Below, one piece after another: positions 1 through 64,000 of a stretch of DNA of 64,000 nucleotides. Positions within the stretch are counted from its first letter, which is position 1. Every line of letters begins with the position of its first letter. The notes below the pieces were generated by a model that was given only the letters and a program-made list of their open reading frames with translations, did no database searches and was not told the origin of the DNA. Source of the stretch: Tribonema minus (Eukaryota; Sar; Xanthophyceae; Tribonematales; Tribonemataceae); assembly GCA_017506865.1 (NCBI GenBank), contig JAFCMP010000525.1:310001-374000 (forward strand). Direction: 5' to 3'. A program made the position numbers and the translations under genes.

Positions 1-88
1 CACATGCAGACAGCGGCTGCACTGCCCCGCCCTGGCACGTCAGCACCCCATGACACACTCCGCGGCGGCCAGACTTGCCTTGTATCCT

Positions 89-207
89 GCTGAAGACGTA
101 GATGACAGAGGGTTCCTATAAAAACTGCCTTCCATTCTGTTGAAGCGCCTGCTGAAGACGTACATGACTGAGGGTTCCAATAGGAACTGCCTTCCATTCT
201 GTTGAAG
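89..207. repeat. Tandem 59-base duplication at the PDS5 3' end
   Basis: Two imperfect copies of a unit beginning tgctgaagacgta and ending ctgttgaag lie at about 89-147 and 148-207. The minus-strand reading frame of the last PDS5 exon runs through both before meeting its stop at 116. The repetition makes it less likely that this part encodes conserved protein and supports splicing out at 254. Confidence 0.7.
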
Positions 208-3200
208 TGAGCACATGCCTGAGGATACGTATAGCGCACTGCATACACACATACCTGACGATGGGGCTCCCCCAGTCCGGCAGGCGAGGCGGCGCCCCCC
301 CCCGCGCCGCGCCGCTGCCGCCGCCGCCGGACCTCTTGCTCCCCCCCGCCCCCCCCCGCGAGGGGCCGACCTTTGTCATGGGCGTAGCCAGCACTCCGCG
401 CAGCGCGCTCTCTGCGCGTGCGGGGTCCATGGTGAGCGTCGCCGCTGCGCGCTTCGTGGCGGAAGGCACGCGGTGCGCGAACATGTCCGTGGGGAGGAAG
501 ATCTGCACGGGGTACGGCTGGAGGTTCTCGGGGGTCTGCGGCGGCGGGGGAGGGGGGGGGGTAAGAAGAAGCAGTGTTAATTGGTGAGTGCGCCTTCAAG
601 TGAGTGTGTGTGTGTGGGGGGGGGGGGGGGGCACAAAAAGCAGTGTGCTGATTGGCGAGTGCATTCTTGAGTGAGTGAGTGACCTGCGAGCGGCCCTAGG
701 GGGAAGGAGGGGGGGGTGGAGTAAAAGGCAGCGCGGATTGATGAGTGCGTCCGCGAGTGAGTGAGTGACTCAAAAGCGGCGCTGCTGCTGCGCAGGGCGA
801 CCCTGCGGCGCTGCAGATAGGAGGCCACGGGGGATGCACAACATGATGCGCACACAAGTCTGTCGGTTCGGCGGAGCTGCAGCGGGCACAACCGCGGGAC
901 GCAGGGACGTCAGCAGCAGCAGCCGGAGCACCTGGCGAAAAAAAAGCACATACAAAGCTATTCTTGAGGGTTCTCCTTGTTGAGCAGCAGCGCTTGAAAC
1001 GTGGGGGGCGGGGGAGGGGGGGGGGGGGGCTGCGCTTAGCATTTTGTGGTGCGTACTTGCAGCGGTCAGAGCACGGGATGTGCTATGGTGGCATAGCTCA
1101 GTGCGTTGTGCTCCAAAGCGTGCACCAACATGCAGCCCTTTGCTGGAGCCTGAGCTTGATGCTACTGTCGCATGTGCCGGACAACACCATCAATGACAGC
1201 GAACACCGACGACAGGGCACGGGCACGGCTTCGTGTGCCACACACTAGCGTGCCGTGGTTCTGTTGTGTTGTAGCCAAGAGCTGCAAACACTACACTTAC
1301 GTGGCCTTGCATTTTGCGACGTGCCTTGCAGTGTGTTTGTCAGTGGGTTGCACACTGTGCTTGTTGCAAGCATTGCTGTCATAACGGCCGCTACCCTGAT
1401 GGAAGCACTTTTGCAGCAGCGCGCGCGCATTGCGGGTCGAGGGCCCCACCTTTGCGAGCGAGAGCAGGATGGGCGCGCGGCTTTTGCCACTACTTCATCA
1501 CATTGTCAGCATGCATGACGATAAACTTCCAGCCCGTCAAGGACAGCAGATAAAGGAGCTTCTGCAGCAGCGTGAGGGGGATAAGCATCACTGTGCCCCC
1601 AGCACAACTTCAAAGAACATCGTTAGCATGAGGGATGATAGATTTTCAGCCCCTCAAGCGAGGTACTCACATGAAAGCACTCTTTGCAGCAGCATGACAG
1701 GATGGGTATTGCTGTGCCCCCACCTTGACGCGCGAGAGCACGAAGGCGCACACGGCGTCCACCGCAACTACTGCGAAGCACGTAGCTGGCATGCATGATG
1801 TCAGCCCGTCGAGCGCGGTATACACAAGACTTCTGCGTCAGTGAAAGGGGGGTATGTCAGTATCCCTGTGCCCCCACCTTGACACGCGAGAGCAGGAAGG
1901 CGCGCGCGGCGTCCTGCAAAGCAGACCGTCAGCATGCATCATGACAGCCCGTCGAGAATATGTAGAACAAAGCACTTTTGCGCCAGCGCAAGGGGGGTAT
2001 GTAAGTATCACTGTGCCCCCACCTTGACGCGCGAGAGCAGGAAGGCGCGCGCGGCGTCCGCCACCACGTGCAGCTGGCCGGAGTCCGGCGCCATCGCGTC
2101 GCAGTAGCTGCAAGCGACGGCGGCGGTGGCAGCGCGGGCGAGCAGCGGCGGAGCAGCGAGGGAGGAGCGGTCAGCGCTGTCCGTCGTGACGCCGAGACGT
2201 CGAAGAGGACCCTGTGCTACTCACCGTGGTCTTCGTTCCAGCACGACACACTCAAATACAGACAACAAATAACAACAAACGCAAGTGACAACAGAAGTAC
2301 ATCGCACATCTGGCCGCCTGTGAGGCCTGCGCAGACGAGGTGGACTCCACGAGCACATAATGCTTCTGTGGGTTGATTGATGTCACGCTTGACTGGCCGC
2401 AAACCTCATTGGTCTACTACCTCAGCAATACCTACAGTAGTTACCACAAGGATGAAGTATGTGACAACTCGTACCTGGTCCTGATGGTGTTCATCATCTG
2501 CAACAGAAACGATGGGTTGTCTGCGTCGCCGCCGCCGCCGCCCTTGAGCGCAAACAGCACTCATTTGACCTACCACCTCAAGGTTCATACTTCTTGTTAC
2601 TTCACGATTGATGTACCTGATTACAAATCTACCTTGTCCTGATCGTATTGATCATCTGCAGCAGGAATGAAAGGTTGTCGGCGTCGCCGCCGCCGTCCTG
2701 CCTCTCCACAAGCCTCCCAGCGCAAACACAGCTCATTAGTCCACTACCTCGCTCTTACTCTGTACCTACTTCAGGGTTGAAGTGTGTGACCACTGTCCTA
2801 CCTGGTCCTGATGGTGTTGATCATCTGCAGCAGGAATGACAGGTTGTCGGCGTCGCCGCCGCAGTCCTGCCCCTCCATGAGGCACTGCAGCAGGAACGCC
2901 AGGCACTTCTGCATCTTGTGCGCGCCGGGGCCCTCCTCCGCCAGGTTGCCGAGCCCTGCAGAGGCGTGAAGGTCAGGCGCTCGCGCACGTGAGGGCAACG
3001 CACGTAACAGTCTCTGCCCGAAGAGGCGATATGATTGGTCTCATGTTGCCGAGACTGGATGGTCGACAAGGATACGCGCCAGGCTGCGTGCGGCGACCGA
3101 CTGGTTTGTACCCTTTGCAACCACAGCGACTTCGGCAAAGGTGAGGTCAACATCAAGTCTGCTGGGTGAAGCGGGCGACAGAAAGGCCCATTCTTCCGAA

Positions 3201-6200
3201 GACCCATGGCAGAAATGTGCGGTTAGAAAACAGTAAGGGATAAGCACCCCCAAGAAAATCAAGCAAACGACAACTGTACAAAGACAGCCACAAAAAAATA
3301 AGCAGTGTAGATTGAATCCATGCGTGCGCCTGTCCACGCAGTGATTACAAGCCCTCGTTGCACTGACAAGGCGAGAGCTACAGGCACCAGGACCGCGTAC
3401 CCCACCCGGATCACGCATATCACCACGCTCATGGGCAGGCACAGCGCAAATAAACAATCACTACTGCAAAGCACTCCAATACAAGGAAAGGAGCCTCCGT
3501 CCCTCCGTCGACCAATTCATGCGCCTGAGCTACAACGCAGCGCGCTACCATGTATGTGCATATATGAAAAATGACCATGAGTATGTACTTATTTTTGACA
3601 CTCCTAGAGTATGTGTGTACGCACAACGCTGCGTCGTCATCGAGCCTGAGCGCCGCGCTTACCGGGCAGGTGCGCCAGCATGTGCAGCGCGCACGGCAGC
3701 ACGTACTCCGGCAGCAGCACCGACAGGGCTTCACGCTCCTGAGCGCGGATGCGGCGGGGCAGGGGGAAGGGGGGTGAGGGGGGGGAGGGGGAAGGGGGTG
3801 AGCAATCTGTAGCGGCGGTGATCCAACGGTATCGTGCCATCAAAACCAGCAGCTGTGTCTTTCTGACATGAACACTTGCGCAGGTTCGCAATGCAGTTGG
3901 CATGCACGTAATTTGCGCCACGAAGCACGTATATCAACACGGCTTTGAGGTACAGCGCCCTGAGCAGGTGATGGCAGAATCCGGCGCAACGTCCGAGCGC
4001 TGATCTGACCTTGTCATGCACAGCGCCCCAGCGCTGGCATGCAATGTCAACGGCATGAGAAGTAACAACAGCACGAGAAATGATAAACATAAACGGCCAT
4101 GAGCCGCTCCCTGCATCCGCACACCCTGCTGAACCACCGGCATTGTACAGTTGAAGTTGACATGCTCACCACGGCTCAGCCAGCGTCCTCACCTCGGCAC
4201 TCTTGGCAGCAGCGCTCTGCGCGGCGTGGTGCGCGCGCATGTGCCGCATGGACACACCAGTTGTGTACTTCAAGTAGTTGAAGTTCACATGCCAGCAAGC
4301 AAATGCTCACCACGGCACAGCCAATGGTCACCACGGCTCAGCCAGCAACCTCACCTCCGCGCTCTTGGCAGCAGCGCTCTGCGCGGCGTGGTGCGAGCGC
4401 ATGTGCCGCAGCCACGCCGCCAGCGCTGCGCGTGCCTCGCGCCTTGCGGCCTCCGGCTCCGCGCCGACGAGGCACAGCATGGCGGCGTAGCGGTGCGTCG
4501 CCATGCGGTTGTTGACGGCGCGCGCGAGCTCCTGCGCAAAGCGCTCGCGCACCGATGCGTCCTGCGCGCGCGCGGCCAGATAATATATATACATATTTTT
4601 TCGCGTAAGAAATTGTTGTTTATATTTTACAATCGCTGAAATGTATTTCCAATAAAAAGGCGTGAAGTATTTATGATATGCTTGAATACATTTGTATTTG
4701 TGATATACACCAGATCATTTTAACTAGCAATAACGGAGAGCAAGATTTGAGCCTGAGACTATGTTGAGGCGTGCGCGTGCATTGACACGCGCGTGCTCGG
4801 CACGCTACTGGTTGAGCGTTGCTGCGCAAGATCATTACCGCTCCTGTGCGCGCAATATCACAGCTTTGCGTGCCGAACGTGCAATGCTGATGAGAGCGCC
4901 TGCTGACTGCAGTGTCCCCCCCAAACCCTAACCCTAACCCAAGGCCGATCCTGCATGAGTAGGCACTAAGAGAAGCCACACCTTCATTGAAGGGAGCGCC
5001 TGCCGCAGCGTGCTGCCACCGTGGCGGCACCGCCGTCTTCAGAAGTGCGCAATTGCAACTTGAACAGCTGCGGCAGTCGGTAACAACAATTTCGGAGCTT
5101 CACCGAGAAGCCCATGGCAGTTCACTCCTGCATCTATGTGAGAGCATATAGCTCACCACCGTGTCAGAGGTGTACAACCAAGGGGATCCAAACGGACACA
5201 AGACCCGCGGCTCGGGCGTGTTTCGCCACAAGTGATCATCGACAACCAGGAGGCAAACACATGAACAGCCACGTCAGCGCCCGACAGGACCCAACCTCAA
5301 CTTGAACTGAGCTGTGCGCTGTCTTGATGCATACATACGTACATACCTCATCGCACAGGGTATACGCCAGCGTGTGCCAGCGCTGCGCTGACAGCAGTGG
5401 CTGCAGGTGGCTCCTGCACATGAGCTCCAGGATGCACGTGGCGGCGGCCAATCGCACCTCCGCCTGCATCGGCAGCGAACACGTGCGAAACTCATTAGCA
5501 CAGGGACTAGCTGTACTCTTGAAGACAGGGCGGGTGATGCAGCGCAGCGGCGTGCCCCATTGCATACAACATCAGTGCTGTCCCCCAATGATCCCTCTGG
5601 CATGGCAAAACAAAAATTCGAAACGAAGTAAAAGTGTGGCACACTTCATGGGCATTGAGCACTGTCCACCTGCCATAATCCACAGTCATCAGCTCGGGCG
5701 GTGCGCTCTACCCATGCGCTCTACCCATTCAGCAGCGCAAAAGGGCAGCACTGTCAGCCTGATAACACGCCCGTGCATCAATGACACCCTGTTACTCATG
5801 CTGCTGAACCGGCTCCGCCCTGCAGCGCACCACTGCGCCCCCCCCACCATTTTACATGATTAAATCTGAACTACATACATACCTTGCTCTCATCGTCCAG
5901 CGTCGTCCAGCCGGGCGGCGCGCCCCCGTCGTCGAGCGCTGCCAGCAGCAGCCCCAGCAACTTGGCGGCGCGCTCCTTCACCGCCTTGGTGCTGAGCACT
6001 GCTGTGCTGCCGCCGCTGCCGCTGCTGCTGGCGTCGCTGGCGTCGCCGTCCGCGTCCGCGGCCGGCGCGCGCGGCAGCGGCAGCGGCAGCAGGCGCGCCG
6101 AGAGGAGGCGCAGGCCCGGCGCGATGAGCTGCGCGGCGGCGGCGGCGCGCCTGCGGGCGCCGCCGTCGTCGTCGATTGACAATGCGAAAATGGAATCAGC

Positions 6201-9200
6201 TGCCGGTGTAACTTTCATTTGTTGGCGTGTGTCTGCTCTTGAAGGGCATCGCGTTGTATGACAAGTTGCTTGCGTACGTGCGTGAGGGATGAAGCGCTGC
6301 TGACGGGATCATGGCCAGCTTGTGGTGCGCTGCTGAAGTCGCCGCTAGTTGCATTAATCCAGGGAGGGGGGGGGGGGGGGAAGGGGGCAGATGTCGTTCC
6401 CCCCCTGCCACAGCCGCCTGCACTGATGCTAGACTCGACACTTCTCTGTCTTCTCTCAAGAACCTAAACATGTCAGCAGTGGTAGTAACCACTGTCAGGC
6501 GCGGTCGTGCCGGTTTGCTTTTGACTGAGGTTACCACTTATGATAATTGCATTGCTGACACATTAGATTATTTCAAAAATTACACTCAGAATACCATTTT
6601 TCACATGCCATCAGCACATACCCCTTCAAACTGGCGGCTGTTACATGCTGTGAACGTGGCAGCAAGCTTGTCTCACTGGCGCCGCACTTGGCTCTCCAAT
6701 TGTCATGACACTGCACCTGCCAGGCGGTGCCTCACTGTGCCAAGAAATTCACTTTTGAACTTCCCTTGCAAGCAGCGGTCGCCTTTCCCTTTTTGCCGCT
6801 TATATTCCATGCAAGCACCAATCTGCAAATCGAAGGTGATGTTTTGATCGACAAAGAGCTGCAACGTCCATGTCTGTGATAAAGACAGAGCCTGCTTTTG
6901 CGCGCAATCACAACATATCCCCTCAGAAACAGCCACAGCCGCTTTCGCCAGCACGCCACATTGCCTTTGGCTAGGCCAGGCTTTACCCCCACCGCTTTGC
7001 CATCAGAAAAAGATGATACTGCCACACTCACAAACCACTACTGTATGTAAAGTGAATCAACACATACCCCTTGGAGGCAGCCGCCGCCGCCGCCGCTTTT
7101 GCCTTCTTGCCCCGGCCGCCTTTTGCCGGCGCAGGACTTGGCTCGTCCGCCGCCGCCTGCGCTGCCTTCTGCACAGCAGCATCAGCATCAGCAGCAGCAG
7201 CAGCAGCAGCGAAAGGCCACATGGCGCTCCGTCAGTGGCCAGTTGAAGTTGGTTGCAGCATCATTGCTCAGGTGGGCACCCTCCACGCGCAGTTGGCGCG
7301 CCGCGCTTGTCAAGGGGTGGCAAACAGCACATCTCAGCACTATCAGCGCACTTCTGGAGTGGACAACATCGACACAAATCAGCATTGATAGCACACTTCT
7401 GCATTTGTTATCTGCTGGCGCGTGCAGATGGCCCGCCATCTCCGCTGGCCCGGAGAGCGGGCACCCGACGAACACAGCAGTAGCTCAGCGATACGGTCTA
7501 CTTCAAGAAGTAGTAGCAGTAAACTGTAACAGTGGACTGCTCGCGCTGACGACGCTGCACCCCTCCGCGCTTATGTGGCGTGCGCGTAGCAACGTACCGG
7601 GCCTACAATGTGCTCCTCGACGAAGCACGCAACGGCGTCCACATGCGCCTGAAACGGAATGCGCGCGCGCTCACGACTACTGCCGCTCTGACGCGCATGC
7701 TAACGATGCAGCACCGCTCCGCGCATGTGGTGCGCGTAGCAAGGTACCGGACCCACAACGTGCTCTTCGACGAAGCGCGCGACGGCGTCCGCGTGCGGCG
7801 CGAACGCGCGCGCATGACAGCTACCGTTATAATGCGCACTTACGGCGCAGCACCGCTCCGTGCGCGTGTGGCGTGCGCGACTGTTGTTGTTATCTTAATT
7901 AATTTTTGAGTTGAACAACGTACCGGCCCCACGACGTGCTCCTCGACGAAGCGCGCGACGGCGTCCGCGTGCGGCGCAAACGCGCGCGCGTGGCGCAGCG
8001 CAAAGACCCTGAGCGCTGCCAGCGTGGGCCCGAGACGCTCGCCGTGCGGCGCCAGCAGGCGCGGCGAGGCCAGCTCTTTGAGCGTTGCCGCAATGAGGGG
8101 GTTGTCCTGTGTCGCAAAAGGGGGGAGAGAAGAAGGGGGGGGGGGGGGGGGGGGTGTGATCAACTCAAAATGATGGTTGGCGGTGTGTCATGGGGGCTGT
8201 GGCCTTGCAGTCGAATCCTGTAGAGGTATGTGATGACAGCACAAGGCATCGAGGTGTGTGGCGCGTTGCCGAAGTCTTCACACATGCGGAGGACGCACTT
8301 GAACAGCAAAAAGGTTGGCGAGCCACCAGCACCGAGCTACTCTGACAGCGTTGGCAAGCCTGACACCATCATCGATGCTCCTTGTTCCACTGCCGCTGAG
8401 GCGTGCCATCGGCGCGTGCACGCTTGCGCACCGGCGCATCAGGCTCACGCGCGTGCACGTTGTGTGATCAACTCAAAATGATGGTTGGCGGTGTGTCATG
8501 GGGGCTGTGGCCTTGCAGTCGAATCCTGTAGAGGTATGTGATGACAGCACAAGGCATCGAGGTGTGTGGCGCGTTGCCGAAGTCTTCACGCATGCGGAGG
8601 ACGCACTTGAACAGCAAAAAGGTTGGCGAGCCACCAGCACCGAGCTACTCTGACAGCGTTGGCAAGCCTGACACCATCATCGATGCTCCTGGTTCCACTG
8701 CCGCTGAGGCGTGCCATCGGCGCGTGCACGCTTGCGCACCGGCGCATCAGGCTCACGCGCGTGCACCACATTCAAGTGCAAGCTGCAGCCTCAGACGGCG
8801 GCAGCTGCGCAGCGCAACAGCATCGCGCCGAGCCCCGATCACCTACATCAGGCTCAGGGTTCGCGCACTACATGCAAGTGAAAGCGGCAGCCTCAGATGG
8901 TGGCAACTGCGCAGCACAGCAGCATCAACAAAGGCTCCATTCTGCTCACGCTGAGCCATGCTTACCTCCGGCAGAAGCGCGCCCATTGCGCGCACGGCGG
9001 CTTCCGCGTGCTCTGCGGCGCCCGTCGATGTGATGGCCACCTGCAGCTGGCGCTTGAAGGCTGCCGGCACCGCGTCGCCTGCGCCGCTGCCGCTGCCGCC
9101 GCCGTCGCGGCGCGGCATGTGCGACATGAGCTGCGCACGCGGCGGGCGATGGTACGTTCACCGTAACCATGAGAAAACTGCAAGTTCAATGCCTGCTTTC

Positions 9201-12200
9201 GCTGGTGTATGCTCTTCGAAGTATCACTGATGATGACATTGATGCTGGTGTCGAGGCATATGCTGGCGAGTGATATCAACGCCGCAGAGGGGATGCTGAC
9301 CATAATGATAATGTTATGATTGCTGATGACAATGATGGCGCCAACTTATCATCATGGTAATCATCCTGGCAGCGACGCACGCTGACGACGCGGTGTCAAC
9401 TTTAGATCGCAGAGGGTGAGCTCGCGCGCAAGCTGATGGATCACAAGGGCGAGGCATGCTGATGCCGCAAAAACAACTTCGCGATCGCAGAGCGCAAGTC
9501 GAGCGCATGCCAGCACATTCCAACCAGTACAGGAACAACAGCGTAGCGCGCACCTTGAGGTACATCCAAATCAGTACAGGAATAACAGCGTAACACACAC
9601 CTTCATGATTGCCGTCTGCACCTCTGGCGCGTCTGCCAGCTCGCCGGCCTCCTTGTACAGCGGAAGGAGCCCCCCCAGCTGCGCCCGCAGGTGCGCCGGG
9701 AACACCCCCGCCTGCATCGCCATAACCTCCAGTGCGGGCGTGTAGAGCTCTTCGTCGCGCTCCTCGAGACCGACGCGGCACACCTGCACCACCTGAGAGG
9801 CACACACAGGCGCGTTGCGTCAGCGACAGCTTCATCGACAAGGCAGCTGTTGGTTGTGTTGCGCAAGCGAGGCGCCATCGCTGGCTGGCACACAGAGTAT
9901 TGACCATTTTTAGGGCTGGGCGCGTACAGCTCTTCATCGCGCTCCTCGAGTCCGACGCGGCACACCTGGACCACCTGCAGAGTACATGATACAGTTGAGG
10001 TAAACTGGGTGCAGCGCTTCAGTGACAGGCCAAGTGTGTGAGGCGGGCGTTCATGGGTGTTTGTAGGTGACGCGCTGCACACAGAGTACTGCCAGATTTT
10101 TCAGCGCGGGGGTGCGTACAGCTCTTCGTCGCGCTCCTCAAGTGCAACGCGGCACACCTGCACCACCTGCAGAGTAAATGGTACAGTTGAGGTGAATGCA
10201 ACTGCAGTTACCGCCACAGGGGGACACAAAGCTGAGACTTGCCTCGTGCAGCATGCCCACGCCGAAGCTGAACAGCGCGCACCGCCGCGTGAGCGCCGTG
10301 AGGTACAGTAGTCGCCTCACGCCGCTAGCAGACCCCGACAAGCCAATGCTCGTAGGCACGTACGTAAAACATCCAAGTGCCGCAGGAGCATAGAGGGAGA
10401 AAAGTGCTGAGACTCACCTCCTGAAACATGCCCGCGCCGAAGCTGAACAGCGCGCACCGCCGCGTGAGCGCCATGAGGTAGTCGCCCAGCGCCGTCTTGC
10501 TGCCAACGCGTTTCACCAGGTCCTCGCGCGCAGCCGCCGGCGCCGCCGCTGTTGCCGCCGCCGCCTCGCCGTCCTCGCAGAGGGAACGCAGCAGCTGGAA
10601 GATCTGCGCGCATGTGGAAATTCATGCGACGTTGAGGACTGCCGCCTCGTCACCGCGAGTTTGCTGGAAGTTGGCAGTGTCAGCGGCATGGTGCGCTTTC
10701 ACGCGACGTACCAGGACTGGACGCTGTCAAGAGCATCGAAGATCTGCGCACGCGTGAGAGCACCATGCGACATTGAAGGTTGCTGCGTTTGCGCGCTGGC
10801 GTGCCGGGACTGGGCAGTGTCGTGAGCATTGCGTCGCACGCGTCAAGAGATGCAACAGGGGCGCACGAGAGGTCGTCGCCGTCGACTTTGGCGGGCCCTA
10901 AGCTTAGGGCCGAGACTGGCGGGCCAGACGGCGCGTTATCGGGTGGTGCGGTGGTTGAGCGCTGCGACGGCGCAGCCAGACCTACTGCCAGATACAAATT
11001 CTTCTAGCAGTTGCAAGCGGGATCAAAGGACAAGCATGATGCGCACAACCTCCTGCTCGCGCCGCCTGCGCTTTCCTGTGACTGCCGACCACTGCCGCTT
11101 CGCGCTCGCGGTGCCGACGACGCGGCGGCAGGCAGTCGACACGCATCCTACATGACCCCAACTTCAAGGTCACGAGTGCCGCAATGAGAAACCAAGAGAG
11201 GCAGGCCACGCATAACCCATACATAGGCCATACATGGGCCATACGTCGGCGATACATAGGCCAGACATCGGCCATACATGCATACATACATTGGCCATAC
11301 AACAGCCATACATCGGCCATACATAGGCGATACATCAGCCATATCAGTCATACATCAGCCATACATCCCCCATACATCAGCCATACATACATGCATACCT
11401 TCTTGTCGCGCTGCTCGTGCAGGCGGTGCAGCACGTCCGTCTGCCCGTCCGGCGTCGGCACGAGCGCCGCGATCGCGCGGAACGCCTCCTCAACCTGCTC
11501 CTCGCGCTCCGCCTTGGCCGCCGCGGCCGTTTTCTTGGCGGTGTCGCGCAGCACCAGATACCTGAGCACTGCCTCTGCAGGTCACAGAGAAGACGAGGAG
11601 TACATTTGCGGCAGCAGATCAGTTTGAAGGCCGCTATCGCCATGAGAGTGCTATACATTGTACACACGAGAGCGGCGGTTCAGTTTGAAGACCGCTATTG
11701 CTGTGAGCACTGTATTTTGAAAGTATGGTGCTCATGTAGGGTGATGCACTGCAGGAGCGCTGCGTGCGAAGTGAGCGGCAGATGTGTTTCTAGTGCTTCA
11801 ATCAGTCCGAACCCCGAACCGCAGCGTACTAATGACAGACCAGCCATCACCGCCATTCTTGAGTTCAGTCGGCATCGGGCAAGCACGGTCATCGATAGTA
11901 AACTTGGAGCGTTGATCTCAGCCCTGACCCTAACCCTAACCTAGCCTAACCCCAACCTTAACCATAACCTCAACCCTAGCATCGGCCGTGTCACTCACCA
12001 CGGCAGCGCCGCCGGTCCTCCAGCATCCGCTGCACGCCGGTGCGCGCGGCGGCGTCGAAGCCGCGCCACAGCGCGACGGCGCCCGCGGCGCGCACGGCGG
12101 GCGTCTCGCGCGTCGGCAGCAGTATGTCGTCGACGAGCTGCAACAGGCGCGACTGCAGCTCCGCGTCGCGCAGCGAGTACGACTTGACGACGGACGCCGG

Positions 12201-15200
12201 CACCCACGACAGCTTCGCCTCCACGTCCGCGGGCGGCTGGCGCAGCTGCGAGCAGCGAGGAGGGGGGACATGGGGGGGGCGGGGGTGGGTGTGTGGGGCG
12301 GGGGGAGTGGGGGGTGCGGGAGGGGGGGTGCGGGGTGTGTGGGGGGGGTGCGTTGTGATGGTGGCTGGTGTTGATGTTTTGAGTGACGGTAGGGTGGCGC
12401 ACGCGCTGGTCTATGCGGGTGAGCTACTGCGGAGTAGGTATGCAGGCCGCTTGTGAATTCAGCTCTCCCAGGTGTCGGAAAATCAATCAAGCAGTATATG
12501 CTGGTGGTACACCTCAGCATGGTGCTATGTGAACAGCAGTCCTTGAGACATTTTTGACAATTGGTCAGTTGCTGTCATGCCGCCTACAGTCGCCTCAGCT
12601 GCACTTGCATACGCCGTCCTCATGTATATCACGGCTCAGACCAGAGTTCTCCTCATCCGCACAATTTACGACCTACAGTTGCGCAAATGGCACACGCAAC
12701 ACTTCTCAAGTGCCTAGTTCAGCATTCTCTTTGCAAACTCCAAAGATTTAGTCTACATACCTGCGGCGGCGCGACGTCCGACCAGCGCCGGCTGACGTGC
12801 TTCGCGAAGACCTGCGCGAGGCCCGTCGCCGCGTCCTTGCGTATCTGCGCCTTCTTGTCGCGCAGCCTCTCGCCGACGGCGCGCAGCAGCGCCTCGGAGA
12901 CCGCCTCCAGGCAGTTGGACGCGCAGTCGCACACGGCGTGCACCGCCTCTGTCCGCACCTGCAGTTACATTGAGCAAAGCATCAGTTTTGCCGAATGCCA
13001 GCGATGCGTTGATGACAGGGTCGTAACCGCAGTTGCATTGAACGACACTTCAATTATATGTCAGACTTTACAGTAAGTAACAGTTTCAATTCCAGGCAGT
13101 TATACGCGCAGTCGCACATCACGTGCACCGCCTCCGTCTGCAACTGCAATCACGTTGAACAACATCAGTTTCATCAAACGCCAGTTGCACTGGCAATTTC
13201 ACTGATCAACGGCTGAATCGCGTGGTGCGTTCGTTGGACAACAGCTTCAAGAAATATGCATTCATATCAAACGACCTGAATGCATAGACACGCGCCAGCC
13301 CCGCACAGAGCCTTCACATCGGCGAGCTTTGCAAGCGACAAAGTATGCAATTTATTGCAGAAGCTGGAATGCACCGGTTCAATGATCGTCGTGAAGCCAT
13401 TACTGTACAACGTGAGAATACGCACTGGGCTGCAGCGTGCGCAGTCGCAGAGCGCTGTGCACTGTCTCCGTTCACACATGCGGTTGCAGTGGGGAGCACG
13501 TGAGTCAGTAGCTGCGGCAGACACATGCGACCAAGTTGTCTCAAGGCTGGCAAAAATGTGAAGGACAAGGCCAATCGGTCAGCGGCTGCGACAACGGGGG
13601 GGGAACACAACATCATCGAGTCCACGGCTGACATGCGAGTTGACTCGACGTCAAAACATACGAGGAAGCGCCCACCTCTGCTTGAATTTTGACTTGAAGT
13701 TTACACACAATGTTCACTTAACGTCAAAACACACGAGGCGGCGCCCACCTCTGGCTTGAACTCTGACTTGAATTTGACACACGATGTGACTTGAAGTGGG
13801 CCACTTAGGATCGTGTTGACTCGAAGTCAAGCATACAAGGCGGCGCCCACCTCTGGCTTCAATTTGACTTGAACCTGACACGTGATGTGACTCGAAGCGG
13901 GCCTGCGGGGCAGCTTGAACTTAAAGTTGAAGGTGACACACAGCATGACTTGAAGTAGGCACTTGGAGTGGGCATACGCGCGGCAGCGCTCACCTCGGAC
14001 TCAGGGTCGACGAGGCGGCTCGCCAGCGCGTCCTGCAGCGCCGGCCGCAGCGCGGGCTTGCGCTGCAGAATCTCCGTGCCGCGCGTCACCATGAGCTTGC
14101 GCACCTGCGATCGGGCGCAAGCGCCGTGGGGCGTGTGAGCTCACGACACCGCTGGTTTGCGGCGTGTTTACAGGCATGTTTCCACCATCGCCTTTGCCGT
14201 GTTCTCGTGATAACCGTGTACACGGTTATCTGCAAAGGTCGACATCTGTCACATGAGCGCAAAAATGTTGGTCGTTCAGTGCCTGCTTTCAAGCTGCCCG
14301 AAGACCCGATCGATCCGGATGCGAAAAGCCACTGCGCGGAGCTGCTCAAGACACGCGGTGAGCGTTGGCGCACGATGCGCCCTCTACCGCAAAGCCGCGC
14401 AGCACATGCAGGCGCGCACTGCATGAGCCACCTGCCGCGTGCACTCGCCGCAGCGTCGCCGGACGCGCGCAGCGCAGCGTGATGCCGCCACGCAAACACG
14501 TCGCGGCACGCGCGCTGGTGCGACTGCTGATGACACGATGATACGCCGTCTATAGTTGATGCAGCAGCGGTTCGCCATGTCCACCCCCTTGCACGCGCGC
14601 GCCTACTCCATTGCTCGGCATACCCTGCCTACCCTGCAGCTGCGTGTGCACGGAGTCCGCCGCGCGTCCGTGCGCCTGCGGCGGCGACGTAACGCTTGCG
14701 CGCAGCACCGCCGCACATCTCGCGCCTGCCGCGCATTCATCGTCAGGTCCCATGTTTGGACTTAATCACATGCAGTATGCGCTGTGTCCTTGAACTGACT
14801 GCTTGTGCATGAAGGCGACTTAGCAGTTGCACCTGCTCCGCTTCTGTGCTGGCAGCAGGCCACGTATCACTGCGCCACTACAGATGCAGCTCGCCTTCGC
14901 GTCGACGTCTTTGAAGCACGCCACGAAGTCCGCCCACGTGGGCACAAACCCGCCCACACACAAGCACGGCCTTCGCAGTCCGCAAGCCCGCAAACCACGG
15001 CCATTCCACTACAGTGCCGGCAACCGGTCGCAAATCACTGCGCCACTACAAATGCAGCTCACCTTGTCTCTCCGCCGCATTCATCCCAACACTGCATGCT
15101 GAGAGCTCTGTTGGGCTGAACGACTATTGCTACTTCATGTGGATGTGCCTGGCCTGAGAATCTCGGTGCCGCTGTATGAAAACAAATCAAGAGCTCGTAG

Positions 15201-18200
15201 AACTCTAGGTGACAAGGGATGGTTAGCTGCAAGAGCCTTCCACCAATAGCCGTGGTCGCCGCTTATTCAGCTCACCTTTGCGTCGACGTCTTTGAAGCGC
15301 GTCATGAAGTCCGCCCACGTGGGCGCAAACTGCTCGCCGTACTCGGCGTGCTGCGACGCGAACAGGCGCCCCAGCAGCAGCGCCGCGTCGAGCCGCACCT
15401 CCGTCTCAGTGCTCAGCAGCTGCTGGCTCAGCACCGGCATGATGTACAGTAGGAACTGGGGGTTCACCTAGAGAGCGGGGAGGCGCGGGCTCTTGTGAGC
15501 AAGAGGTGAGGGCGAGGCGTACGTGTACATTTGCAGTGCCGGCAGAGATACGCCCAACGCCCAACAGCTCCTCCACACCACTCAACAGCTCCTCCAGTTC
15601 AGTGCTCAGCGACTCATGTTTGCAAAAAACTGGAAGGTGCACACATGGGGGACGATGGTGGGGCGGGGGGGGGGGGGGGGGGGGGGGGGCTGTGGCCAAA
15701 CTTCAACAGTACCATACACACCGTGATGTTGAAGTATACCAGTAACTTCAAGTGCAAGCGTGCGACATCGCACGTCCGGTAACTACTGTAACCGCCAAGT
15801 TGCTGCAATAATTGCACTACATGCTCTAGATGCTAAAAAAAAAGATGCCAAAAATGCCACTCACTCCAAAGAGCCTTCCAAATTGGCAGTCATCGATCTT
15901 CACGGCACCGCAAATGTGCTCACGCACTTGTATCAATAGTGGTCTCACAAAGAGGCTGGAACTATACTCTATTCACTTTCGCTTGAGGCGCGGACACCCT
16001 GTGCCCACATCGTACACAAAACGTATGCCCTAGTGAGCGTGTGCATGCTTTCCCCGCGGGATACCTCGAGCATACATGAATACTTCGCCAAGCTACCCAT
16101 GGAAACATACCTGGCGCAGCTTCAGCACCAGCAGCGTACGTGCTCCACGAGCTCTTTTTTTTTACATGTGTTCTTACTTTTTGTAATTTTAATAATAATC
16201 AACCCCTTTTATGTTTTGGTAGTGACATGTTGCTGGAGATCATTGATACGGAGCTGTCGAAGCCGCCCGTTGTGGTCTGCGGCAGAGCGTAGCATGCGCA
16301 TACATTTTTTCTTTGCTGAGGGTATATGATGATATCGTGCTGAACATCATGTGGTGTGCAGCAGCAATCATCACGTGCATACATTTTTTTCTCTGGTGAG
16401 GGGTATAGTAATGTCATGTTGAAGGTCATTGATACGGAGCTGTCGGGGCCGCCCGTTGTGGTCTGCGGCACGGCGCGCAGCGTGCGCATACATTATTTTC
16501 TGTCTCTGTCGAGGGCACAATGATGACATCATCTTCAACATCATGAATGTGTCATTTGGGCCGCTCGTCGTCATGTGCAGCACAGTGTACGCTGGACGCG
16601 GTTTTCGTGCTCATGTACTTCTAGTGATAGAGGCCTCAAAGAGGCCGGGTGTGTATGTACGCACCTGGTGCAGCTCCAGCACCAGCAGGCGCACATGCTC
16701 CGTGAGCTCGCTCTGTGCGTTGCGCACGCCCTTGCCGTTGCCCGTCAGCACACTCGTCACGAACTGCGTGATGGGCATGAACACGCGGTTGAAGCAGCGC
16801 CGCAGCAGCGACTGCGGCGGCGGCGGCAGCGGGCGGAGGCAGCACGGCGCAGCGGAGCAGCGTTGCGCGTCAGACGCGGGCGGATGCGGCGAGCGCATCA
16901 GCAGCGGCGCGCGGAGGCGGTGGCGCGGCGCAGCGGAGCAGTGTCGAGCGTCAGCGGGCAGCAAACACGGAGGGTGAACAGGCGGCAGTCCCCCCCCCCC
17001 CCCCCCCCAGCCCTAATCCTAACCCTAGACCTTGCGGAATGTGGAAGCTGCACACCAAACTGACAGTGCTCCCACATGGTTGGTGTGCATGGCCTAATGT
17101 GTGCATGCATGTAAAGCGGGCCTGTGATGCGTGCCCTGACGCGCCGCTCGCTATGGCATGTTCCGTGAATGGCTCGCGCTGGGGACGGCCGCACGCCCCA
17201 ACGCGCTTCAAGCTGCAGCGCTGCCCCCATGTGGTGGCCACAGCGGCACCACCTGCAGCAGTCCTAGTGGTAGCTCGTGCACCTGCAAACCTGGCCAAAC
17301 ATATGATAGTTTGCCCGCCGTCTCTGGGCTGCATGCGCTACACTTGGAAACGAGTCCGTGGGCCGCCAGGCTGTTTGCCGCAAAGTAGTCGAATTCAAAC
17401 AGCTGGTACTGTACTGCGGCAACGTCCAGGTGGCGTTTGTATACTGCTGTACTGTTTTTTCAGAAACACGTCCGCAAAACGAACTGCGACCTTGAGGTGA
17501 CAATTAGCAACGACATTGAATATTGGAGGAGCACGCCGGGCGCTGCGCTACGCTGAGACATGAAGTACATGGGGCGATACGCAGCAGCCATCTTACATGA
17601 CTGAAGAGCTGGGCTTACACCATGATCTACGAGCAGCAGGCTGGTATGTACACGACGTCTACAAAGTACTGTAGTCTATACCTACGTACCTGTGCGAGGT
17701 GGTGTAATTTGAGGTTATTCGAGCGCGTCACTGGCAGCAGCACCATTATCATATAGCAGCAGGCGGGTATGTGGCGTCAAATAAGTATAAACTACCCCGA
17801 ACCCAAACCCCTATAACCCCTAACCCTCACCCTAGCCCACGTACCTGTTCGAGCTGGTACGACTTGGGGTTCTCCGAGCACGTCATCGGCAGCAGCACCA
17901 TGATCGAACAGCAGCAGGCTGGTATATATATGACGGCAAAGAAGTAAACCTACGTACCTGTGCAAGCTGGTACGACTTGGGGCTCTCCGAGCGCGCTGTT
18001 GAGCTCTTGTTGATTCTGCGTAAATGGTTCAAGCTCGCATTCTAAACAAAAAAGTCAATATACTATAGCCCACTTCAAGAAGAAGGATTGACCTGCACGA
18101 GCTGGTACGACTTGGGGTTCTCTGAGCGCGTCACCGGCAGCAGCCCCATGAGCAGCGCGTCAAGCAGCGGCTGGTATGTATGTGACATCAACAAAGCATA

Positions 18201-21200
18201 CCTACATACCTGTGCAAGCTGGTACGACTTGGGGTTCTCTGAGCGCGTCACTGGCAGCAGCCCCATGAGCAGCGCGTCCAGCAGCGGCTGGTATGTATAT
18301 GCCGTTAAAGTACTGCATACCTACGTACCTGTGCGAGCTGGTACGACTTGGGGTTCTCCGAGCGCGTCACCGGCAGCAGCCCCATGAGCAGCGCATCCAG
18401 CAGCGGCTGCGTCAGCGCGTCCTCCTCCAGCTCCTCCAGGCACACGGCGAGGGCCTCCTGTATGTTGTCCACAACTTCCTGTGACGATGATCATGGCGCA
18501 CGGGGCGGCGTTGTGATGCAAGTTGAAGTCAATGACGTAAGGGCGTTTCGCTTGTAGTAAAGGCGAGGCGATGTTGTGATTGCAGCTCCTCCAGGCACAC
18601 AGCGAGGCCTCCTGTATGTTGTCCACGACTTCCTGCGACGATGGGTATGGCGCACGGGGCGGTGTTGTAGTTGAAGTTGAAGTCAGTGGCGGAAAGGCTT
18701 TTCACTTGTACAGTAAAGGCGAGGCAGTGTTGTGATTGCAGCTCCTCCAGGCACACGGCGAGGGCCTCCTGAATGTTGTCCACGACTTCCTGCAACGATG
18801 GGTATGGCGCACGGGGCGGTGTTGTAGTTAAAGTTGAAGTCGGTGGCGGAAGGGCTTTGCGCTCACGGCAAAGGTGTTCGAGTGCCTGAAGTATTGGAAG
18901 TGCTGTGCTGTGAATAAGGATTTTCAGGTTGTGCGCATGGTGCGTTGACATGCAGCATCCACGCCAACAGTTTCTGCAATGACAGCGGCTTGTGGTCCAC
19001 CACTCCCTGCGGCAATGGGTATCAAGTACAAGGTGGTCGTGTGATGCAAGTCGATGGCTGATTTTGCCCCACAGTGAAGAGCTTCAAATAGCTGACGTGC
19101 TGGACATGCTTTGAGAGAAATGCAGATTTCTACAGGTTGTGTGTGAAAAACTCCTCGGATCGCGATACCTACACCAAGACATTATATTATCTGCTACAAC
19201 GACGGCAGTTTGTCAGCAACCTTCTAGTAACCAAATGCGCAATGAAGAGGTTTGCTGTCCCCATTGAAGCATGCACCCGACACCAGATGCGAGCCAACAC
19301 CTCCATGACTTGTCCATTTATTGCATACAGTGTCGATCACACAGTGTTGCCATTTAACGTGGTACCCATGACAAAGCACGCTTCAAATAATGAGTTGATC
19401 ATCTACAGTACAGGATGTGCGGTACCATGTTTGAAACATAATACACGCGCTGTGCTGAGTGTATGCCGTGCCAGCCAAGTGAAAGCCTTCGCCTTCCAGA
19501 ATTCTTAAGAAACATCAAGCAACACTACAGCAATTTCTTTGATATGCCTTTATTCCCTTGATTTCCTGCATGAGCACTGCTGTTTCAAGCGCGTCTCACC
19601 ACCCAACGCAACGCAACCTGTTCGCACGAGACATGGCCATGTGGTGTATCTTGGCAGCATCGCAGCAACTAACATGAACTATCAAGAGTATTATCTGCAA
19701 ACTTAAGAACCGCCGCCCACCCCAGACATGGATGTCATGTGGTGTGGCATGGTGAGCGCAGCATGGCAGTGGCCCACGTCTAAGCGGGATCGTACGGCGG
19801 ACTGAACTTACTTGAAACTGTTCTCACTTCATAGCATAGACTATGTATATTCACATGCGTTTTGCAAGAGGCAAATGCATAGGCAATGCATTTCTGATGC
19901 CCTTTGCTCTATTTCCCAGGTCTGCTGCTGCATTTTCTAATGGTACACCACAAATGTAGGTCCAAAAATGTCCAAATTTTTTTTTTGGCATGACTGAAAA
20001 CTGCATTTGTGAATGAAATTTAAAAAAATCAACCATATTCTTCCCGCACCACTTCGCCTCTACATACATGATGCATTTCGTCAGACGCACCTGCAGGTGC
20101 TCCGCGCGTATGCCCGTCAGCAGGCACTCGAAAAAGTCCACCAGCGCATCCTCCCCCCCTTCCACCCGCTCCCGCGCCAGGTCCACCAGGATCACGCACG
20201 ACTTGCAGGACGCCAGGCTGCGGGCGGCCGTGGCAGCGCGCGCGTCGCGAAGGCGTGAGGGCATGTATGTATCGCAGCGCAGGGAGCGATGAATGCGCTG
20301 AGTGCCATGGCACTGTTGCGGCTCAGTTGTCGGGTGGCAAAACAATATTGCAATGCTGCCGTACAACAAGGCACATTCTCAGCCACCACGGTCTCTGCGG
20401 TGTATACAATCGTGTTCGCGTGTATGCACTTGAGGCAATGTGAACTCTGCACGTATCCTCAACGGTGACGCACCTCTGCAGGATGTAGTGTGTGCGTGCC
20501 GTGCGCGGGTCGTTCGCGTCCACCGCCTGGCTGAGCCCCCTCAGCTGCTGCGTGAGCAGCGCGAAGATGGACTGCAGCTCCTCCGGCTTGTACGGAGCCT
20601 GCGCGTGTAGGTGTGTCGCAGTGCGGGTATGCGTGCGTCATGGCAGGGACAAGCAGCACCATCTCGTGTATAGCTGGAGCTGAACTAACAGCGGCATCCT
20701 TGCAGGCGTAGGTTGCAGGCATGGGACAGCGCGCGGCACGCGAGCAGCAGCATTCGCAGCCGCTGAAGCGCATGCGGGCACCGCGCAGATGTGAGCGCTG
20801 CTTTGGGAGACCGTACATATACGCCGCTGTGTGACGGTTCCGCGCGTCGCGGTGATGTGCGGCACGCACAGAATGTAGGTTGTGCAAAATGACAGGCGAG
20901 CAGCAACTCCAAGATCCAGCAGAAGCAAAGCAAGCCACATCTTGACCCGCAGAACTCGATCTGGCTGACTGATTGATGACCATCTCCTCATGTACGATAT
21001 GAAGTTACAGAGTGCAAAGTTGAAGTTGACATGCCCTATGCTCTTACCTGCGGCGCATAGACGCGCAGGATATCCACCAGGCAGCATGCCACTAGCTGGC
21101 GCACATCCCTGAGAATACAGAGCACAGTCAGACGTCCATGAGCACAACAGATTCTGCTAAACGCAGTGTCAGGTGCTGTGAAGTTTGCAACTCCAAAGCT

Positions 21201-22292
21201 GCATTGTATACATAGGCGCCAGAATCACTGCAGCTCGATGTGTAGACAGAGTAATAGTGTTGTGAAATTGTCACTACCTCCTATACGTTCAGTTCATATG
21301 ATTGAGAATACGCACAAGTTACAAATTACATGCTCGCGAAGCAATAAGCTACAATGACCTGTACTGAAGTGAAATCCTTGTCATGTCAACAAAGTTGCGT
21401 CGCAGCCAATTCGTTGCAATTTGTGGATGCCCACAGACGGCATCAATATGCATTTCTCAAGTATAAGGCTGTGCTCTGCGAGCTGGCAAGCACCGCTTGT
21501 TGAAGCAGCTCATATGTGGTGCAGTCTCAGCTGACGGGAGTGGTGTCAACTTGCGATGCATGTACATTATGGTGAAGCCTTGCCTGTCTTTATGGCTGAG
21601 AAGCTCCGGGCTCGCCAGATCCGCCGCTGTCTCCCGCAATCCATCAGGCCGGTCATCCTGTGCGCAGGGCGAGCGCACCAGGAAAATACCTAACCTCAAC
21701 TTCATGCTGTCTCTAATTCATTCACATTCGCAGTTCAGCAACATCAAACAAGCCACATGACCGTTGCAAATTACATTTTGTGTGCTGGTGCAGATGAACT
21801 AGAGCAACATGCTGCAACTGGAGAACGCGCAACCTGGCACACCGAACTGCCAACTTGGCGTGTTGCCTTCCGCCTGACATGCAACTGAGGGCCGCAACAT
21901 CTGCAACGGCAACTATAAGATGTAGCTGTCAACAATGCACATGCCTACATTAGGTCAGCACAGCTCATATATACACTGGCGCAGGGTCCCGGCATTCTCT
22001 TTTTTGCGATACTCTCTCTTGCATGGATTTGAGCATAACCGCACCCCACACCACTGACGCATAAAGCAAAGCGGCTACAGAACAGGAAAGAATTTGTACA
22101 AATGGAGCATTGCCATAGTCTGGCAGTCACCTGGCCTAGCGCTTTTAGTATGCCATGGAAGGAGGAAAGCTTTTTTACAAGCTCCCCTTTGCTGAACTGG
22201 GACACCCAGTTGGTGACGCCCTTCCCGCCAGCTGCCGACTTCCTCTCGATCACCACCAATGACTCCCTCGCCTTCTTGTTTGCTCGACTCAT
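116..22292 (-). CDS. PDS5: PDS5 sister-chromatid cohesion regulator, complete 24-exon gene
   Basis: PDS5 is a HEAT-repeat protein that binds cohesin (at the Scc1 kleisin) and controls its loading, acetylation and release on chromosomes in the nucleus. Exons in transcript order: 22131-22292, 21584-21657, 21048-21108, 20474-20598, 20091-20217, 18329-18478, 16665-16811, 15276-15467, 13994-14104, 12761-12958, 11999-12245, 11399-11574, 10418-10603, 9601-9792, 8966-9130, 7924-8106, 7068-7168, 5883-6150, 5347-5463, 4355-4561, 3663-3738, 2802-2955, 2023-2107, 116-535. I placed each boundary on an AG acceptor and GT (once GC) donor; all phases join. The product is about 1307 residues, normal for PDS5. 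Family hallmarks in order: DVRQLVACCLVDILRVYAPQ, APYKPEELQSIFALL, ERLRDKKAQIRKDAATGLAQ, KLSWVP, LVKRVGSKTALGDY, LLPEYVLPCALHMLAH, and a final PYPVQIFLPTDMF. The only loose end is the 3' terminus. Identity is by recognition of conserved blocks, not a database search. Confidence 0.95.
550..775. repeat. Three imperfect copies beside the acceptor of PDS5 exon 24
   Basis: Units containing an AGCAGTGT-like stretch, ATTGGTGAGTGCG, a GAGTGAGTG tail and a G-run occur at about 550-610, 625-685 and 705-770. They lie immediately upstream (in transcript sense) of the last exon and diverge mainly in the length of the G tract. They are an example of the exon-edge copies seen throughout the gene. Confidence 0.65.
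1436..1920 (-). repeat. Echo copies of the donor end of PDS5 exon 23
   Basis: The real exon 23 donor edge (2012-2059, plus-strand gtgcccccaccttgacgcgc then gagagcagg) recurs in intron 23 at about 1441-1485, 1718-1765 and 1868-1917, with increasing divergence away from the exon. Each copy keeps the donor motif and part of the coding edge. They are non-functional copies rather than alternative exons as far as I can judge: the frames are degraded and no acceptor is retained. Confidence 0.75.
2463..2700 (-). repeat. Echo copies of the donor end of PDS5 exon 22
   Basis: The plus-strand string tacctggtcctgatggtgtt followed by an ATCATCTGCAGCAGGAATGA-like stretch and a GGTTGTCGGCGTCGCCGCCG-like stretch marks the real exon edge at 2799-2862. 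Close copies lie at about 2474-2540 and 2632-2690. The copies sit inside the downstream intron, as for exon 23. Confidence 0.75.
4190..4330 (-). repeat. Echo copy of the donor end of PDS5 exon 20
   Basis: A near copy of 4349-4415 (tcacctccgcgctcttggca then gcagcgctctgcgcggcgtgg) lies at 4189-4253. Between them are short tandem repeats of ACCACGGCTCAGCCAG-type sequence (about 4170-4350). It is part of intron 20. Confidence 0.7.
4572..4740. other. AT-rich island inside a PDS5 intron
   Basis: About 170 bases that are strikingly AT-rich lie against the exon 20 acceptor, starting with ataatatatatacatatttt. No open frame with recognisable similarity was found on either strand. The composition resembles the organelle-like inserts near the right edge, so an old organelle insertion is possible, but that is only a guess. 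Confidence 0.4.
4918..4943 (+). repeat. Interstitial telomere-like tract (CCCTAA)
   Basis: The plus strand reads ccaaaccctaaccctaaccc inside intron 19 of PDS5. The unit matches the CCCTAA strand of the common TTAGGG telomere repeat. It is short and embedded in a gene, so it is interstitial, not a chromosome end. Confidence 0.75.
7575..7810 (-). repeat. Echo copies of the donor end of PDS5 exon 16
   Basis: The exon 16 edge at 7914-7985 (plus-strand caacgtaccggccccacgac then gtgctcctcgacgaagcgcg) is repeated at about 7590-7650 and 7738-7800. Each copy retains the gtac donor complement and about 50 coding bases. A short AT stretch (7891-7905) separates the nearest copy from the true exon. Confidence 0.75.
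8155..8770. repeat. Recent 308-base tandem duplication in PDS5 intron 15
   Basis: Bases 8155-8462 and 8463-8770 are nearly identical, with an offset of 308; I see only a few substitutions, for example cacacatg/cacgcatg and ccttgttcc/cctggttcc. This is the youngest-looking duplication in the window. Its two halves contain no PDS5 exon. Confidence 0.9.
9900..10180 (-). repeat. Echo copies of the acceptor end of PDS5 exon 14
   Basis: The exon 14 acceptor edge (9733-9800: GCTCTTCGTCGCGCTCCTC-like, then GCGGCACACCTGCACCACCTG-like) recurs at about 9925-9985 and 10110-10175. Here the copies lie upstream of the exon in transcript sense, on the acceptor side, showing that both exon edges can be copied outward. 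Confidence 0.75.
10240..10320 (-). repeat. Echo copy of the donor end of PDS5 exon 13
   Basis: The sequence cgccgaagctgaacagcgcg followed by caccgccgcgtgagcgcc is found both at the true exon 13 edge (10436-10478) and at about 10260-10300. The copy includes the plus-strand CTC that complements the GAG before the donor. Confidence 0.75.
11212..11400. repeat. CCATACAT(C/A)(G/A)G minisatellite abutting the exon 12 donor
   Basis: About 190 bases made of variants of a 10-12 base unit (gccatacatcggccatacat and relatives) run directly into the PDS5 exon 12 donor (11399). On the minus strand this places repeated GTATGG and GTATGT just after the exon, each a plausible donor-like hexamer. Confidence 0.85.
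11922..11990 (+). repeat. Degenerate CCCTAA tract next to PDS5 exon 11
   Basis: A tract of ccctaaccctaac and drifting variants (cctagcctaaccccaacctt) spans about 65 bases and ends nine bases before the exon 11 donor. It is interstitial telomere-like DNA inside intron 11. Confidence 0.75.
13090..13160 (-). repeat. Echo copy of the acceptor end of PDS5 exon 10
   Basis: Bases 13093-13155 repeat the exon 10 acceptor edge at 12907-12970 (caggcagttggacgcgcagt and gtgcaccgcctctgtccgca) with several substitutions. The copy keeps the CAG acceptor complement ctgca. Confidence 0.75.
13655..13990 (-). repeat. Multiple echo copies of the donor end of PDS5 exon 9
   Basis: Units of about 90-110 bases, each with cggcgcccacctctggcttg and several TTGACTTGAA elements, occur at about 13660, 13738 and 13842, leading up to the true exon edge at 13985-14000. 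The copies are largely intronic, with only a few coding bases. Confidence 0.65.
14860..15085 (-). repeat. Echo copies of the donor end of PDS5 exon 8
   Basis: Bases 14886-14945 (cagctcgccttcgcgtcgac then gtctttgaagcacgccacga) closely match the true exon 8 donor edge at 15269-15330. A shorter trace lies at about 15050-15065. The copies sit in intron 8. Confidence 0.75.
15188..15268 (+). repeat. Dispersed ~75-base repeat, copy 1
   Basis: The stretch with gtagaactctaggtgacaag then ggatggttagctgcaagagc and ccttccaccaatagccgtgg is closely matched at 63072-63150 in the same orientation, 48 kb away in the NBS1 3' region. It matches no coding exon. A mobile-element fragment is the simplest reading. 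Confidence 0.7.
15658..15692. repeat. Long poly-G tract
   Basis: An almost uninterrupted run of G of about 30 bases. Shorter G or C runs lie at about 616-631, 1012-1029, 6363-6380, 8137-8153, 16990-17009, 24600-24616 and 57726-57741. All are intronic or intergenic and could form quadruplexes; they also cause spurious open frames. Confidence 0.9.
17008..17036 (+). repeat. CCCTAA-like tract in PDS5 intron 6
   Basis: Reads cagccctaatcctaacccta, directly after a C-run. It is a short degenerate interstitial telomere-like tract. Confidence 0.6.
17684..18300 (-). repeat. Array of five echo copies of the donor end of PDS5 exon 6
   Basis: The true exon 6 donor edge (18322-18415: ctacgtacctgtgcgagctg then gtacgacttggggttctccg) is preceded by partial copies at about 17684-17765, 17836-17925, 17948-18000, 18090-18182 and 18207-18298. 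The copies closest to the exon are nearly perfect and still encode LLPVTRSENPKSYQLVQ-type peptide; the farther ones are decayed. A CCCTAA-like stretch (17797-17842) lies between two of them. Confidence 0.85.
17797..17842 (+). repeat. CCCTAA-like tract inside the exon 6 echo array
   Basis: Reads cccaaacccctataacccct then aaccctcaccctagccc, lying between the first and second echo copies. It is another degenerate interstitial telomere-like tract. Confidence 0.65.
18560..18815 (-). repeat. Echo copies of the acceptor end of PDS5 exon 6
   Basis: The exon 6 acceptor edge (18425-18540: cagctcctccaggcacacgg, GGGCCTCCTGTATGTTGTCC, then TGGCGCACGGGGCGG) recurs at about 18583-18690 and 18735-18850, and faintly near 18950-19020. 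Exon 6 is thus flanked on both sides by its own copies. Confidence 0.8.
19030..20090. other. PDS5 intron 5, no other feature seen
   Basis: The interval is moderately AT-rich compared with its surroundings. I found no exon with supported splice sites and no recognisable repeat other than the decayed echo at its left end. Confidence 0.6.
21109..21583 (-). other. GC-AG intron 2 of PDS5
   Basis: The junction between exons 2 and 3 reads AAAGACAG|gcaagg at the donor and ctcag|GGATGTG at the acceptor. No GT lies nearby that keeps the frame. Joining at GC restores HKDRDVRQLVACC, exactly the order seen in PDS5 proteins. GC donors are a known minor class, and here the exon side matches the strong AG| consensus. 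The other PDS5 introns use GT. Confidence 0.8.
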
Positions 22293-22892
22293 CCTCTCCC
22301 TGGCATATGTGAGCAATGCGAGTGCTCCGGGCCAACGGGGTTTGATTTTAGCGCCTTTTTTATTCGGGCACACACGACAAAAAAAAAGCTGTAAGGCAAG
22401 CAACCAAGAGGAGCAAGAGCAAGCCTACATGCCTAGGCCGCCCAGGTTCACTTGTTGAAATTTTGAAGCGCTGCGGTGTTGCGCACCTTGCGTGCATGCA
22501 TCTGAACAGACCACATTCTGCAAGGCCTAATGCCTACTGTTGCCCTGGGATTTTTACCATTTTTTGACATCAAGATGATCATTCCTTGCACTTGGGCAGG
22601 CTCAGAGCTGTCAGGGCACAGGTTCACAAGAAAATGTGCAGGTACGTGCAACCTGATAGTGAAATTCTGCTTTGCATTGAAACACACCCCCTCCTGAGAT
22701 GCTGTGCTTGCACTCAGAGCGCATGATGAGTGTTCATGCCCGATGCACTGGGACATTTCCCAATGGCTACACTTCCACGAAAGCGCGTGTTGCCCGGAGA
22801 CGCAGGGCGACGAACAGAGCCCACGACTTCTCACATCATCATATGTGTGCTGACAGCCCCTGCAAGCTCAACGCCATTCACAAAAAGTTGCC
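22293..22892. other. Intergenic spacer upstream of PDS5
   Basis: This stretch separates the PDS5 start codon from the retroelement debris to the right. It should hold the PDS5 promoter, but I can point to no defined element; open frames here are short and lack similarity. Confidence 0.5.
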
Positions 22893-22893
22893 C

Positions 22894-23035
22894 ATGTACT
22901 TTTTATTAATTCTCGCTCAGGGCGCGAAAAAGCCCAGATGATTCCAACTTGATGCTGCTGTACGGAATCTGCATGTCGTGTGACTTCTGAAAGTGTCTCA
23001 ACGGCAACCACTCAAACGCCGGCGCCGCCAATTGT
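22894..23035 (-). repeat. Retroelement tail repeat, copy A
   Basis: The minus strand encodes LRHFQKSHDMQIPYSSIKL, then SSGLFRALSEN and tandem TAA stops within a TTAATAAAAAG stretch. The same unit is found at 23325-23500 and 23997-24113. It looks like the C-terminal coding end plus start of the 3' untranslated region of a mobile element; copy A lies next to nothing else recognisable. Confidence 0.7.
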
Positions 23036-23324
23036 CGCTCAGGTACTTGCTCCTACGCAAGTCAGCATTGGCTTTGATGTCCGTCCTTTCAGCTACAGGC
23101 TGCATTGGTGTCATTCCACCAACGCCATGGACTTGGGGTGCATCAGTAGCCACAGAGCTGTAGGGCGAGGGTTCTGCATCTGCTGCTACAACACCTATGA
23201 GATGGCATGCATGCGAGAGGCAGCGTATACATCACCACTGCATGGCCTGTCGTCAGCGCATGGCAAACTGTGGTGAAAAGGGGGCAGCGTGATGATGGCA
23301 CTTACTCAGGCATGTCCTGGTGCT

Positions 23325-23500
23325 ATGTACTTTTTATTAATTCTCGCTCAGGGCGCGAAAAAGCCCATGTACTTTTTATTAATTCTCGCTCAGGGCGCGA
23401 AAAAGCCAGATGATGGCCTAACTTGATGCTGCTGTACGGAATCTGCATGTCGTGTGACTTCTGAAAGTGTCTCAACGACAACCAGTCAAACGCCGCCGCC
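23325..23500 (-). repeat. Retroelement tail repeat, copy B with a 42-base internal duplication
   Basis: It is the same unit as copy A, but the part beginning atgtactttttattaattct is present twice in tandem (23325-23366 and 23367-23408). It directly follows, in minus-strand sense, the endonuclease-like frame at 23486-23989, which links the unit to that element. Confidence 0.75.
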
Positions 23501-23989
23501 GCCAAATGGCATCTCGGGATCCTCCCCTACGTCCTCCTCCATGTGCCCCCCCCCCCTGGATTCTGCCATGTGTGTCATGACACGGCCAGAGTACGCCATG
23601 TGGAGCGCTGCCGACAGTGCCGAGCGTAAGCGCGCCAGGGCGATGCCCTTAAGAGCTTTAGGGCGCGCTCCTCCGGGCACTGACATCCTGCTGGCATACT
23701 CCGTCGCCACAGCCTCCAGCAGCTTCCGCCCCTGCTCCCCGATGCTGCCAAAAGACCCGATTGCCAAAGTGGCAAGTTTGTAGCAATTCTGGTCATAATG
23801 ACCAGAATAGTGGGATAATTTGGCGGCCTCTTGGTCGCGGCAGCAGCGCTCGGGGTCTGCTGCAGTCTTCGCCGCCCGCGACGCCACCTGTGCCTTGAAG
23901 CAGGTGACGTCCACCATGAGCGGTAGGTGACGTGTTGGGTCGTCGTAGCCGGTCACCGGGAAGGCGTCGGCAGGCAGCACGATGTCCAT
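23486..23989 (-). pseudogene. Truncated retroelement restriction-like endonuclease fragment
   Basis: The 167-codon frame shows LMVDVTCFKAQ, later EAAKLSHYSGHYDQN, then LATLAIGSFGSIGEQGRKLL. This D...E..K layout with a trailing GxxGxxxxxLL segment matches the C-terminal endonuclease end of the full retroelement at 31520-36382 (there GIVLDTSV, GEDAKVKHH, SYGRLGKQTSLF), though the two sequences are only distantly alike. No reverse transcriptase lies upstream; the frame begins just inside copy C of the tail repeat. It is a dead fragment or a solo domain of a different family from the intact element. Confidence 0.7.
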
Positions 23990-23996
23990 CAGCAGT

Positions 23997-24113
23997 ATGT
24001 ACTTTTTATTAATTCTCGCTCAGGGCGCGAAAAAGCCCAGATGATGGTCTAAATAACTTGATGCTGCTGTACGGAATCTGCATGTCGTGTGACTTCTGAA
24101 AGTGTCTCAACGA
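23997..24113 (-). repeat. Retroelement tail repeat, copy C
   Basis: The third copy of the unit at 22894-23035, again encoding SLRHFQKSHDMQIPYSSIKL on the minus strand and ending in TAA stops. Together with copy B it brackets the endonuclease-like fragment. Confidence 0.75.
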
Positions 24114-24969
24114 CAGTATGTACTTTGTCAATGCAACAAACCTGGGGCGCATCATGGGCGCTCCGGTTATGCGGGCTGCATGGGTGCCAGCGAGAACAGC
24201 ACCAGTCCCGTCACCTGTGCAGTGCATACGTTGCATTTGAGAACCACACTGGGCGAATATCTCTTGAGTTTCTGGACGAATCTGCATGCAAGCGATGCTC
24301 ACCGCCAGCAAATGACAAGGGGCAGGTCAAGGTGAAACATACTCGAACAATGATGCGGGTTTGCTGTATTTGTAGGCACATGAAGTATTCCACCAGCGCT
24401 GCCACAGTGCAGCGACTTCAAGTTGTATGAGATTGCCCAGTGTGCTGGCCCTTAGGGGGCACCAGCCGCTACACAGGCAATACGTGTGTTGTGTGCATGT
24501 TACGACGTGTGCGTACGTCGCTCGCATGTCCAAACAGGACGTATCCACAATATACTTGGCATGAGGACCATGCTTGCACGAACATAACCCCCCCCCATAC
24601 CCCCCCCCCCCCCCCCGTCTGCCCGTCCCTCACCCAACACCACCACAGTTTTGAACACCTGCGGCACCTCCCGTGGGAGGCCCCGGTTTGTTCTGCGCCT
24701 TTTTCGTGTACCGTAAACCCTTGAAAACAGTGGCTGCGGAAGAGGAAGCGGCATTCACCAATTTCACACAACACACAGCGAAGCACAGCAGGGGCACATG
24801 TAGCCCACGGCAGCTTCCCGCAGGACTTCCGCACGCTGCCGGCTGTAGGCCTCAACATACGATGGCGCCATAGCCACAGCAGAGCGCAGTGGCCGAGGCG
24901 CACTCTGTGCACCGCAGTGCTCACGCGCTCGTACGCACGCGTCGGCAGCGGCGCGCACGCACAGCACGC
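24114..24969. other. Spacer between retroelement debris and the PDZ gene end
   Basis: It contains a C-run (about 24590-24616). On the minus strand, 24780-24900 encodes a short frame with VEAYSRQRAEVLREAAVG and then CPCC; it could be an unrecognised exon but has no supporting context. No other feature was seen. Confidence 0.45.
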
Positions 24970-26193
24970 TCAGGCTGCGGCTCGCGGCCCCGCCATCGCC
25001 AGACCTCGCACGTTCACCGCGCCCGCGCGCGCCTTCCCCATGCCCAGCGGCACAGCGCGCTCTGCCGCAGCGGCGGCAGCAGTAGTGCCAGCACTCTCCT
25101 CCGCGGCGTCAGCAGCAGCGGCAGCGGACGGCGCCGCTGCCGCAGCAGGCGCGCGCCGCGCCGCCGCCGCCGCCGTGCGCTTCTCCGGTCCCCCCCGCCG
25201 CAGCGCGCTTTCGCTGGCGGCGCGGCCGCCGGACGCGCGCGGCGTGCAGCTCGGCGCCAGCATCGCGCGCACGCTGACCGCGCCCGGCCGCGGCTTGCCC
25301 ATGCCAAGCGGCACCACCTCCTCGCCGCCACTCGCACCACCGCCGCCGCCGCCGCTGCAGCCGCCGCCGTTGTTGCCAGCGCTGACGGCGCTGCCGCTGC
25401 CAGCGGCACCAGCGGCGCCGGCGACAGTGGCGTGCGCCGCAGGCAGCCCGCAGCCGCTGCCGCCTGCGCCGCTGCCAAGGCATGCGCCGCTGCCGGCAAT
25501 GCTGCTGCCGCCGATGGTGATGCGCACGCCGCGCGGGGGGCGCACGCACGGCGGCACGGCCCCCGCTGACATCGGCCGCAGCGGGGCAGCAGGGGGGGGA
25601 AGCGCGCCGCTGCCGCCGCCGCCTGGTGCAGGGGGCGGCGCGTCCACCGCCCCGCAGAACGGCTTGTAGTTGCTGATCTTGCTGGCGATGGTGCCGAGGC
25701 CCGGCGCGGATGCCGTGAGGCGCACGCCCCGCCCCTTCCGCGGTCCCCTCGCGCGCGCGCCGTCGCGGCCCATGCTGCCACCGCCGGTGCCGCCGCCGCC
25801 GCTGCTGCTGCCGTCAGCAGCAGGGGCGGGCGCGGCGGCAGCCGCAGCGCTCGCCAGCACCGGCGCGGCGACGCAGTCGCTGCCGCGGGGGGTGCTGGCG
25901 CCGCTGACGGAGGGCCTGTTGGCGCTGGAGGTGCCGCCGCTGGCTCTGCTGCGCATGATGGCGGCGGCGGCGGCGGCGGCGGCAGCGTTGTTGTACGGGT
26001 ACACGGACGACGCGCTGCTGGTGGCGCTGTCGTAGCCGCTGGTCAGGCGGCTGCGCGAGCTGGCGGCGCTGCTGTAGGGCGACGCCGCGGCGGCGCCGGG
26101 CAGCAGGTCCTGCAGCGCGCGCAGCATCGCGCGGCGCTCCTCACTGAGCTCGCGGCCGCCGAGGGCGTCGCTGTCGTCGCCGCTGTCCTCGCC
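24970..26193 (-). other. Last exon: 407-residue low-complexity region with duplicated motif
   Basis: It opens GEDSGDDSDALGGREL and continues with long Ala, Gly and Ser runs. Conserved-looking islands stand out: GLGTIASKISNYKPFCGAV, PPRGVRITIG, VPLGMGKPRPGAVSVRAML and VPLGMGKARAGAVNVRGL. The last two are about 130 codons apart and differ at few positions, so they look selected rather than random within GC-rich DNA. The antisense strand also has long open frames, which I regard as shadows. Confidence 0.7.
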
Positions 26194-28812
26194 CTGCGCG
26201 GTGGGGGTCAGACGTAGGGTTAGGGTTAAGGTACGACACGGAGCGGTACATAGCTGTGCGTCAGCTGGCGTTTGCACACTGCAGTGGTCTGGTGGTCTAC
26301 CGCGAACCTGAGGTTTGAGCAGCGGTGGTGTGCGCTGCGGCTCAGTCAAGTGCCAATACACCAAGAGGCGCCGGCCTTACCGTTGAGTCACACGTCAAGT
26401 CGTAGCACAAAGTTCCCAACTTCAAGTCCAGTCAGCCCAAGCTCAACACACCTCCTCCTCCGCGTAATGGATGCACTCGGATGACATGTCCGTATTGCGC
26501 TCCCGGGTGGGCGCCGAGGGGGGGGCGGGGGACGCTCTCGCCCCCCCCGCTTCACGCCCCTGCGGAGCCGCTGCCGCGCCCTCTATGGGGCGCGTGTTCA
26601 TCGCGCGCGGGTTGACGTAGGGCCGCAGCTTGCCGCTGCTGGCGCCAGCTGCAGACGACGGCAAGAATTATTTCTTACAGTTGAGCCGAGGAAGTGCAAG
26701 ATTGGCAGATGCGGTTGCCACTTTTCTTGCAGCGCGGAAAATGGTGGAGAATAGTGGCGTTGTAGTTGAGGTAGGTGTCTTTACAGTTGGCACTAGACTG
26801 GAAGGCTGGGCAGTGAAGCGCACGCGGCGGTGAAATCTGAACGCCAACTACCATCTGCCTGCCAGGCGTTACAGGCCAATACACACAACTAGTGCAAACA
26901 TTGAACTGCATCTGCTGTCTTGCCTCGTGATGCAACCAGCTCACGACACAGCTGGCGTTTGCATGAGGCAGCCGCGGCATTGCAGACTCACGGACAGTGT
27001 GCTGCTGCAAGCAGTCATTCATGGTATGCGCTGGTAGGCTACACTTTCAACAACTACACAACAAAGCGTAGCTCAGCTGGTTCGTACCTGTAGTGCTGCC
27101 GGTGCTGGCAGCAGCAGCAGCAGCAGCACCACCACCACCACCAGCAGCAGCAGCAGCAGCGGCAGCAGCGGCAGCGGCGGCGGCGCCTGGCGGCTTGCTA
27201 GCTATGCCAGCGCTGAGCCTCCGCGGCGGCGCTGCGTATGTATCCAGGCATATGCTGTCGTCATCAGAGTCCTCCGCTTCCAGCCTGCAGGCGGCAGATG
27301 AAACAGACATTTTCCTCCTGTGTCAGTGCTCTGAAACAGGGTTTGGAAGTACCGCCAACTGTGGAAGTAAACGACAGTGAAGTAGATGGCAGTGCATGAA
27401 GCCAAGACGGCAGCAGCAGTGCAGGAGGGTAGCCTGAGATTCTGCCAAAGAAGGCAGTTGAAATATGCCAGCACTGTGTGTACAAGTGCACTCTTAATGC
27501 CTCCGCCTAAGTGACACGAGAATACTATGCCTGTCAGACAACATGCAAGTGCACAAAGTATTGTGCAACAAAAACCTGGGCGCAAATGCACGTGCATCAC
27601 CAGGGCAGGGTAGATGAGACGTTCGTGGTGCCACAGCGCGTCACTGTGCATACATCGAGAACACCACCTTCGCGTGTTTTGAACACATATATGTCTTGGC
27701 GCATGCAAAGCCATCACCGAGCGCGCGATGCGATAAACGAAACTGCAGTGCCAGCAAGTGCGGACGCAACTCCACTGCCACAAGCATGCCACCAGAAGCT
27801 TGCAACGCGTGTACTGTAGTACTCGAAAGTTTGCACAGCGCTCACCATCGCAGGACGGAGCCGGCGCGGTCGCGGTGCCGAGGCGTGCCACCGTTGCTGC
27901 CGCTCTTACTGCCGCCCCCCCAGCTGCGCCGCAGCCTGCTGCCGCCACCGCCGCCGACGCTGCTGCCGATACTGTCTCGCCCCATGCTGCCGGTGCAGCT
28001 GCCGCAGCGCGCGCAAGCAGCGCCGCCGTCGCCGTCGTCATTGCTACCGTCGCCGCCGCCGCCGCTGCCGCAATGCTGCCGCAGCGTCTGGGCGCACAGC
28101 TGGCGCCGCACGCTGTCCTCCCAGCCGTGCTGAGACGCGCTGCCGGAGAGCGCTGCTGCAGCTGCGTCGGCGTCCGCTGCGCCCTGCTGTACAGAGTCCA
28201 GGGGCAGAATGGTGTGAATGAGGGTGCATGCAGGATGAATCCACGGATTGGCGGCACTGTAACATTTGCATTACTTTTAGTCAGTGAGATTGCGCCACAG
28301 TACACATTGACTGTTGTGCGCTGCCACAACTCGCTGGTTCTGAGCAGCAGCATCAGATGCCGCCGCTTTCCGTATGACAGCAGTCAATGCTGAGATGACG
28401 ATGAATATGGTGATCCCGAGTGTGGTCCTCGGGTCACTCAGTTACCGCAGGCTTTATCCGCTCTGAGGCCATACATAGCAACTGCTCGTGGTGTCTGATG
28501 CGGTGCGCATCCGCAGCGCCACAGCGCATTAACACACCCCTGCATCTGCCGCCGATTCGGCACACTTTGCAGCAAGCTGCAGAGTCCGGATCAACACCAC
28601 CACCCTCAGCGTGGCGCATCTTCATCCCATCTGCTACTTCTGCAATCTTCAATCGTTGACGCTAGAGTCCCCGCAAAGCTGCCTCGCAAACACGCTCACC
28701 TGCTGCTCCACACTTTCTTGCCATCCATCCTCAGCCCCTGCCGAGACATCCGCCGCTTCCCCCAGCGCCGCTGCCGCCGCCGGCGCTGCTGCCGCCGTGC
28801 CTGCCGCTGCTC

Positions 28813-28848
<36 letters not shown>

Positions 28849-30918
28849 TGTGGCGTGGGCTGCACCGCCCGCTGCCGCCGTTGGAGCAGTTGGAGTGGAA
28901 GCTGCTGCGGTGGTGGCTGCTGTTGCCCATCGCGCTGCCCGCGATGCTCGCGGCGCTAGACTTCCAGCTGAGCATGCGGCCGTCAACCGACGCCATGCTC
29001 CGGTCCTGCGTCGTAGTGGGCGGGCGGCGTGCTGAGTCAGTGGCATGACTCACCACAAGCCAGGGCTTTCGCTGCCGCCGCAGCTTGAGCTTGTTGGTCT
29101 GCTGCTTGCGCGAGTGCGCCGCTGTTGCGTGCGCGCACGGTCGCGCTGGCAAAGTTCCCTGCGTGGCTTGCGGCCCACAGGCCGGCGGGTGTGCCATGCA
29201 TGATGGCCACAGTAAGCGCCATCTGGCCCTCTGTGGTGATGCCCCATGACATGAATGTGTCGACGCATAGGTTGTGCACGCTGATGCATCCGTGCAACTG
29301 TGCAGTGGCGCCTTCCTTGAATAAAGTGTGCATCGCACAAGAGAATATGTAATGGCGCTAGCTGTCAACAACGGCCGAGCGTGCTGGCCATCACACAAAC
29401 TGCAAAGCGCCTGAATTGCGTCAGTGTATCATCACTTCAGCATGCACACACTCTGTCCACAAAAGAGTCTCATAAGTTTGTGTTTTTCAGTGGTGGCGCC
29501 GCAGTACACTCCCAGCTACTACAATCGACCCTACGCGTGCAATAGCATCACACGTACCGTTCCCGGAGTGCACGTGCCGCTCTCATTGGGGCGCTTGAAG
29601 ACCAGCGTGATCGGATACGGCAGCGTCCTCAGCTGCTCAAGCTGCTTCTCCGCCGGCATGATGGCGGGGTGGACCTGACGATGACACCCAGCAGCAGACG
29701 CAGATGGCGAGCACTCAATAAGTCAACTTGCTGCAGGGCACAGGTCCATTCGGCTGGGGTGGTGGCAGGCTGGAGCGCTTCTGATGACGTGTGCTCATGA
29801 GCTTTGCGGCGCACAAGGCTTCTTAGCTCGATGCTGGATCGTCATGAAAGGAAGTTCGCTCGGTCAGACGCGCAGGCAGACAGTCGTGTTGCGGTGCGAT
29901 TGGCCCGTCGCTCTGTGGGTCGCGGTCAGAGTTTGGTGGACCGTTCTTTGTTTGCACGCATGGTTGCAAAGCATCAGAGCATATGCCTCCGCCATCCGTG
30001 CATGTGTTGTGTTTGTTGCTGGGAATGCGGTGGCTGAAAACCTGGCTTTTACAGCCATCAGTGTTCTGGCGAGTATAGCAGGAAGCATGGCAATGACGTC
30101 AGTATACCTACTGCTGATGGCAGCAGCAGCGAGACTGTCACATTAGTAGGTCCCCACAGCAGCGCAAAATACACTGGTGTCAGAGCAGTCACCCTGTGCT
30201 TCTTGAAAGTTGTGGTGGCTATACAATCTGCAAGTCGGACCGATTCTTGATGACTGCTGCATCAACTTCTCTGGATCCGAATCCCATTGTTGAGTTACCT
30301 CATTATGTTGAGGAGTTGCAGCTTTGTCCTTCCCCGCTTGTGCAGCACCTTGTGCATGTTGCATCACTTACAAGATCACTATTTCTCTAAGAAATGTGCC
30401 AGAGTCAAAGGTGGTTCCGTCATCTCTGGAGGCAATGGACTAACGCCTGTAGTCAGAGATCTTTCAGGGAGTTGTTGTACACATTTCACGTATGTCGGCC
30501 GCTGCTTTCAACAAAGCAGACACCGAGTGTGTGAGGTCTCGTCTGCCACCTGCTCGACTCAGCAAAAGTCTTGATGACACAATGACATAATGACGTACTA
30601 GACGTCGCATCTTGCAACGGTGAACTACAGTAGTGCACTGACTACAGTTTCTATGGATCGTGCTGCATGGGTAGACTTGTTATGCTGGGGCTACGTATGT
30701 ATGCCGTCACTCGACGTTCACTCGCAGCGCGGCACCGAGATTGATATACCTTGATGCCGTTGATACCCCAGAGCAGATCGCCGCTTTCTATGCCTCCCCT
30801 CTCCGACTGGAACGCTGCAGCCTCGCCATCGGGATGCACCTCTGCAACTGCCAGCCTGCCTGTCGCAGTTGTGGCAAAAACGACTCCCAGCTGATCCCAG
30901 CCCTCCACGGCCTCGCAC
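24970..30918 (-). CDS. PDZ-domain protein with long low-complexity tail (5' end missing)
   Basis: Eight exons join in frame: 30750-30918, 29558-29674, 29054-29297, 28700-29031, 27846-28186, 27088-27317, 26452-26648, 24970-26193 (TGA at 24970-24972), about 950 residues. The first two make a PDZ domain, a peptide-binding fold: GWDQLGVVFATTATG, GGIESGDLLWGINGIK, then VHPAIMPAEKQLEQL and LPYPITLVFKRP. The rest is Ala/Gly/Ser-rich with an acidic patch (EAEDSDDDSICLDTY), two related GWQESVEQQ / GWEDSVRRQL segments and, near the end, two copies of a PLGMGK-x-R-x-GAV-x-VR motif. The third exon could instead start at 29222 without changing phase. The initiating exon is not found; it must end in phase 2. 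I do not recognise the protein beyond the PDZ domain. Confidence 0.72.
26210..26234 (+). repeat. TTAGGG tract in the PDZ gene
   Basis: Reads gtagggttagggttaaggt just outside the acceptor of the last exon. It is interstitial telomere-like DNA, here in the opposite orientation to most of those inside PDS5. Confidence 0.7.
29558..30918 (-). other. PDZ domain split over two exons
   Basis: Exon 30750-30918 holds the carboxylate-binding-loop side (LGVVF) and the central GDLLWGINGIK strand. Exon 29558-29674 holds the second helix (MPAEKQLEQLR) and the last strand (PITLVFKRP). Splice sites are gatacag|G, AAG|gtatat, cgtcag|GTC and ACG|gtacgt. The split after the strand-4 asparagine-glycine turn is in phase 0. 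Confidence 0.8.
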
Positions 30919-31427
30919 CTGTATCTGGCGCATGCCTGGAGCACCGAGCTTGAATAAGTTTAAACACATCATGGGGTGGGCAGGCGTGTCTTTGTTTGAC
31001 ACAGCGTGCTCGGTGTATTTTTATACGGCACAGAATAAGATGAGTAGCGGCGGCGCTACACTATATTTACTTACCCCAGTGATGGTGAGAGGAGGGGGCG
31101 GGCTGGGGCTTCGCCTTGGCTTGTCTGGTGCCTTGGGTGTCGGCGCCTGCATTGTCTCTCTGGCTAGCACTCGCACGTGCGTGCCCGTCTTGGTTGTCGG
31201 TTATTTTGACCGACGATCGAAGGGGGTCATCAGGGCCCGCGGAGTTAGGGGGTATCATATAACCTACAATATGTTCGTAACCAGGGTTTAGCCTACCAGT
31301 ACGGGACGTCAAGGCTTCTCACACATACCTCCCCAGGGCCAAAAAGGGTTCAGGAGAGGGGCCCAGGGACAAGCGCATCCTGCCTGCCACTACCACTATT
31401 CCTACCACAGTGACTATCACTCAGTCA
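30919..31427. other. Region between the PDZ exons and the retroelement
   Basis: A minus-strand open stretch (up to about 31312) ends at a strong donor-like TGGG|gtaagt near 31072 and could be the missing 5' exon of the PDZ gene, but the phase of that frame does not match exon 30750-30918, so I do not join it. A short inverted repeat, CAGTGACT...AGTCACTG, lies at 31408-31430. Confidence 0.4.
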
Positions 31428-31441
31428 CTGTACGGTAGTAC
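31428..31441. repeat. 14-base direct repeat, left flank of the retroelement
   Basis: The string ctgtacggtagtac occurs here and at 36432-36445, bracketing the element 78 bases beyond its stop codon and about 50 bases before its start codon. An identical 14-mer at both borders is what target-primed insertion leaves as a target-site duplication. Confidence 0.7.
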
Positions 31442-34400
31442 GTATGGACTTGTATTTATAAAGGCCCAAGGGAGGCCGGGTTGCCTATGCAATCGAAAAG
31501 CTTGCGTCAACGCAGCAGCCTAGTCTGCGCTGTGCCCTAGGAGTTTGGATACCGGCGCCGCAACACAGCCCAGCATTCGCGCTCCACGTGTGTATGCCAT
31601 GACGCGCTCCGCCAACTCCCGCGCCAGCGATATGCTCAGCTCAATGTGGATCTGACGCTTAGCTAACCCGGCCTTGCGTAACACATCTGCCTTCCCCCCC
31701 CCTGAGCACAGTGCTGAGTGCATTGCCAACTCCTTAACAAAAAGGCTTGTCTGCTTGCCCAGCCGTCCGTACGACTCCTGCACGAATGGCACAAAAGCCC
31801 AAGATGACGTCAAGGTGCCGGTGTGGTGCTTGACCTTCGCGTCCTCCCCCACCCCAGCAGCATAGCCGTCCGTGTTCGAGGCATTTGTTTTGCCTGTCAG
31901 GTACGAGCTCGCTGTGGGTGCGCGCACACTTGTGTCTAGCACTATTCCCTTGTTACGGTATGCACTGCTAAAGTGCAGACACCCTGGGTCAATGACTGTG
32001 TCCGCCCGATACCCCGGTACCTTGAAGACGCTAGCGTCCTCATTGCGGACAATAGAGACATGGTGCTGTCTCAAGATGCGCTGTAGGCACCGCTTTTGGG
32101 CAGTGTGTGTCGCGTTGTGCCCCCGTATGTGCTGGCTGGGGCAGCTGATCGCATGCGTGGAGGTGGGGCTCACGTCACTGCACCGCCATGGGCACACCTC
32201 GCCCTGTATGCCCCACCCGTCTATAAAGATCGCAACCATAATCATCGTGGCTGCTGCCATACTGGACATGGGCGCCGCACCCGGGCGGTCATTGGCAGCG
32301 GGTGGCACGCTCATCCACGCCATTGCCCCGGACGCACGCTGGCTGCGCAGCTGCGCCAGGACCCGCGCGCTAGCCTGTTGGCGGCGGCGGCTGGTGTCAC
32401 GCAAGTCACCAATAAGTGTAGCCTGCGTCGGCTTGCCCACGGCACCAGCCGAGGCAGCCTCTAGGTCCTCCACCAGGCAGTCCTCGTATTGACGTCGAAG
32501 AACATTTGAAAGGCCGGCTTGTAGTCCGTGCGTGAAGTGACCGCGCCGGCGGCGGGGCACTACCTTTCTGCAGATCTCGTCAGCATAGGCCTCCCAGTCG
32601 TCGTCGTCGTCCTCCTGCCCGCCGCTGCAGCTGCTTTCTTCCGCGCTAGTTTGTGTTTTAGCGGGCGTGGAAGAGGCAGCCGCGGCAGCGGCTTGAGGGC
32701 CAGGTACGGTCGCCGCCGCAGCGGCCGCCTCGGCGCCAGGCACAATGCCGTGGGTGTGTGGGGCTGGCTCAGTGGTCCCCGTCTCCGTGACGGCAGTTGC
32801 GGCGTAGATCGCTTGCACCGCAGTGGGGAGCGTCGACGCTGCGGCCGTTGTATCCGCTGCCCACCGTAGCAACGATGCTGGGAGCTGCTCGGCCACAGCT
32901 GTGCGTGATTTTTCGCCGCCATCAGCTGTCAGCGCTCGCGTAGAGCGTCGCACGGCCTCGATGATTGGCGGCAGTCCCTGGTCCTCGCGTATTGCGCATG
33001 AGTGCTGCGCGAACCAGGTGACTGCGCCGTGTTCGTCAGTGCCGAGCCTCAGGGCCCCTGCTGCCACAGTGGCATGAATTATTGCAGGCCGCAGTGTTGT
33101 GCATGCCTGGGCCGTGTATGCGGCTGGTGCCAGTAGCCCCAAAAGCGGCATGCCCAGACCGCCTCGTCGCTCCGGCAACCGTGACGCCCGCAGTGGCACT
33201 GCGATGTCCGTGAGTTCTGGCGGGCCCAAGCGCGGCAATACCAGCACGCTGCCACTGCTGGCTACCTCATTGTCACCAGCAGTGCAGGCGGCCAGCAGGT
33301 GTGACTTCATGACTGCCGCGGTAGCGCAGCCGTGCAGGTGCAGCATGCGTTCAAGCGTCCATGCACAGAACCCGTCAAATGCGTGCAGCCATGTCTCACT
33401 CAAAGCCGTGTCAACGACCCGAGCTAAGAAGCCCATGCGCTTTGTCAGTGACCTGCGCAGAATGAATTGTGCTGCCTGTAGGTGATGCCGCGCCATCCCA
33501 GCTAGCTGCCACGACAATCGCCATGTCCCTGCGTCAACAAGATGCTTGCTCATGGCAGCATGCACATAGGCTGGGTGCCCTACCGGTACCCCGACCGACG
33601 TAAAGCCCTGACTGGATTCTGGCATGGTGGCGTCCACAAACGGTATGTCAAGGGCGCGCAGGCGTGCTCTGGCCGCTTCATCAAACACTGTGCCGCGCAT
33701 GGCAATGGCCAGCGACTTGTCTGGTCGAACGCGTAGGCCCCCTGCCGCAAGCCGACGGATCACCTCTGCCACCCCAGCGGCCGCTGCATCGTCGAAGTAG
33801 GCAGCTTGCAGCACGTTGAGGTCATCCAGGAAAGCGCAGTGCGGGGCTGGCGGTTCCGCTGTGCTGTGGCCGTAGGCCGGCATACTGCCGGGCGTCGCAC
33901 TCACTCCATCAGGGTAGAAGAGTAGGAATGCCGCTGCCACTGCAAAGTACAGCGGCCCTAGAGGGTCCCCTTGCTGGCACCCTAGGTGGGAGCAGATAAT
34001 GCGAGCTTCACCGTTCACCTCCACTCGCATCTCTGGGGCAGTGTCACCACAGTATACGGACTCAAAGTGCGGGAGCAGCTCCGGACAGAAGAGCATAAGT
34101 CCCCGCACAATGGCGGCGCGATCCACACTGTTAAATGCGTTCTCACAGTCCAGCTGGATTGTGGTGCCATACAGCTCGTGCCACACGCGCGCGCGCGCTG
34201 CCACATGCTCGACGCCAGACCGGTATCCTACGCCAAACTGCGACATGGAGGCCAGCAGCCCCGATATTTTGCCCTTGACACCCCGTGCCGCTGTGGACCC
34301 GAGGAGTCTGCGCCAGACACTGGAGCAGGCGATCGGACGCCGCTTCTGTCCTATGCCTGAGAGGGCCGCGGCGCGGAGAAGCCGTTGCGATTGCTCCGGC

Positions 34401-36431
34401 AGCAGTTCGGGCTCAACAAGCAGCGTCGTGAACACCTTGGCCAGGTGATGGGCGAATGCCGGTTCCATCACATCCGATTCTGAATCACCAGCTAGTCCTG
34501 GCGAGGCACTGCCCACGGGGCGGGTGGCTGCTTTCACTGGTGCACCAGGCCCAGCGGCCATCAAGAGGTGTTCATAGCGTAGGCCGTCCAGCCCTCCTGC
34601 CTTCCCCGCCCCTGCTGCGGACAAGGTCGACAGTATGTCTGTCGCCTCCACCTCGAGGCGCCGTCCGGCTGCGCTGGCAGCATCCTCAGGCCTATCGCTG
34701 CGATCATGCGCCTGACCCGATTCGAAGACGGGACTGCCGCTGCCAGCGGGCCCGGCGGTCGTTGCCACCCCTGCGCCGTGCAAGCAGTGCCGCCGGGCGT
34801 CGCGTACCAGGCCGCGCACTTGCTCCATTGGCGTATCGACTACCCCGGGCCGGGTGCCAGTTTCAGGGTGCTTTGCTGCCAGCACCTGTGCCGTGACCTC
34901 GTCTGCTGGGGCGCATGCTTCACGCGCCTCTAGTCGTGCGGCAGCCAGGCCTACCCCCCGTCGCTTGCCTGAGAGGGCAGCGCATGCTGTTTGCTGCCTG
35001 GAGTCAGCCTCCGTCCAGTCGGCATCGAAGTTCGTTTGTGCCGACGCCGTAGCTGCGTTGTTTGGTTTGGGGGCCCGCAGCGCCGCTGCTGCTGACAGCG
35101 TCTTTCTCAGTAGCTCCGCAAAGTCGCCAGACAGCAACGCTGCCAGCCGGGCCGCAGGCGGCATACCGGTTCCCTCCGGTTGCCTACCAAAGGCCATTGC
35201 TGCTAGCAGGTGCAGCAGCCTGTAGCCGCGCTGCACTAGAGTCTGAGAAACCTGATGAGCAAACGCCCCGGCACCATGGTGGAGGCGCACCCGTGCCGCC
35301 TCACGTGCACTGTCTGTGGCGTCCGCCAGTAGTCGTGTGGCGTGCTCCACTAGCCGTGCCCACTGGGTGCACTGCAGCTGAGTGCGGAAGGGGTTGGCAG
35401 TCGTGGTGAACCGTAGCAGCAGTAGATCCGCCTCATTGGTCTGGTCAAGTGCGTGGACGACCGAGGGCGTCGAGAGGTCCCAAGCCAGGGATGCTCGTGA
35501 CTGGGGCTTTGAGGGCCTGCCACTGGTGGTGGTGGTCGGGGGGGGCGGTGACGCGGCATCGTCCGGCGGGTCCAAGTCCATGTCCGCCCATCCCACGGCC
35601 GTCCCGTGGGGGGGGCTGCTGTCCTGCAGCCTTAGGCTGTTAGACTGAGTGCGGCTGCCGGCGCTGCCAGGCGGTGCTGCAGCAGCTGCCGTTCGGCGCC
35701 GGCGTTGCGCGCCGGTTGCCGTGGCCGCCGGGCGTTTCTTGCTGGACTTTGAGTTGGCAGCGCCACTAGCCGGCACCGCCGGTGGCTTTGGAGGTGTCGC
35801 TGCGGCAGCCCCCGCCGCCGCGGCCGCGCCGTCGCTACCCGCACCCCCGCCCTCGGACTGGCCCGGGGGTACTGCCGGGCGTGCGCGCGTGGGGGCGCTT
35901 CCATTCCGTCGACACGTGTGGCATGGCGAGGTCAGCGCGCATTGCCTCTGCCCCGCGCTGGCTGACATATGGACCAGACCGCAGGCACCTGTGCATGCAC
36001 TCAGCTTCCTTACCGCCCGTAGGAAGTCTTCTGCCGTGCAACCATACATGGTGCTCATCTCCTGCACACGCTTGGCATGGTGTGCCCCAGTGTTGCAGGT
36101 ACTGCTGCCTGAAGGGGCACGGTCACCGGATGGGTCGTGATCAACCTGCTGCCGGATGCCCTTGGCGTATGCTGCCGCCAGATTTTGCTGACAGTGTGAT
36201 GTGCTCGCCTCAGGGTTCAGCATCGACCTCGTGCAGCTACCACCGTTGAAGTGGGCCACTACCGGTGCCATGCGGCTCGCAGCTGACAGTTTGCCTCGCT
36301 GTTTGCTGTCCTCTTTCTGACCAAGCTGCCAAAATGCCAGTGTGCATAAAGGACACCTCAGTGGCTCAGGCTGCTGTGGCAACTGCAGCGCAGTACGGGG
36401 CTGTGTCCGACTCGGAGCCGTGATGTGGGTG
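31442..36431 (-). mobile_element. Non-LTR-type retroelement with restriction-like endonuclease, ~5.0 kb
   Basis: The element is defined by one giant ORF and the flanking 14-base direct repeats. It has no long terminal repeats and no obvious poly(A) or simple-repeat tail at its 3' end (31442-31519), which contains tataaatac. The combination of a zinc finger, reverse transcriptase and C-terminal endonuclease in one ORF recalls R2/NeSL-like elements, which insert by target-primed reverse transcription. An intact ORF and matching flanking repeats suggest a recent insertion. The clade is not settled: the active-site FLDD box differs from the usual YADD/FADD. Confidence 0.75.
31520..36382 (-). CDS. 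Retroelement polyprotein: zinc finger, reverse transcriptase, endonuclease
   Basis: The ORF has 1620 codons with no break. Residues 10-13 are CPLC with AHFNGGSC at 43-50 (probable zinc knuckle); CHTC at 154-157; basic RRRR near 227-230. Reverse transcriptase spans about 595-900: KAGGLDGLRYEHL (593-605), RRPIACSSVWRRLL (681-694), LDCENAFNSVDR with catalytic Asp745 (744-755), CQQGDPLGPL (802-811), FLDD (851-854), RPDKS (886-890). From 1397 comes a CPWRC...THAISC...RGHN zinc-type segment, then YRAD (Asp1461), GIVLDTSV (Asp1483) and GEDAKVKHH, which fit the PD-(D/E)xK nuclease pattern of restriction-like endonucleases. The ATG chosen is the first in the open frame and leaves a 5' leader of about 50 bases. 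Confidence 0.93.
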   Translation of the reverse strand: MPQQPEPLRCPLCTLAFWQLGQKEDSKQRGKLSAASRMAPVVAHFNGGSCTRSMLNPEASTSHCQQNLAAAYAKGIRQQVDHDPSGDRAPSGSSTCNTGAHHAKRVQEMSTMYGCTAEDFLRAVRKLSACTGACGLVHMSASAGQRQCALTSPCHTCRRNGSAPTRARPAVPPGQSEGGGAGSDGAAAAAGAAAATPPKPPAVPASGAANSKSSKKRPAATATGAQRRRRTAAAAAPPGSAGSRTQSNSLRLQDSSPPHGTAVGWADMDLDPPDDAASPPPPTTTTSGRPSKPQSRASLAWDLSTPSVVHALDQTNEADLLLLRFTTTANPFRTQLQCTQWARLVEHATRLLADATDSAREAARVRLHHGAGAFAHQVSQTLVQRGYRLLHLLAAMAFGRQPEGTGMPPAARLAALLSGDFAELLRKTLSAAAALRAPKPNNAATASAQTNFDADWTEADSRQQTACAALSGKRRGVGLAAARLEAREACAPADEVTAQVLAAKHPETGTRPGVVDTPMEQVRGLVRDARRHCLHGAGVATTAGPAGSGSPVFESGQAHDRSDRPEDAASAAGRRLEVEATDILSTLSAAGAGKAGGLDGLRYEHLLMAAGPGAPVKAATRPVGSASPGLAGDSESDVMEPAFAHHLAKVFTTLLVEPELLPEQSQRLLRAAALSGIGQKRRPIACSSVWRRLLGSTAARGVKGKISGLLASMSQFGVGYRSGVEHVAARARVWHELYGTTIQLDCENAFNSVDRAAIVRGLMLFCPELLPHFESVYCGDTAPEMRVEVNGEARIICSHLGCQQGDPLGPLYFAVAAAFLLFYPDGVSATPGSMPAYGHSTAEPPAPHCAFLDDLNVLQAAYFDDAAAAGVAEVIRRLAAGGLRVRPDKSLAIAMRGTVFDEAARARLRALDIPFVDATMPESSQGFTSVGVPVGHPAYVHAAMSKHLVDAGTWRLSWQLAGMARHHLQAAQFILRRSLTKRMGFLARVVDTALSETWLHAFDGFCAWTLERMLHLHGCATAAVMKSHLLAACTAGDNEVASSGSVLVLPRLGPPELTDIAVPLRASRLPERRGGLGMPLLGLLAPAAYTAQACTTLRPAIIHATVAAGALRLGTDEHGAVTWFAQHSCAIREDQGLPPIIEAVRRSTRALTADGGEKSRTAVAEQLPASLLRWAADTTAAASTLPTAVQAIYAATAVTETGTTEPAPHTHGIVPGAEAAAAAATVPGPQAAAAAASSTPAKTQTSAEESSCSGGQEDDDDDWEAYADEICRKVVPRRRRGHFTHGLQAGLSNVLRRQYEDCLVEDLEAASAGAVGKPTQATLIGDLRDTSRRRQQASARVLAQLRSQRASGAMAWMSVPPAANDRPGAAPMSSMAAATMIMVAIFIDGWGIQGEVCPWRCSDVSPTSTHAISCPSQHIRGHNATHTAQKRCLQRILRQHHVSIVRNEDASVFKVPGYRADTVIDPGCLHFSSAYRNKGIVLDTSVRAPTASSYLTGKTNASNTDGYAAGVGEDAKVKHHTGTLTSSWAFVPFVQESYGRLGKQTSLFVKELAMHSALCSGGGKADVLRKAGLAKRQIHIELSISLARELAERVMAYTRGARMLGCVAAPVSKLLGHSAD

Positions 36432-36445
36432 CTGTACGGTAGTAC
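36432..36445. repeat. 14-base direct repeat, right flank of the retroelement
   Basis: The second copy of ctgtacggtagtac, identical to 31428-31441. See the left copy for interpretation. Confidence 0.7.
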
Positions 36446-36594
36446 TGCCTTTTCCAGCTGCTGCGGAACCCCTCATGGCCGCAGCTGCCGCAGCTAGCTG
36501 CATGCTTCAAGTTGACTGCAACCAGCTCCAGCACTCATGTCCGTCTCCAGCTTGCAGGCGACACTCTAGTGGTTGTAGCATTCTTGGGCGCCAT

Positions 36595-36658
36595 CAGACC
36601 CCACAATCATGCACTCAGTGGCTATGATAGCCACTGAGTGCCCTCACAGGTGGGTCTG
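36595..36658. repeat. Long inverted repeat / hairpin
   Basis: The core 36611-36641 is a perfect 15-base stem around a single G (gcactcagtggctat on the left arm). Beyond it the arms extend imperfectly to CAGACC at 36595 and GGGTCTG at 36652-36658. It lies about 150 bases from the retroelement border. Confidence 0.8.
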
Positions 36659-37369
36659 GAGAACCTGCTGCAGCAGCTGCTGCTGCTGCTGCAAGTCCGC
36701 AATTGCTTGCAGCCCTTACTACGTGGTACGCCGTCGGCCCTGCCCAGCCCCAACTGCATCAGAATCATGATGTATCTATCATAATGAAGGGTCAGCCCCA
36801 CTGGCAGCAGCCCTAGGGCCTGCCAGTATATATACTTATAATGAGCGATTCTGAAAGCGTGTCACTGGCATAATATGCCATACTTCAGAAGTCTGTGCTT
36901 GCAGAGCGCATGTGAGATCACACACGCGGGGGGGACTGGAATTGTGGGAGTGGATCACTGTGGCACGAGATTCCCGAGTCCCCAGCAGCTGCAGCGTAGT
37001 ACGTCGAGTGCACTCTCAGACTCTCAGAGGCTCCGAGTCAGTTACTGTACTTTGTGTTCAAGTTGATAATTCTTGCTTCAAGTTGGCGTGAGAAAGCCCA
37101 GTTGGCACTCTCAGTACTAGTAGGTTACCTGGGCCCTCACTTCCGAAGTCAGACAGACGGTCACGACAACATACGATCGTGTTCAAACAGAGTGAGTACG
37201 GCATGATAACGGGCCGCCGGGCCCGCCGGCGTGTCACACCACAAGATATGTCACTTCAAGTTGTTTGTGATGAGGCAATACCGCCCATGTAGGTGCGGCC
37301 AGCCCTGTGTGGCAAAACACTCAGGTGCATCAAGCGTTGCCGCACCAACAACGCCAGCCTGCCGCAGAC

Positions 37370-37443
37370 TCTCAGGCTGAGCCGGGGACGTCCCATGGGA
37401 CGTCCCCGGGACGCCATGTGCTCCGAGGTGCTTCAGCCTGAGC
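37370..37443. repeat. Perfect 28-base palindrome with outer arms
   Basis: Bases 37382-37409 are self-complementary from end to end (half-site ccggggacgtccca). Outside it, CTCAGGCTGAG (37371-37381) pairs with CTTCAGCCTGAG (37431-37442), giving a cruciform-capable structure of over 70 bases. No gene is next to it. Confidence 0.8.
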
Positions 37444-37827
37444 ACACATTCAAGTTGTCAACTCCATGCCATTGGATGCCTCCCCAGCTTGCACTGCAGG
37501 CATACTCCTGGACCAGAGTAATAAGCGTAGCAATTGCCAACACTCAGGCTGTGGGCGCCATCAAGTCTCACAGTGATTATGACAGTGTCATCACAGGTGA
37601 CCACCGGTCCGGCAAAGCAGGCTGCACTGCAGCTGCAGCAAGCTGCTGCTGGCGAGCATGTTAGGCCAAACGCGCTGGGCCAGACCCTGACTGCATCTGG
37701 TGCGAGCAATTGCTAAGACAATAACGCCAATGGTCCTGGAGTGGAATGGCTGTAGCAGCTTGAATCATGGGCGCCATGGTGACAAGCCCAGGAGTGTGAC
37801 TCCGCACGCAGCAGCACAAACCTGCTG

Positions 37828-37861
<34 letters not shown>

Positions 37862-38240
37862 GACTGCTGATGCTGCAGCGATCGTTGCTGCTGGCGACTC
37901 CACATCGCGCTCCGGCCCCCAGCTCTCCTCCCAGCAAGGCGTCAGAGAGCGAAAGCAACTCCAACTTGCCTCCCCACCATTCCTCTTGCATTTGAAAGGG
38001 GGAAAGGAGTGCGCAGAGTGCGAGCAGCGAGGAAGCAGAGGATGGGTCTCAGCCCTCCGCCTGACTGATGCATGTGTGAGAGCTGCTTGGGGGCAGAATA
38101 AAGTAAATACTTCAAGTTGTCAAGTCAGCAGAAAGCAAAAAGCAAGATTGAGCAAGTGTGCTTTCGCTGATGACCCAGTGTTTGCCAGGCAGGTGGCGTA
38201 CAAATGGAACACCTGCGCGGCTTATGTTACGAGCAGGTAG

Positions 38241-38410
38241 ATATTTTTACGTCCGCTGCTGCTACCAGAGGGCGACGATGTTGCGAAGGCACTAGCCTCA
38301 GAGAGAGCAGAGAGAATGGAGGATGAGATCAAGTGGCGGAAGCACCTCCTGATAGCTTGCTGGCCCTGTGTGCCGGTCACAGAAAGCGAGGACAGCGTTT
38401 CTTATGAGCG
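38241..38410 (+). other. Candidate exon of an unknown plus-strand gene
   Basis: Open from an acceptor-like gcaggtag| to CGG-type donor gagcg|gtgag. It would encode ASERAERMEDEIKWRKHLL followed by IACWPCVPVTESED, which looks like genuine protein, but I cannot name it. Its end phase (2) does not match the start of the next candidate, so there is either an exon missing or decay. Confidence 0.3.
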
Positions 38411-38623
38411 GTGAGTGCAGCGCACCCTGACTGCGCCGGCACAACTAAAACACCGTGAAATGCCACGCGCGGAAGCGAAGCGGGTGCTGCTTGCTGCAGC
38501 CTGTTTTACCCATTCCGCTAGTGATATGACTGCAAGTTCTCTGATACAAATATATAGCAACACCGACTGCGTTCTCTCATTGCACTGATCTATTCTGTTG
38601 CGCCCCACCTCGCAGCCTCGCAG

Positions 38624-38864
38624 AAGTGGCTGGTTGATAGAGTGCCGCATTTGGACCATGCTGCTGAGAGGCTTTTGTATGTATGCTGCAAGGAACCGGA
38701 CCTCTGGCGTTTCTTCAACTCTTATCTTGCATATCGCGGCGTCACCACATGGCAAACTGCCAAAGCACTGCATCGCAGATCGGCAACCCTGAGGGATATG
38801 CCAGGCGCGCTGATCGCGCGCCTCCTGCAATCAATACAGGAGGTAGAGCGCCGCTTTGGCCCGG
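38624..38864 (+). other. Candidate exon of an unknown plus-strand gene
   Basis: After ctcgcag| the frame reads KWLVDRVPHLDHAAERLLYV, DLWRFFNSYLAYRGVTTW, then LIARLLQSIQEVERRFGP before a gtgagc donor. The residue mix is helical and not low-complexity, as expected for a real coding exon. No family recognised. Confidence 0.35.
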
Positions 38865-41387
38865 GTGAGCAGTTTGGCCTGTTGAGCGATCCATGCGGTT
38901 TTATGCACAGGTCAGCCTCTGGTAGCCGTGCACTGGTTTGAGGATTGACTCAATTTCCTGCCATCAACAGCCTCATGAGAGAGACCGGTACATTTTTAGA
39001 AGATTGTACAGCATGCCCACTTGTGCTTTCTATGTGAACGGAAGGGCTTTGAAGCTGCATTGCAACGCAAATGAGCAAATCACAATGTGCTTCTGCCCAC
39101 TCTTGTGAAGGTACTGTAATCAGGCTCGCCTTTCTGTCGATGCATATTTCATAAACGATGCTAAACCTTGGTGCTTGCAAAGCCATGCCGTCTAGGTATC
39201 AGATACAATACTGACACTGCCCTGCTCAAATCTTGTACGGCATGTGGTTGTGCTGCCTTCGTTGACACCATCGTCACTCATGCTTGCAGTTCGTTGAGGC
39301 AAGCCGTCATTAGCAGTCATTTACTCTCCCTGTTGCTGATGTCGCGTTCACTGTTGCTTGCAGACCCTGCAGCCATCATCGTGGCTCCACCTTCTCCCCC
39401 TTCCCACCACCCTGCTGCACGAAGCAGCTACAGCCTCTTGTGGGTGCCAGCAGCACTTCACTGGATAGGAAATAAATTTTCTGGGCTTAATATTGGAGCT
39501 GCTGCTCATCCGCAGGAAACCGGCATCGGCATAGGTGACATTGAGCTCAGCGAATGTGCGACGCTAAAGAAAATCATGTGAGAAGCAGCTCCAGCTCGCG
39601 CGCATAGGCGGGCTATATATTGAGGCCAATAATGCAATGGCTGGCATATATCTGAATTAATGTGCAGCAGTTTCAGTGAGCGTCCCGCAGAGCGCCAATT
39701 GACTGCCGTTCATGACCTTCGGCGAGTTCTGGTACATTGCTCAATGCCTTGCGTTTGGTGCTGTCATGCCTCACACTGCGGCTCGTCAGGGTGCCTGCAA
39801 AGCATGTTGACTGTGCCATCAGAGCCCAACAAGCGTTTTTGCTCACAGCTGTTTCACGCAACATTCGTATTACAGCAGCAGATGTGGCATGTGAGATTTG
39901 ATGGCGTACCTCAATACCCGTTCATCAGCGGCAGTCAAGCAGGTGCACTCACAACATCGACTCGACTATAGTCACTAGCTACTACGCAGCATGTCAGGGA
40001 CCCGTCAGTGTTGGGGGCACGGGGTGGCTGCTTCATGAACATTGATGCGCTTTGCTGCATGATCACATTGGCCTCGGAAAAAAAGGCAGTGTACTTGTGG
40101 ACTTGTATTAAAGGGCAGTCGCGGTGTACTGCAACAGGCCAGGCGCTTTCTGACCAAGAAAACAATGTCAGCTCTTGTCGTTGCCTGGCATTTGCTGTGG
40201 CTGCAACCACGCTAGAACAGCGCGTGCATGTTGTCATCAGTTGCGGTCTGTCAATGCACTTTGCTGTCAAGTGGTAACTTCACCTGGTCCACAACAAAAT
40301 CCGACTGGTAGGGCTGCTGCAGCGGTCGCAAAGCACATCCGTTGCTGCCCTACACTGTATGATGTTTATGCATTGTTTACACCGCTCCCGGATTGTGGCA
40401 CTGCGCTTCAATATGCTTGTCATTTTTGACACTGCCAGGCAACGCAGTATTTGCAACAGCCGGCAAAAGCGCAAAGCGATGATCAGCAATGTAGGCACAA
40501 CGTAGGTGTCATGACTGCAGCCAAGTGCCAGCCGCGTAGCTCTCAAGAACTTGGACACAAGCACAGAGGATCCTTGCGTTCTTGCCAATACTGCTGTAAA
40601 TTACGTTACACCAAGTTAAGCCAATGCAGCAAGCAGAAGCCATGCAACCTCTGTATCCAGGTGACAGCCCCCTGACACATTATGTTGCTGCAAACATGTG
40701 CACATGGTCCAGCACTGATCATACATTATTGAGATTTTGCCACATCAAAACTCTCGAAATCCCTTGGCTACTGCTCACTTCATGCAGGGCGTGACTTGAG
40801 AAGGAGGTCACCGTGCAACACTCGGTAGGCGCTTGCCAGCACATACTTGCCACATTCCTTCCTCATGGTCCGTTACATCCCTTGTGCATGCGTCTCCCCT
40901 TGAGCAGGCTGTGAGGCGTGCGCGTATTCAAAATCAATGCAGGCGCATCTAAAAACCTAGCAGCAGCAGCTTCCTTTCAACGCCGCTGGACTCCGTGACA
41001 TCAGTGCTCTCCCTGGGCATACGAGGTGCATGCAATCAGCGTTCCTCTCGAGGCACTACTGGTAGTACGCTACATTGTATGGCATGTGCGCACTTGCTGC
41101 TATGGCATGATTGCCAGCTGCAACGGCTTAACCCGGGTGGAGCACTGCTTTAAAGTTCACTTCACGGAGCGCGCGCCACAATTCCACGCATGGTGTGCAC
41201 CAACATCGCAGTCACATCCAAACTCTTGACTCTGAGTCATGGACGGATGCACGGGACGGGAGCATCGGCGCTTCAGTGATGTCTCACAGGGACGCAACCC
41301 GCCGGCGCACATGAACCCACTGGCAGGGAGTACACAGACTGCACTTGCCAAGGTTGCACTCTACACACCGCAGCGCTGCGGCAGCCG

Positions 41388-44300
41388 TCAGCTCGTGCCA
41401 CGCAGCATGCGGCGCACTGTGATCACAGGTCCATCGGCGCTCGCCGGCGCAAGCGTCGGCGCAGCAGTGGGTGCTGCGGACGGCGCTGACGATGGCACGG
41501 CAGTCGCAGCCGTGCTGCAGAAGGGCCCCGCATAGCCCTCAGCGCACAGGCAGTACGGCGTGCCGTACAACTCGAATGCGTCGAAGACGTTGGTCATGCT
41601 TTCGTTCGACCACGTGCCCGAGTCATTGGGGAACGACTCCGCGACAAATGCGGGGTTGCATTTGCCATTGCCCGTCGCGGCGCCGCACATGGCGTCCTCG
41701 CACTTCGGGAAACACATGCCATATACAGGGCCGACCCCGCCGTGCGTTGGCAAGTAGGACGGACACCAGACAGACTTCCTCAACGCTGCAGCAATCTGTC
41801 GTTCCGGCATCGGAGCCGCTCGAGTATTGGCTGACCTCAAAATTGCACGGCGTTTCGCCAGGCTGACATTGAAGGTCAACACCGGGTCTCACGAGCAGAC
41901 AGGGGGGCTTGCCGTCTGTGCTGTCACACCACTTGTCTGCCAGCCTACAACACAGGATGCACAGTGGGAATTACCGCTGTCAGTGTTGTGAACTGTGGCA
42001 GCAGATACGAGCATCCAACAGCTCGCAGAAGGTTGATCAGGTAAGAGTTTCCAAAGACTAGTCTAAGAGCAATGCCTTCACTGCAGTCATGATGGCACGT
42101 CTTTGATTGAATTGAAGTTGTGTGGTCACTGGGGCGGCTTTGTTGCATGCAGGGGGGTTTGCCAGCGATGTTGTTACACCACCTCATTGACAACTTGCAT
42201 AAAGAGGAAGTGCACGTGGTAGAAGGCGTTGAATGGTGACGATTGTTGCGAGCATATGCCTTGCTTTCAAACTGTGAAGCATAGCTCGGTTGACAAGAGT
42301 CTTCCTGTGTTCTCGCGTGTTAGGGAAGAAACCGACTAGATGGATGCGCTGCAGTCTTGAAAGTGATTGCTTGCCATGATATTTGGAACCTGGCAGGGGG
42401 GCTATAACAGCGCCTACGAACTGGGTTGCACTCTGTCAGCTTCGGCGCAACTGGAGCTCATGTGTTATTATCAGGTGCAAGTGTTCAGGCGTTGCCTGCC
42501 AGCCATGTCGGACTCCGGAAATGCCACTCTTGCATGACGATCGTTTCACTGGGTGGTACTGATAAAATGAAGTCAGCGCACTGCGCCATTCTAGAACCAG
42601 GTCAAGAGTGAAACGCCCACGCCATTTCTACTTCCACATTTATTGGTTGCATAAAGGAGAGACGTACGGGCTGGGGTAAGGATCCTGACCACAGCACTAA
42701 GGAGGCCATAATTCTGCATGCGTAGCACAGCCGGAAAATGTAAGTGCACTTCGACCGCGCTGTATCTGAGCAAGGCGGTGGAGGCTGGTCTTGCCGCCTG
42801 CCTTCATAGCCTTGCCCGCCTGCATGTGCACCATGATGTTTGGCGACCTCTTCGCCCGCGAGGTGCTGAAAATGTGAGAACTCGGCGCCGTACCTTGCTG
42901 TATGATGTGAATATATTACAAAACACAGCCCGTGTGATGGAGATGGACTAGAGATGGACTCACATGCTACGGGCTAAAACAGAAGTCACTGACATGCTGA
43001 AGACCCCATCTACAACAGTAGCATTGTGGACAAGTACTACAGTAGTAACGACAGCCTTGAAGCCTTTGGTCTGGAACAAAAAGAGCAATTATATTTTAAG
43101 CTACCGCGCGATGCAAATGGTCTTTGCGCTGATGGGAGTGTACTTGAGATGTTTGTACTCAACTCGTTTCGGATGCTTGCTTGCCAGTGGTAAGGCACAC
43201 CAAATAACAAACCTCAGTCACCGCGCTCTATATTCTGGGCATTGATCAATCTACACATCACGCTATGGAAGTGATGCCATGGCCCAATAGTTCTCGGAAT
43301 CTGGTACCATACTTCATGCAAATGTGATCCACGTCAGACGTTGCATTGCATTGGAAGAGCATGTTCCTCACCAGTTGGAGACTACATGGCAGCGACTATA
43401 GGGCATCGGCTTTACAGTAACTCTGGACTTGCCATGGCTTGAACATCTTAGAAACTTCAGCGCAGCCATGTATGATACTGCTCTGATACGGTAGTTGTGC
43501 CACCACTAGTCTAGTAGGCCTGAGTCATCCTGCATTATCCCTGCTGCAGTAAGAAAAGCACGCTGCAGCCATTATGCTGGCAGCCGTCAGGTACCTAGTT
43601 GTGAGCACACTCTTGTAAAAATTGCGACAGTCGTCCACTTCAACCATTTAGAACACAGCATTTCCTGAAAAATACAATACTGGCACCTCCAAGAGTCTGT
43701 AGCACTGACCTGATGGATCGCTCACAGCACCCTGACCCCAAGTCCCCGTGTCCGGATTCAAAGGTACTAGCATAGTTTTCATTTGCTGGCCATGATGATG
43801 ATGCAGTAAGCTTTTCACAATCCAGCAGTTGCCCACAGACGGCGCACCTGTGCACAAAGAAGGCACAAAACTAGGGTATTCAGGGACCAGTGAAAACATG
43901 AGCCAAGCATCCCATCTGCATCATGCTGAAGCTTCTTCAACCTGATGTCCAGCTTGCTACCAGCATTAACATGTTTCTTGTGACCTTCTTGAAAGTGTCT
44001 CGTTTCGCGATGTCGAGCCTGTCAGCATGCAGATGGCAACAATGGCTCTCGAGTGTGATAAATACTCGAAATTGGAGCATATATGTATACACAGTTCACT
44101 TTTGCTATTGAGCACGCATACTGCATGGGGCTACCAAGAGATCCGGCCTGCATCAGTCAATTCGATACAGATTTGAGATTGTATATTCTACTACTTGCTG
44201 ATAGTCACGAGGGTGTTTCGGACCGTGCAGCATATGAAACTGCCTCTGATAAATCACTAAATATTGCGAGCAAACCGTACGTTGCCAGTAGAGACTGAGT

Positions 44301-46948
44301 GCCCCAGGATGGTGCACTCGGTCAAGGCTTGCACTACAGGAGGTACTGAGGAGACATAAACTCAAACATCGACTATTGGCACATAAGATTTCAGCACCAA
44401 GACTGCACAGGTGACTGCCATGGTACAGCAACATGAGGGTATGCTAACTCTCGGCAATCCAACTCAAACTCACACGCTGAGTCTCGCGTACCCTGCGTGA
44501 TGCACTTTCTATCGTTTTTTGTTGTCTGCTGCACCACGTTCATTGATTGGAACGGCAAGTAAAAATACTGCTCTGTCACGCAATGTTGCTGAAATAGTGC
44601 GCCATTATGGTACAACACAGCCTTAGTGCTAGATGTAATTATACGTTGAGGACTCATCTCTTGCGAGCACAAGAAAATGAGCAATAGCTGCAGCAATTGA
44701 CTCAGGGCACTCTGCATCACCAGCAGTCACTCACGTTGATTTGCAGCAAATCCCAAGGTCCTCATTGACTATGCCTTTGCAGTTAGCCTGGCCTTTCATG
44801 TTGCGGCCGTTGTGGTGTGCTTGCTCCTCAAAAGCTGCACAATAAGAAACATGTAGTGGCTAGGAGTTGCGCATTGCACACTGGACTCGCAAATGCCTCC
44901 GTCAGTACATCATTTTACAATTTGTGGGAGGACAAAGGCTACCATGACCTTCACTATTGTCACAGTGTTCAATGCTGGATGAGTGGTCATTTTGGCATGC
45001 TACATCTGATTCAGCAGAAGATCAGTATCAGACACTGTCAGGAGCTGGGCGCACAATGGCTATATTAAAGCATCACGACCCTTACCATTGTCGATTCAAG
45101 TAAACAGCAGCAGTGATCATGTTGGCCTGGTGCGCCAGCATGTGGCAAGACGTCACAGCTTCCAACTCCATAACGTCAAGTGTTAACTAAATTGAACGGG
45201 CTAAAAAACAAAACTGTAGGTGAATGCCAGTCAGTGCTGCATGCATACTGCGTATAAGAAGAGCCCTGGTGATTGCTGCGCATGTGACATTAGCCAAACT
45301 CTGCTTGTTCAAGTATACCATGCTGAGCAAGAGCCGCTTGTAAGATTCACTGTCACAGTGGTTGGCACGCCTCTGCTAGTTGGGTGTGGCACCACCATTC
45401 GAGCATCGACACTCACCTGTTGTTTGCAAGGACGTGTCACCGGCAGCCGCTTCATGAGGGGCCGAAGCAGCACGTTGAGCCTGTCCAGGACTTGAACTTG
45501 ATTGAGCCTGAGGTGCCATGACACGCGATGGCAAAGCCCGACATGCCATTGGGAGGGAGGGCACAGCAAAGCATAGCAGTTAGTACATGGTCAGATGGCT
45601 TAGTCTAGGCAGCTGGCTCCGAAGTGTGGCCGCCGGAAAAAAAAATAGCATCACAGTATTCAAGAGTTGCGCGTGCCGGGGCTCTGACGAGTCGTTTACA
45701 GGCTGAACGCAGGGCTTGTTTATTGTAGAAGGCTGGGACAATATGTGCATGGCAAATGTTTCGGCTGTTTGTAAGACACGGTACAGGGCCTGTACTGAGC
45801 TCCACTGTAGCCTGCAGGCCTACATGCTGCCTGAACATCCATCTCAAAAGTATCAAAAGTACTTCCAAGATCTCGGTTGAACTCACCATCATGATTCATT
45901 CCTTATGGCAGCTGAAATCGCACACGTGCTGCTCTAAGACTTGCAGCATTACGAGGCACTTACAGCCAACCTGCAGGTATGAACCAATATACTTCGAAGT
46001 ATCTGTTTGAGACCTTATCATTCGGCCTTGAAGTTCATTTTGTGTAAAGCACCCGCTTAACCTCACAGCGCACACTGTGGCAATCAGTGGCACGCATGTC
46101 GCGTATGCGTACTTCAAAGTATACACACGGCAAACGCCCCTCGAGTGTTTGCCGCATAGGGGGGGACTGACATGGCAGGAAACTGCTGTGGTGAATTATG
46201 TCCAGTGTATAGTTCACAGCGCAGAGGACATTTACCGTAGGGTGGCTTTGCCCGGTGTTTGGCGTTATGTCTGTATTGCGCATGCAAGGAGTCCAACCAC
46301 CTTCAACAAGTTCACAGCAGCCGTTGACACGCGGCCAGTAGCAGTGCGGCGTCTGTCATACTGGTTGTACCCATTGTGTTACACAGTAGGTGTTGAAACG
46401 ATCAGTTAATGTTCAATTACATCATCGTGGGTAATGGCAGCGGAGGTTTACAGAGGTGTGTCATGTCTCGTGGCAGCGACCTGTATTACATCGAAGTGTC
46501 ACCGCAAAGCTGCAATTGAATTGCTTTCTGCAACAAGCAAATGTGCAAGGGAAACCGTGCTGCTTCGAAGTATCTTTTTTTGCCAAAGCGTCATGATGTG
46601 GGAAAGCGGCCCAGTCATTGAAAGCTATGCTTGTGAATGGACATACACCGCGCAACAGGCGTGACGTATGCCATACGGGACATGGCACACAATACAACCC
46701 TGCTCACAACTGCAATTCGTTGGAGATGCGCCTTTTTGTCGCTTCAACTACAGTGGTGTGCGAAGCGAGTGTGCATTAGGTAGGCAGGGTCTAGTGCCGA
46801 TGGGCACTGTGATGTCATCATGCGCGCAATTGATGGCCAGCGTGCTCACCACTGCGTCGTGGTATCCCGCTTAAGCTGCAGGCATGTTACCTTGCAGGCC
46901 AAGGAGGAGGGCGAAGGAGATGATGCTGGTGGCGTGGTGCGCGCACAT
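41388..46948 (-). CDS. Secreted EGF-like protein, three exons, frame broken by a 4-base repeat
   Basis: Exon 1 (46891-46948) encodes a signal peptide, MCAHHATSIISFALLLGLQ; exon 2 (43710-43847) encodes APSVGNCWIVKSLLHHHH and TGTWGQGAVSDPS; exon 3 (41388-41936) encodes WCDSTDGKPPC, LQCQPGETPC, TTDCCSVEE, then CFPKCEDAMCGAATGNGKC, YCLCAEGYAGPFC (an EGF-like C-x-C-x(7)-C end) and a Ser/Ala/Pro tail. The junction phases agree. Within exon 3 the first and second halves are in different frames; a tandem TCTGTCTG (minus strand, near 41770) adds four bases, and removing one unit would restore a single frame to the stop. It is therefore either a recent pseudogene allele or a sequencing error. Cysteine spacing matches the intronless paralogue at 47796-48548. 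Confidence 0.7.
42130..42200 (-). repeat. Echo copy of the acceptor edge of EGF exon 3
   Basis: The stretch caggggggtttgccagcgat, then GTTGTTACACCACCTC, is a degenerate copy of 41900-41940 (caggggggcttgccgtctgt, CTGTCACACCACTTG). It shows the same exon-edge copying as in PDS5, in a different gene. Confidence 0.65.
43848..46890 (-). other. Intron 1 of the minus-strand EGF gene
   Basis: About 3 kb. One minus-strand segment near 45424-45488 has good splice signals (ctggacag| and CAACAG|gtgagt) and encodes LNVLLRPLMKRLPVTR, but it does not fit the phase between exons 1 and 2. No repeat of note was seen. Confidence 0.5.
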
Positions 46949-47795
46949 GGCGTCTAGCAAGGCCGAAACTTTGCTCGTGAACGTATGCCAAGTACCATCG
47001 CGTAGGTCTGTAGCGTCTCTGAGCTGATCTGATCTCTCGTCGGTAATTTTTCACAGAGATTTGCCGAGCCAGAGTTGAAGCTTGGACTAGGCTAGTAGGA
47101 ACTCATCACGCTGGCTGTCCTGCAGGCCACTGAACGCGATCAGTGCTCAGGCAATAGCCAGCAGGCTCGCCATTTTGACGGCGACAATCTTGCGACTCCA
47201 GCTTTACTGTAGGCTTTGCTTCAACTACTCGGCGGCGGCGGCGGCGTCGGTGGTGGCTGCCATTGTGCATCTACGCGGAGGCATATCTCAGAGGCACAGC
47301 TTCCGAGGCACAAGGAGCAGCGATGGCGCCAGCACTCAAAGAGCTGGACGCACTCGCTGTGCCTATGGGTGAGTTTTCTTCAGGCAGCTGCTTCATGCCT
47401 GATGTGAGGATGTGTTGTTTCTTGACCTGCCATATGCTGTACCTTGTCTGGCTCCCCTGCTGCCGCTGGCATCTTCGCCCATTACCGAAGGCATGGAAAA
47501 CAGGTGTTGCGAGCGGCGCAGCAGCTGCCTCTTGCCTGCGGCTGCTGCACCCAACAGTTTGTTTCGGTCCTTGCTGGGGAGATTAAAATCAACCAGAACC
47601 TCCCTGACACAGTCGCCTCGAAGCAAAGCGTTTTTCCGCTACTAAGCGCACTGGTCAAACTCAATAGCCTCAGTTGCACATCCACAGTTCCTGCTCCATC
47701 GGTTCGAACGGACCAGCGGCTGGCTCAAAAATTGATGTCCTACGCCCAGAACTTTCATGTAGACAATGCATTGCGCAGCACTCGATCAAGCAATT
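46949..47795. promoter_or_regulatory. Shared upstream region of the two divergent EGF genes
   Basis: It lies between two start codons pointing outward, so it probably contains both promoters. Around 47104-47180 there is a decayed copy of the minus-strand signal-peptide exon (CTGCAGGCCACTG..., with ATGGCGAGCCTGCTGGC on the minus strand). I cannot identify individual promoter elements. Confidence 0.45.
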
Positions 47796-48548
47796 ATGGC
47801 CACACGCAGCTCATGCCGGGCTTGCAATCTCCGCCCTCTCTCTCTCTTGGCTGCTGTTGCAGCACCGGAATCCCCTGCTGGTCTACACTGTGGTCCGCAG
47901 CAACAGCCATGCGGCCGCAGTGCCGTGTCGCCGTTTGCCGCTGTCGCCGCCGGTGGTCCCACGCGCTGGCCTGTGATCAGCACCGGCGGCGACGCCGTCT
48001 GCTGCGCGGACGACGAGTTCTGCAAAGCGCAGGTGTCGCTCGGCGCCTACACGCAGACGGCGTGCGCGAAGGCGTGCACCGCGGCGACGTGCGGGCCGCA
48101 CGGCGCGTGCAATCCGACGTGGATGACGTCCACGTCGGCGCAGTTCATCGACCCGCGCAGGGTGTCGGGGTTCGAGTGCCACTGCGCGCCGGGGTACGGC
48201 GGCGAGTTCTGCCAGTGGGACGCCGACTGCATCGAGCTGGACTCCACGGCGGAGTCCTTTTCCGGTTCTTCAATGAGTGATGACAACAGGTACCTTACGG
48301 GGAATCCGAGATTCCACCGCGCCTCCTCCACCTCCAGCAGCAGCGCGGATCCGCGCAAGGTCAAGTGCAACGGCCACGGCGCTTGCGTGCCCAAGGGCGG
48401 CGGCGGGCGCGGCTTCAAGTGCGCGTGCGAAGCTGGGTACGTGGGTGACTACTGCTTTCATGCGGTTACTTCCGCGTCATCTTCCTATAGCCCTTCATCA
48501 TCAGCAACCACAAAGGGCCCGTCAGCGCTGCTCCGGAGCCGTAATTAG
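47796..48548 (+). CDS. Secreted protein with two EGF-like modules, intronless
   Basis: 250 codons. The start ATG gives a signal peptide, MATRSSCRACNLRPLSLLAA, with a likely cleavage after VAA. The mature part has LHCGPQQQPC, then GGDAVCCADDEFC, a first EGF-like module (CTAATCGPHGACNP ... ECHCAPGYGGEFC), an acidic Ser-rich linker, a second module (KCNGHGACVPKGGGG, FKCACEAGYVGDYC) and a Ser/Thr tail ending SRN. EGF-like modules are disulphide-bonded extracellular folds used in binding and adhesion. No membrane segment follows the modules, so secretion is the simplest view. It is a divergent paralogue of the minus-strand gene ending at 41388 (shared LxCxPxxxPC, CC-x(5,6)-C and EGF cysteines). 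No experimentally known homologue is recognised. Confidence 0.82.
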   Translation: MATRSSCRACNLRPLSLLAAVAAPESPAGLHCGPQQQPCGRSAVSPFAAVAAGGPTRWPVISTGGDAVCCADDEFCKAQVSLGAYTQTACAKACTAATCGPHGACNPTWMTSTSAQFIDPRRVSGFECHCAPGYGGEFCQWDADCIELDSTAESFSGSSMSDDNRYLTGNPRFHRASSTSSSSADPRKVKCNGHGACVPKGGGGRGFKCACEAGYVGDYCFHAVTSASSSYSPSSSATTKGPSALLRSRN

Positions 48549-50661
<2,113 letters not shown>

Positions 50662-52144
50662 ATGTCTCATTGCGTTATTCCACCGCAAACCGCTGCTGCT
50701 GGACTAGCACTGCTGCTTCTGAGCCGTGGGCAAGCCATCCTTGTTGATAACTCGCTGCAATCCCCTCTTACTTCTGCAGAGGTGGTGAGACGCTTTCGCT
50801 TGGTGGCGGGAACCTTCCACGCTGGCAGGAAAGTCGGGCTGCCAATACACCTGGCGGAGGATGCCTCTGTGAGCAGGAGCCACGCGCAGTTCCGGATAGA
50901 TGACGGCGTTCCGCAACGACTGTTCATTACGGTGAGAGAGCAAACTCTAATTGTCTCAGGCACGCAGTGCTACAACATGGTTTCTGCAATTGGTCTGTTT
51001 TTCTGTCCAGTTGACACAATTTGGTGAAGAGCGTGAGGATTGCTGCTGCGCGGAGCTGATCTAGTCAGCTGCATCGATATGCATGCACGACATGAGCTGG
51101 CCAATTGCCATTCAAGGGCTGGTCATCAAATGTTCAAGTGCCAGCTCTGAGGTGCATTGCATGCACAGTTGTTTGCCATGGTGACCTATCGCCGACTCAA
51201 CAACAAGGCCTGATAGGCTCCAACATATGGCAACATTGGAGGTTCATAGTGATATGATGGTGACCAGTGCATGCGCTGCAACGACACGCGGTTGTACTGC
51301 GCTCACGTGCTCCTGTTCAGGGTGATTATGCCGCATGTACAGTATCGGCTGTCAGGGCGGCAACTCAAGGAGATGGAGGCTGCCATTTGAAACTGATTTA
51401 CGACATTGCAAGCCTGAGCGCAAGCTGATTTACGACATTGCAAGCCTGAGCGCAAGCCTGGGTTTGGCTAACCATCAATGTCAGATGTACCCTTAGGTAC
51501 ATGAGGTTCAGTTTCGTGTTAGCCCGTGAAAAGGTTAGGTGCGTGCCGGCCGCATTGCCACACCTGATGGCTCTGCTCGAAGCAGCTCTGTTCACGCCAA
51601 CCCAAAGTTGAAGTGCTGCATTTTGAACGACTTGGCACGCGATGTTAAGGACTTTGGTTTGTGCTCCCGCACATGAGTGCATGTGCATTGCCCAGTGTGC
51701 TTGGCGGTGGTCTGAGGGTGCCCACATCCTGCATGGCACGCGTGCACGGTGCAGTCCTCTTCGCGCCAATCCTATATCAAAGCGCTGAGCGCGTGAGGGT
51801 GCAGCCCGTACCTTCACGTCTCAGTCCACCAGACGGATGCGTTTCGAAGGACCTTGCACGCATTTCGTGAAGGACCTTGCTGCGTGCTTCCGCATATGAG
51901 TGCATCCGCATTTACCCGTGTGCTTGAAATATCTGAGAAGGCCTACATCTCGAATGGCGACGCGTGCACGGCGCAGGACCTGGCCTCGCGCTTCCATACG
52001 CTGGTCGACGGCGAGCGGCTGGAGGCCAATGCGGAGAGAGAGCTCAGGGAGGGGCAGCTGGTGATCATGGGCAACGGCGCCACGCAGCTGAGGGTGGCCA
52101 CGGAGCCGCTGATCGCGTGCTGCTCGCGACTGAAGCAGATGAAT
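50662..52144 (+). other. NBN: NBS1 FHA domain, exons 1-2
   Basis: The FHA domain binds phosphothreonine. The first exon carries RRFRLVAGTFHAGRKVG, then HLAEDASVSRSHAQFRIDD: the GRK and the S-R-S-H quartet are the phosphopeptide-contact residues known from FHA domains. The second supplies LREGQLVIMGNGATQLRV and TEPLIACCSRLKQMN, aligning with the end of the nibrin FHA and the linker to BRCT1. The N-terminal 45 or so residues before RRFRL are unlike other NBS1 proteins; translation might begin elsewhere and enter at the ttctgcag| acceptor-like site near 50780. Confidence 0.8.
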
Positions 52145-55100
52145 GTATGTAGTGTTTGCGCAGTCTGTATGAGAGAGCGGTGTGTTCAGTGCGCCGATGC
52201 CACATTGGCGCACCGTGCTGAGCGTTGTGCTTTGGGCCAGAATCTGTTGACAAGTAATGGTACTTGTGCACGCTGCAGAGTCGATGCATTTGTTGCCTTG
52301 GAACGCAGCATGATCGCCGGTGGCGGCAGCAGTTGCTTGCGCGGTTCATGGGATCTTATACAAGTACCCCTTTGGTGAATGCTGGCGTTGATGATGATGA
52401 GGTGAGGGAGCACTCTTTACTTGACCTATACACATGTGATGAATAGCGTCAGATTATGCGCAGGAACAGGCTGGCCGAACCGAGCGTTGTGTCGGACTGC
52501 CTGGCGCCGCTCCTTTCCGCGTACAGATTATGAGCCTACCTCGCGCTCATCGCATATTGTTGTATATTTACTGTAAAGTAATTTGAAAATTCTGTTGCTT
52601 TCGTGCGTCAACTTCAAGTTGAACTGTGGGTGCGCCTGCCACATCCTACAGTATCATGGCGTACAAATTGCAGAAGAAGTAGTTTTGAAGCCCCTCAGTT
52701 AGGTGCTAGGTGCACCATCAACACGCGCCAGTGACCCAGATTGCTGCAGGTGCATACTCTGACGAGTCCCTACACCAGAAGGCAGCATGTGTCAAGTAGA
52801 AGTTCAAACAGAAGGTATTCTCTGCTGCATGCCTGTATTAAAGGTTTCAATACGCATACCCTGCGTTGCAACGACCACGCGTATCCAAATGCTTCCCTGC
52901 ACACGACCGTGGTGCAGCCTGCGCAAATTTATTGCCACAGTACGGCGCCATCACCGAATGACGGACAAACGTGCTGGTGGCAACGGATATGGTGCATTGC
53001 AATGCAGAAAAAGACCGTGAAGGCGGACCTGGCAAAGCTGGGCGCGTCGACGCGCGACGCGTTTACGGAGGACTGCACGCACCTCATCACCACCGACGTC
53101 GCCGACTTCACCACCAAGGTCAGTACGTGATTTGTGTCTTGACCACCAATTTTTTTGAAAAAAACGTGTTTGTGTGTCACAGTGCAAGTGTGCTTCACAC
53201 ACCGCACGCACTCGTGGAGGGTCCTCACCGTTGATGTCTCACAGTGCATCACGTGCTCACACGCTTTACACACGTGTGGACTGCATCACCACTGGCTTGG
53301 CGGACTTCAACACCAAGGTCAGCGTGTCGCAGTGCATCACGCGCTGCGCATAGTTCAGGCACTGGTGGACGCTGGAGTCCACAGAACGGCTCGTCGCGCC
53401 GCCTGGTTGCCGTTCTAAGTGTTTATTTTCTGCACCACCAGCGCCTCCACGCCACGTATGAAACGCAGTTCCATCGACCAGGCCGACTGCTTGCCGATTT
53501 GCGTAGGTTGAATTGTACCAGTGTCTATGTATGCACCATGTACAGAACACACTTTGGAGGTGCGCTGCAGATTCCCGCCACGCGGGCTCTCATTTTTCTG
53601 TCATATGCTCATGCATGGCTGTGCGTGCCACGATCGCTTTCATGCAGTGTGCGATGGCTCGGGCAGTTGACCTTGTCGCGTCGTTCTCTTGCGCCGCATG
53701 ACGCGCGCAGATGGTGTGCGCGCTCGCAGCGGGAGCGGCAGTGGTCACAGCGGGCTGGATCCAGGTACGGAGCGCGCCTTGAACGGCACCGCCGTAGTGG
53801 AGCACCCTCTCTGTGAGCATCGATGTGTGCTGCTATGTGGTCACTGCCTGGTGACGCAATGGCAGTGCAATTGTGCCTCTGTGAGAACACGCCGTGACAG
53901 GGCAAAAAAACGCGGTTTGTGATCCTTCAAAACTGCTGAAGTTGAGATGATGACTACTTCCACAATGAGCAGTGCCTTGGTAGCTGTGTAAGCATGCTTG
54001 TCTGATTCGGCAAAGGCTTTGTTGACATTGGCGGCATTGCTCAGTGTGAATGGTGACATCAGCATCAACAGATCCTGCACTCTTTGGCATGTAAGGTTGT
54101 TTAGGGTTGGCCTCAAGCCTCGATTTCAGCAACAAGCATTGTAGCACTGCCACAACTCCTGCTCGTGCGTTCATGCAGCACACACATGCCAATACAGCTC
54201 ATGTGCGCGCGTCTGCATGAGCCATCAAATTCTGGTTGGACACGGCTGTGAGGGGGGCAAACTTAACTTGCGCGCATCAGGCTCGTGCGTTGCAACTCAA
54301 GCTATGGTGTACCGACACATTTTTTAGCATGAGATGGGTGCCAGGCTTCCATTACTGCGTGCCTTGAAAAGGTCTTCAGGATGGTGCGGCGCTGTCACTG
54401 GTGACCAGGAGCGCCTGCAGGTGTGTTCATGTGACACAAACGTATCAATACAGCTGATGTGCGCGCATCTGCATGAGCCATCACAAGCTTGTGAGGCCGT
54501 GAAGGGGCCAAACTTGACTTTATGCGCATCAGGGTTGTGCGTCACAACTACAACCATGGTGTACTGTCACTTCCTTTGGCAAAAGATGGATATACAAAAC
54601 CTCCATCTCCTGTGCCTTGACAAGGCCTCGAGTATACTGTAGCTCTGTCACAGGTGACCAGGAGTGCTTGTTGAACGACTCGTGGATGATTCCATACCAT
54701 TACTGCTGAAGTGTGGGTGCTCTGCCATTGTGCGCCAAGGGCGTGTCAACCTGCTCGTACCCGCACTGCCCTGAACTCACCTAGCACTGTTCTGCATAGC
54801 GCACTGCGCACGCTTTCGCGGAACGTACTTGAGCGCGCAGGCCATCAGAGCCAGTGCCGTGGCTGCAGCCGCGACTTCAACTTTAACCCTGTTAACTGAG
54901 GTCCAACAGCATGTGCGCCACACGCTCGGGAAAGCCCCGAGCACCTTGCCGCCGCCATGCAGCCATTGTGCGGCTCACTTGCGGTTGCCGCTTTGCCTAT
55001 GCATCCTGTTCTGTTGCAATGCGCGACGCCACAGGCGGCGCTCGCGCGCACCAATCTGGCGGATCCGCTGCCGCCGCCGCAGTCCTTCCTGCCAACGGCC

Positions 55101-58100
55101 ACCAAGCTGGGCAGGTGCAATTTGCTGCCCGATCCTGCGCGCAGGACGCTGCTGTCCAAGTACGTTGTCCTGCTGTGCGCGCCTGTGGCGGCAGATTTGG
55201 AGGTGAGCAGTAGTGCGAGAACCCCCATGTTGTGACAGCCATGAGCGAGAACCGCCGTTGTGAGAGCCATAAGCTTTCCAACCAATGGAGTTTTTTTGAG
55301 TGCACCGCGATGGTGCGGTGAAGTGCTTGGCGAGCATTTCGACTGCAAGTGTCACGGCTGGCATTCATGGTCACGTTGCGGCTCTGCGCTTGCGCCGATT
55401 GCATGTGCTGGGCGCTGTACGTTGCGGATCTTTGCAGCCTCCTGCAGGCACATTTGAAGTTGACGTGCACGCACGCTTGTTCAGAAGCGCGGCGATCGGC
55501 AGCGACGCAACCTCTTATAAATAGAGATGAGCTTAGGGTTAGGTTGAGGTTTAGAATTAGGTTAGAATTAGGGTTAGGGTCAGCCCTAACCCCAGCCTTA
55601 ACCCAAAATTTGATGAAATAGAAGAATGAATTCACATCAGGTGCCTCACCACATTAACATGCTGACCGTGTCCATGCTGTCCCGTCCTTGATGTTGTCCG
55701 TATCATGTGTGCAGCAACTGCTGCGCCTGACAGGGGCCGAAGTGCTGCGACTGCATGAGCTGGATGAGGCAGCGATCGCCAGGGAGCCATGGAAGGTACA
55801 TCACACATGGCTCATAGTCAAATCTGTGCTGCACTTGCTGGTGGTGTGCATTGCAGCGCGATGTGAGATGTATCTGCGTGTCGCTTCTTGCATCGCTAGC
55901 TCGTAACACAGCCTCCTCTGCTGCTCGAGCCGGAGCATGATTTCACGTCGCTACGCTGATTTGACTGCTGATAAGACACAGCCACACGATGCTTACACCG
56001 CACTGGCCTTGGCCCGAAACTGGTAAACCTGCGCTACCTATTCCCTCAGTACGCCAGTCATGCCGTCGATGTGCTTCACGTTTCGATGAGTGTGATCTTG
56101 ATGCATTGATTGCACAGCACTTCAGTAGGAAGTACATCAATCACTTCATTTGATCACCATATCAAAGTATTTCACATCAAAAGTGTGTGCGGCTATCATC
56201 AGAAGGGTGACGCGCGACCCCATTGCAGGCCTAAAAATCATACAGCAGAGTGATGGAGGGTCACGAAAGATCCATCGTTGTCATCTTTGTGCGCACCATG
56301 AATACGCGCATTAGGTCATGAGACACTGACCACCGAACTACTTTGGCTCATTGTCACTCATCATAGTGTGGCAAGGACCTTGATGGCCTCTGTGCACTTA
56401 GGTTATGAGGGGCATTGTTATTGGGCTCCACGTTCCTCTGCTTCAGAAATCAGAGTTGCAACGTCCTACTGTCGTCATATCCGCTAACCTTCATGCACAC
56501 GGCTGGTACGCAACGGTGTTAACGAGTGTAATTAGGGGACAAGAGATGCTCTGAGGCTGAACCCTGCAAGTACTTCGTCGAAGAATGGAAGCAGCAAACG
56601 TGCGTTTTCAGGTGTACTTCATTCATAAATTCAATAGTGAGGTTATGTGTGTGTTTGCATCTGACATTTACGCTGACAAACACATGTTTGTACCTACAAG
56701 CGCTTCAGAAGGACTGTGACAGTGATGGATAGTACTGCATTTTGCACTCACCATATCGAAGCTGTCCAATCATGCAGTAATGCTTTCTACTTCGAAGTAT
56801 ATCTAATGCATCCAGGCCACGGAGCACTGTGGATAACAGTACTGCTCGCTTTGTAACCAGAGCTCGGCTTTAGACTTGCATCAAAGCATCAAGATGCTGC
56901 ACAACTGTGACAACAGAGCACAATGTCAACGCTGCTGAGCGTGTGCTGTCCCATCCTGCTGCCTCTGCTGCTCAGGAGATGAAGCGCGTTCCGCTGGCCA
57001 TGCGCACCGTCGACACGGGTCATGCCGAACGTCAAATGCGCCTGCTGGCGCAGGTGCAGGAGCTGGGAGTGCTGCCCACGACCATGCCCAGGCTGGTGCG
57101 TCCCCACAGCGATGGTATACTTCAAGTTTGCTACACGTCAAACTTGTGGAAATCGCTGTTTGTTCACTGCTGGCTTGCTGATGATGCCTGCACTGGCGCA
57201 TGCTGTGTACATGTTTGTTTTGAACAAACTCGCCACATCTGACCGCAACTTCGCGCTGGTTGTGCACACTGTTACGCGTGACTCTTGGCCTTGAGATAGC
57301 AGCGAGTGCTGCTGAGAGAGCAGCTGTGCATGAGGGCTTGCTGTGCCTCATTGCTGGTAAGCAAGGCAAGGACGATAGTCACAACAGTGAATGTAGCAGT
57401 ACTAGGAAAACAAGGCTTGTCACTGGAGCGGAGGATACGCTGGGCGCACGGTGTCAGGGGTAAGGCACAGCGTGCTTGCCTGTGTCCACTGAACTCTCCA
57501 CGTGGTGGTCATTGCACGCCCTCATGCACCAATGTGAGCTTTGGGGAACCTCTGCTTCACCAACTTCTGAGTCACTTCGAGCATTGTGTCAGCGCATCGC
57601 TGCTGTGCGTGTACACAGCACAGATGTGCTCGTTTCTACCGCGCCGAAGGTCGCCGTCGTAGACGGAGCATCACCACCATTGCACTCCCTCAGAGTAACG
57701 GCGCCCAGCCCTCATGGCCTGCATCCCCCCCCCCCCCCCCCAGGTCTAAAGGGGCCTTCAGGCAGCGCAGAGGTGCGCGTTGTACCGCGCCAAATACCGC
57801 CGTCGCACATACAGCATCATCACCATTGCGCTCTCTCTAAATACGGCGCCCAGCCCTCATCGCTCGCATGTCTTTCTGCAGGTCCAAACTGTCGCCGTCA
57901 TGGCCAGCCCCGAGGACACCTGGGACGGGTCAGCCGACACGCAGGTCCCCCAGTCGTACCTGTCCGCCTCGCAGGCTCCGCACACGCAGAGGGCGCGCGC
58001 GCTGCCGCCCGCTCGACCGCCGACGGCTGCGGCAGGTGATGCTTGAATGGAATGGCATCTCGTTCTCCTGCGTCGTACACATGCGCTTTTGCTGCTTGCA

Positions 58101-61100
58101 TGAGTTGCGCTTGAGACCATCGAAGAAGGCGCGTCAGGCTGGGGTCGCGCATGACAGAGTCGGCTGCGGCGAGCTGCGCTGCACGAGACAGGGCTACAAC
58201 TCTGGGTGACGACATGTTCATCGCTGTGCGCTGCCAGGTCGGACTTTGCCGCGTGCGCTCAGCCGCATCCGCAACTCCATAAATCCTCTTGCCTCACTTT
58301 CTTGCCTCACTTTGTCGGTGAATGCGCAATGTCCATCATGTCACATGTGCAGGTGATGCGCTGCAGCCTGCTGCGGCAGCATTGGCTCAGGCGCCGCGGC
58401 TCCACCCTTACAAGGGAGCGCTCGAGGACGAGGGCAGCGCTCAGAAGGCCGCCGCTGCAGCTGCTGCGCCCGCAACGGCTGCCGCGCCGTCCGCCGCCGA
58501 TGGAGCAGCCATGGTGCGTCGCATGTGCACTTTCTGTCCAAATGTTAAAATAAAAAAAAACAGTTAGTGCCTCATAATGTGAAATACAGGACACTGTAGA
58601 TGCAAGCACAACGTCGTGGCCGTCAGACCTGAGGAGTCCGTAGACGTGGCTGAAGCGCTGGCAAGTCTAGCTGTTGGTCTGTTGGCGCATAGACAGGCCA
58701 ACTGTAGCGCAGCGGATTGCAATCGCCTACCGCATCTTGAGCTCACGCACTGCACCTTGCTGGTAGTGACATTTAATGAATGCGCTGCAGGCAGGATGGA
58801 ATTGATTGGAAGCTACCTCAGCCAGGCTTTGTCCCTCAAGCGGATATTTGTACTCATCATTGCCATGAGATGACATGACAGCAACAGCAGCATAACGCCA
58901 AAGTTGTCTGTGCTGCCCAAAGAAACAAGTGTGCGTTTACCCCAATGAACAAGCATTGTCATGGCGGTTTCATGACTGCTGCAACTGACACTGCCAATAG
59001 GCATGACCCATAGAACTCAGGCTAAACACTCAGCTACCCATATTCCAACATCGGTGCCCTCAACCGGTTACGTTGCTGCCAATGCACGATACAAAATACT
59101 CGATGATGTTCCTTCTGTTCTGCGTGCCACGGTGCTCATGTGTGAGGGGGCAGAATGGGAAAGGCAGATATGTCTGAAGGCGTTGGCCGCCGCTGCACTG
59201 ACAGTGACAAGCCCCTGCAGGCGCAGCACAGGCAGCTGGCATGCCGCAGCAACGCGCCACACAAAGCGCGCAGCGTGCTTGTTCTGGTCGACATCGCAAG
59301 CCCCCAATGCCGTCGAAAGTGTGACACAGCAACAGCGAATTCTCTTTTCGCGTCTCATGCCAATGCGCCCTCTGCACGGCACCGCGCTGTTTCATCAACG
59401 CCTCGCATTCATGTCCCGTGACACGAAGCAGGGCCGGCCGCCACGCCACCCAGCCGCCGCCGCCACACCAGCAGCAGCCGCAGCGGCAGCTGACGCAGCA
59501 GAGGCACCGATGACCACAGGGCTGACTGGCCGCAAGCGCGCAGCGGGCGACATGGAGCCGCCGCCGCCGCCGCAGCGGCGCAGAGTAGGGGACGATGGGC
59601 AGAGGGGCTGCGGCGCCGACACGCAAGCGGGGCGGGGGATGGCGAGCCTCCCCCCTGCGTCGCTCACGCCCTTTACCGGGCTAACACCAGGGTGAGAAAC
59701 TCCCGTGAGCAGTACACTTCATGCGTTGGTGTGCAGTCACAATTGGCTGCTGGTACGCGCATGGCGCGGGGTACGGGGGCATGGATGATGGTTGAAGCCC
59801 CCATGGCGTCGCTCACGCCTTTTGCCTTGCTCACGCCAGATGATGATTGTCATGGGCCCTGTTGCTTTCGGCTGTGCGTGCACCTGTCTTCTGAGTGTTG
59901 AATGATGTGTAGCCTCGTGGCTGAATGGTGTGGTAGTGTAGTCACGGTTGCAGCTGATTTTGCTCCGAGCCTTGTGCAAGCAGCAACGCTCAGCACATGT
60001 CGCTGGCGACCCGCCTTCCCGATACTGAGGCAAGTTCCTGACGAAGAGGTGAAATTGCTAGCCAACATGCAATTCTTTGATGAGCACTGGTTGCTCCCGC
60101 TGCATCCTGGATGATTGCTGGCATTGAGAGCTCTCAGGCATGCGCACTTGTGGCTCTTCCGCCTGCACACCCTTGCGTGAGATACGCTTAAAGACCTGTT
60201 GCGCTGGCCAAGGGGCTATATGCAAGGGATGGAAGCTGCCACCTCCACTGTGATGTCGCGAAATTATGTGACTGCTGTCAGTGAAATGACCAAAGAAAAA
60301 CAAATGCGGCGGCTGCGGCCATCGTGAGGTGCATCAGACTGGGCATGTGCCATCGGCATTACCTTCAGGTGGTTCCGGTTGCAATAATTTCCTGAGAGTC
60401 GTACATATGCGCAGCGGGCCGTCGCGTGTCCAGCCATAGTGCCATCAGCCTCAGATGCACACGAACGCGGTCACCAGCCGTCACTCTGCCCTGGTGGTGG
60501 GCCGCGCAGCACCATTGACCCACATCTTATTCGATTCGCCACTTCCCCCTGATCCGCAGTCTTCGCTACGCGCTGACAGCAAGACACTCGTCTTCGGTCC
60601 CCGTGCAGGGCTTCGCAGTCGCAGCTGGGGCCCCCTCCCAGCCTCACGCAGGCCACCACCACGCAGGCGTCGCAGTCGCAGACGCAGGGCGAGGCCTCGA
60701 CGCAGGGCACGCAGCGCAGCCGCCCGCTGGGCTCCGCCAAGAAGAAGCCCGCCGTGGCTAACGGCGGTTCCACAGGTGTGTATACAGGACGTACCGCCGA
60801 ATGCCACACGAGCGCAGCTACATAGCCCAGATGGACTGGGATTTCCCAGCTGTGTATGCACGTTGTGCCACGGAACGTACGGTTGAATGCCATGCGAGTG
60901 CAGCTAGCCTAGATGGACTGCGCTCCCCCTGCTGTGTACGCATGTTGTGCGTAAATCGCAGACGTCAAGTAGAAGCAGCCGGAGGTTACCTGAGCGCAGC
61001 TAGCCTAGATGGAACCCCCCTGGTGTACGCATGTTGTGTTTGCAGACGTGGAGCAGAAGCAGCACGGGCCACGCTGCACGCGCGCAGCACGGCTGTCTGA

Positions 61101-62440
61101 CTGGCATCGTCGAGCAGCTTATCGCCGCAAAATTGCGCTGCAGCGAGCGCGTCCCATTGGATGACAATGTGGTTTCAGTGTGGGACTACCTCGTGGCCTG
61201 GTAGACTTCAGGGAATCCACGTGCATGTATATGGCCACTGAGACTAGGCAGACACAGATGGGGGTGGCTGCGAGAGATGCGAATGACCATGCAAGGCGCG
61301 CAGCGCAGCCGACCGCTTGGCACCTTTGCAGCAGTCACAACGCCACGGCACGAGAGCTTCACAGGTGTACATTGTTTTTTTTTGCCGTCACTGGCTGTCT
61401 ACCGCCTTATTGGAGCTGTGTTTTTTTTCGTATTAAAATGCGTCACCACCAAAGGTTGACTGCAACTCGCTGCTCGCTGCAGTCAGCTGCTGGGTCGAGA
61501 GTGCAGAGTCGCAATAGGAAACCTATGCATTGTTAAAAGGCAGCAGAATTGCATGCATGGCGCCACTTTGCGTGCTCGTGAAAAAAAAAAAGGATGTCGA
61601 CTTGACAGCAAGTCGGGCCACGCAGCTCAGAATTTATGTTTATGCAACAACACTGCAAAATATCGTGATGATCCACAGTTGGTCCGTCAGATCCAAAACA
61701 ACAAGATTCAAAGTAAAACCTCAAATGTAAGTGCACAACATCCAGTGTGGCCCATGCGCTCATTGTATCAGTGCACTACGGTGTTAGTGCCCTTCTTCCT
61801 GCATGCCCGCCGTCATCACGAGCGCTTTGGCAGATGGTATTACCAACTGACGACCCCGTGCAGTAAGCGGTCAGCCATCAGGCAGAACCGCAACTGTATC
61901 GTGTACTGTGACTGGGTGACTGGGTATGTAGGCATCGGGCTGCATGCAGCATTGTGGCGGCGAGATGCCATCAGCCTTGCGCCGCGTGAGCAACAGCGTC
62001 GCAGCTCTGCGCTCAACACTGGGAAGGGATTGTGCTCAAAGCTGCATCCTGACCTGGGATTCCTGATCTAGACTACACTAGCACTGGTATGGAAGTAGGT
62101 CGGTGTCCCCCTGACACTGACACAAGCAGCGTCATCACAAACCGGTGCAGGGGCATCAGAGAGTGGCGGCACTGCGCGCTGCCAGTGCACGCAACAGCAT
62201 GCCCCCACTGCAGGCGGCCAAACCCGCGCCGGAACACTGTGCGTCCGCCTCACCCCGCGCTACCGTTGCATTGGCGCCGCAGACGGCTGGATAGGCATTG
62301 GGCCGCGGCACCGCGGCAGCGGCGTGTCCTCGGCGAGCGGCGGCAGCGGCGGCGCGGTGTCGCAGCGCCCCGACGTCCGGCAGGAGCTGCTGGAGGAGAC
62401 GCGCTACAACGTGCAGGCGCAGGTGCAGCAGCTGATCGAG
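50662..62440 (+). CDS. NBN: NBS1/nibrin, FHA-BRCT-BRCT DNA-break sensor (3' end beyond window)
   Basis: NBS1 is the regulatory subunit of the MRE11-RAD50-NBS1 complex, which senses double-strand breaks in the nucleus and recruits the ATM kinase. Exons: 50662-50931, 51938-52144, 53008-53118, 53711-53764, 55035-55202, 55715-55795, 56976-57095, 57882-58035, 58353-58513, 59432-59691, 60609-60775, 62283-62440; all phases join, about 637 residues so far. The FHA domain shows GRK, SVSRSHAQF and a closing strand leading into TEPLIACCSRL. BRCT1 has AKLGASTRD, EDCTHLITTD, then VCALAAGAAVVTAGWI; BRCT2 runs through KYVVLLCAP, LLRLTGAEVLRL and RTVDTGHAER. The tail is disordered with basic patches and an SQ/TQ cluster. 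No MRE11-binding or ATM-binding C-terminal motif is reached, so further exons lie to the right. The start ATG and the acceptor of exon 2 (51938 or 51941) are my least certain choices. Confidence 0.88.
51640..51765 (+). repeat. Echo copy of the acceptor end of NBS1 exon 2
   Basis: Bases around 51655-51755 (GCTCCCGCACATGAGTGCAT, CAGTGTGCTTGG..., GCACGCGTGCACGGTGCAG) are a decayed copy of 51888-51977, including the start of exon 2. It shows NBS1 intron 1 is affected as PDS5 introns are. Confidence 0.6.
53225..53350 (+). repeat. Echo copies of the BRCT1 exon end
   Basis: The string cttggcggacttcaacacca then aggtcagcgtgtcgcagtgc at 53296-53336 copies the exon 3 donor edge at 53098-53125 (TCGCCGACTTCACCACCAAGG), in frame with GLADFNTK. 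A partial second copy lies near 53235-53260. Confidence 0.7.
54180..54680 (+). repeat. Two diverged ~245-base tandem copies in NBS1 intron 4
   Basis: 54185-54425 and 54428-54675 share a common order of words: AATACAGCTCATGTGCGCGC, GCATGAGCCATCA, GCGCATCAGG, ATGGTGTAC, CTGTCAC(T)GGTGACCAGGAG. They differ by many substitutions. No exon is included. Confidence 0.7.
55523..55612 (+). repeat. TTAGGG tract followed by its reverse complement
   Basis: The stretch starts gcttagggttaggttgaggt, continues with GGGTTAGGGTCAG, and turns into CCCTAACCCCAGCCTTAACCC. The two halves face each other and could pair. It lies in NBS1 intron 5. Confidence 0.75.
57640..57870 (+). repeat. Two copies near NBS1 exon 8, with a C-run
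   Basis: 57660-57720 (CATCACCACCATTGCACTCC, ACGGCGCCCAGCCCTCATGG) and 57805-57866 (CATCATCACCATTGCGCTCT, ACGGCGCCCAGCCCTCATCG) are near copies just before the exon 8 acceptor at 57882. Confidence 0.75.
59730..59850 (+). repeat. Echo copy of the donor end of NBS1 exon 10
   Basis: 59790-59835 (CCCCATGGCGTCGCTCACGC, CTTTTGCCTTGCTCACGCCAG) resembles 59640-59691 (GATGGCGAGCCTC, CCTGCGTCGCTCACGCCCTT). The copy has lost the donor. Confidence 0.65.
60609..60775 (+). other. NBN: NBS1 exon 11: dense SQ/TQ cluster
   Basis: The exon encodes nine SQ or TQ dipeptides within about 35 residues (ASQSQLG, SLTQATTTQ, ASQSQTQGE, ASTQGTQ), followed by a basic GSAKKKP. SQ/TQ is the phosphorylation site preferred by ATM and ATR kinases, and SQ/TQ cluster domains are typical of their substrates, including nibrin. 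The frame lacks its own ATG and is supported by phase agreement with exons 10 and 12. Confidence 0.8.
60770..61050 (+). repeat. Three tandem copies downstream of NBS1 exon 11
   Basis: Units containing GAATGCCACACGAGCGCAGC, TAGCCCAGATGGACTG and GTGTATGCACGTTGTG start at about 60797, 60890 and 60985. They begin at the donor region of exon 11. Confidence 0.7.
61553..62071 (+). other. Unassigned open frame in NBS1 intron 11
   Basis: The stretch is open for 172 codons and includes RFGRWYYQLTTPCSKRS and YCDWVTGYVGIGLHAALWRR. I do not recognise it, and no splice signals tie it to NBS1. It may be chance or a decayed insertion. Confidence 0.2.
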
Positions 62441-62904
62441 GTGAGACCAAGGGGCGGAGCTCTGCCAGCTTCGTGTCATCAACCGTATGAGCGTTGTCCT
62501 GCTTGGCATCAGGGGGCCGTGGGTGCGCAGCCTTGCTCAGCATGAACGGCGCCTTTATCGCAGTACGGTCGTGGGTTTCAGTTCTCGCCGAGTTCGAACT
62601 GGACCTTTATTGCAGTGCGATGTGCGAGGCGCAGGCGCAGTAGGTGCTCGCAGCGAGCGGGGCGTGGGCCTGCCGCTGACGAGGGCCAGGAGCGCCATAG
62701 CGCTCGCACGTCTAGGTAACCATCGCCAGCTAGGCGCCAAAGCGTCGGTGCGTGCTGAGCACTGCGAGTGCCCAGGCACTGCGATAAAGGGGATGTTATC
62801 TTTGCTGGACAATCGGCAGGAGGTATGCTGTATTCGATGGGGCACGCTCAAGGGCCGGACAATTGCCATGACTGAGCCATTAGTATGTCTGCTTCAACGT
62901 GTCC

Positions 62905-63020
62905 TAAATTATTTGAAAGATTGTCTTTTAATTTATTTACAAGGATATAATTTAATCTTTACATTACGATTTATTTTAGGTTGGTTTCCAAACATTACTG
63001 TTGCTTTTTTTCCCTTGATG
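62905..63020 (+). pseudogene. AT-rich insert resembling plastid ycf19 (YggT family)
   Basis: About 110 AT-rich bases encode NYLKDCLLIYLQGYNLIF then TLRFILGWFPNI. The R-x-x-L-x-WFPNI ending of a hydrophobic helix is the hallmark of the YggT/Ycf19 membrane proteins, which many algal plastid genomes encode. Base composition and codon choice are unlike the flanks, so a nuclear-integrated plastid DNA fragment is likely. Only the first helix region is present. Confidence 0.5.
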
Positions 63021-63064
63021 ACCGACGAGCAGGCACTAGAGAATTTTTCAATTACAAGGTGGAA

Positions 63065-63152
63065 ACGAATCAACAGATCGTAGAGCTCTAGGGTGACAAA
63101 GGATGGTTAGCCGCGAGTGCCTTCCACCAACAACCGTGGTCGCCGCTGCTGC
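63065..63152 (+). repeat. Dispersed ~75-base repeat, copy 2
   Basis: Reads atcgtagagctctagggtga then caaaggatggttagccgcga and cttccaccaacaaccgtggt, matching 15190-15266 in PDS5 intron 8. Same orientation; starts right after the ycf19-like insert. Confidence 0.7.
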
Positions 63153-63540
63153 AGTCATTGGCCACGAGTCAATCAGTGCCATCATATCCACAGTAGTCAG
63201 AAGACTTCTGTGTGCAAGCTTTCTAGCGTTCGAGGGCATGAGTGTTCAGTATGGAAAAGTCTCACGTGTTCAGTTGGCCAGCTCCAGCTGGTAGCCCAAC
63301 ACAGGAGGTGCAGCAGCTATCAGCGCTCTTGAATGCACGGAGTGTAAAAGGTGGTAAGCGGGTTTTGAACCAAACGTGCGGCGACACGAAGGCTGTTATC
63401 TTTGCTTCAACAAAGCACTTTCGACAAAATTAAAACATCAACAATTAGCCAGAGCTCAAACATTATGAACCAGAAATGCCAAAACACTTTCACTCTTCCT
63501 GCTGTTGAACATTATTATGTTGTACGTGTGCAAGAACAGC

Positions 63541-63838
63541 CGTTTGATACGCATCAAGTGGTCTTATAAAACGGCCCCAACAATTCATTAATATAATTCT
63601 TGGTACTTAGAAGTATGAAAGTTTGGGGTCGTCATACTCCTTTCTTTGCAGCGTTGGCATTGTTTTCAACATCTCCAACAATAGCTAGTTGTGGTATAAT
63701 TATAGACAACAACCTTGCAAAACTTTCACCAAATAAAAACTCTTGTTGATATGGGTTATAAATTTTGTTGTAAAAACCTACATCTAGATATTCTTTTAAA
63801 ACTCATTTGAAACGGTTCATTAGATATTGTATTTGTGT
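63541..63838 (-). pseudogene. AT-rich frame open only if UGA encodes Trp; likely mitochondrial insert
   Basis: On the minus strand a frame runs for about 95 codons interrupted only by TGA codons (in FK-TGA-VLKEYLDVGFYN, KKGV-TGA-RPQTF and YKTT-TGA). Internal segments such as NPYQQEFLFGESFARLLSII look like real protein. Many algal mitochondria read UGA as Trp. I do not recognise the protein, so the origin is inferred from composition and code use only. Confidence 0.4.
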
Positions 63839-64000
63839 GGGCGCTCCAAATGCCATTTGCTCCGTGCTCACAACGTGTGGACATCTTGTAGCATGGCACG
63901 CATTTCAAGCGCACCCCGGTCTTCTGGAGCGTGCAGAGGCTACCTTCTCACATCGCACTCTCAGCAGCCGCTCCCGCTGGGCTGTTCACGCCCTCCAGAG

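Follow-up and report, generated by a model that had tools for sequence, protein, structure and literature searches.

By what means introns become longer, other than through transposon insertion, is not well understood. The 64-kb stretch of DNA analysed here (the window), which is part of a eukaryotic assembly of 158 Mb, raises this question through a preliminary description according to which many introns of PDS5, NBS1 and an EGF gene contain degenerate tandem copies of the adjoining exon's edge together with its splice site (here called echoes). Are such echoes genuine, does each belong to its own exon, and by what process would they have arisen? Arrays of this kind are self-dating, the exon copy being held by selection and the echo being neutral, and they form a natural experiment on the duplicated splice sites that a genome tolerates. 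The statistics below were drawn from the window plus ~216 kb of other stretches. The 18S gene of the genome would suit a photosynthetic stramenopile, and its sole match in a plasmid collection was an unannotated record at 82%; a search for RuBisCO gave two short fragments, both with a single internal stop.

Results

Genes and echoes in the window

PDS5 was identified on the minus strand by Pfam (PF20168, E 2.7e-104) and by a match to PDB 5hdt; its gene model consists of 24 exons (21 of them at least 101 bp) and agrees with the exon numbering of the preliminary description. The plus-strand gene at ~50.8-62.7 kb carries FHA and BRCT domains (Pfam) and is, by these domains, compatible with NBS1; its exon numbers count 50781 as exon 1, which is an assumption. 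No Pfam family was matched by the protein piece taken as the EGF gene's, which left that gene unconfirmed.

At 11 of the 46 splice-junction edges of PDS5, the exon's own intron holds between one and five degenerate copies of the adjoining exon edge (Table 1). Exon-bearing copies adjoin exons 6 (both sides), 8, 10, 13, 14, 16, 20, 22 and 23, and also exon 7. Nine of the ten PDS5 exons originally named were thus borne out, the exception being exon 9, whose intron array is without detected exon content. The duplication at 8154..8766 is confined to an intron, and the duplication process is therefore active away from exons too.

For the NBS1-like gene, where echoes had been described at exons 2, 3, 8, 10 and 11, the evidence is weak: the array upstream of exon 2 does reach into the exon, but that at exon 8 does not, and the alignments at exons 3, 10 and 11 score 24-29, near chance at that probe length (foreign targets reach a score of at least 22 in 82 of 660 cases). 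Echoes ascribed to the EGF gene were not recovered, as the region 28970-49656 yielded zero BLAST repeat pairs, and short-unit arrays only with Tandem Repeats Finder.

Table 1. Exon-edge echoes and intron arrays in the window (positions within the window; exon coordinates in brackets).
Feature	Position	Strand	Details
PDS5 exon 23 (2023-2176), donor echoes	1392..2067	-	3 exon-containing copies; shifts 145, 299, 574; exon identity 0.97, 0.87, 0.82
PDS5 exon 22 (2802-2955), donor echoes	2398..2877	-	2 copies; shifts 170, 333; exon part 90-91 bp
PDS5 exon 20 (4355-4561), donor echo	4162..4410	-	1 copy; 87 bp at 93% identity
PDS5 exon 16 (7924-8106), donor echoes	7545..7992	-	2 copies
Tandem duplication confined to intron	8154..8766	-	305 bp at 99%
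PDS5 exon 14 (9601-9792), acceptor echoes	9719..10196	-	2 copies; AG retained
PDS5 exon 13 (10418-10603), donor echo	10215..10480	-	1 copy; donor position is GC
PDS5 exon 10 (12761-12958), acceptor echo	12906..13184	-	1 copy
Array downstream of PDS5 exon 9	13636..13964	-	intron-only; exon content not detected
PDS5 exon 8 (15276-15468), donor echo	14837..15330	-	plus intron repeat pair
PDS5 exon 7 (16665-16815), donor echo	16109..16709	-	plus intron-only array 16219-16545
PDS5 exon 6 (18329-18480), donor echoes	17618..18409	-	5 copies; shifts 119, 236, 371, 488, 643
PDS5 exon 6, acceptor echoes	18428..18874	-	2 copies; shifts 154, 311; 51 bp of exon at 94-96% identity
Array upstream of NBS1-like exon 2	51617..51991	+	15 bp overlap with exon
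Tandem duplication in NBS1-like gene	54158..54725	+	intron-only
Array directly 5' of NBS1-like exon 8 (57882-58035)	57616..57869	+	intron array without exon content

Chance controls and spread to other genes

When 60-base probes from donor edges were aligned to their own introns, 12 of 76 reached a score of at least 20, while all controls were zero at that score (other introns, 0/380; reverse complements, 0/76; mid-exon probes, 0/33). The same screen found 4 of 87 acceptor edges, versus 1/435 for other introns, 2/87 for reverse complements and 2/34 for mid-exon probes; since this first acceptor screen gave no excess over the reverse-complement and mid-exon controls, support on the acceptor side rests on curated edges. 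Near repeat pairs in the window were all direct (48, against 0 inverted), and donor copies lie downstream and acceptor copies upstream of their exon, as previously stated. At the sensitivity of the search used, the exon-22 edge of PDS5 matched three places in the 158 Mb, all local (the exon and both of its echoes), in support of an echo that belongs to its own exon and to no shared family.

Echoes also occur in genes other than PDS5, at DEAD-box and gene-finder loci. At loci picked by DEAD-box match, 10 of 34 edges carry them, and prevalence varies, with 1 of 14 edges in the second DEAD-box set; 11 gene-finder edges, selected for showing echoes, were excluded from prevalence. The observation of exon-edge echoes is therefore partly confirmed, being real to a large extent.

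Geometry of the duplications

Among alignments with a score of at least 30, 46 of 49 start no more than 4 nt from the junction. Similarity to the adjoining intron, too, exceeds the 95% null in 34 of 52 copies. The remaining 18 are without intron similarity past the junction, some with exon parts that are 93-100% identical (L028, L020, L029); they count against simple tandem duplication, which does not predict them, and may be caused by later insertions or by exon-to-echo conversion. The period falls within 95-230 bp in 29 of 47 arrays (<80% coding), with a median of 168 and an interquartile range of 149-313. Direct repeats, short shifts and the lack of near inverted pairs in the window are the marks of local tandem duplication within a gene.

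Intron-only and intergenic arrays are present too. In PDS5 and NBS1 together, the arrays touching an exon, as grouped by hand against intron-only ones, make up 12/18 or 12/19, or else 12/20 or 12/21 with two more intron-only pairs (618-783 and 8745-8926) that were found among the BLAST repeat pairs only. A simulation of randomly placed duplications, in whose gene model 4 of 36 introns were off exact GT/AG at start or end (later alignments used edges snapped to GT/AG), expects 42% of detected arrays at edges, giving p values of 0.03 (12/18), 0.05 (12/19) and 0.08 (12/20). The preliminary description treated exon edges as special sites and named, as an outcome that would contradict it, copies no more common there than elsewhere; the excess found, at most marginal, comes close to that outcome. 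A hotspot profile by 60-base windows repeated within 800 bp (junctions, 343/2428; introns, 908/13129; exons, 223/2537; intergenic, 169/972; mixed, 34/217) was too heavily confounded by repeats in coding sequence and by echoes wrongly labelled as exons to be decisive, and was therefore replaced by curated genes plus simulation.

For copies of identity at least 0.78, the exon endpoints differ by a median of 1 bp within an edge and 17 bp between edges (p 7e-6; mean within edges 9.7 over 27 pairs), unit boundaries being shared, as in a tandem-repeat array, on the exon side, to which this comparison refers. Each edge therefore probably had one founding duplication that was amplified in register, and the repeated arising of copies at the junction, as envisaged before, is unneeded. 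Of 16 edges with several copies, 12 have a first copy that stands nearer to the exon than to any of the other copies, a result compatible with a degree of ladder-like growth or with conversion by the exon. Inspection of endpoint contexts by eye found no common exon motif. The introns beside endpoints are often TATA/TGTA-rich by eye, and interstitial TTAGGG blocks are frequent in introns.

Decay of the copies

Mismatches between echo and exon, counted after omission of rows with misfitting frame labels, amount to 17.3% at codon position 3, 11.0% at position 1 and 9.8% at position 2, and the pattern therefore fits a neutral copy set against a constrained exon. Of 94 alignment gaps, 88 are not multiples of three (lengths modulo 3 of 1, 2 and 0 in 74, 14 and 6 gaps, respectively). 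Splicing at the nearest echo site would shift the frame at 18 of 21 edges and bring in a stop at 16, with either or both at all 21. Judged by frame and stops, the copies look dead and unused and do not resemble genuine exons; the preserved frame that would mark tandem (mutually exclusive) exon duplication was not found in them. Splice sites persist in many copies (GT in 23 of 34 copies at donors and AG in 16 of 19 at acceptors, at a mean identity of 0.86-0.88), which is about what neutral decay would leave. The statement that the nearest copy is the most similar holds as a trend, since 17 of 23 neighbouring pairs have the nearer copy as the more similar one (p 0.035), but not as a rule (pooled rank correlation −0.25, p 0.066).

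Reach of the echoes into the exon

Exon depth is at most 96 bp at 27 of 30 edges, where a simulation of random placement expects 46% to be deeper (p 3e-5), and has no visible scaling with exon length. At DEAD-box loci, retrieved once the depth pattern was noticed, all 10 edges are at most 74 bp deep. Depth per edge was taken from copies of identity at least 0.78 where present, and the depths counted against the limit include 185 (exon 10 donor) and 134 (exon 16; a low-identity extension, ~75 by eye). Rows with a score below 28 and identity below 0.72 were dropped before the count, including an L029 donor row of depth 138; another L029 row, of depth 124, was under the score limit, and the L012 acceptor rows, excluded for a doubtful exon start, reach 144-182 bp and would count against the limit. 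The exon 10 donor echo (score 29, identity 0.63) was judged a chance match and removed from the analyses of intron similarity, splice use, endpoints and copy order. Most genuine PDS5 exons are longer than the depths that predominate here. From the shallow reach we infer a filter imposed by splicing.

Discussion

Taken together, local tandem duplication across junctions, in-register expansion, neutral decay and a splicing filter on depth are likely to explain the echoes. Introns would grow through local direct tandem duplication, with units often of 95-230 bp. If a unit spans a donor or an acceptor site, the copy still attached to the body of the exon would stay in use and the other would become an echo in the intron, its place (downstream for donors, upstream for acceptors) being given by the geometry and its presumed disuse by frame and stops. 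The copies would then form a short repeat array expanding in register, with the endpoints as observed and with unequal exchange or slippage as the putative route. Echoes would decay neutrally while selection holds the real exon, as the codon-position and indel pattern indicates. Surviving units, by the depth statistics, mostly carry ~35-95 bp of exon, and those with an exon-sized piece (>~100 bp) may have been spliced in as false exons and then purged by selection. The interstitial TTAGGG blocks hint at break repair as a suggested initiator. Points that weigh against this account are the copies lacking intron similarity past the junction, a possible slight excess of edge arrays over random placement, the deep reach of the L012 acceptor rows, the uneven prevalence and the outcome of the first acceptor screen. 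It is possible, though we hold it tentatively, that such intron growth continues genome-wide, with roughly nucleosome-sized junction-crossing duplications tolerated only when the exon part is below exon-recognition size; if so, splicing would screen structural mutations by size, and introns would hold a decaying archive of the edges of their own exons. The ~95 bp limit, if a splicing filter, would provide an in vivo measure of exon-recognition size.

The limit might instead be mechanistic rather than selective, with chromatin or lagging-strand synthesis determining where duplications end: units would be close to one nucleosome repeat, and their exon-side end would lie some half a nucleosome into the exon. 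As a breakpoint rule the limit would inform how short tandem duplications form. Both the clustering of periods and a depth not visibly tied to exon length agree with this, but given the broad spread of periods and the small n we consider it unlikely. Somewhat more doubtful still is the model of the preliminary description, in which a process tied to the junction itself gives off new copies over and over, each independently: it would account for the greater similarity of nearer copies, for the first copies nearest to the exon and for the edge arrays above the simulated share, yet copies at one edge have a common exon endpoint, and arrays are also intron-only and intergenic.

That the echoes function as alternative or decoy splice sites, or as tandem exons under selection, is improbable: GT or AG is retained in most copies and some exon parts are nearly identical to the exon, but the indels break the frame, use would give the frameshifts and stops counted above, and splice-site retention is not above neutral. 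An origin as introner-like transposable elements is scarcely credible, for although a separate dispersed element of ~104 bp occurs in the genome, every echo tested matches its own exon only. The distinction from introners drawn at the outset is upheld by the donor probes, which matched no foreign intron, and by the purely local matches of the exon-22 edge.

Relation to known systems

Tandem duplication is a known process, and its junction-spanning echo variant is apparently undescribed in the literature searched, in which, judging by titles and abstracts and with thin coverage of subscription journals (hence as weak evidence), no report of genome-wide junction-spanning echoes was recognised. 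Minisatellites expand from an initial duplication by in-register array growth; echo arrays are alike in this, but have as their anchor a single copy under selection, the exon edge. Intron gain by tandem genomic duplication was reportedly described by Rogers in 1989, by Gao and Lynch in 2009 and by Hellsten in 2011. In that model, as outlined in two accounts (PMC3443670, PMC4974935), an exonic AGGT segment is duplicated and a new intron results. Local tandem duplication inside a gene, with splice signals duplicated along, is common to both, whereas an echo unit spans a junction already in place, is not predicted to create an intron and leaves its surplus splice site within the existing one; units lying within an exon and supplying both splice sites of a new intron were not what was found, the flanking intron being included in 34 of 52 copies.

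In potato RdRp, according to Ma et al. 2016 (PMC4974935), a single tandem duplication across an intron-exon boundary, on the acceptor side and with most splice signals inherited, yielded an additional exon together with a new intron that is spliced out, and the same gene has an 83 bp intron-only duplication. The boundary-crossing duplication is shared, but that is a single case, whereas many genes and repeated copies are seen here, with no predicted new exon. Introners, which Gozashti et al. 2022 (PMC9860276) present as dispersed families inserted at many loci, likewise add intron sequence on a genome scale; echoes differ in being local and private to each exon, and the same family was not found in introns of many unrelated genes. 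The direct repeats near splice sites in Rogers and Bendich 2025 (PMC11782384), of 4-30 bp and from comparing both intron borders, resemble echoes as direct repeats at intron borders, but echoes are longer, and each repeats a single exon edge on the same side of the intron as that edge.

Identification of exon-edge copies

The window (C522:310001-374000, in an assembly of 158,181,000 bases and 554 contigs) and the further samples were annotated with a self-trained gene finder, which converged on a clear consensus of AG|GT for donors and GCAG for acceptors. PDS5, whose identity is backed by Pfam and PDB matches, was represented by a hand-curated set of 24 exons (21 of these genuine exons are at least 101 bp), and the NBS1-like gene carries FHA and BRCT domains.

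The preliminary description held that introns echo their own exon, that is, carry degenerate copies of the adjoining exon edge with its splice site. On the donor side this was borne out: probes matched their own intron in 12 of 76 cases versus 0 of 380 for foreign introns, with 0 of 76 for reverse-complemented and 0 of 33 for mid-exon probes. The first acceptor screen gave 4 of 87 against 1 of 435 for foreign introns, yet 2 of 87 for reverse-complemented and 2 of 34 for mid-exon probes, and thus fails to separate edges from these two controls; its count was lowered because the gene finder called some acceptor echoes tiny exons. A strict rule was applied to curated gene models: only alignments lying within 4 nt of the junction and scoring at least 26 were counted, weak rows were dropped and one chance match was removed. 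It gave echoes at 11 of 46 PDS5 edges, 1 of 26 NBS1 edges and, for the first six DEAD-box loci, 9 of 20 edges. Seven further DEAD-box loci had echoes at 1 of 14 edges, and there 0 of 497 foreign-intron trials passed at a score of at least 28; the 13 DEAD-box stretches were chosen from 36 family matches, blind to repeats at those loci. The echo pattern is real and multi-gene, and its donor side is well controlled. The seemingly repeated exons of one sampled stretch, L007, are possibly a real exon duplication.

Coordinates of repeats and other elements (window positions unless a stretch or contig is named)
Feature	Position	Remarks
Intron-only tandem duplication	8154-8766	305 bp, 99% identical, 3 bases separating copies
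Minisatellite	11204-11396	11-base unit CCATACATCGG; adjoins donor of PDS5 exon 12
Dispersed element	22890-23034, 23325-23508, 23997-24115	about 104-108 bp
Interstitial TTAGGG/CCCTAA blocks in introns	4923-4942, 11923-11978, 55533-55577; L028 about 541-622	
Whole predicted exons, seemingly in tandem repeat	L007:2482-4370	both edges included
RuBisCO large-subunit short fragments	L038 (G000:C334:714136-714324); G000:C112:516888-517037	one internal stop each

Structure and decay of the copies

Alignments scoring at least 30 start within 4 nt of the junction in 46 of 49 cases. Resemblance to the adjoining intron exceeded the 95% null in 34 of 52 copies, with mean identities of 0.87 to the exon and 0.78 to the intron, values that roughly fit neutral decay of the copy alone where it is compared with an exon under constraint, and of both partners where intron is compared with intron. 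In some echoes (stretches L028, L020 and L029), near-perfect exon parts have unrelated intron flanks. Mismatches were concentrated at codon position 3 (167/966, versus 104/948 and 94/963 at positions 1 and 2; P value=7e-7), and 88 of 94 alignment gaps were frame-breaking. Use of the nearest echo site would shift the frame at 18 and meet a stop at 16 of 21 edges, with at least one of these at all 21. Retention of the splice dinucleotides is close to the neutral expectation (GT in 23 of 34 donor copies, AG in 16 of 19 acceptor copies). Together, these features make the echoes appear dead, being neither preserved nor eliminated. Units of the minisatellite resemble the donor sequence GTATG.

Direct repeats and other elements

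Self-comparison of the window yielded 48 near direct pairs, 0 near inverted pairs and 1 distant direct pair. Near direct pairs, some within coding repeats, were present in 13 of 14 further 10 kb samples, and 8 near inverted pairs in 5 of the 14. Among 924 60-base windows sampled from 254 kb, 6.5% recurred as a direct copy in the next 800 bp downstream (score of at least 20), versus 0.65% for the inverted counterpart. Judged by identity, the intron-only duplication would be the window's youngest event of its length.

Interstitial TTAGGG blocks occurred at 14 loci in 268 kb, all inside predicted introns; seven of nine permuted-hexamer controls gave 0 and two gave 1. The perfect four-unit 24-mer occurs 7062 times genome-wide (overlaps counted), many in long arrays, for example at the start of contig C2, and in L028 a block lies directly behind an echo donor. 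The blocks suggest, rather than show, frequent break repair in introns. For the dispersed element, the best 40 of 1181 first-look candidates were scored, and the matches listed include, apart from the query copy, 39 near full-length places (95-97% identity) and one partial match at 87%; the repeated CAGTATGTACTTT flanking the copy at 23997 is a possible target-site duplication. The RuBisCO fragments are possibly plastid DNA transferred to the nucleus.

Placement and growth of arrays

In a simulation, single tandem duplications with unit sizes from the data were placed randomly in PDS5 and NBS1, all but exons were allowed to decay, and detection was identical to that of the real analysis. Random placement is predicted to bring 42% of the arrays detected into contact with an exon, versus 12 of 18 or 12 of 19 observed, depending on whether the pair 14837-15065 is its own array (one-sided P value=0.03 or 0.05). 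Two more intron-only pairs would make this 12 of 20 or 12 of 21 (P value=0.08 for 12 of 20). Exon edges as favoured sites thus find borderline support, and given the simulated 42% the edge location needs little or no special cause. Exon endpoints differ by a median of 1 bp within an edge versus 17 bp between edges (P value=7e-6; copies of identity at least 0.78, 27 within-edge pairs that are not independent); these shared endpoints point to in-register array growth from one founding event. The proposal that the nearest copies are the most similar held in part: of 23 neighbouring pairs, 17 show lower similarity in the more distant copy (P value=0.035), and the correlation over pooled copies falls short of significance. 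In 12 of 16 arrays no other copy is as close to the first one as the exon is, and growth beside the exon and conversion from it may both contribute.

Limit on exon depth

Exon depth (bp of exon contained in an echo) averages 70 bp and is at most 96 bp at 27 of 30 edges, whereas 46% of detected simulated edge duplications (depth at least 34 bp) exceed 96 bp (P value=2e-5, KS test; 3e-5, binomial test). The shortage of deep echoes is not a detection effect, because simulated detection rises with depth, from 0.76 at 20-39 bp to at least 0.96 above 100 bp; 29 of the 30 exons, at 150 bp or more, are long enough for deeper echoes. The three deep edges measure 185 (a chance match), 134 (a low-identity extension) and 109 bp, and the left-out acceptor rows of stretch L012 would contribute one deeper edge. 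PDS5 and the gene-finder set first revealed the pattern; at DEAD-box loci fetched later, 10 of 10 edges are at most 74 bp, weak low-identity rows being set aside.

The echoes are probably explained by local tandem duplication across junctions combined with a proposed splicing filter: splicing would treat an exon-sized duplicate with one real splice site as an exon, so that selection acts against it, and would ignore a smaller exon piece. The main rival is that breakpoints follow a rule linked to chromatin or to lagging-strand synthesis, which is compatible with the observed unit periods (95-230 bp in 29 of 47 arrays; median 168, interquartile range 149-313). The depth limit is the one quantitative regularity a specialist would want explained. 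As tandem duplication, the echo pattern is ordinary in kind; its junction-spanning, array-forming version is apparently undescribed in the literature searched.
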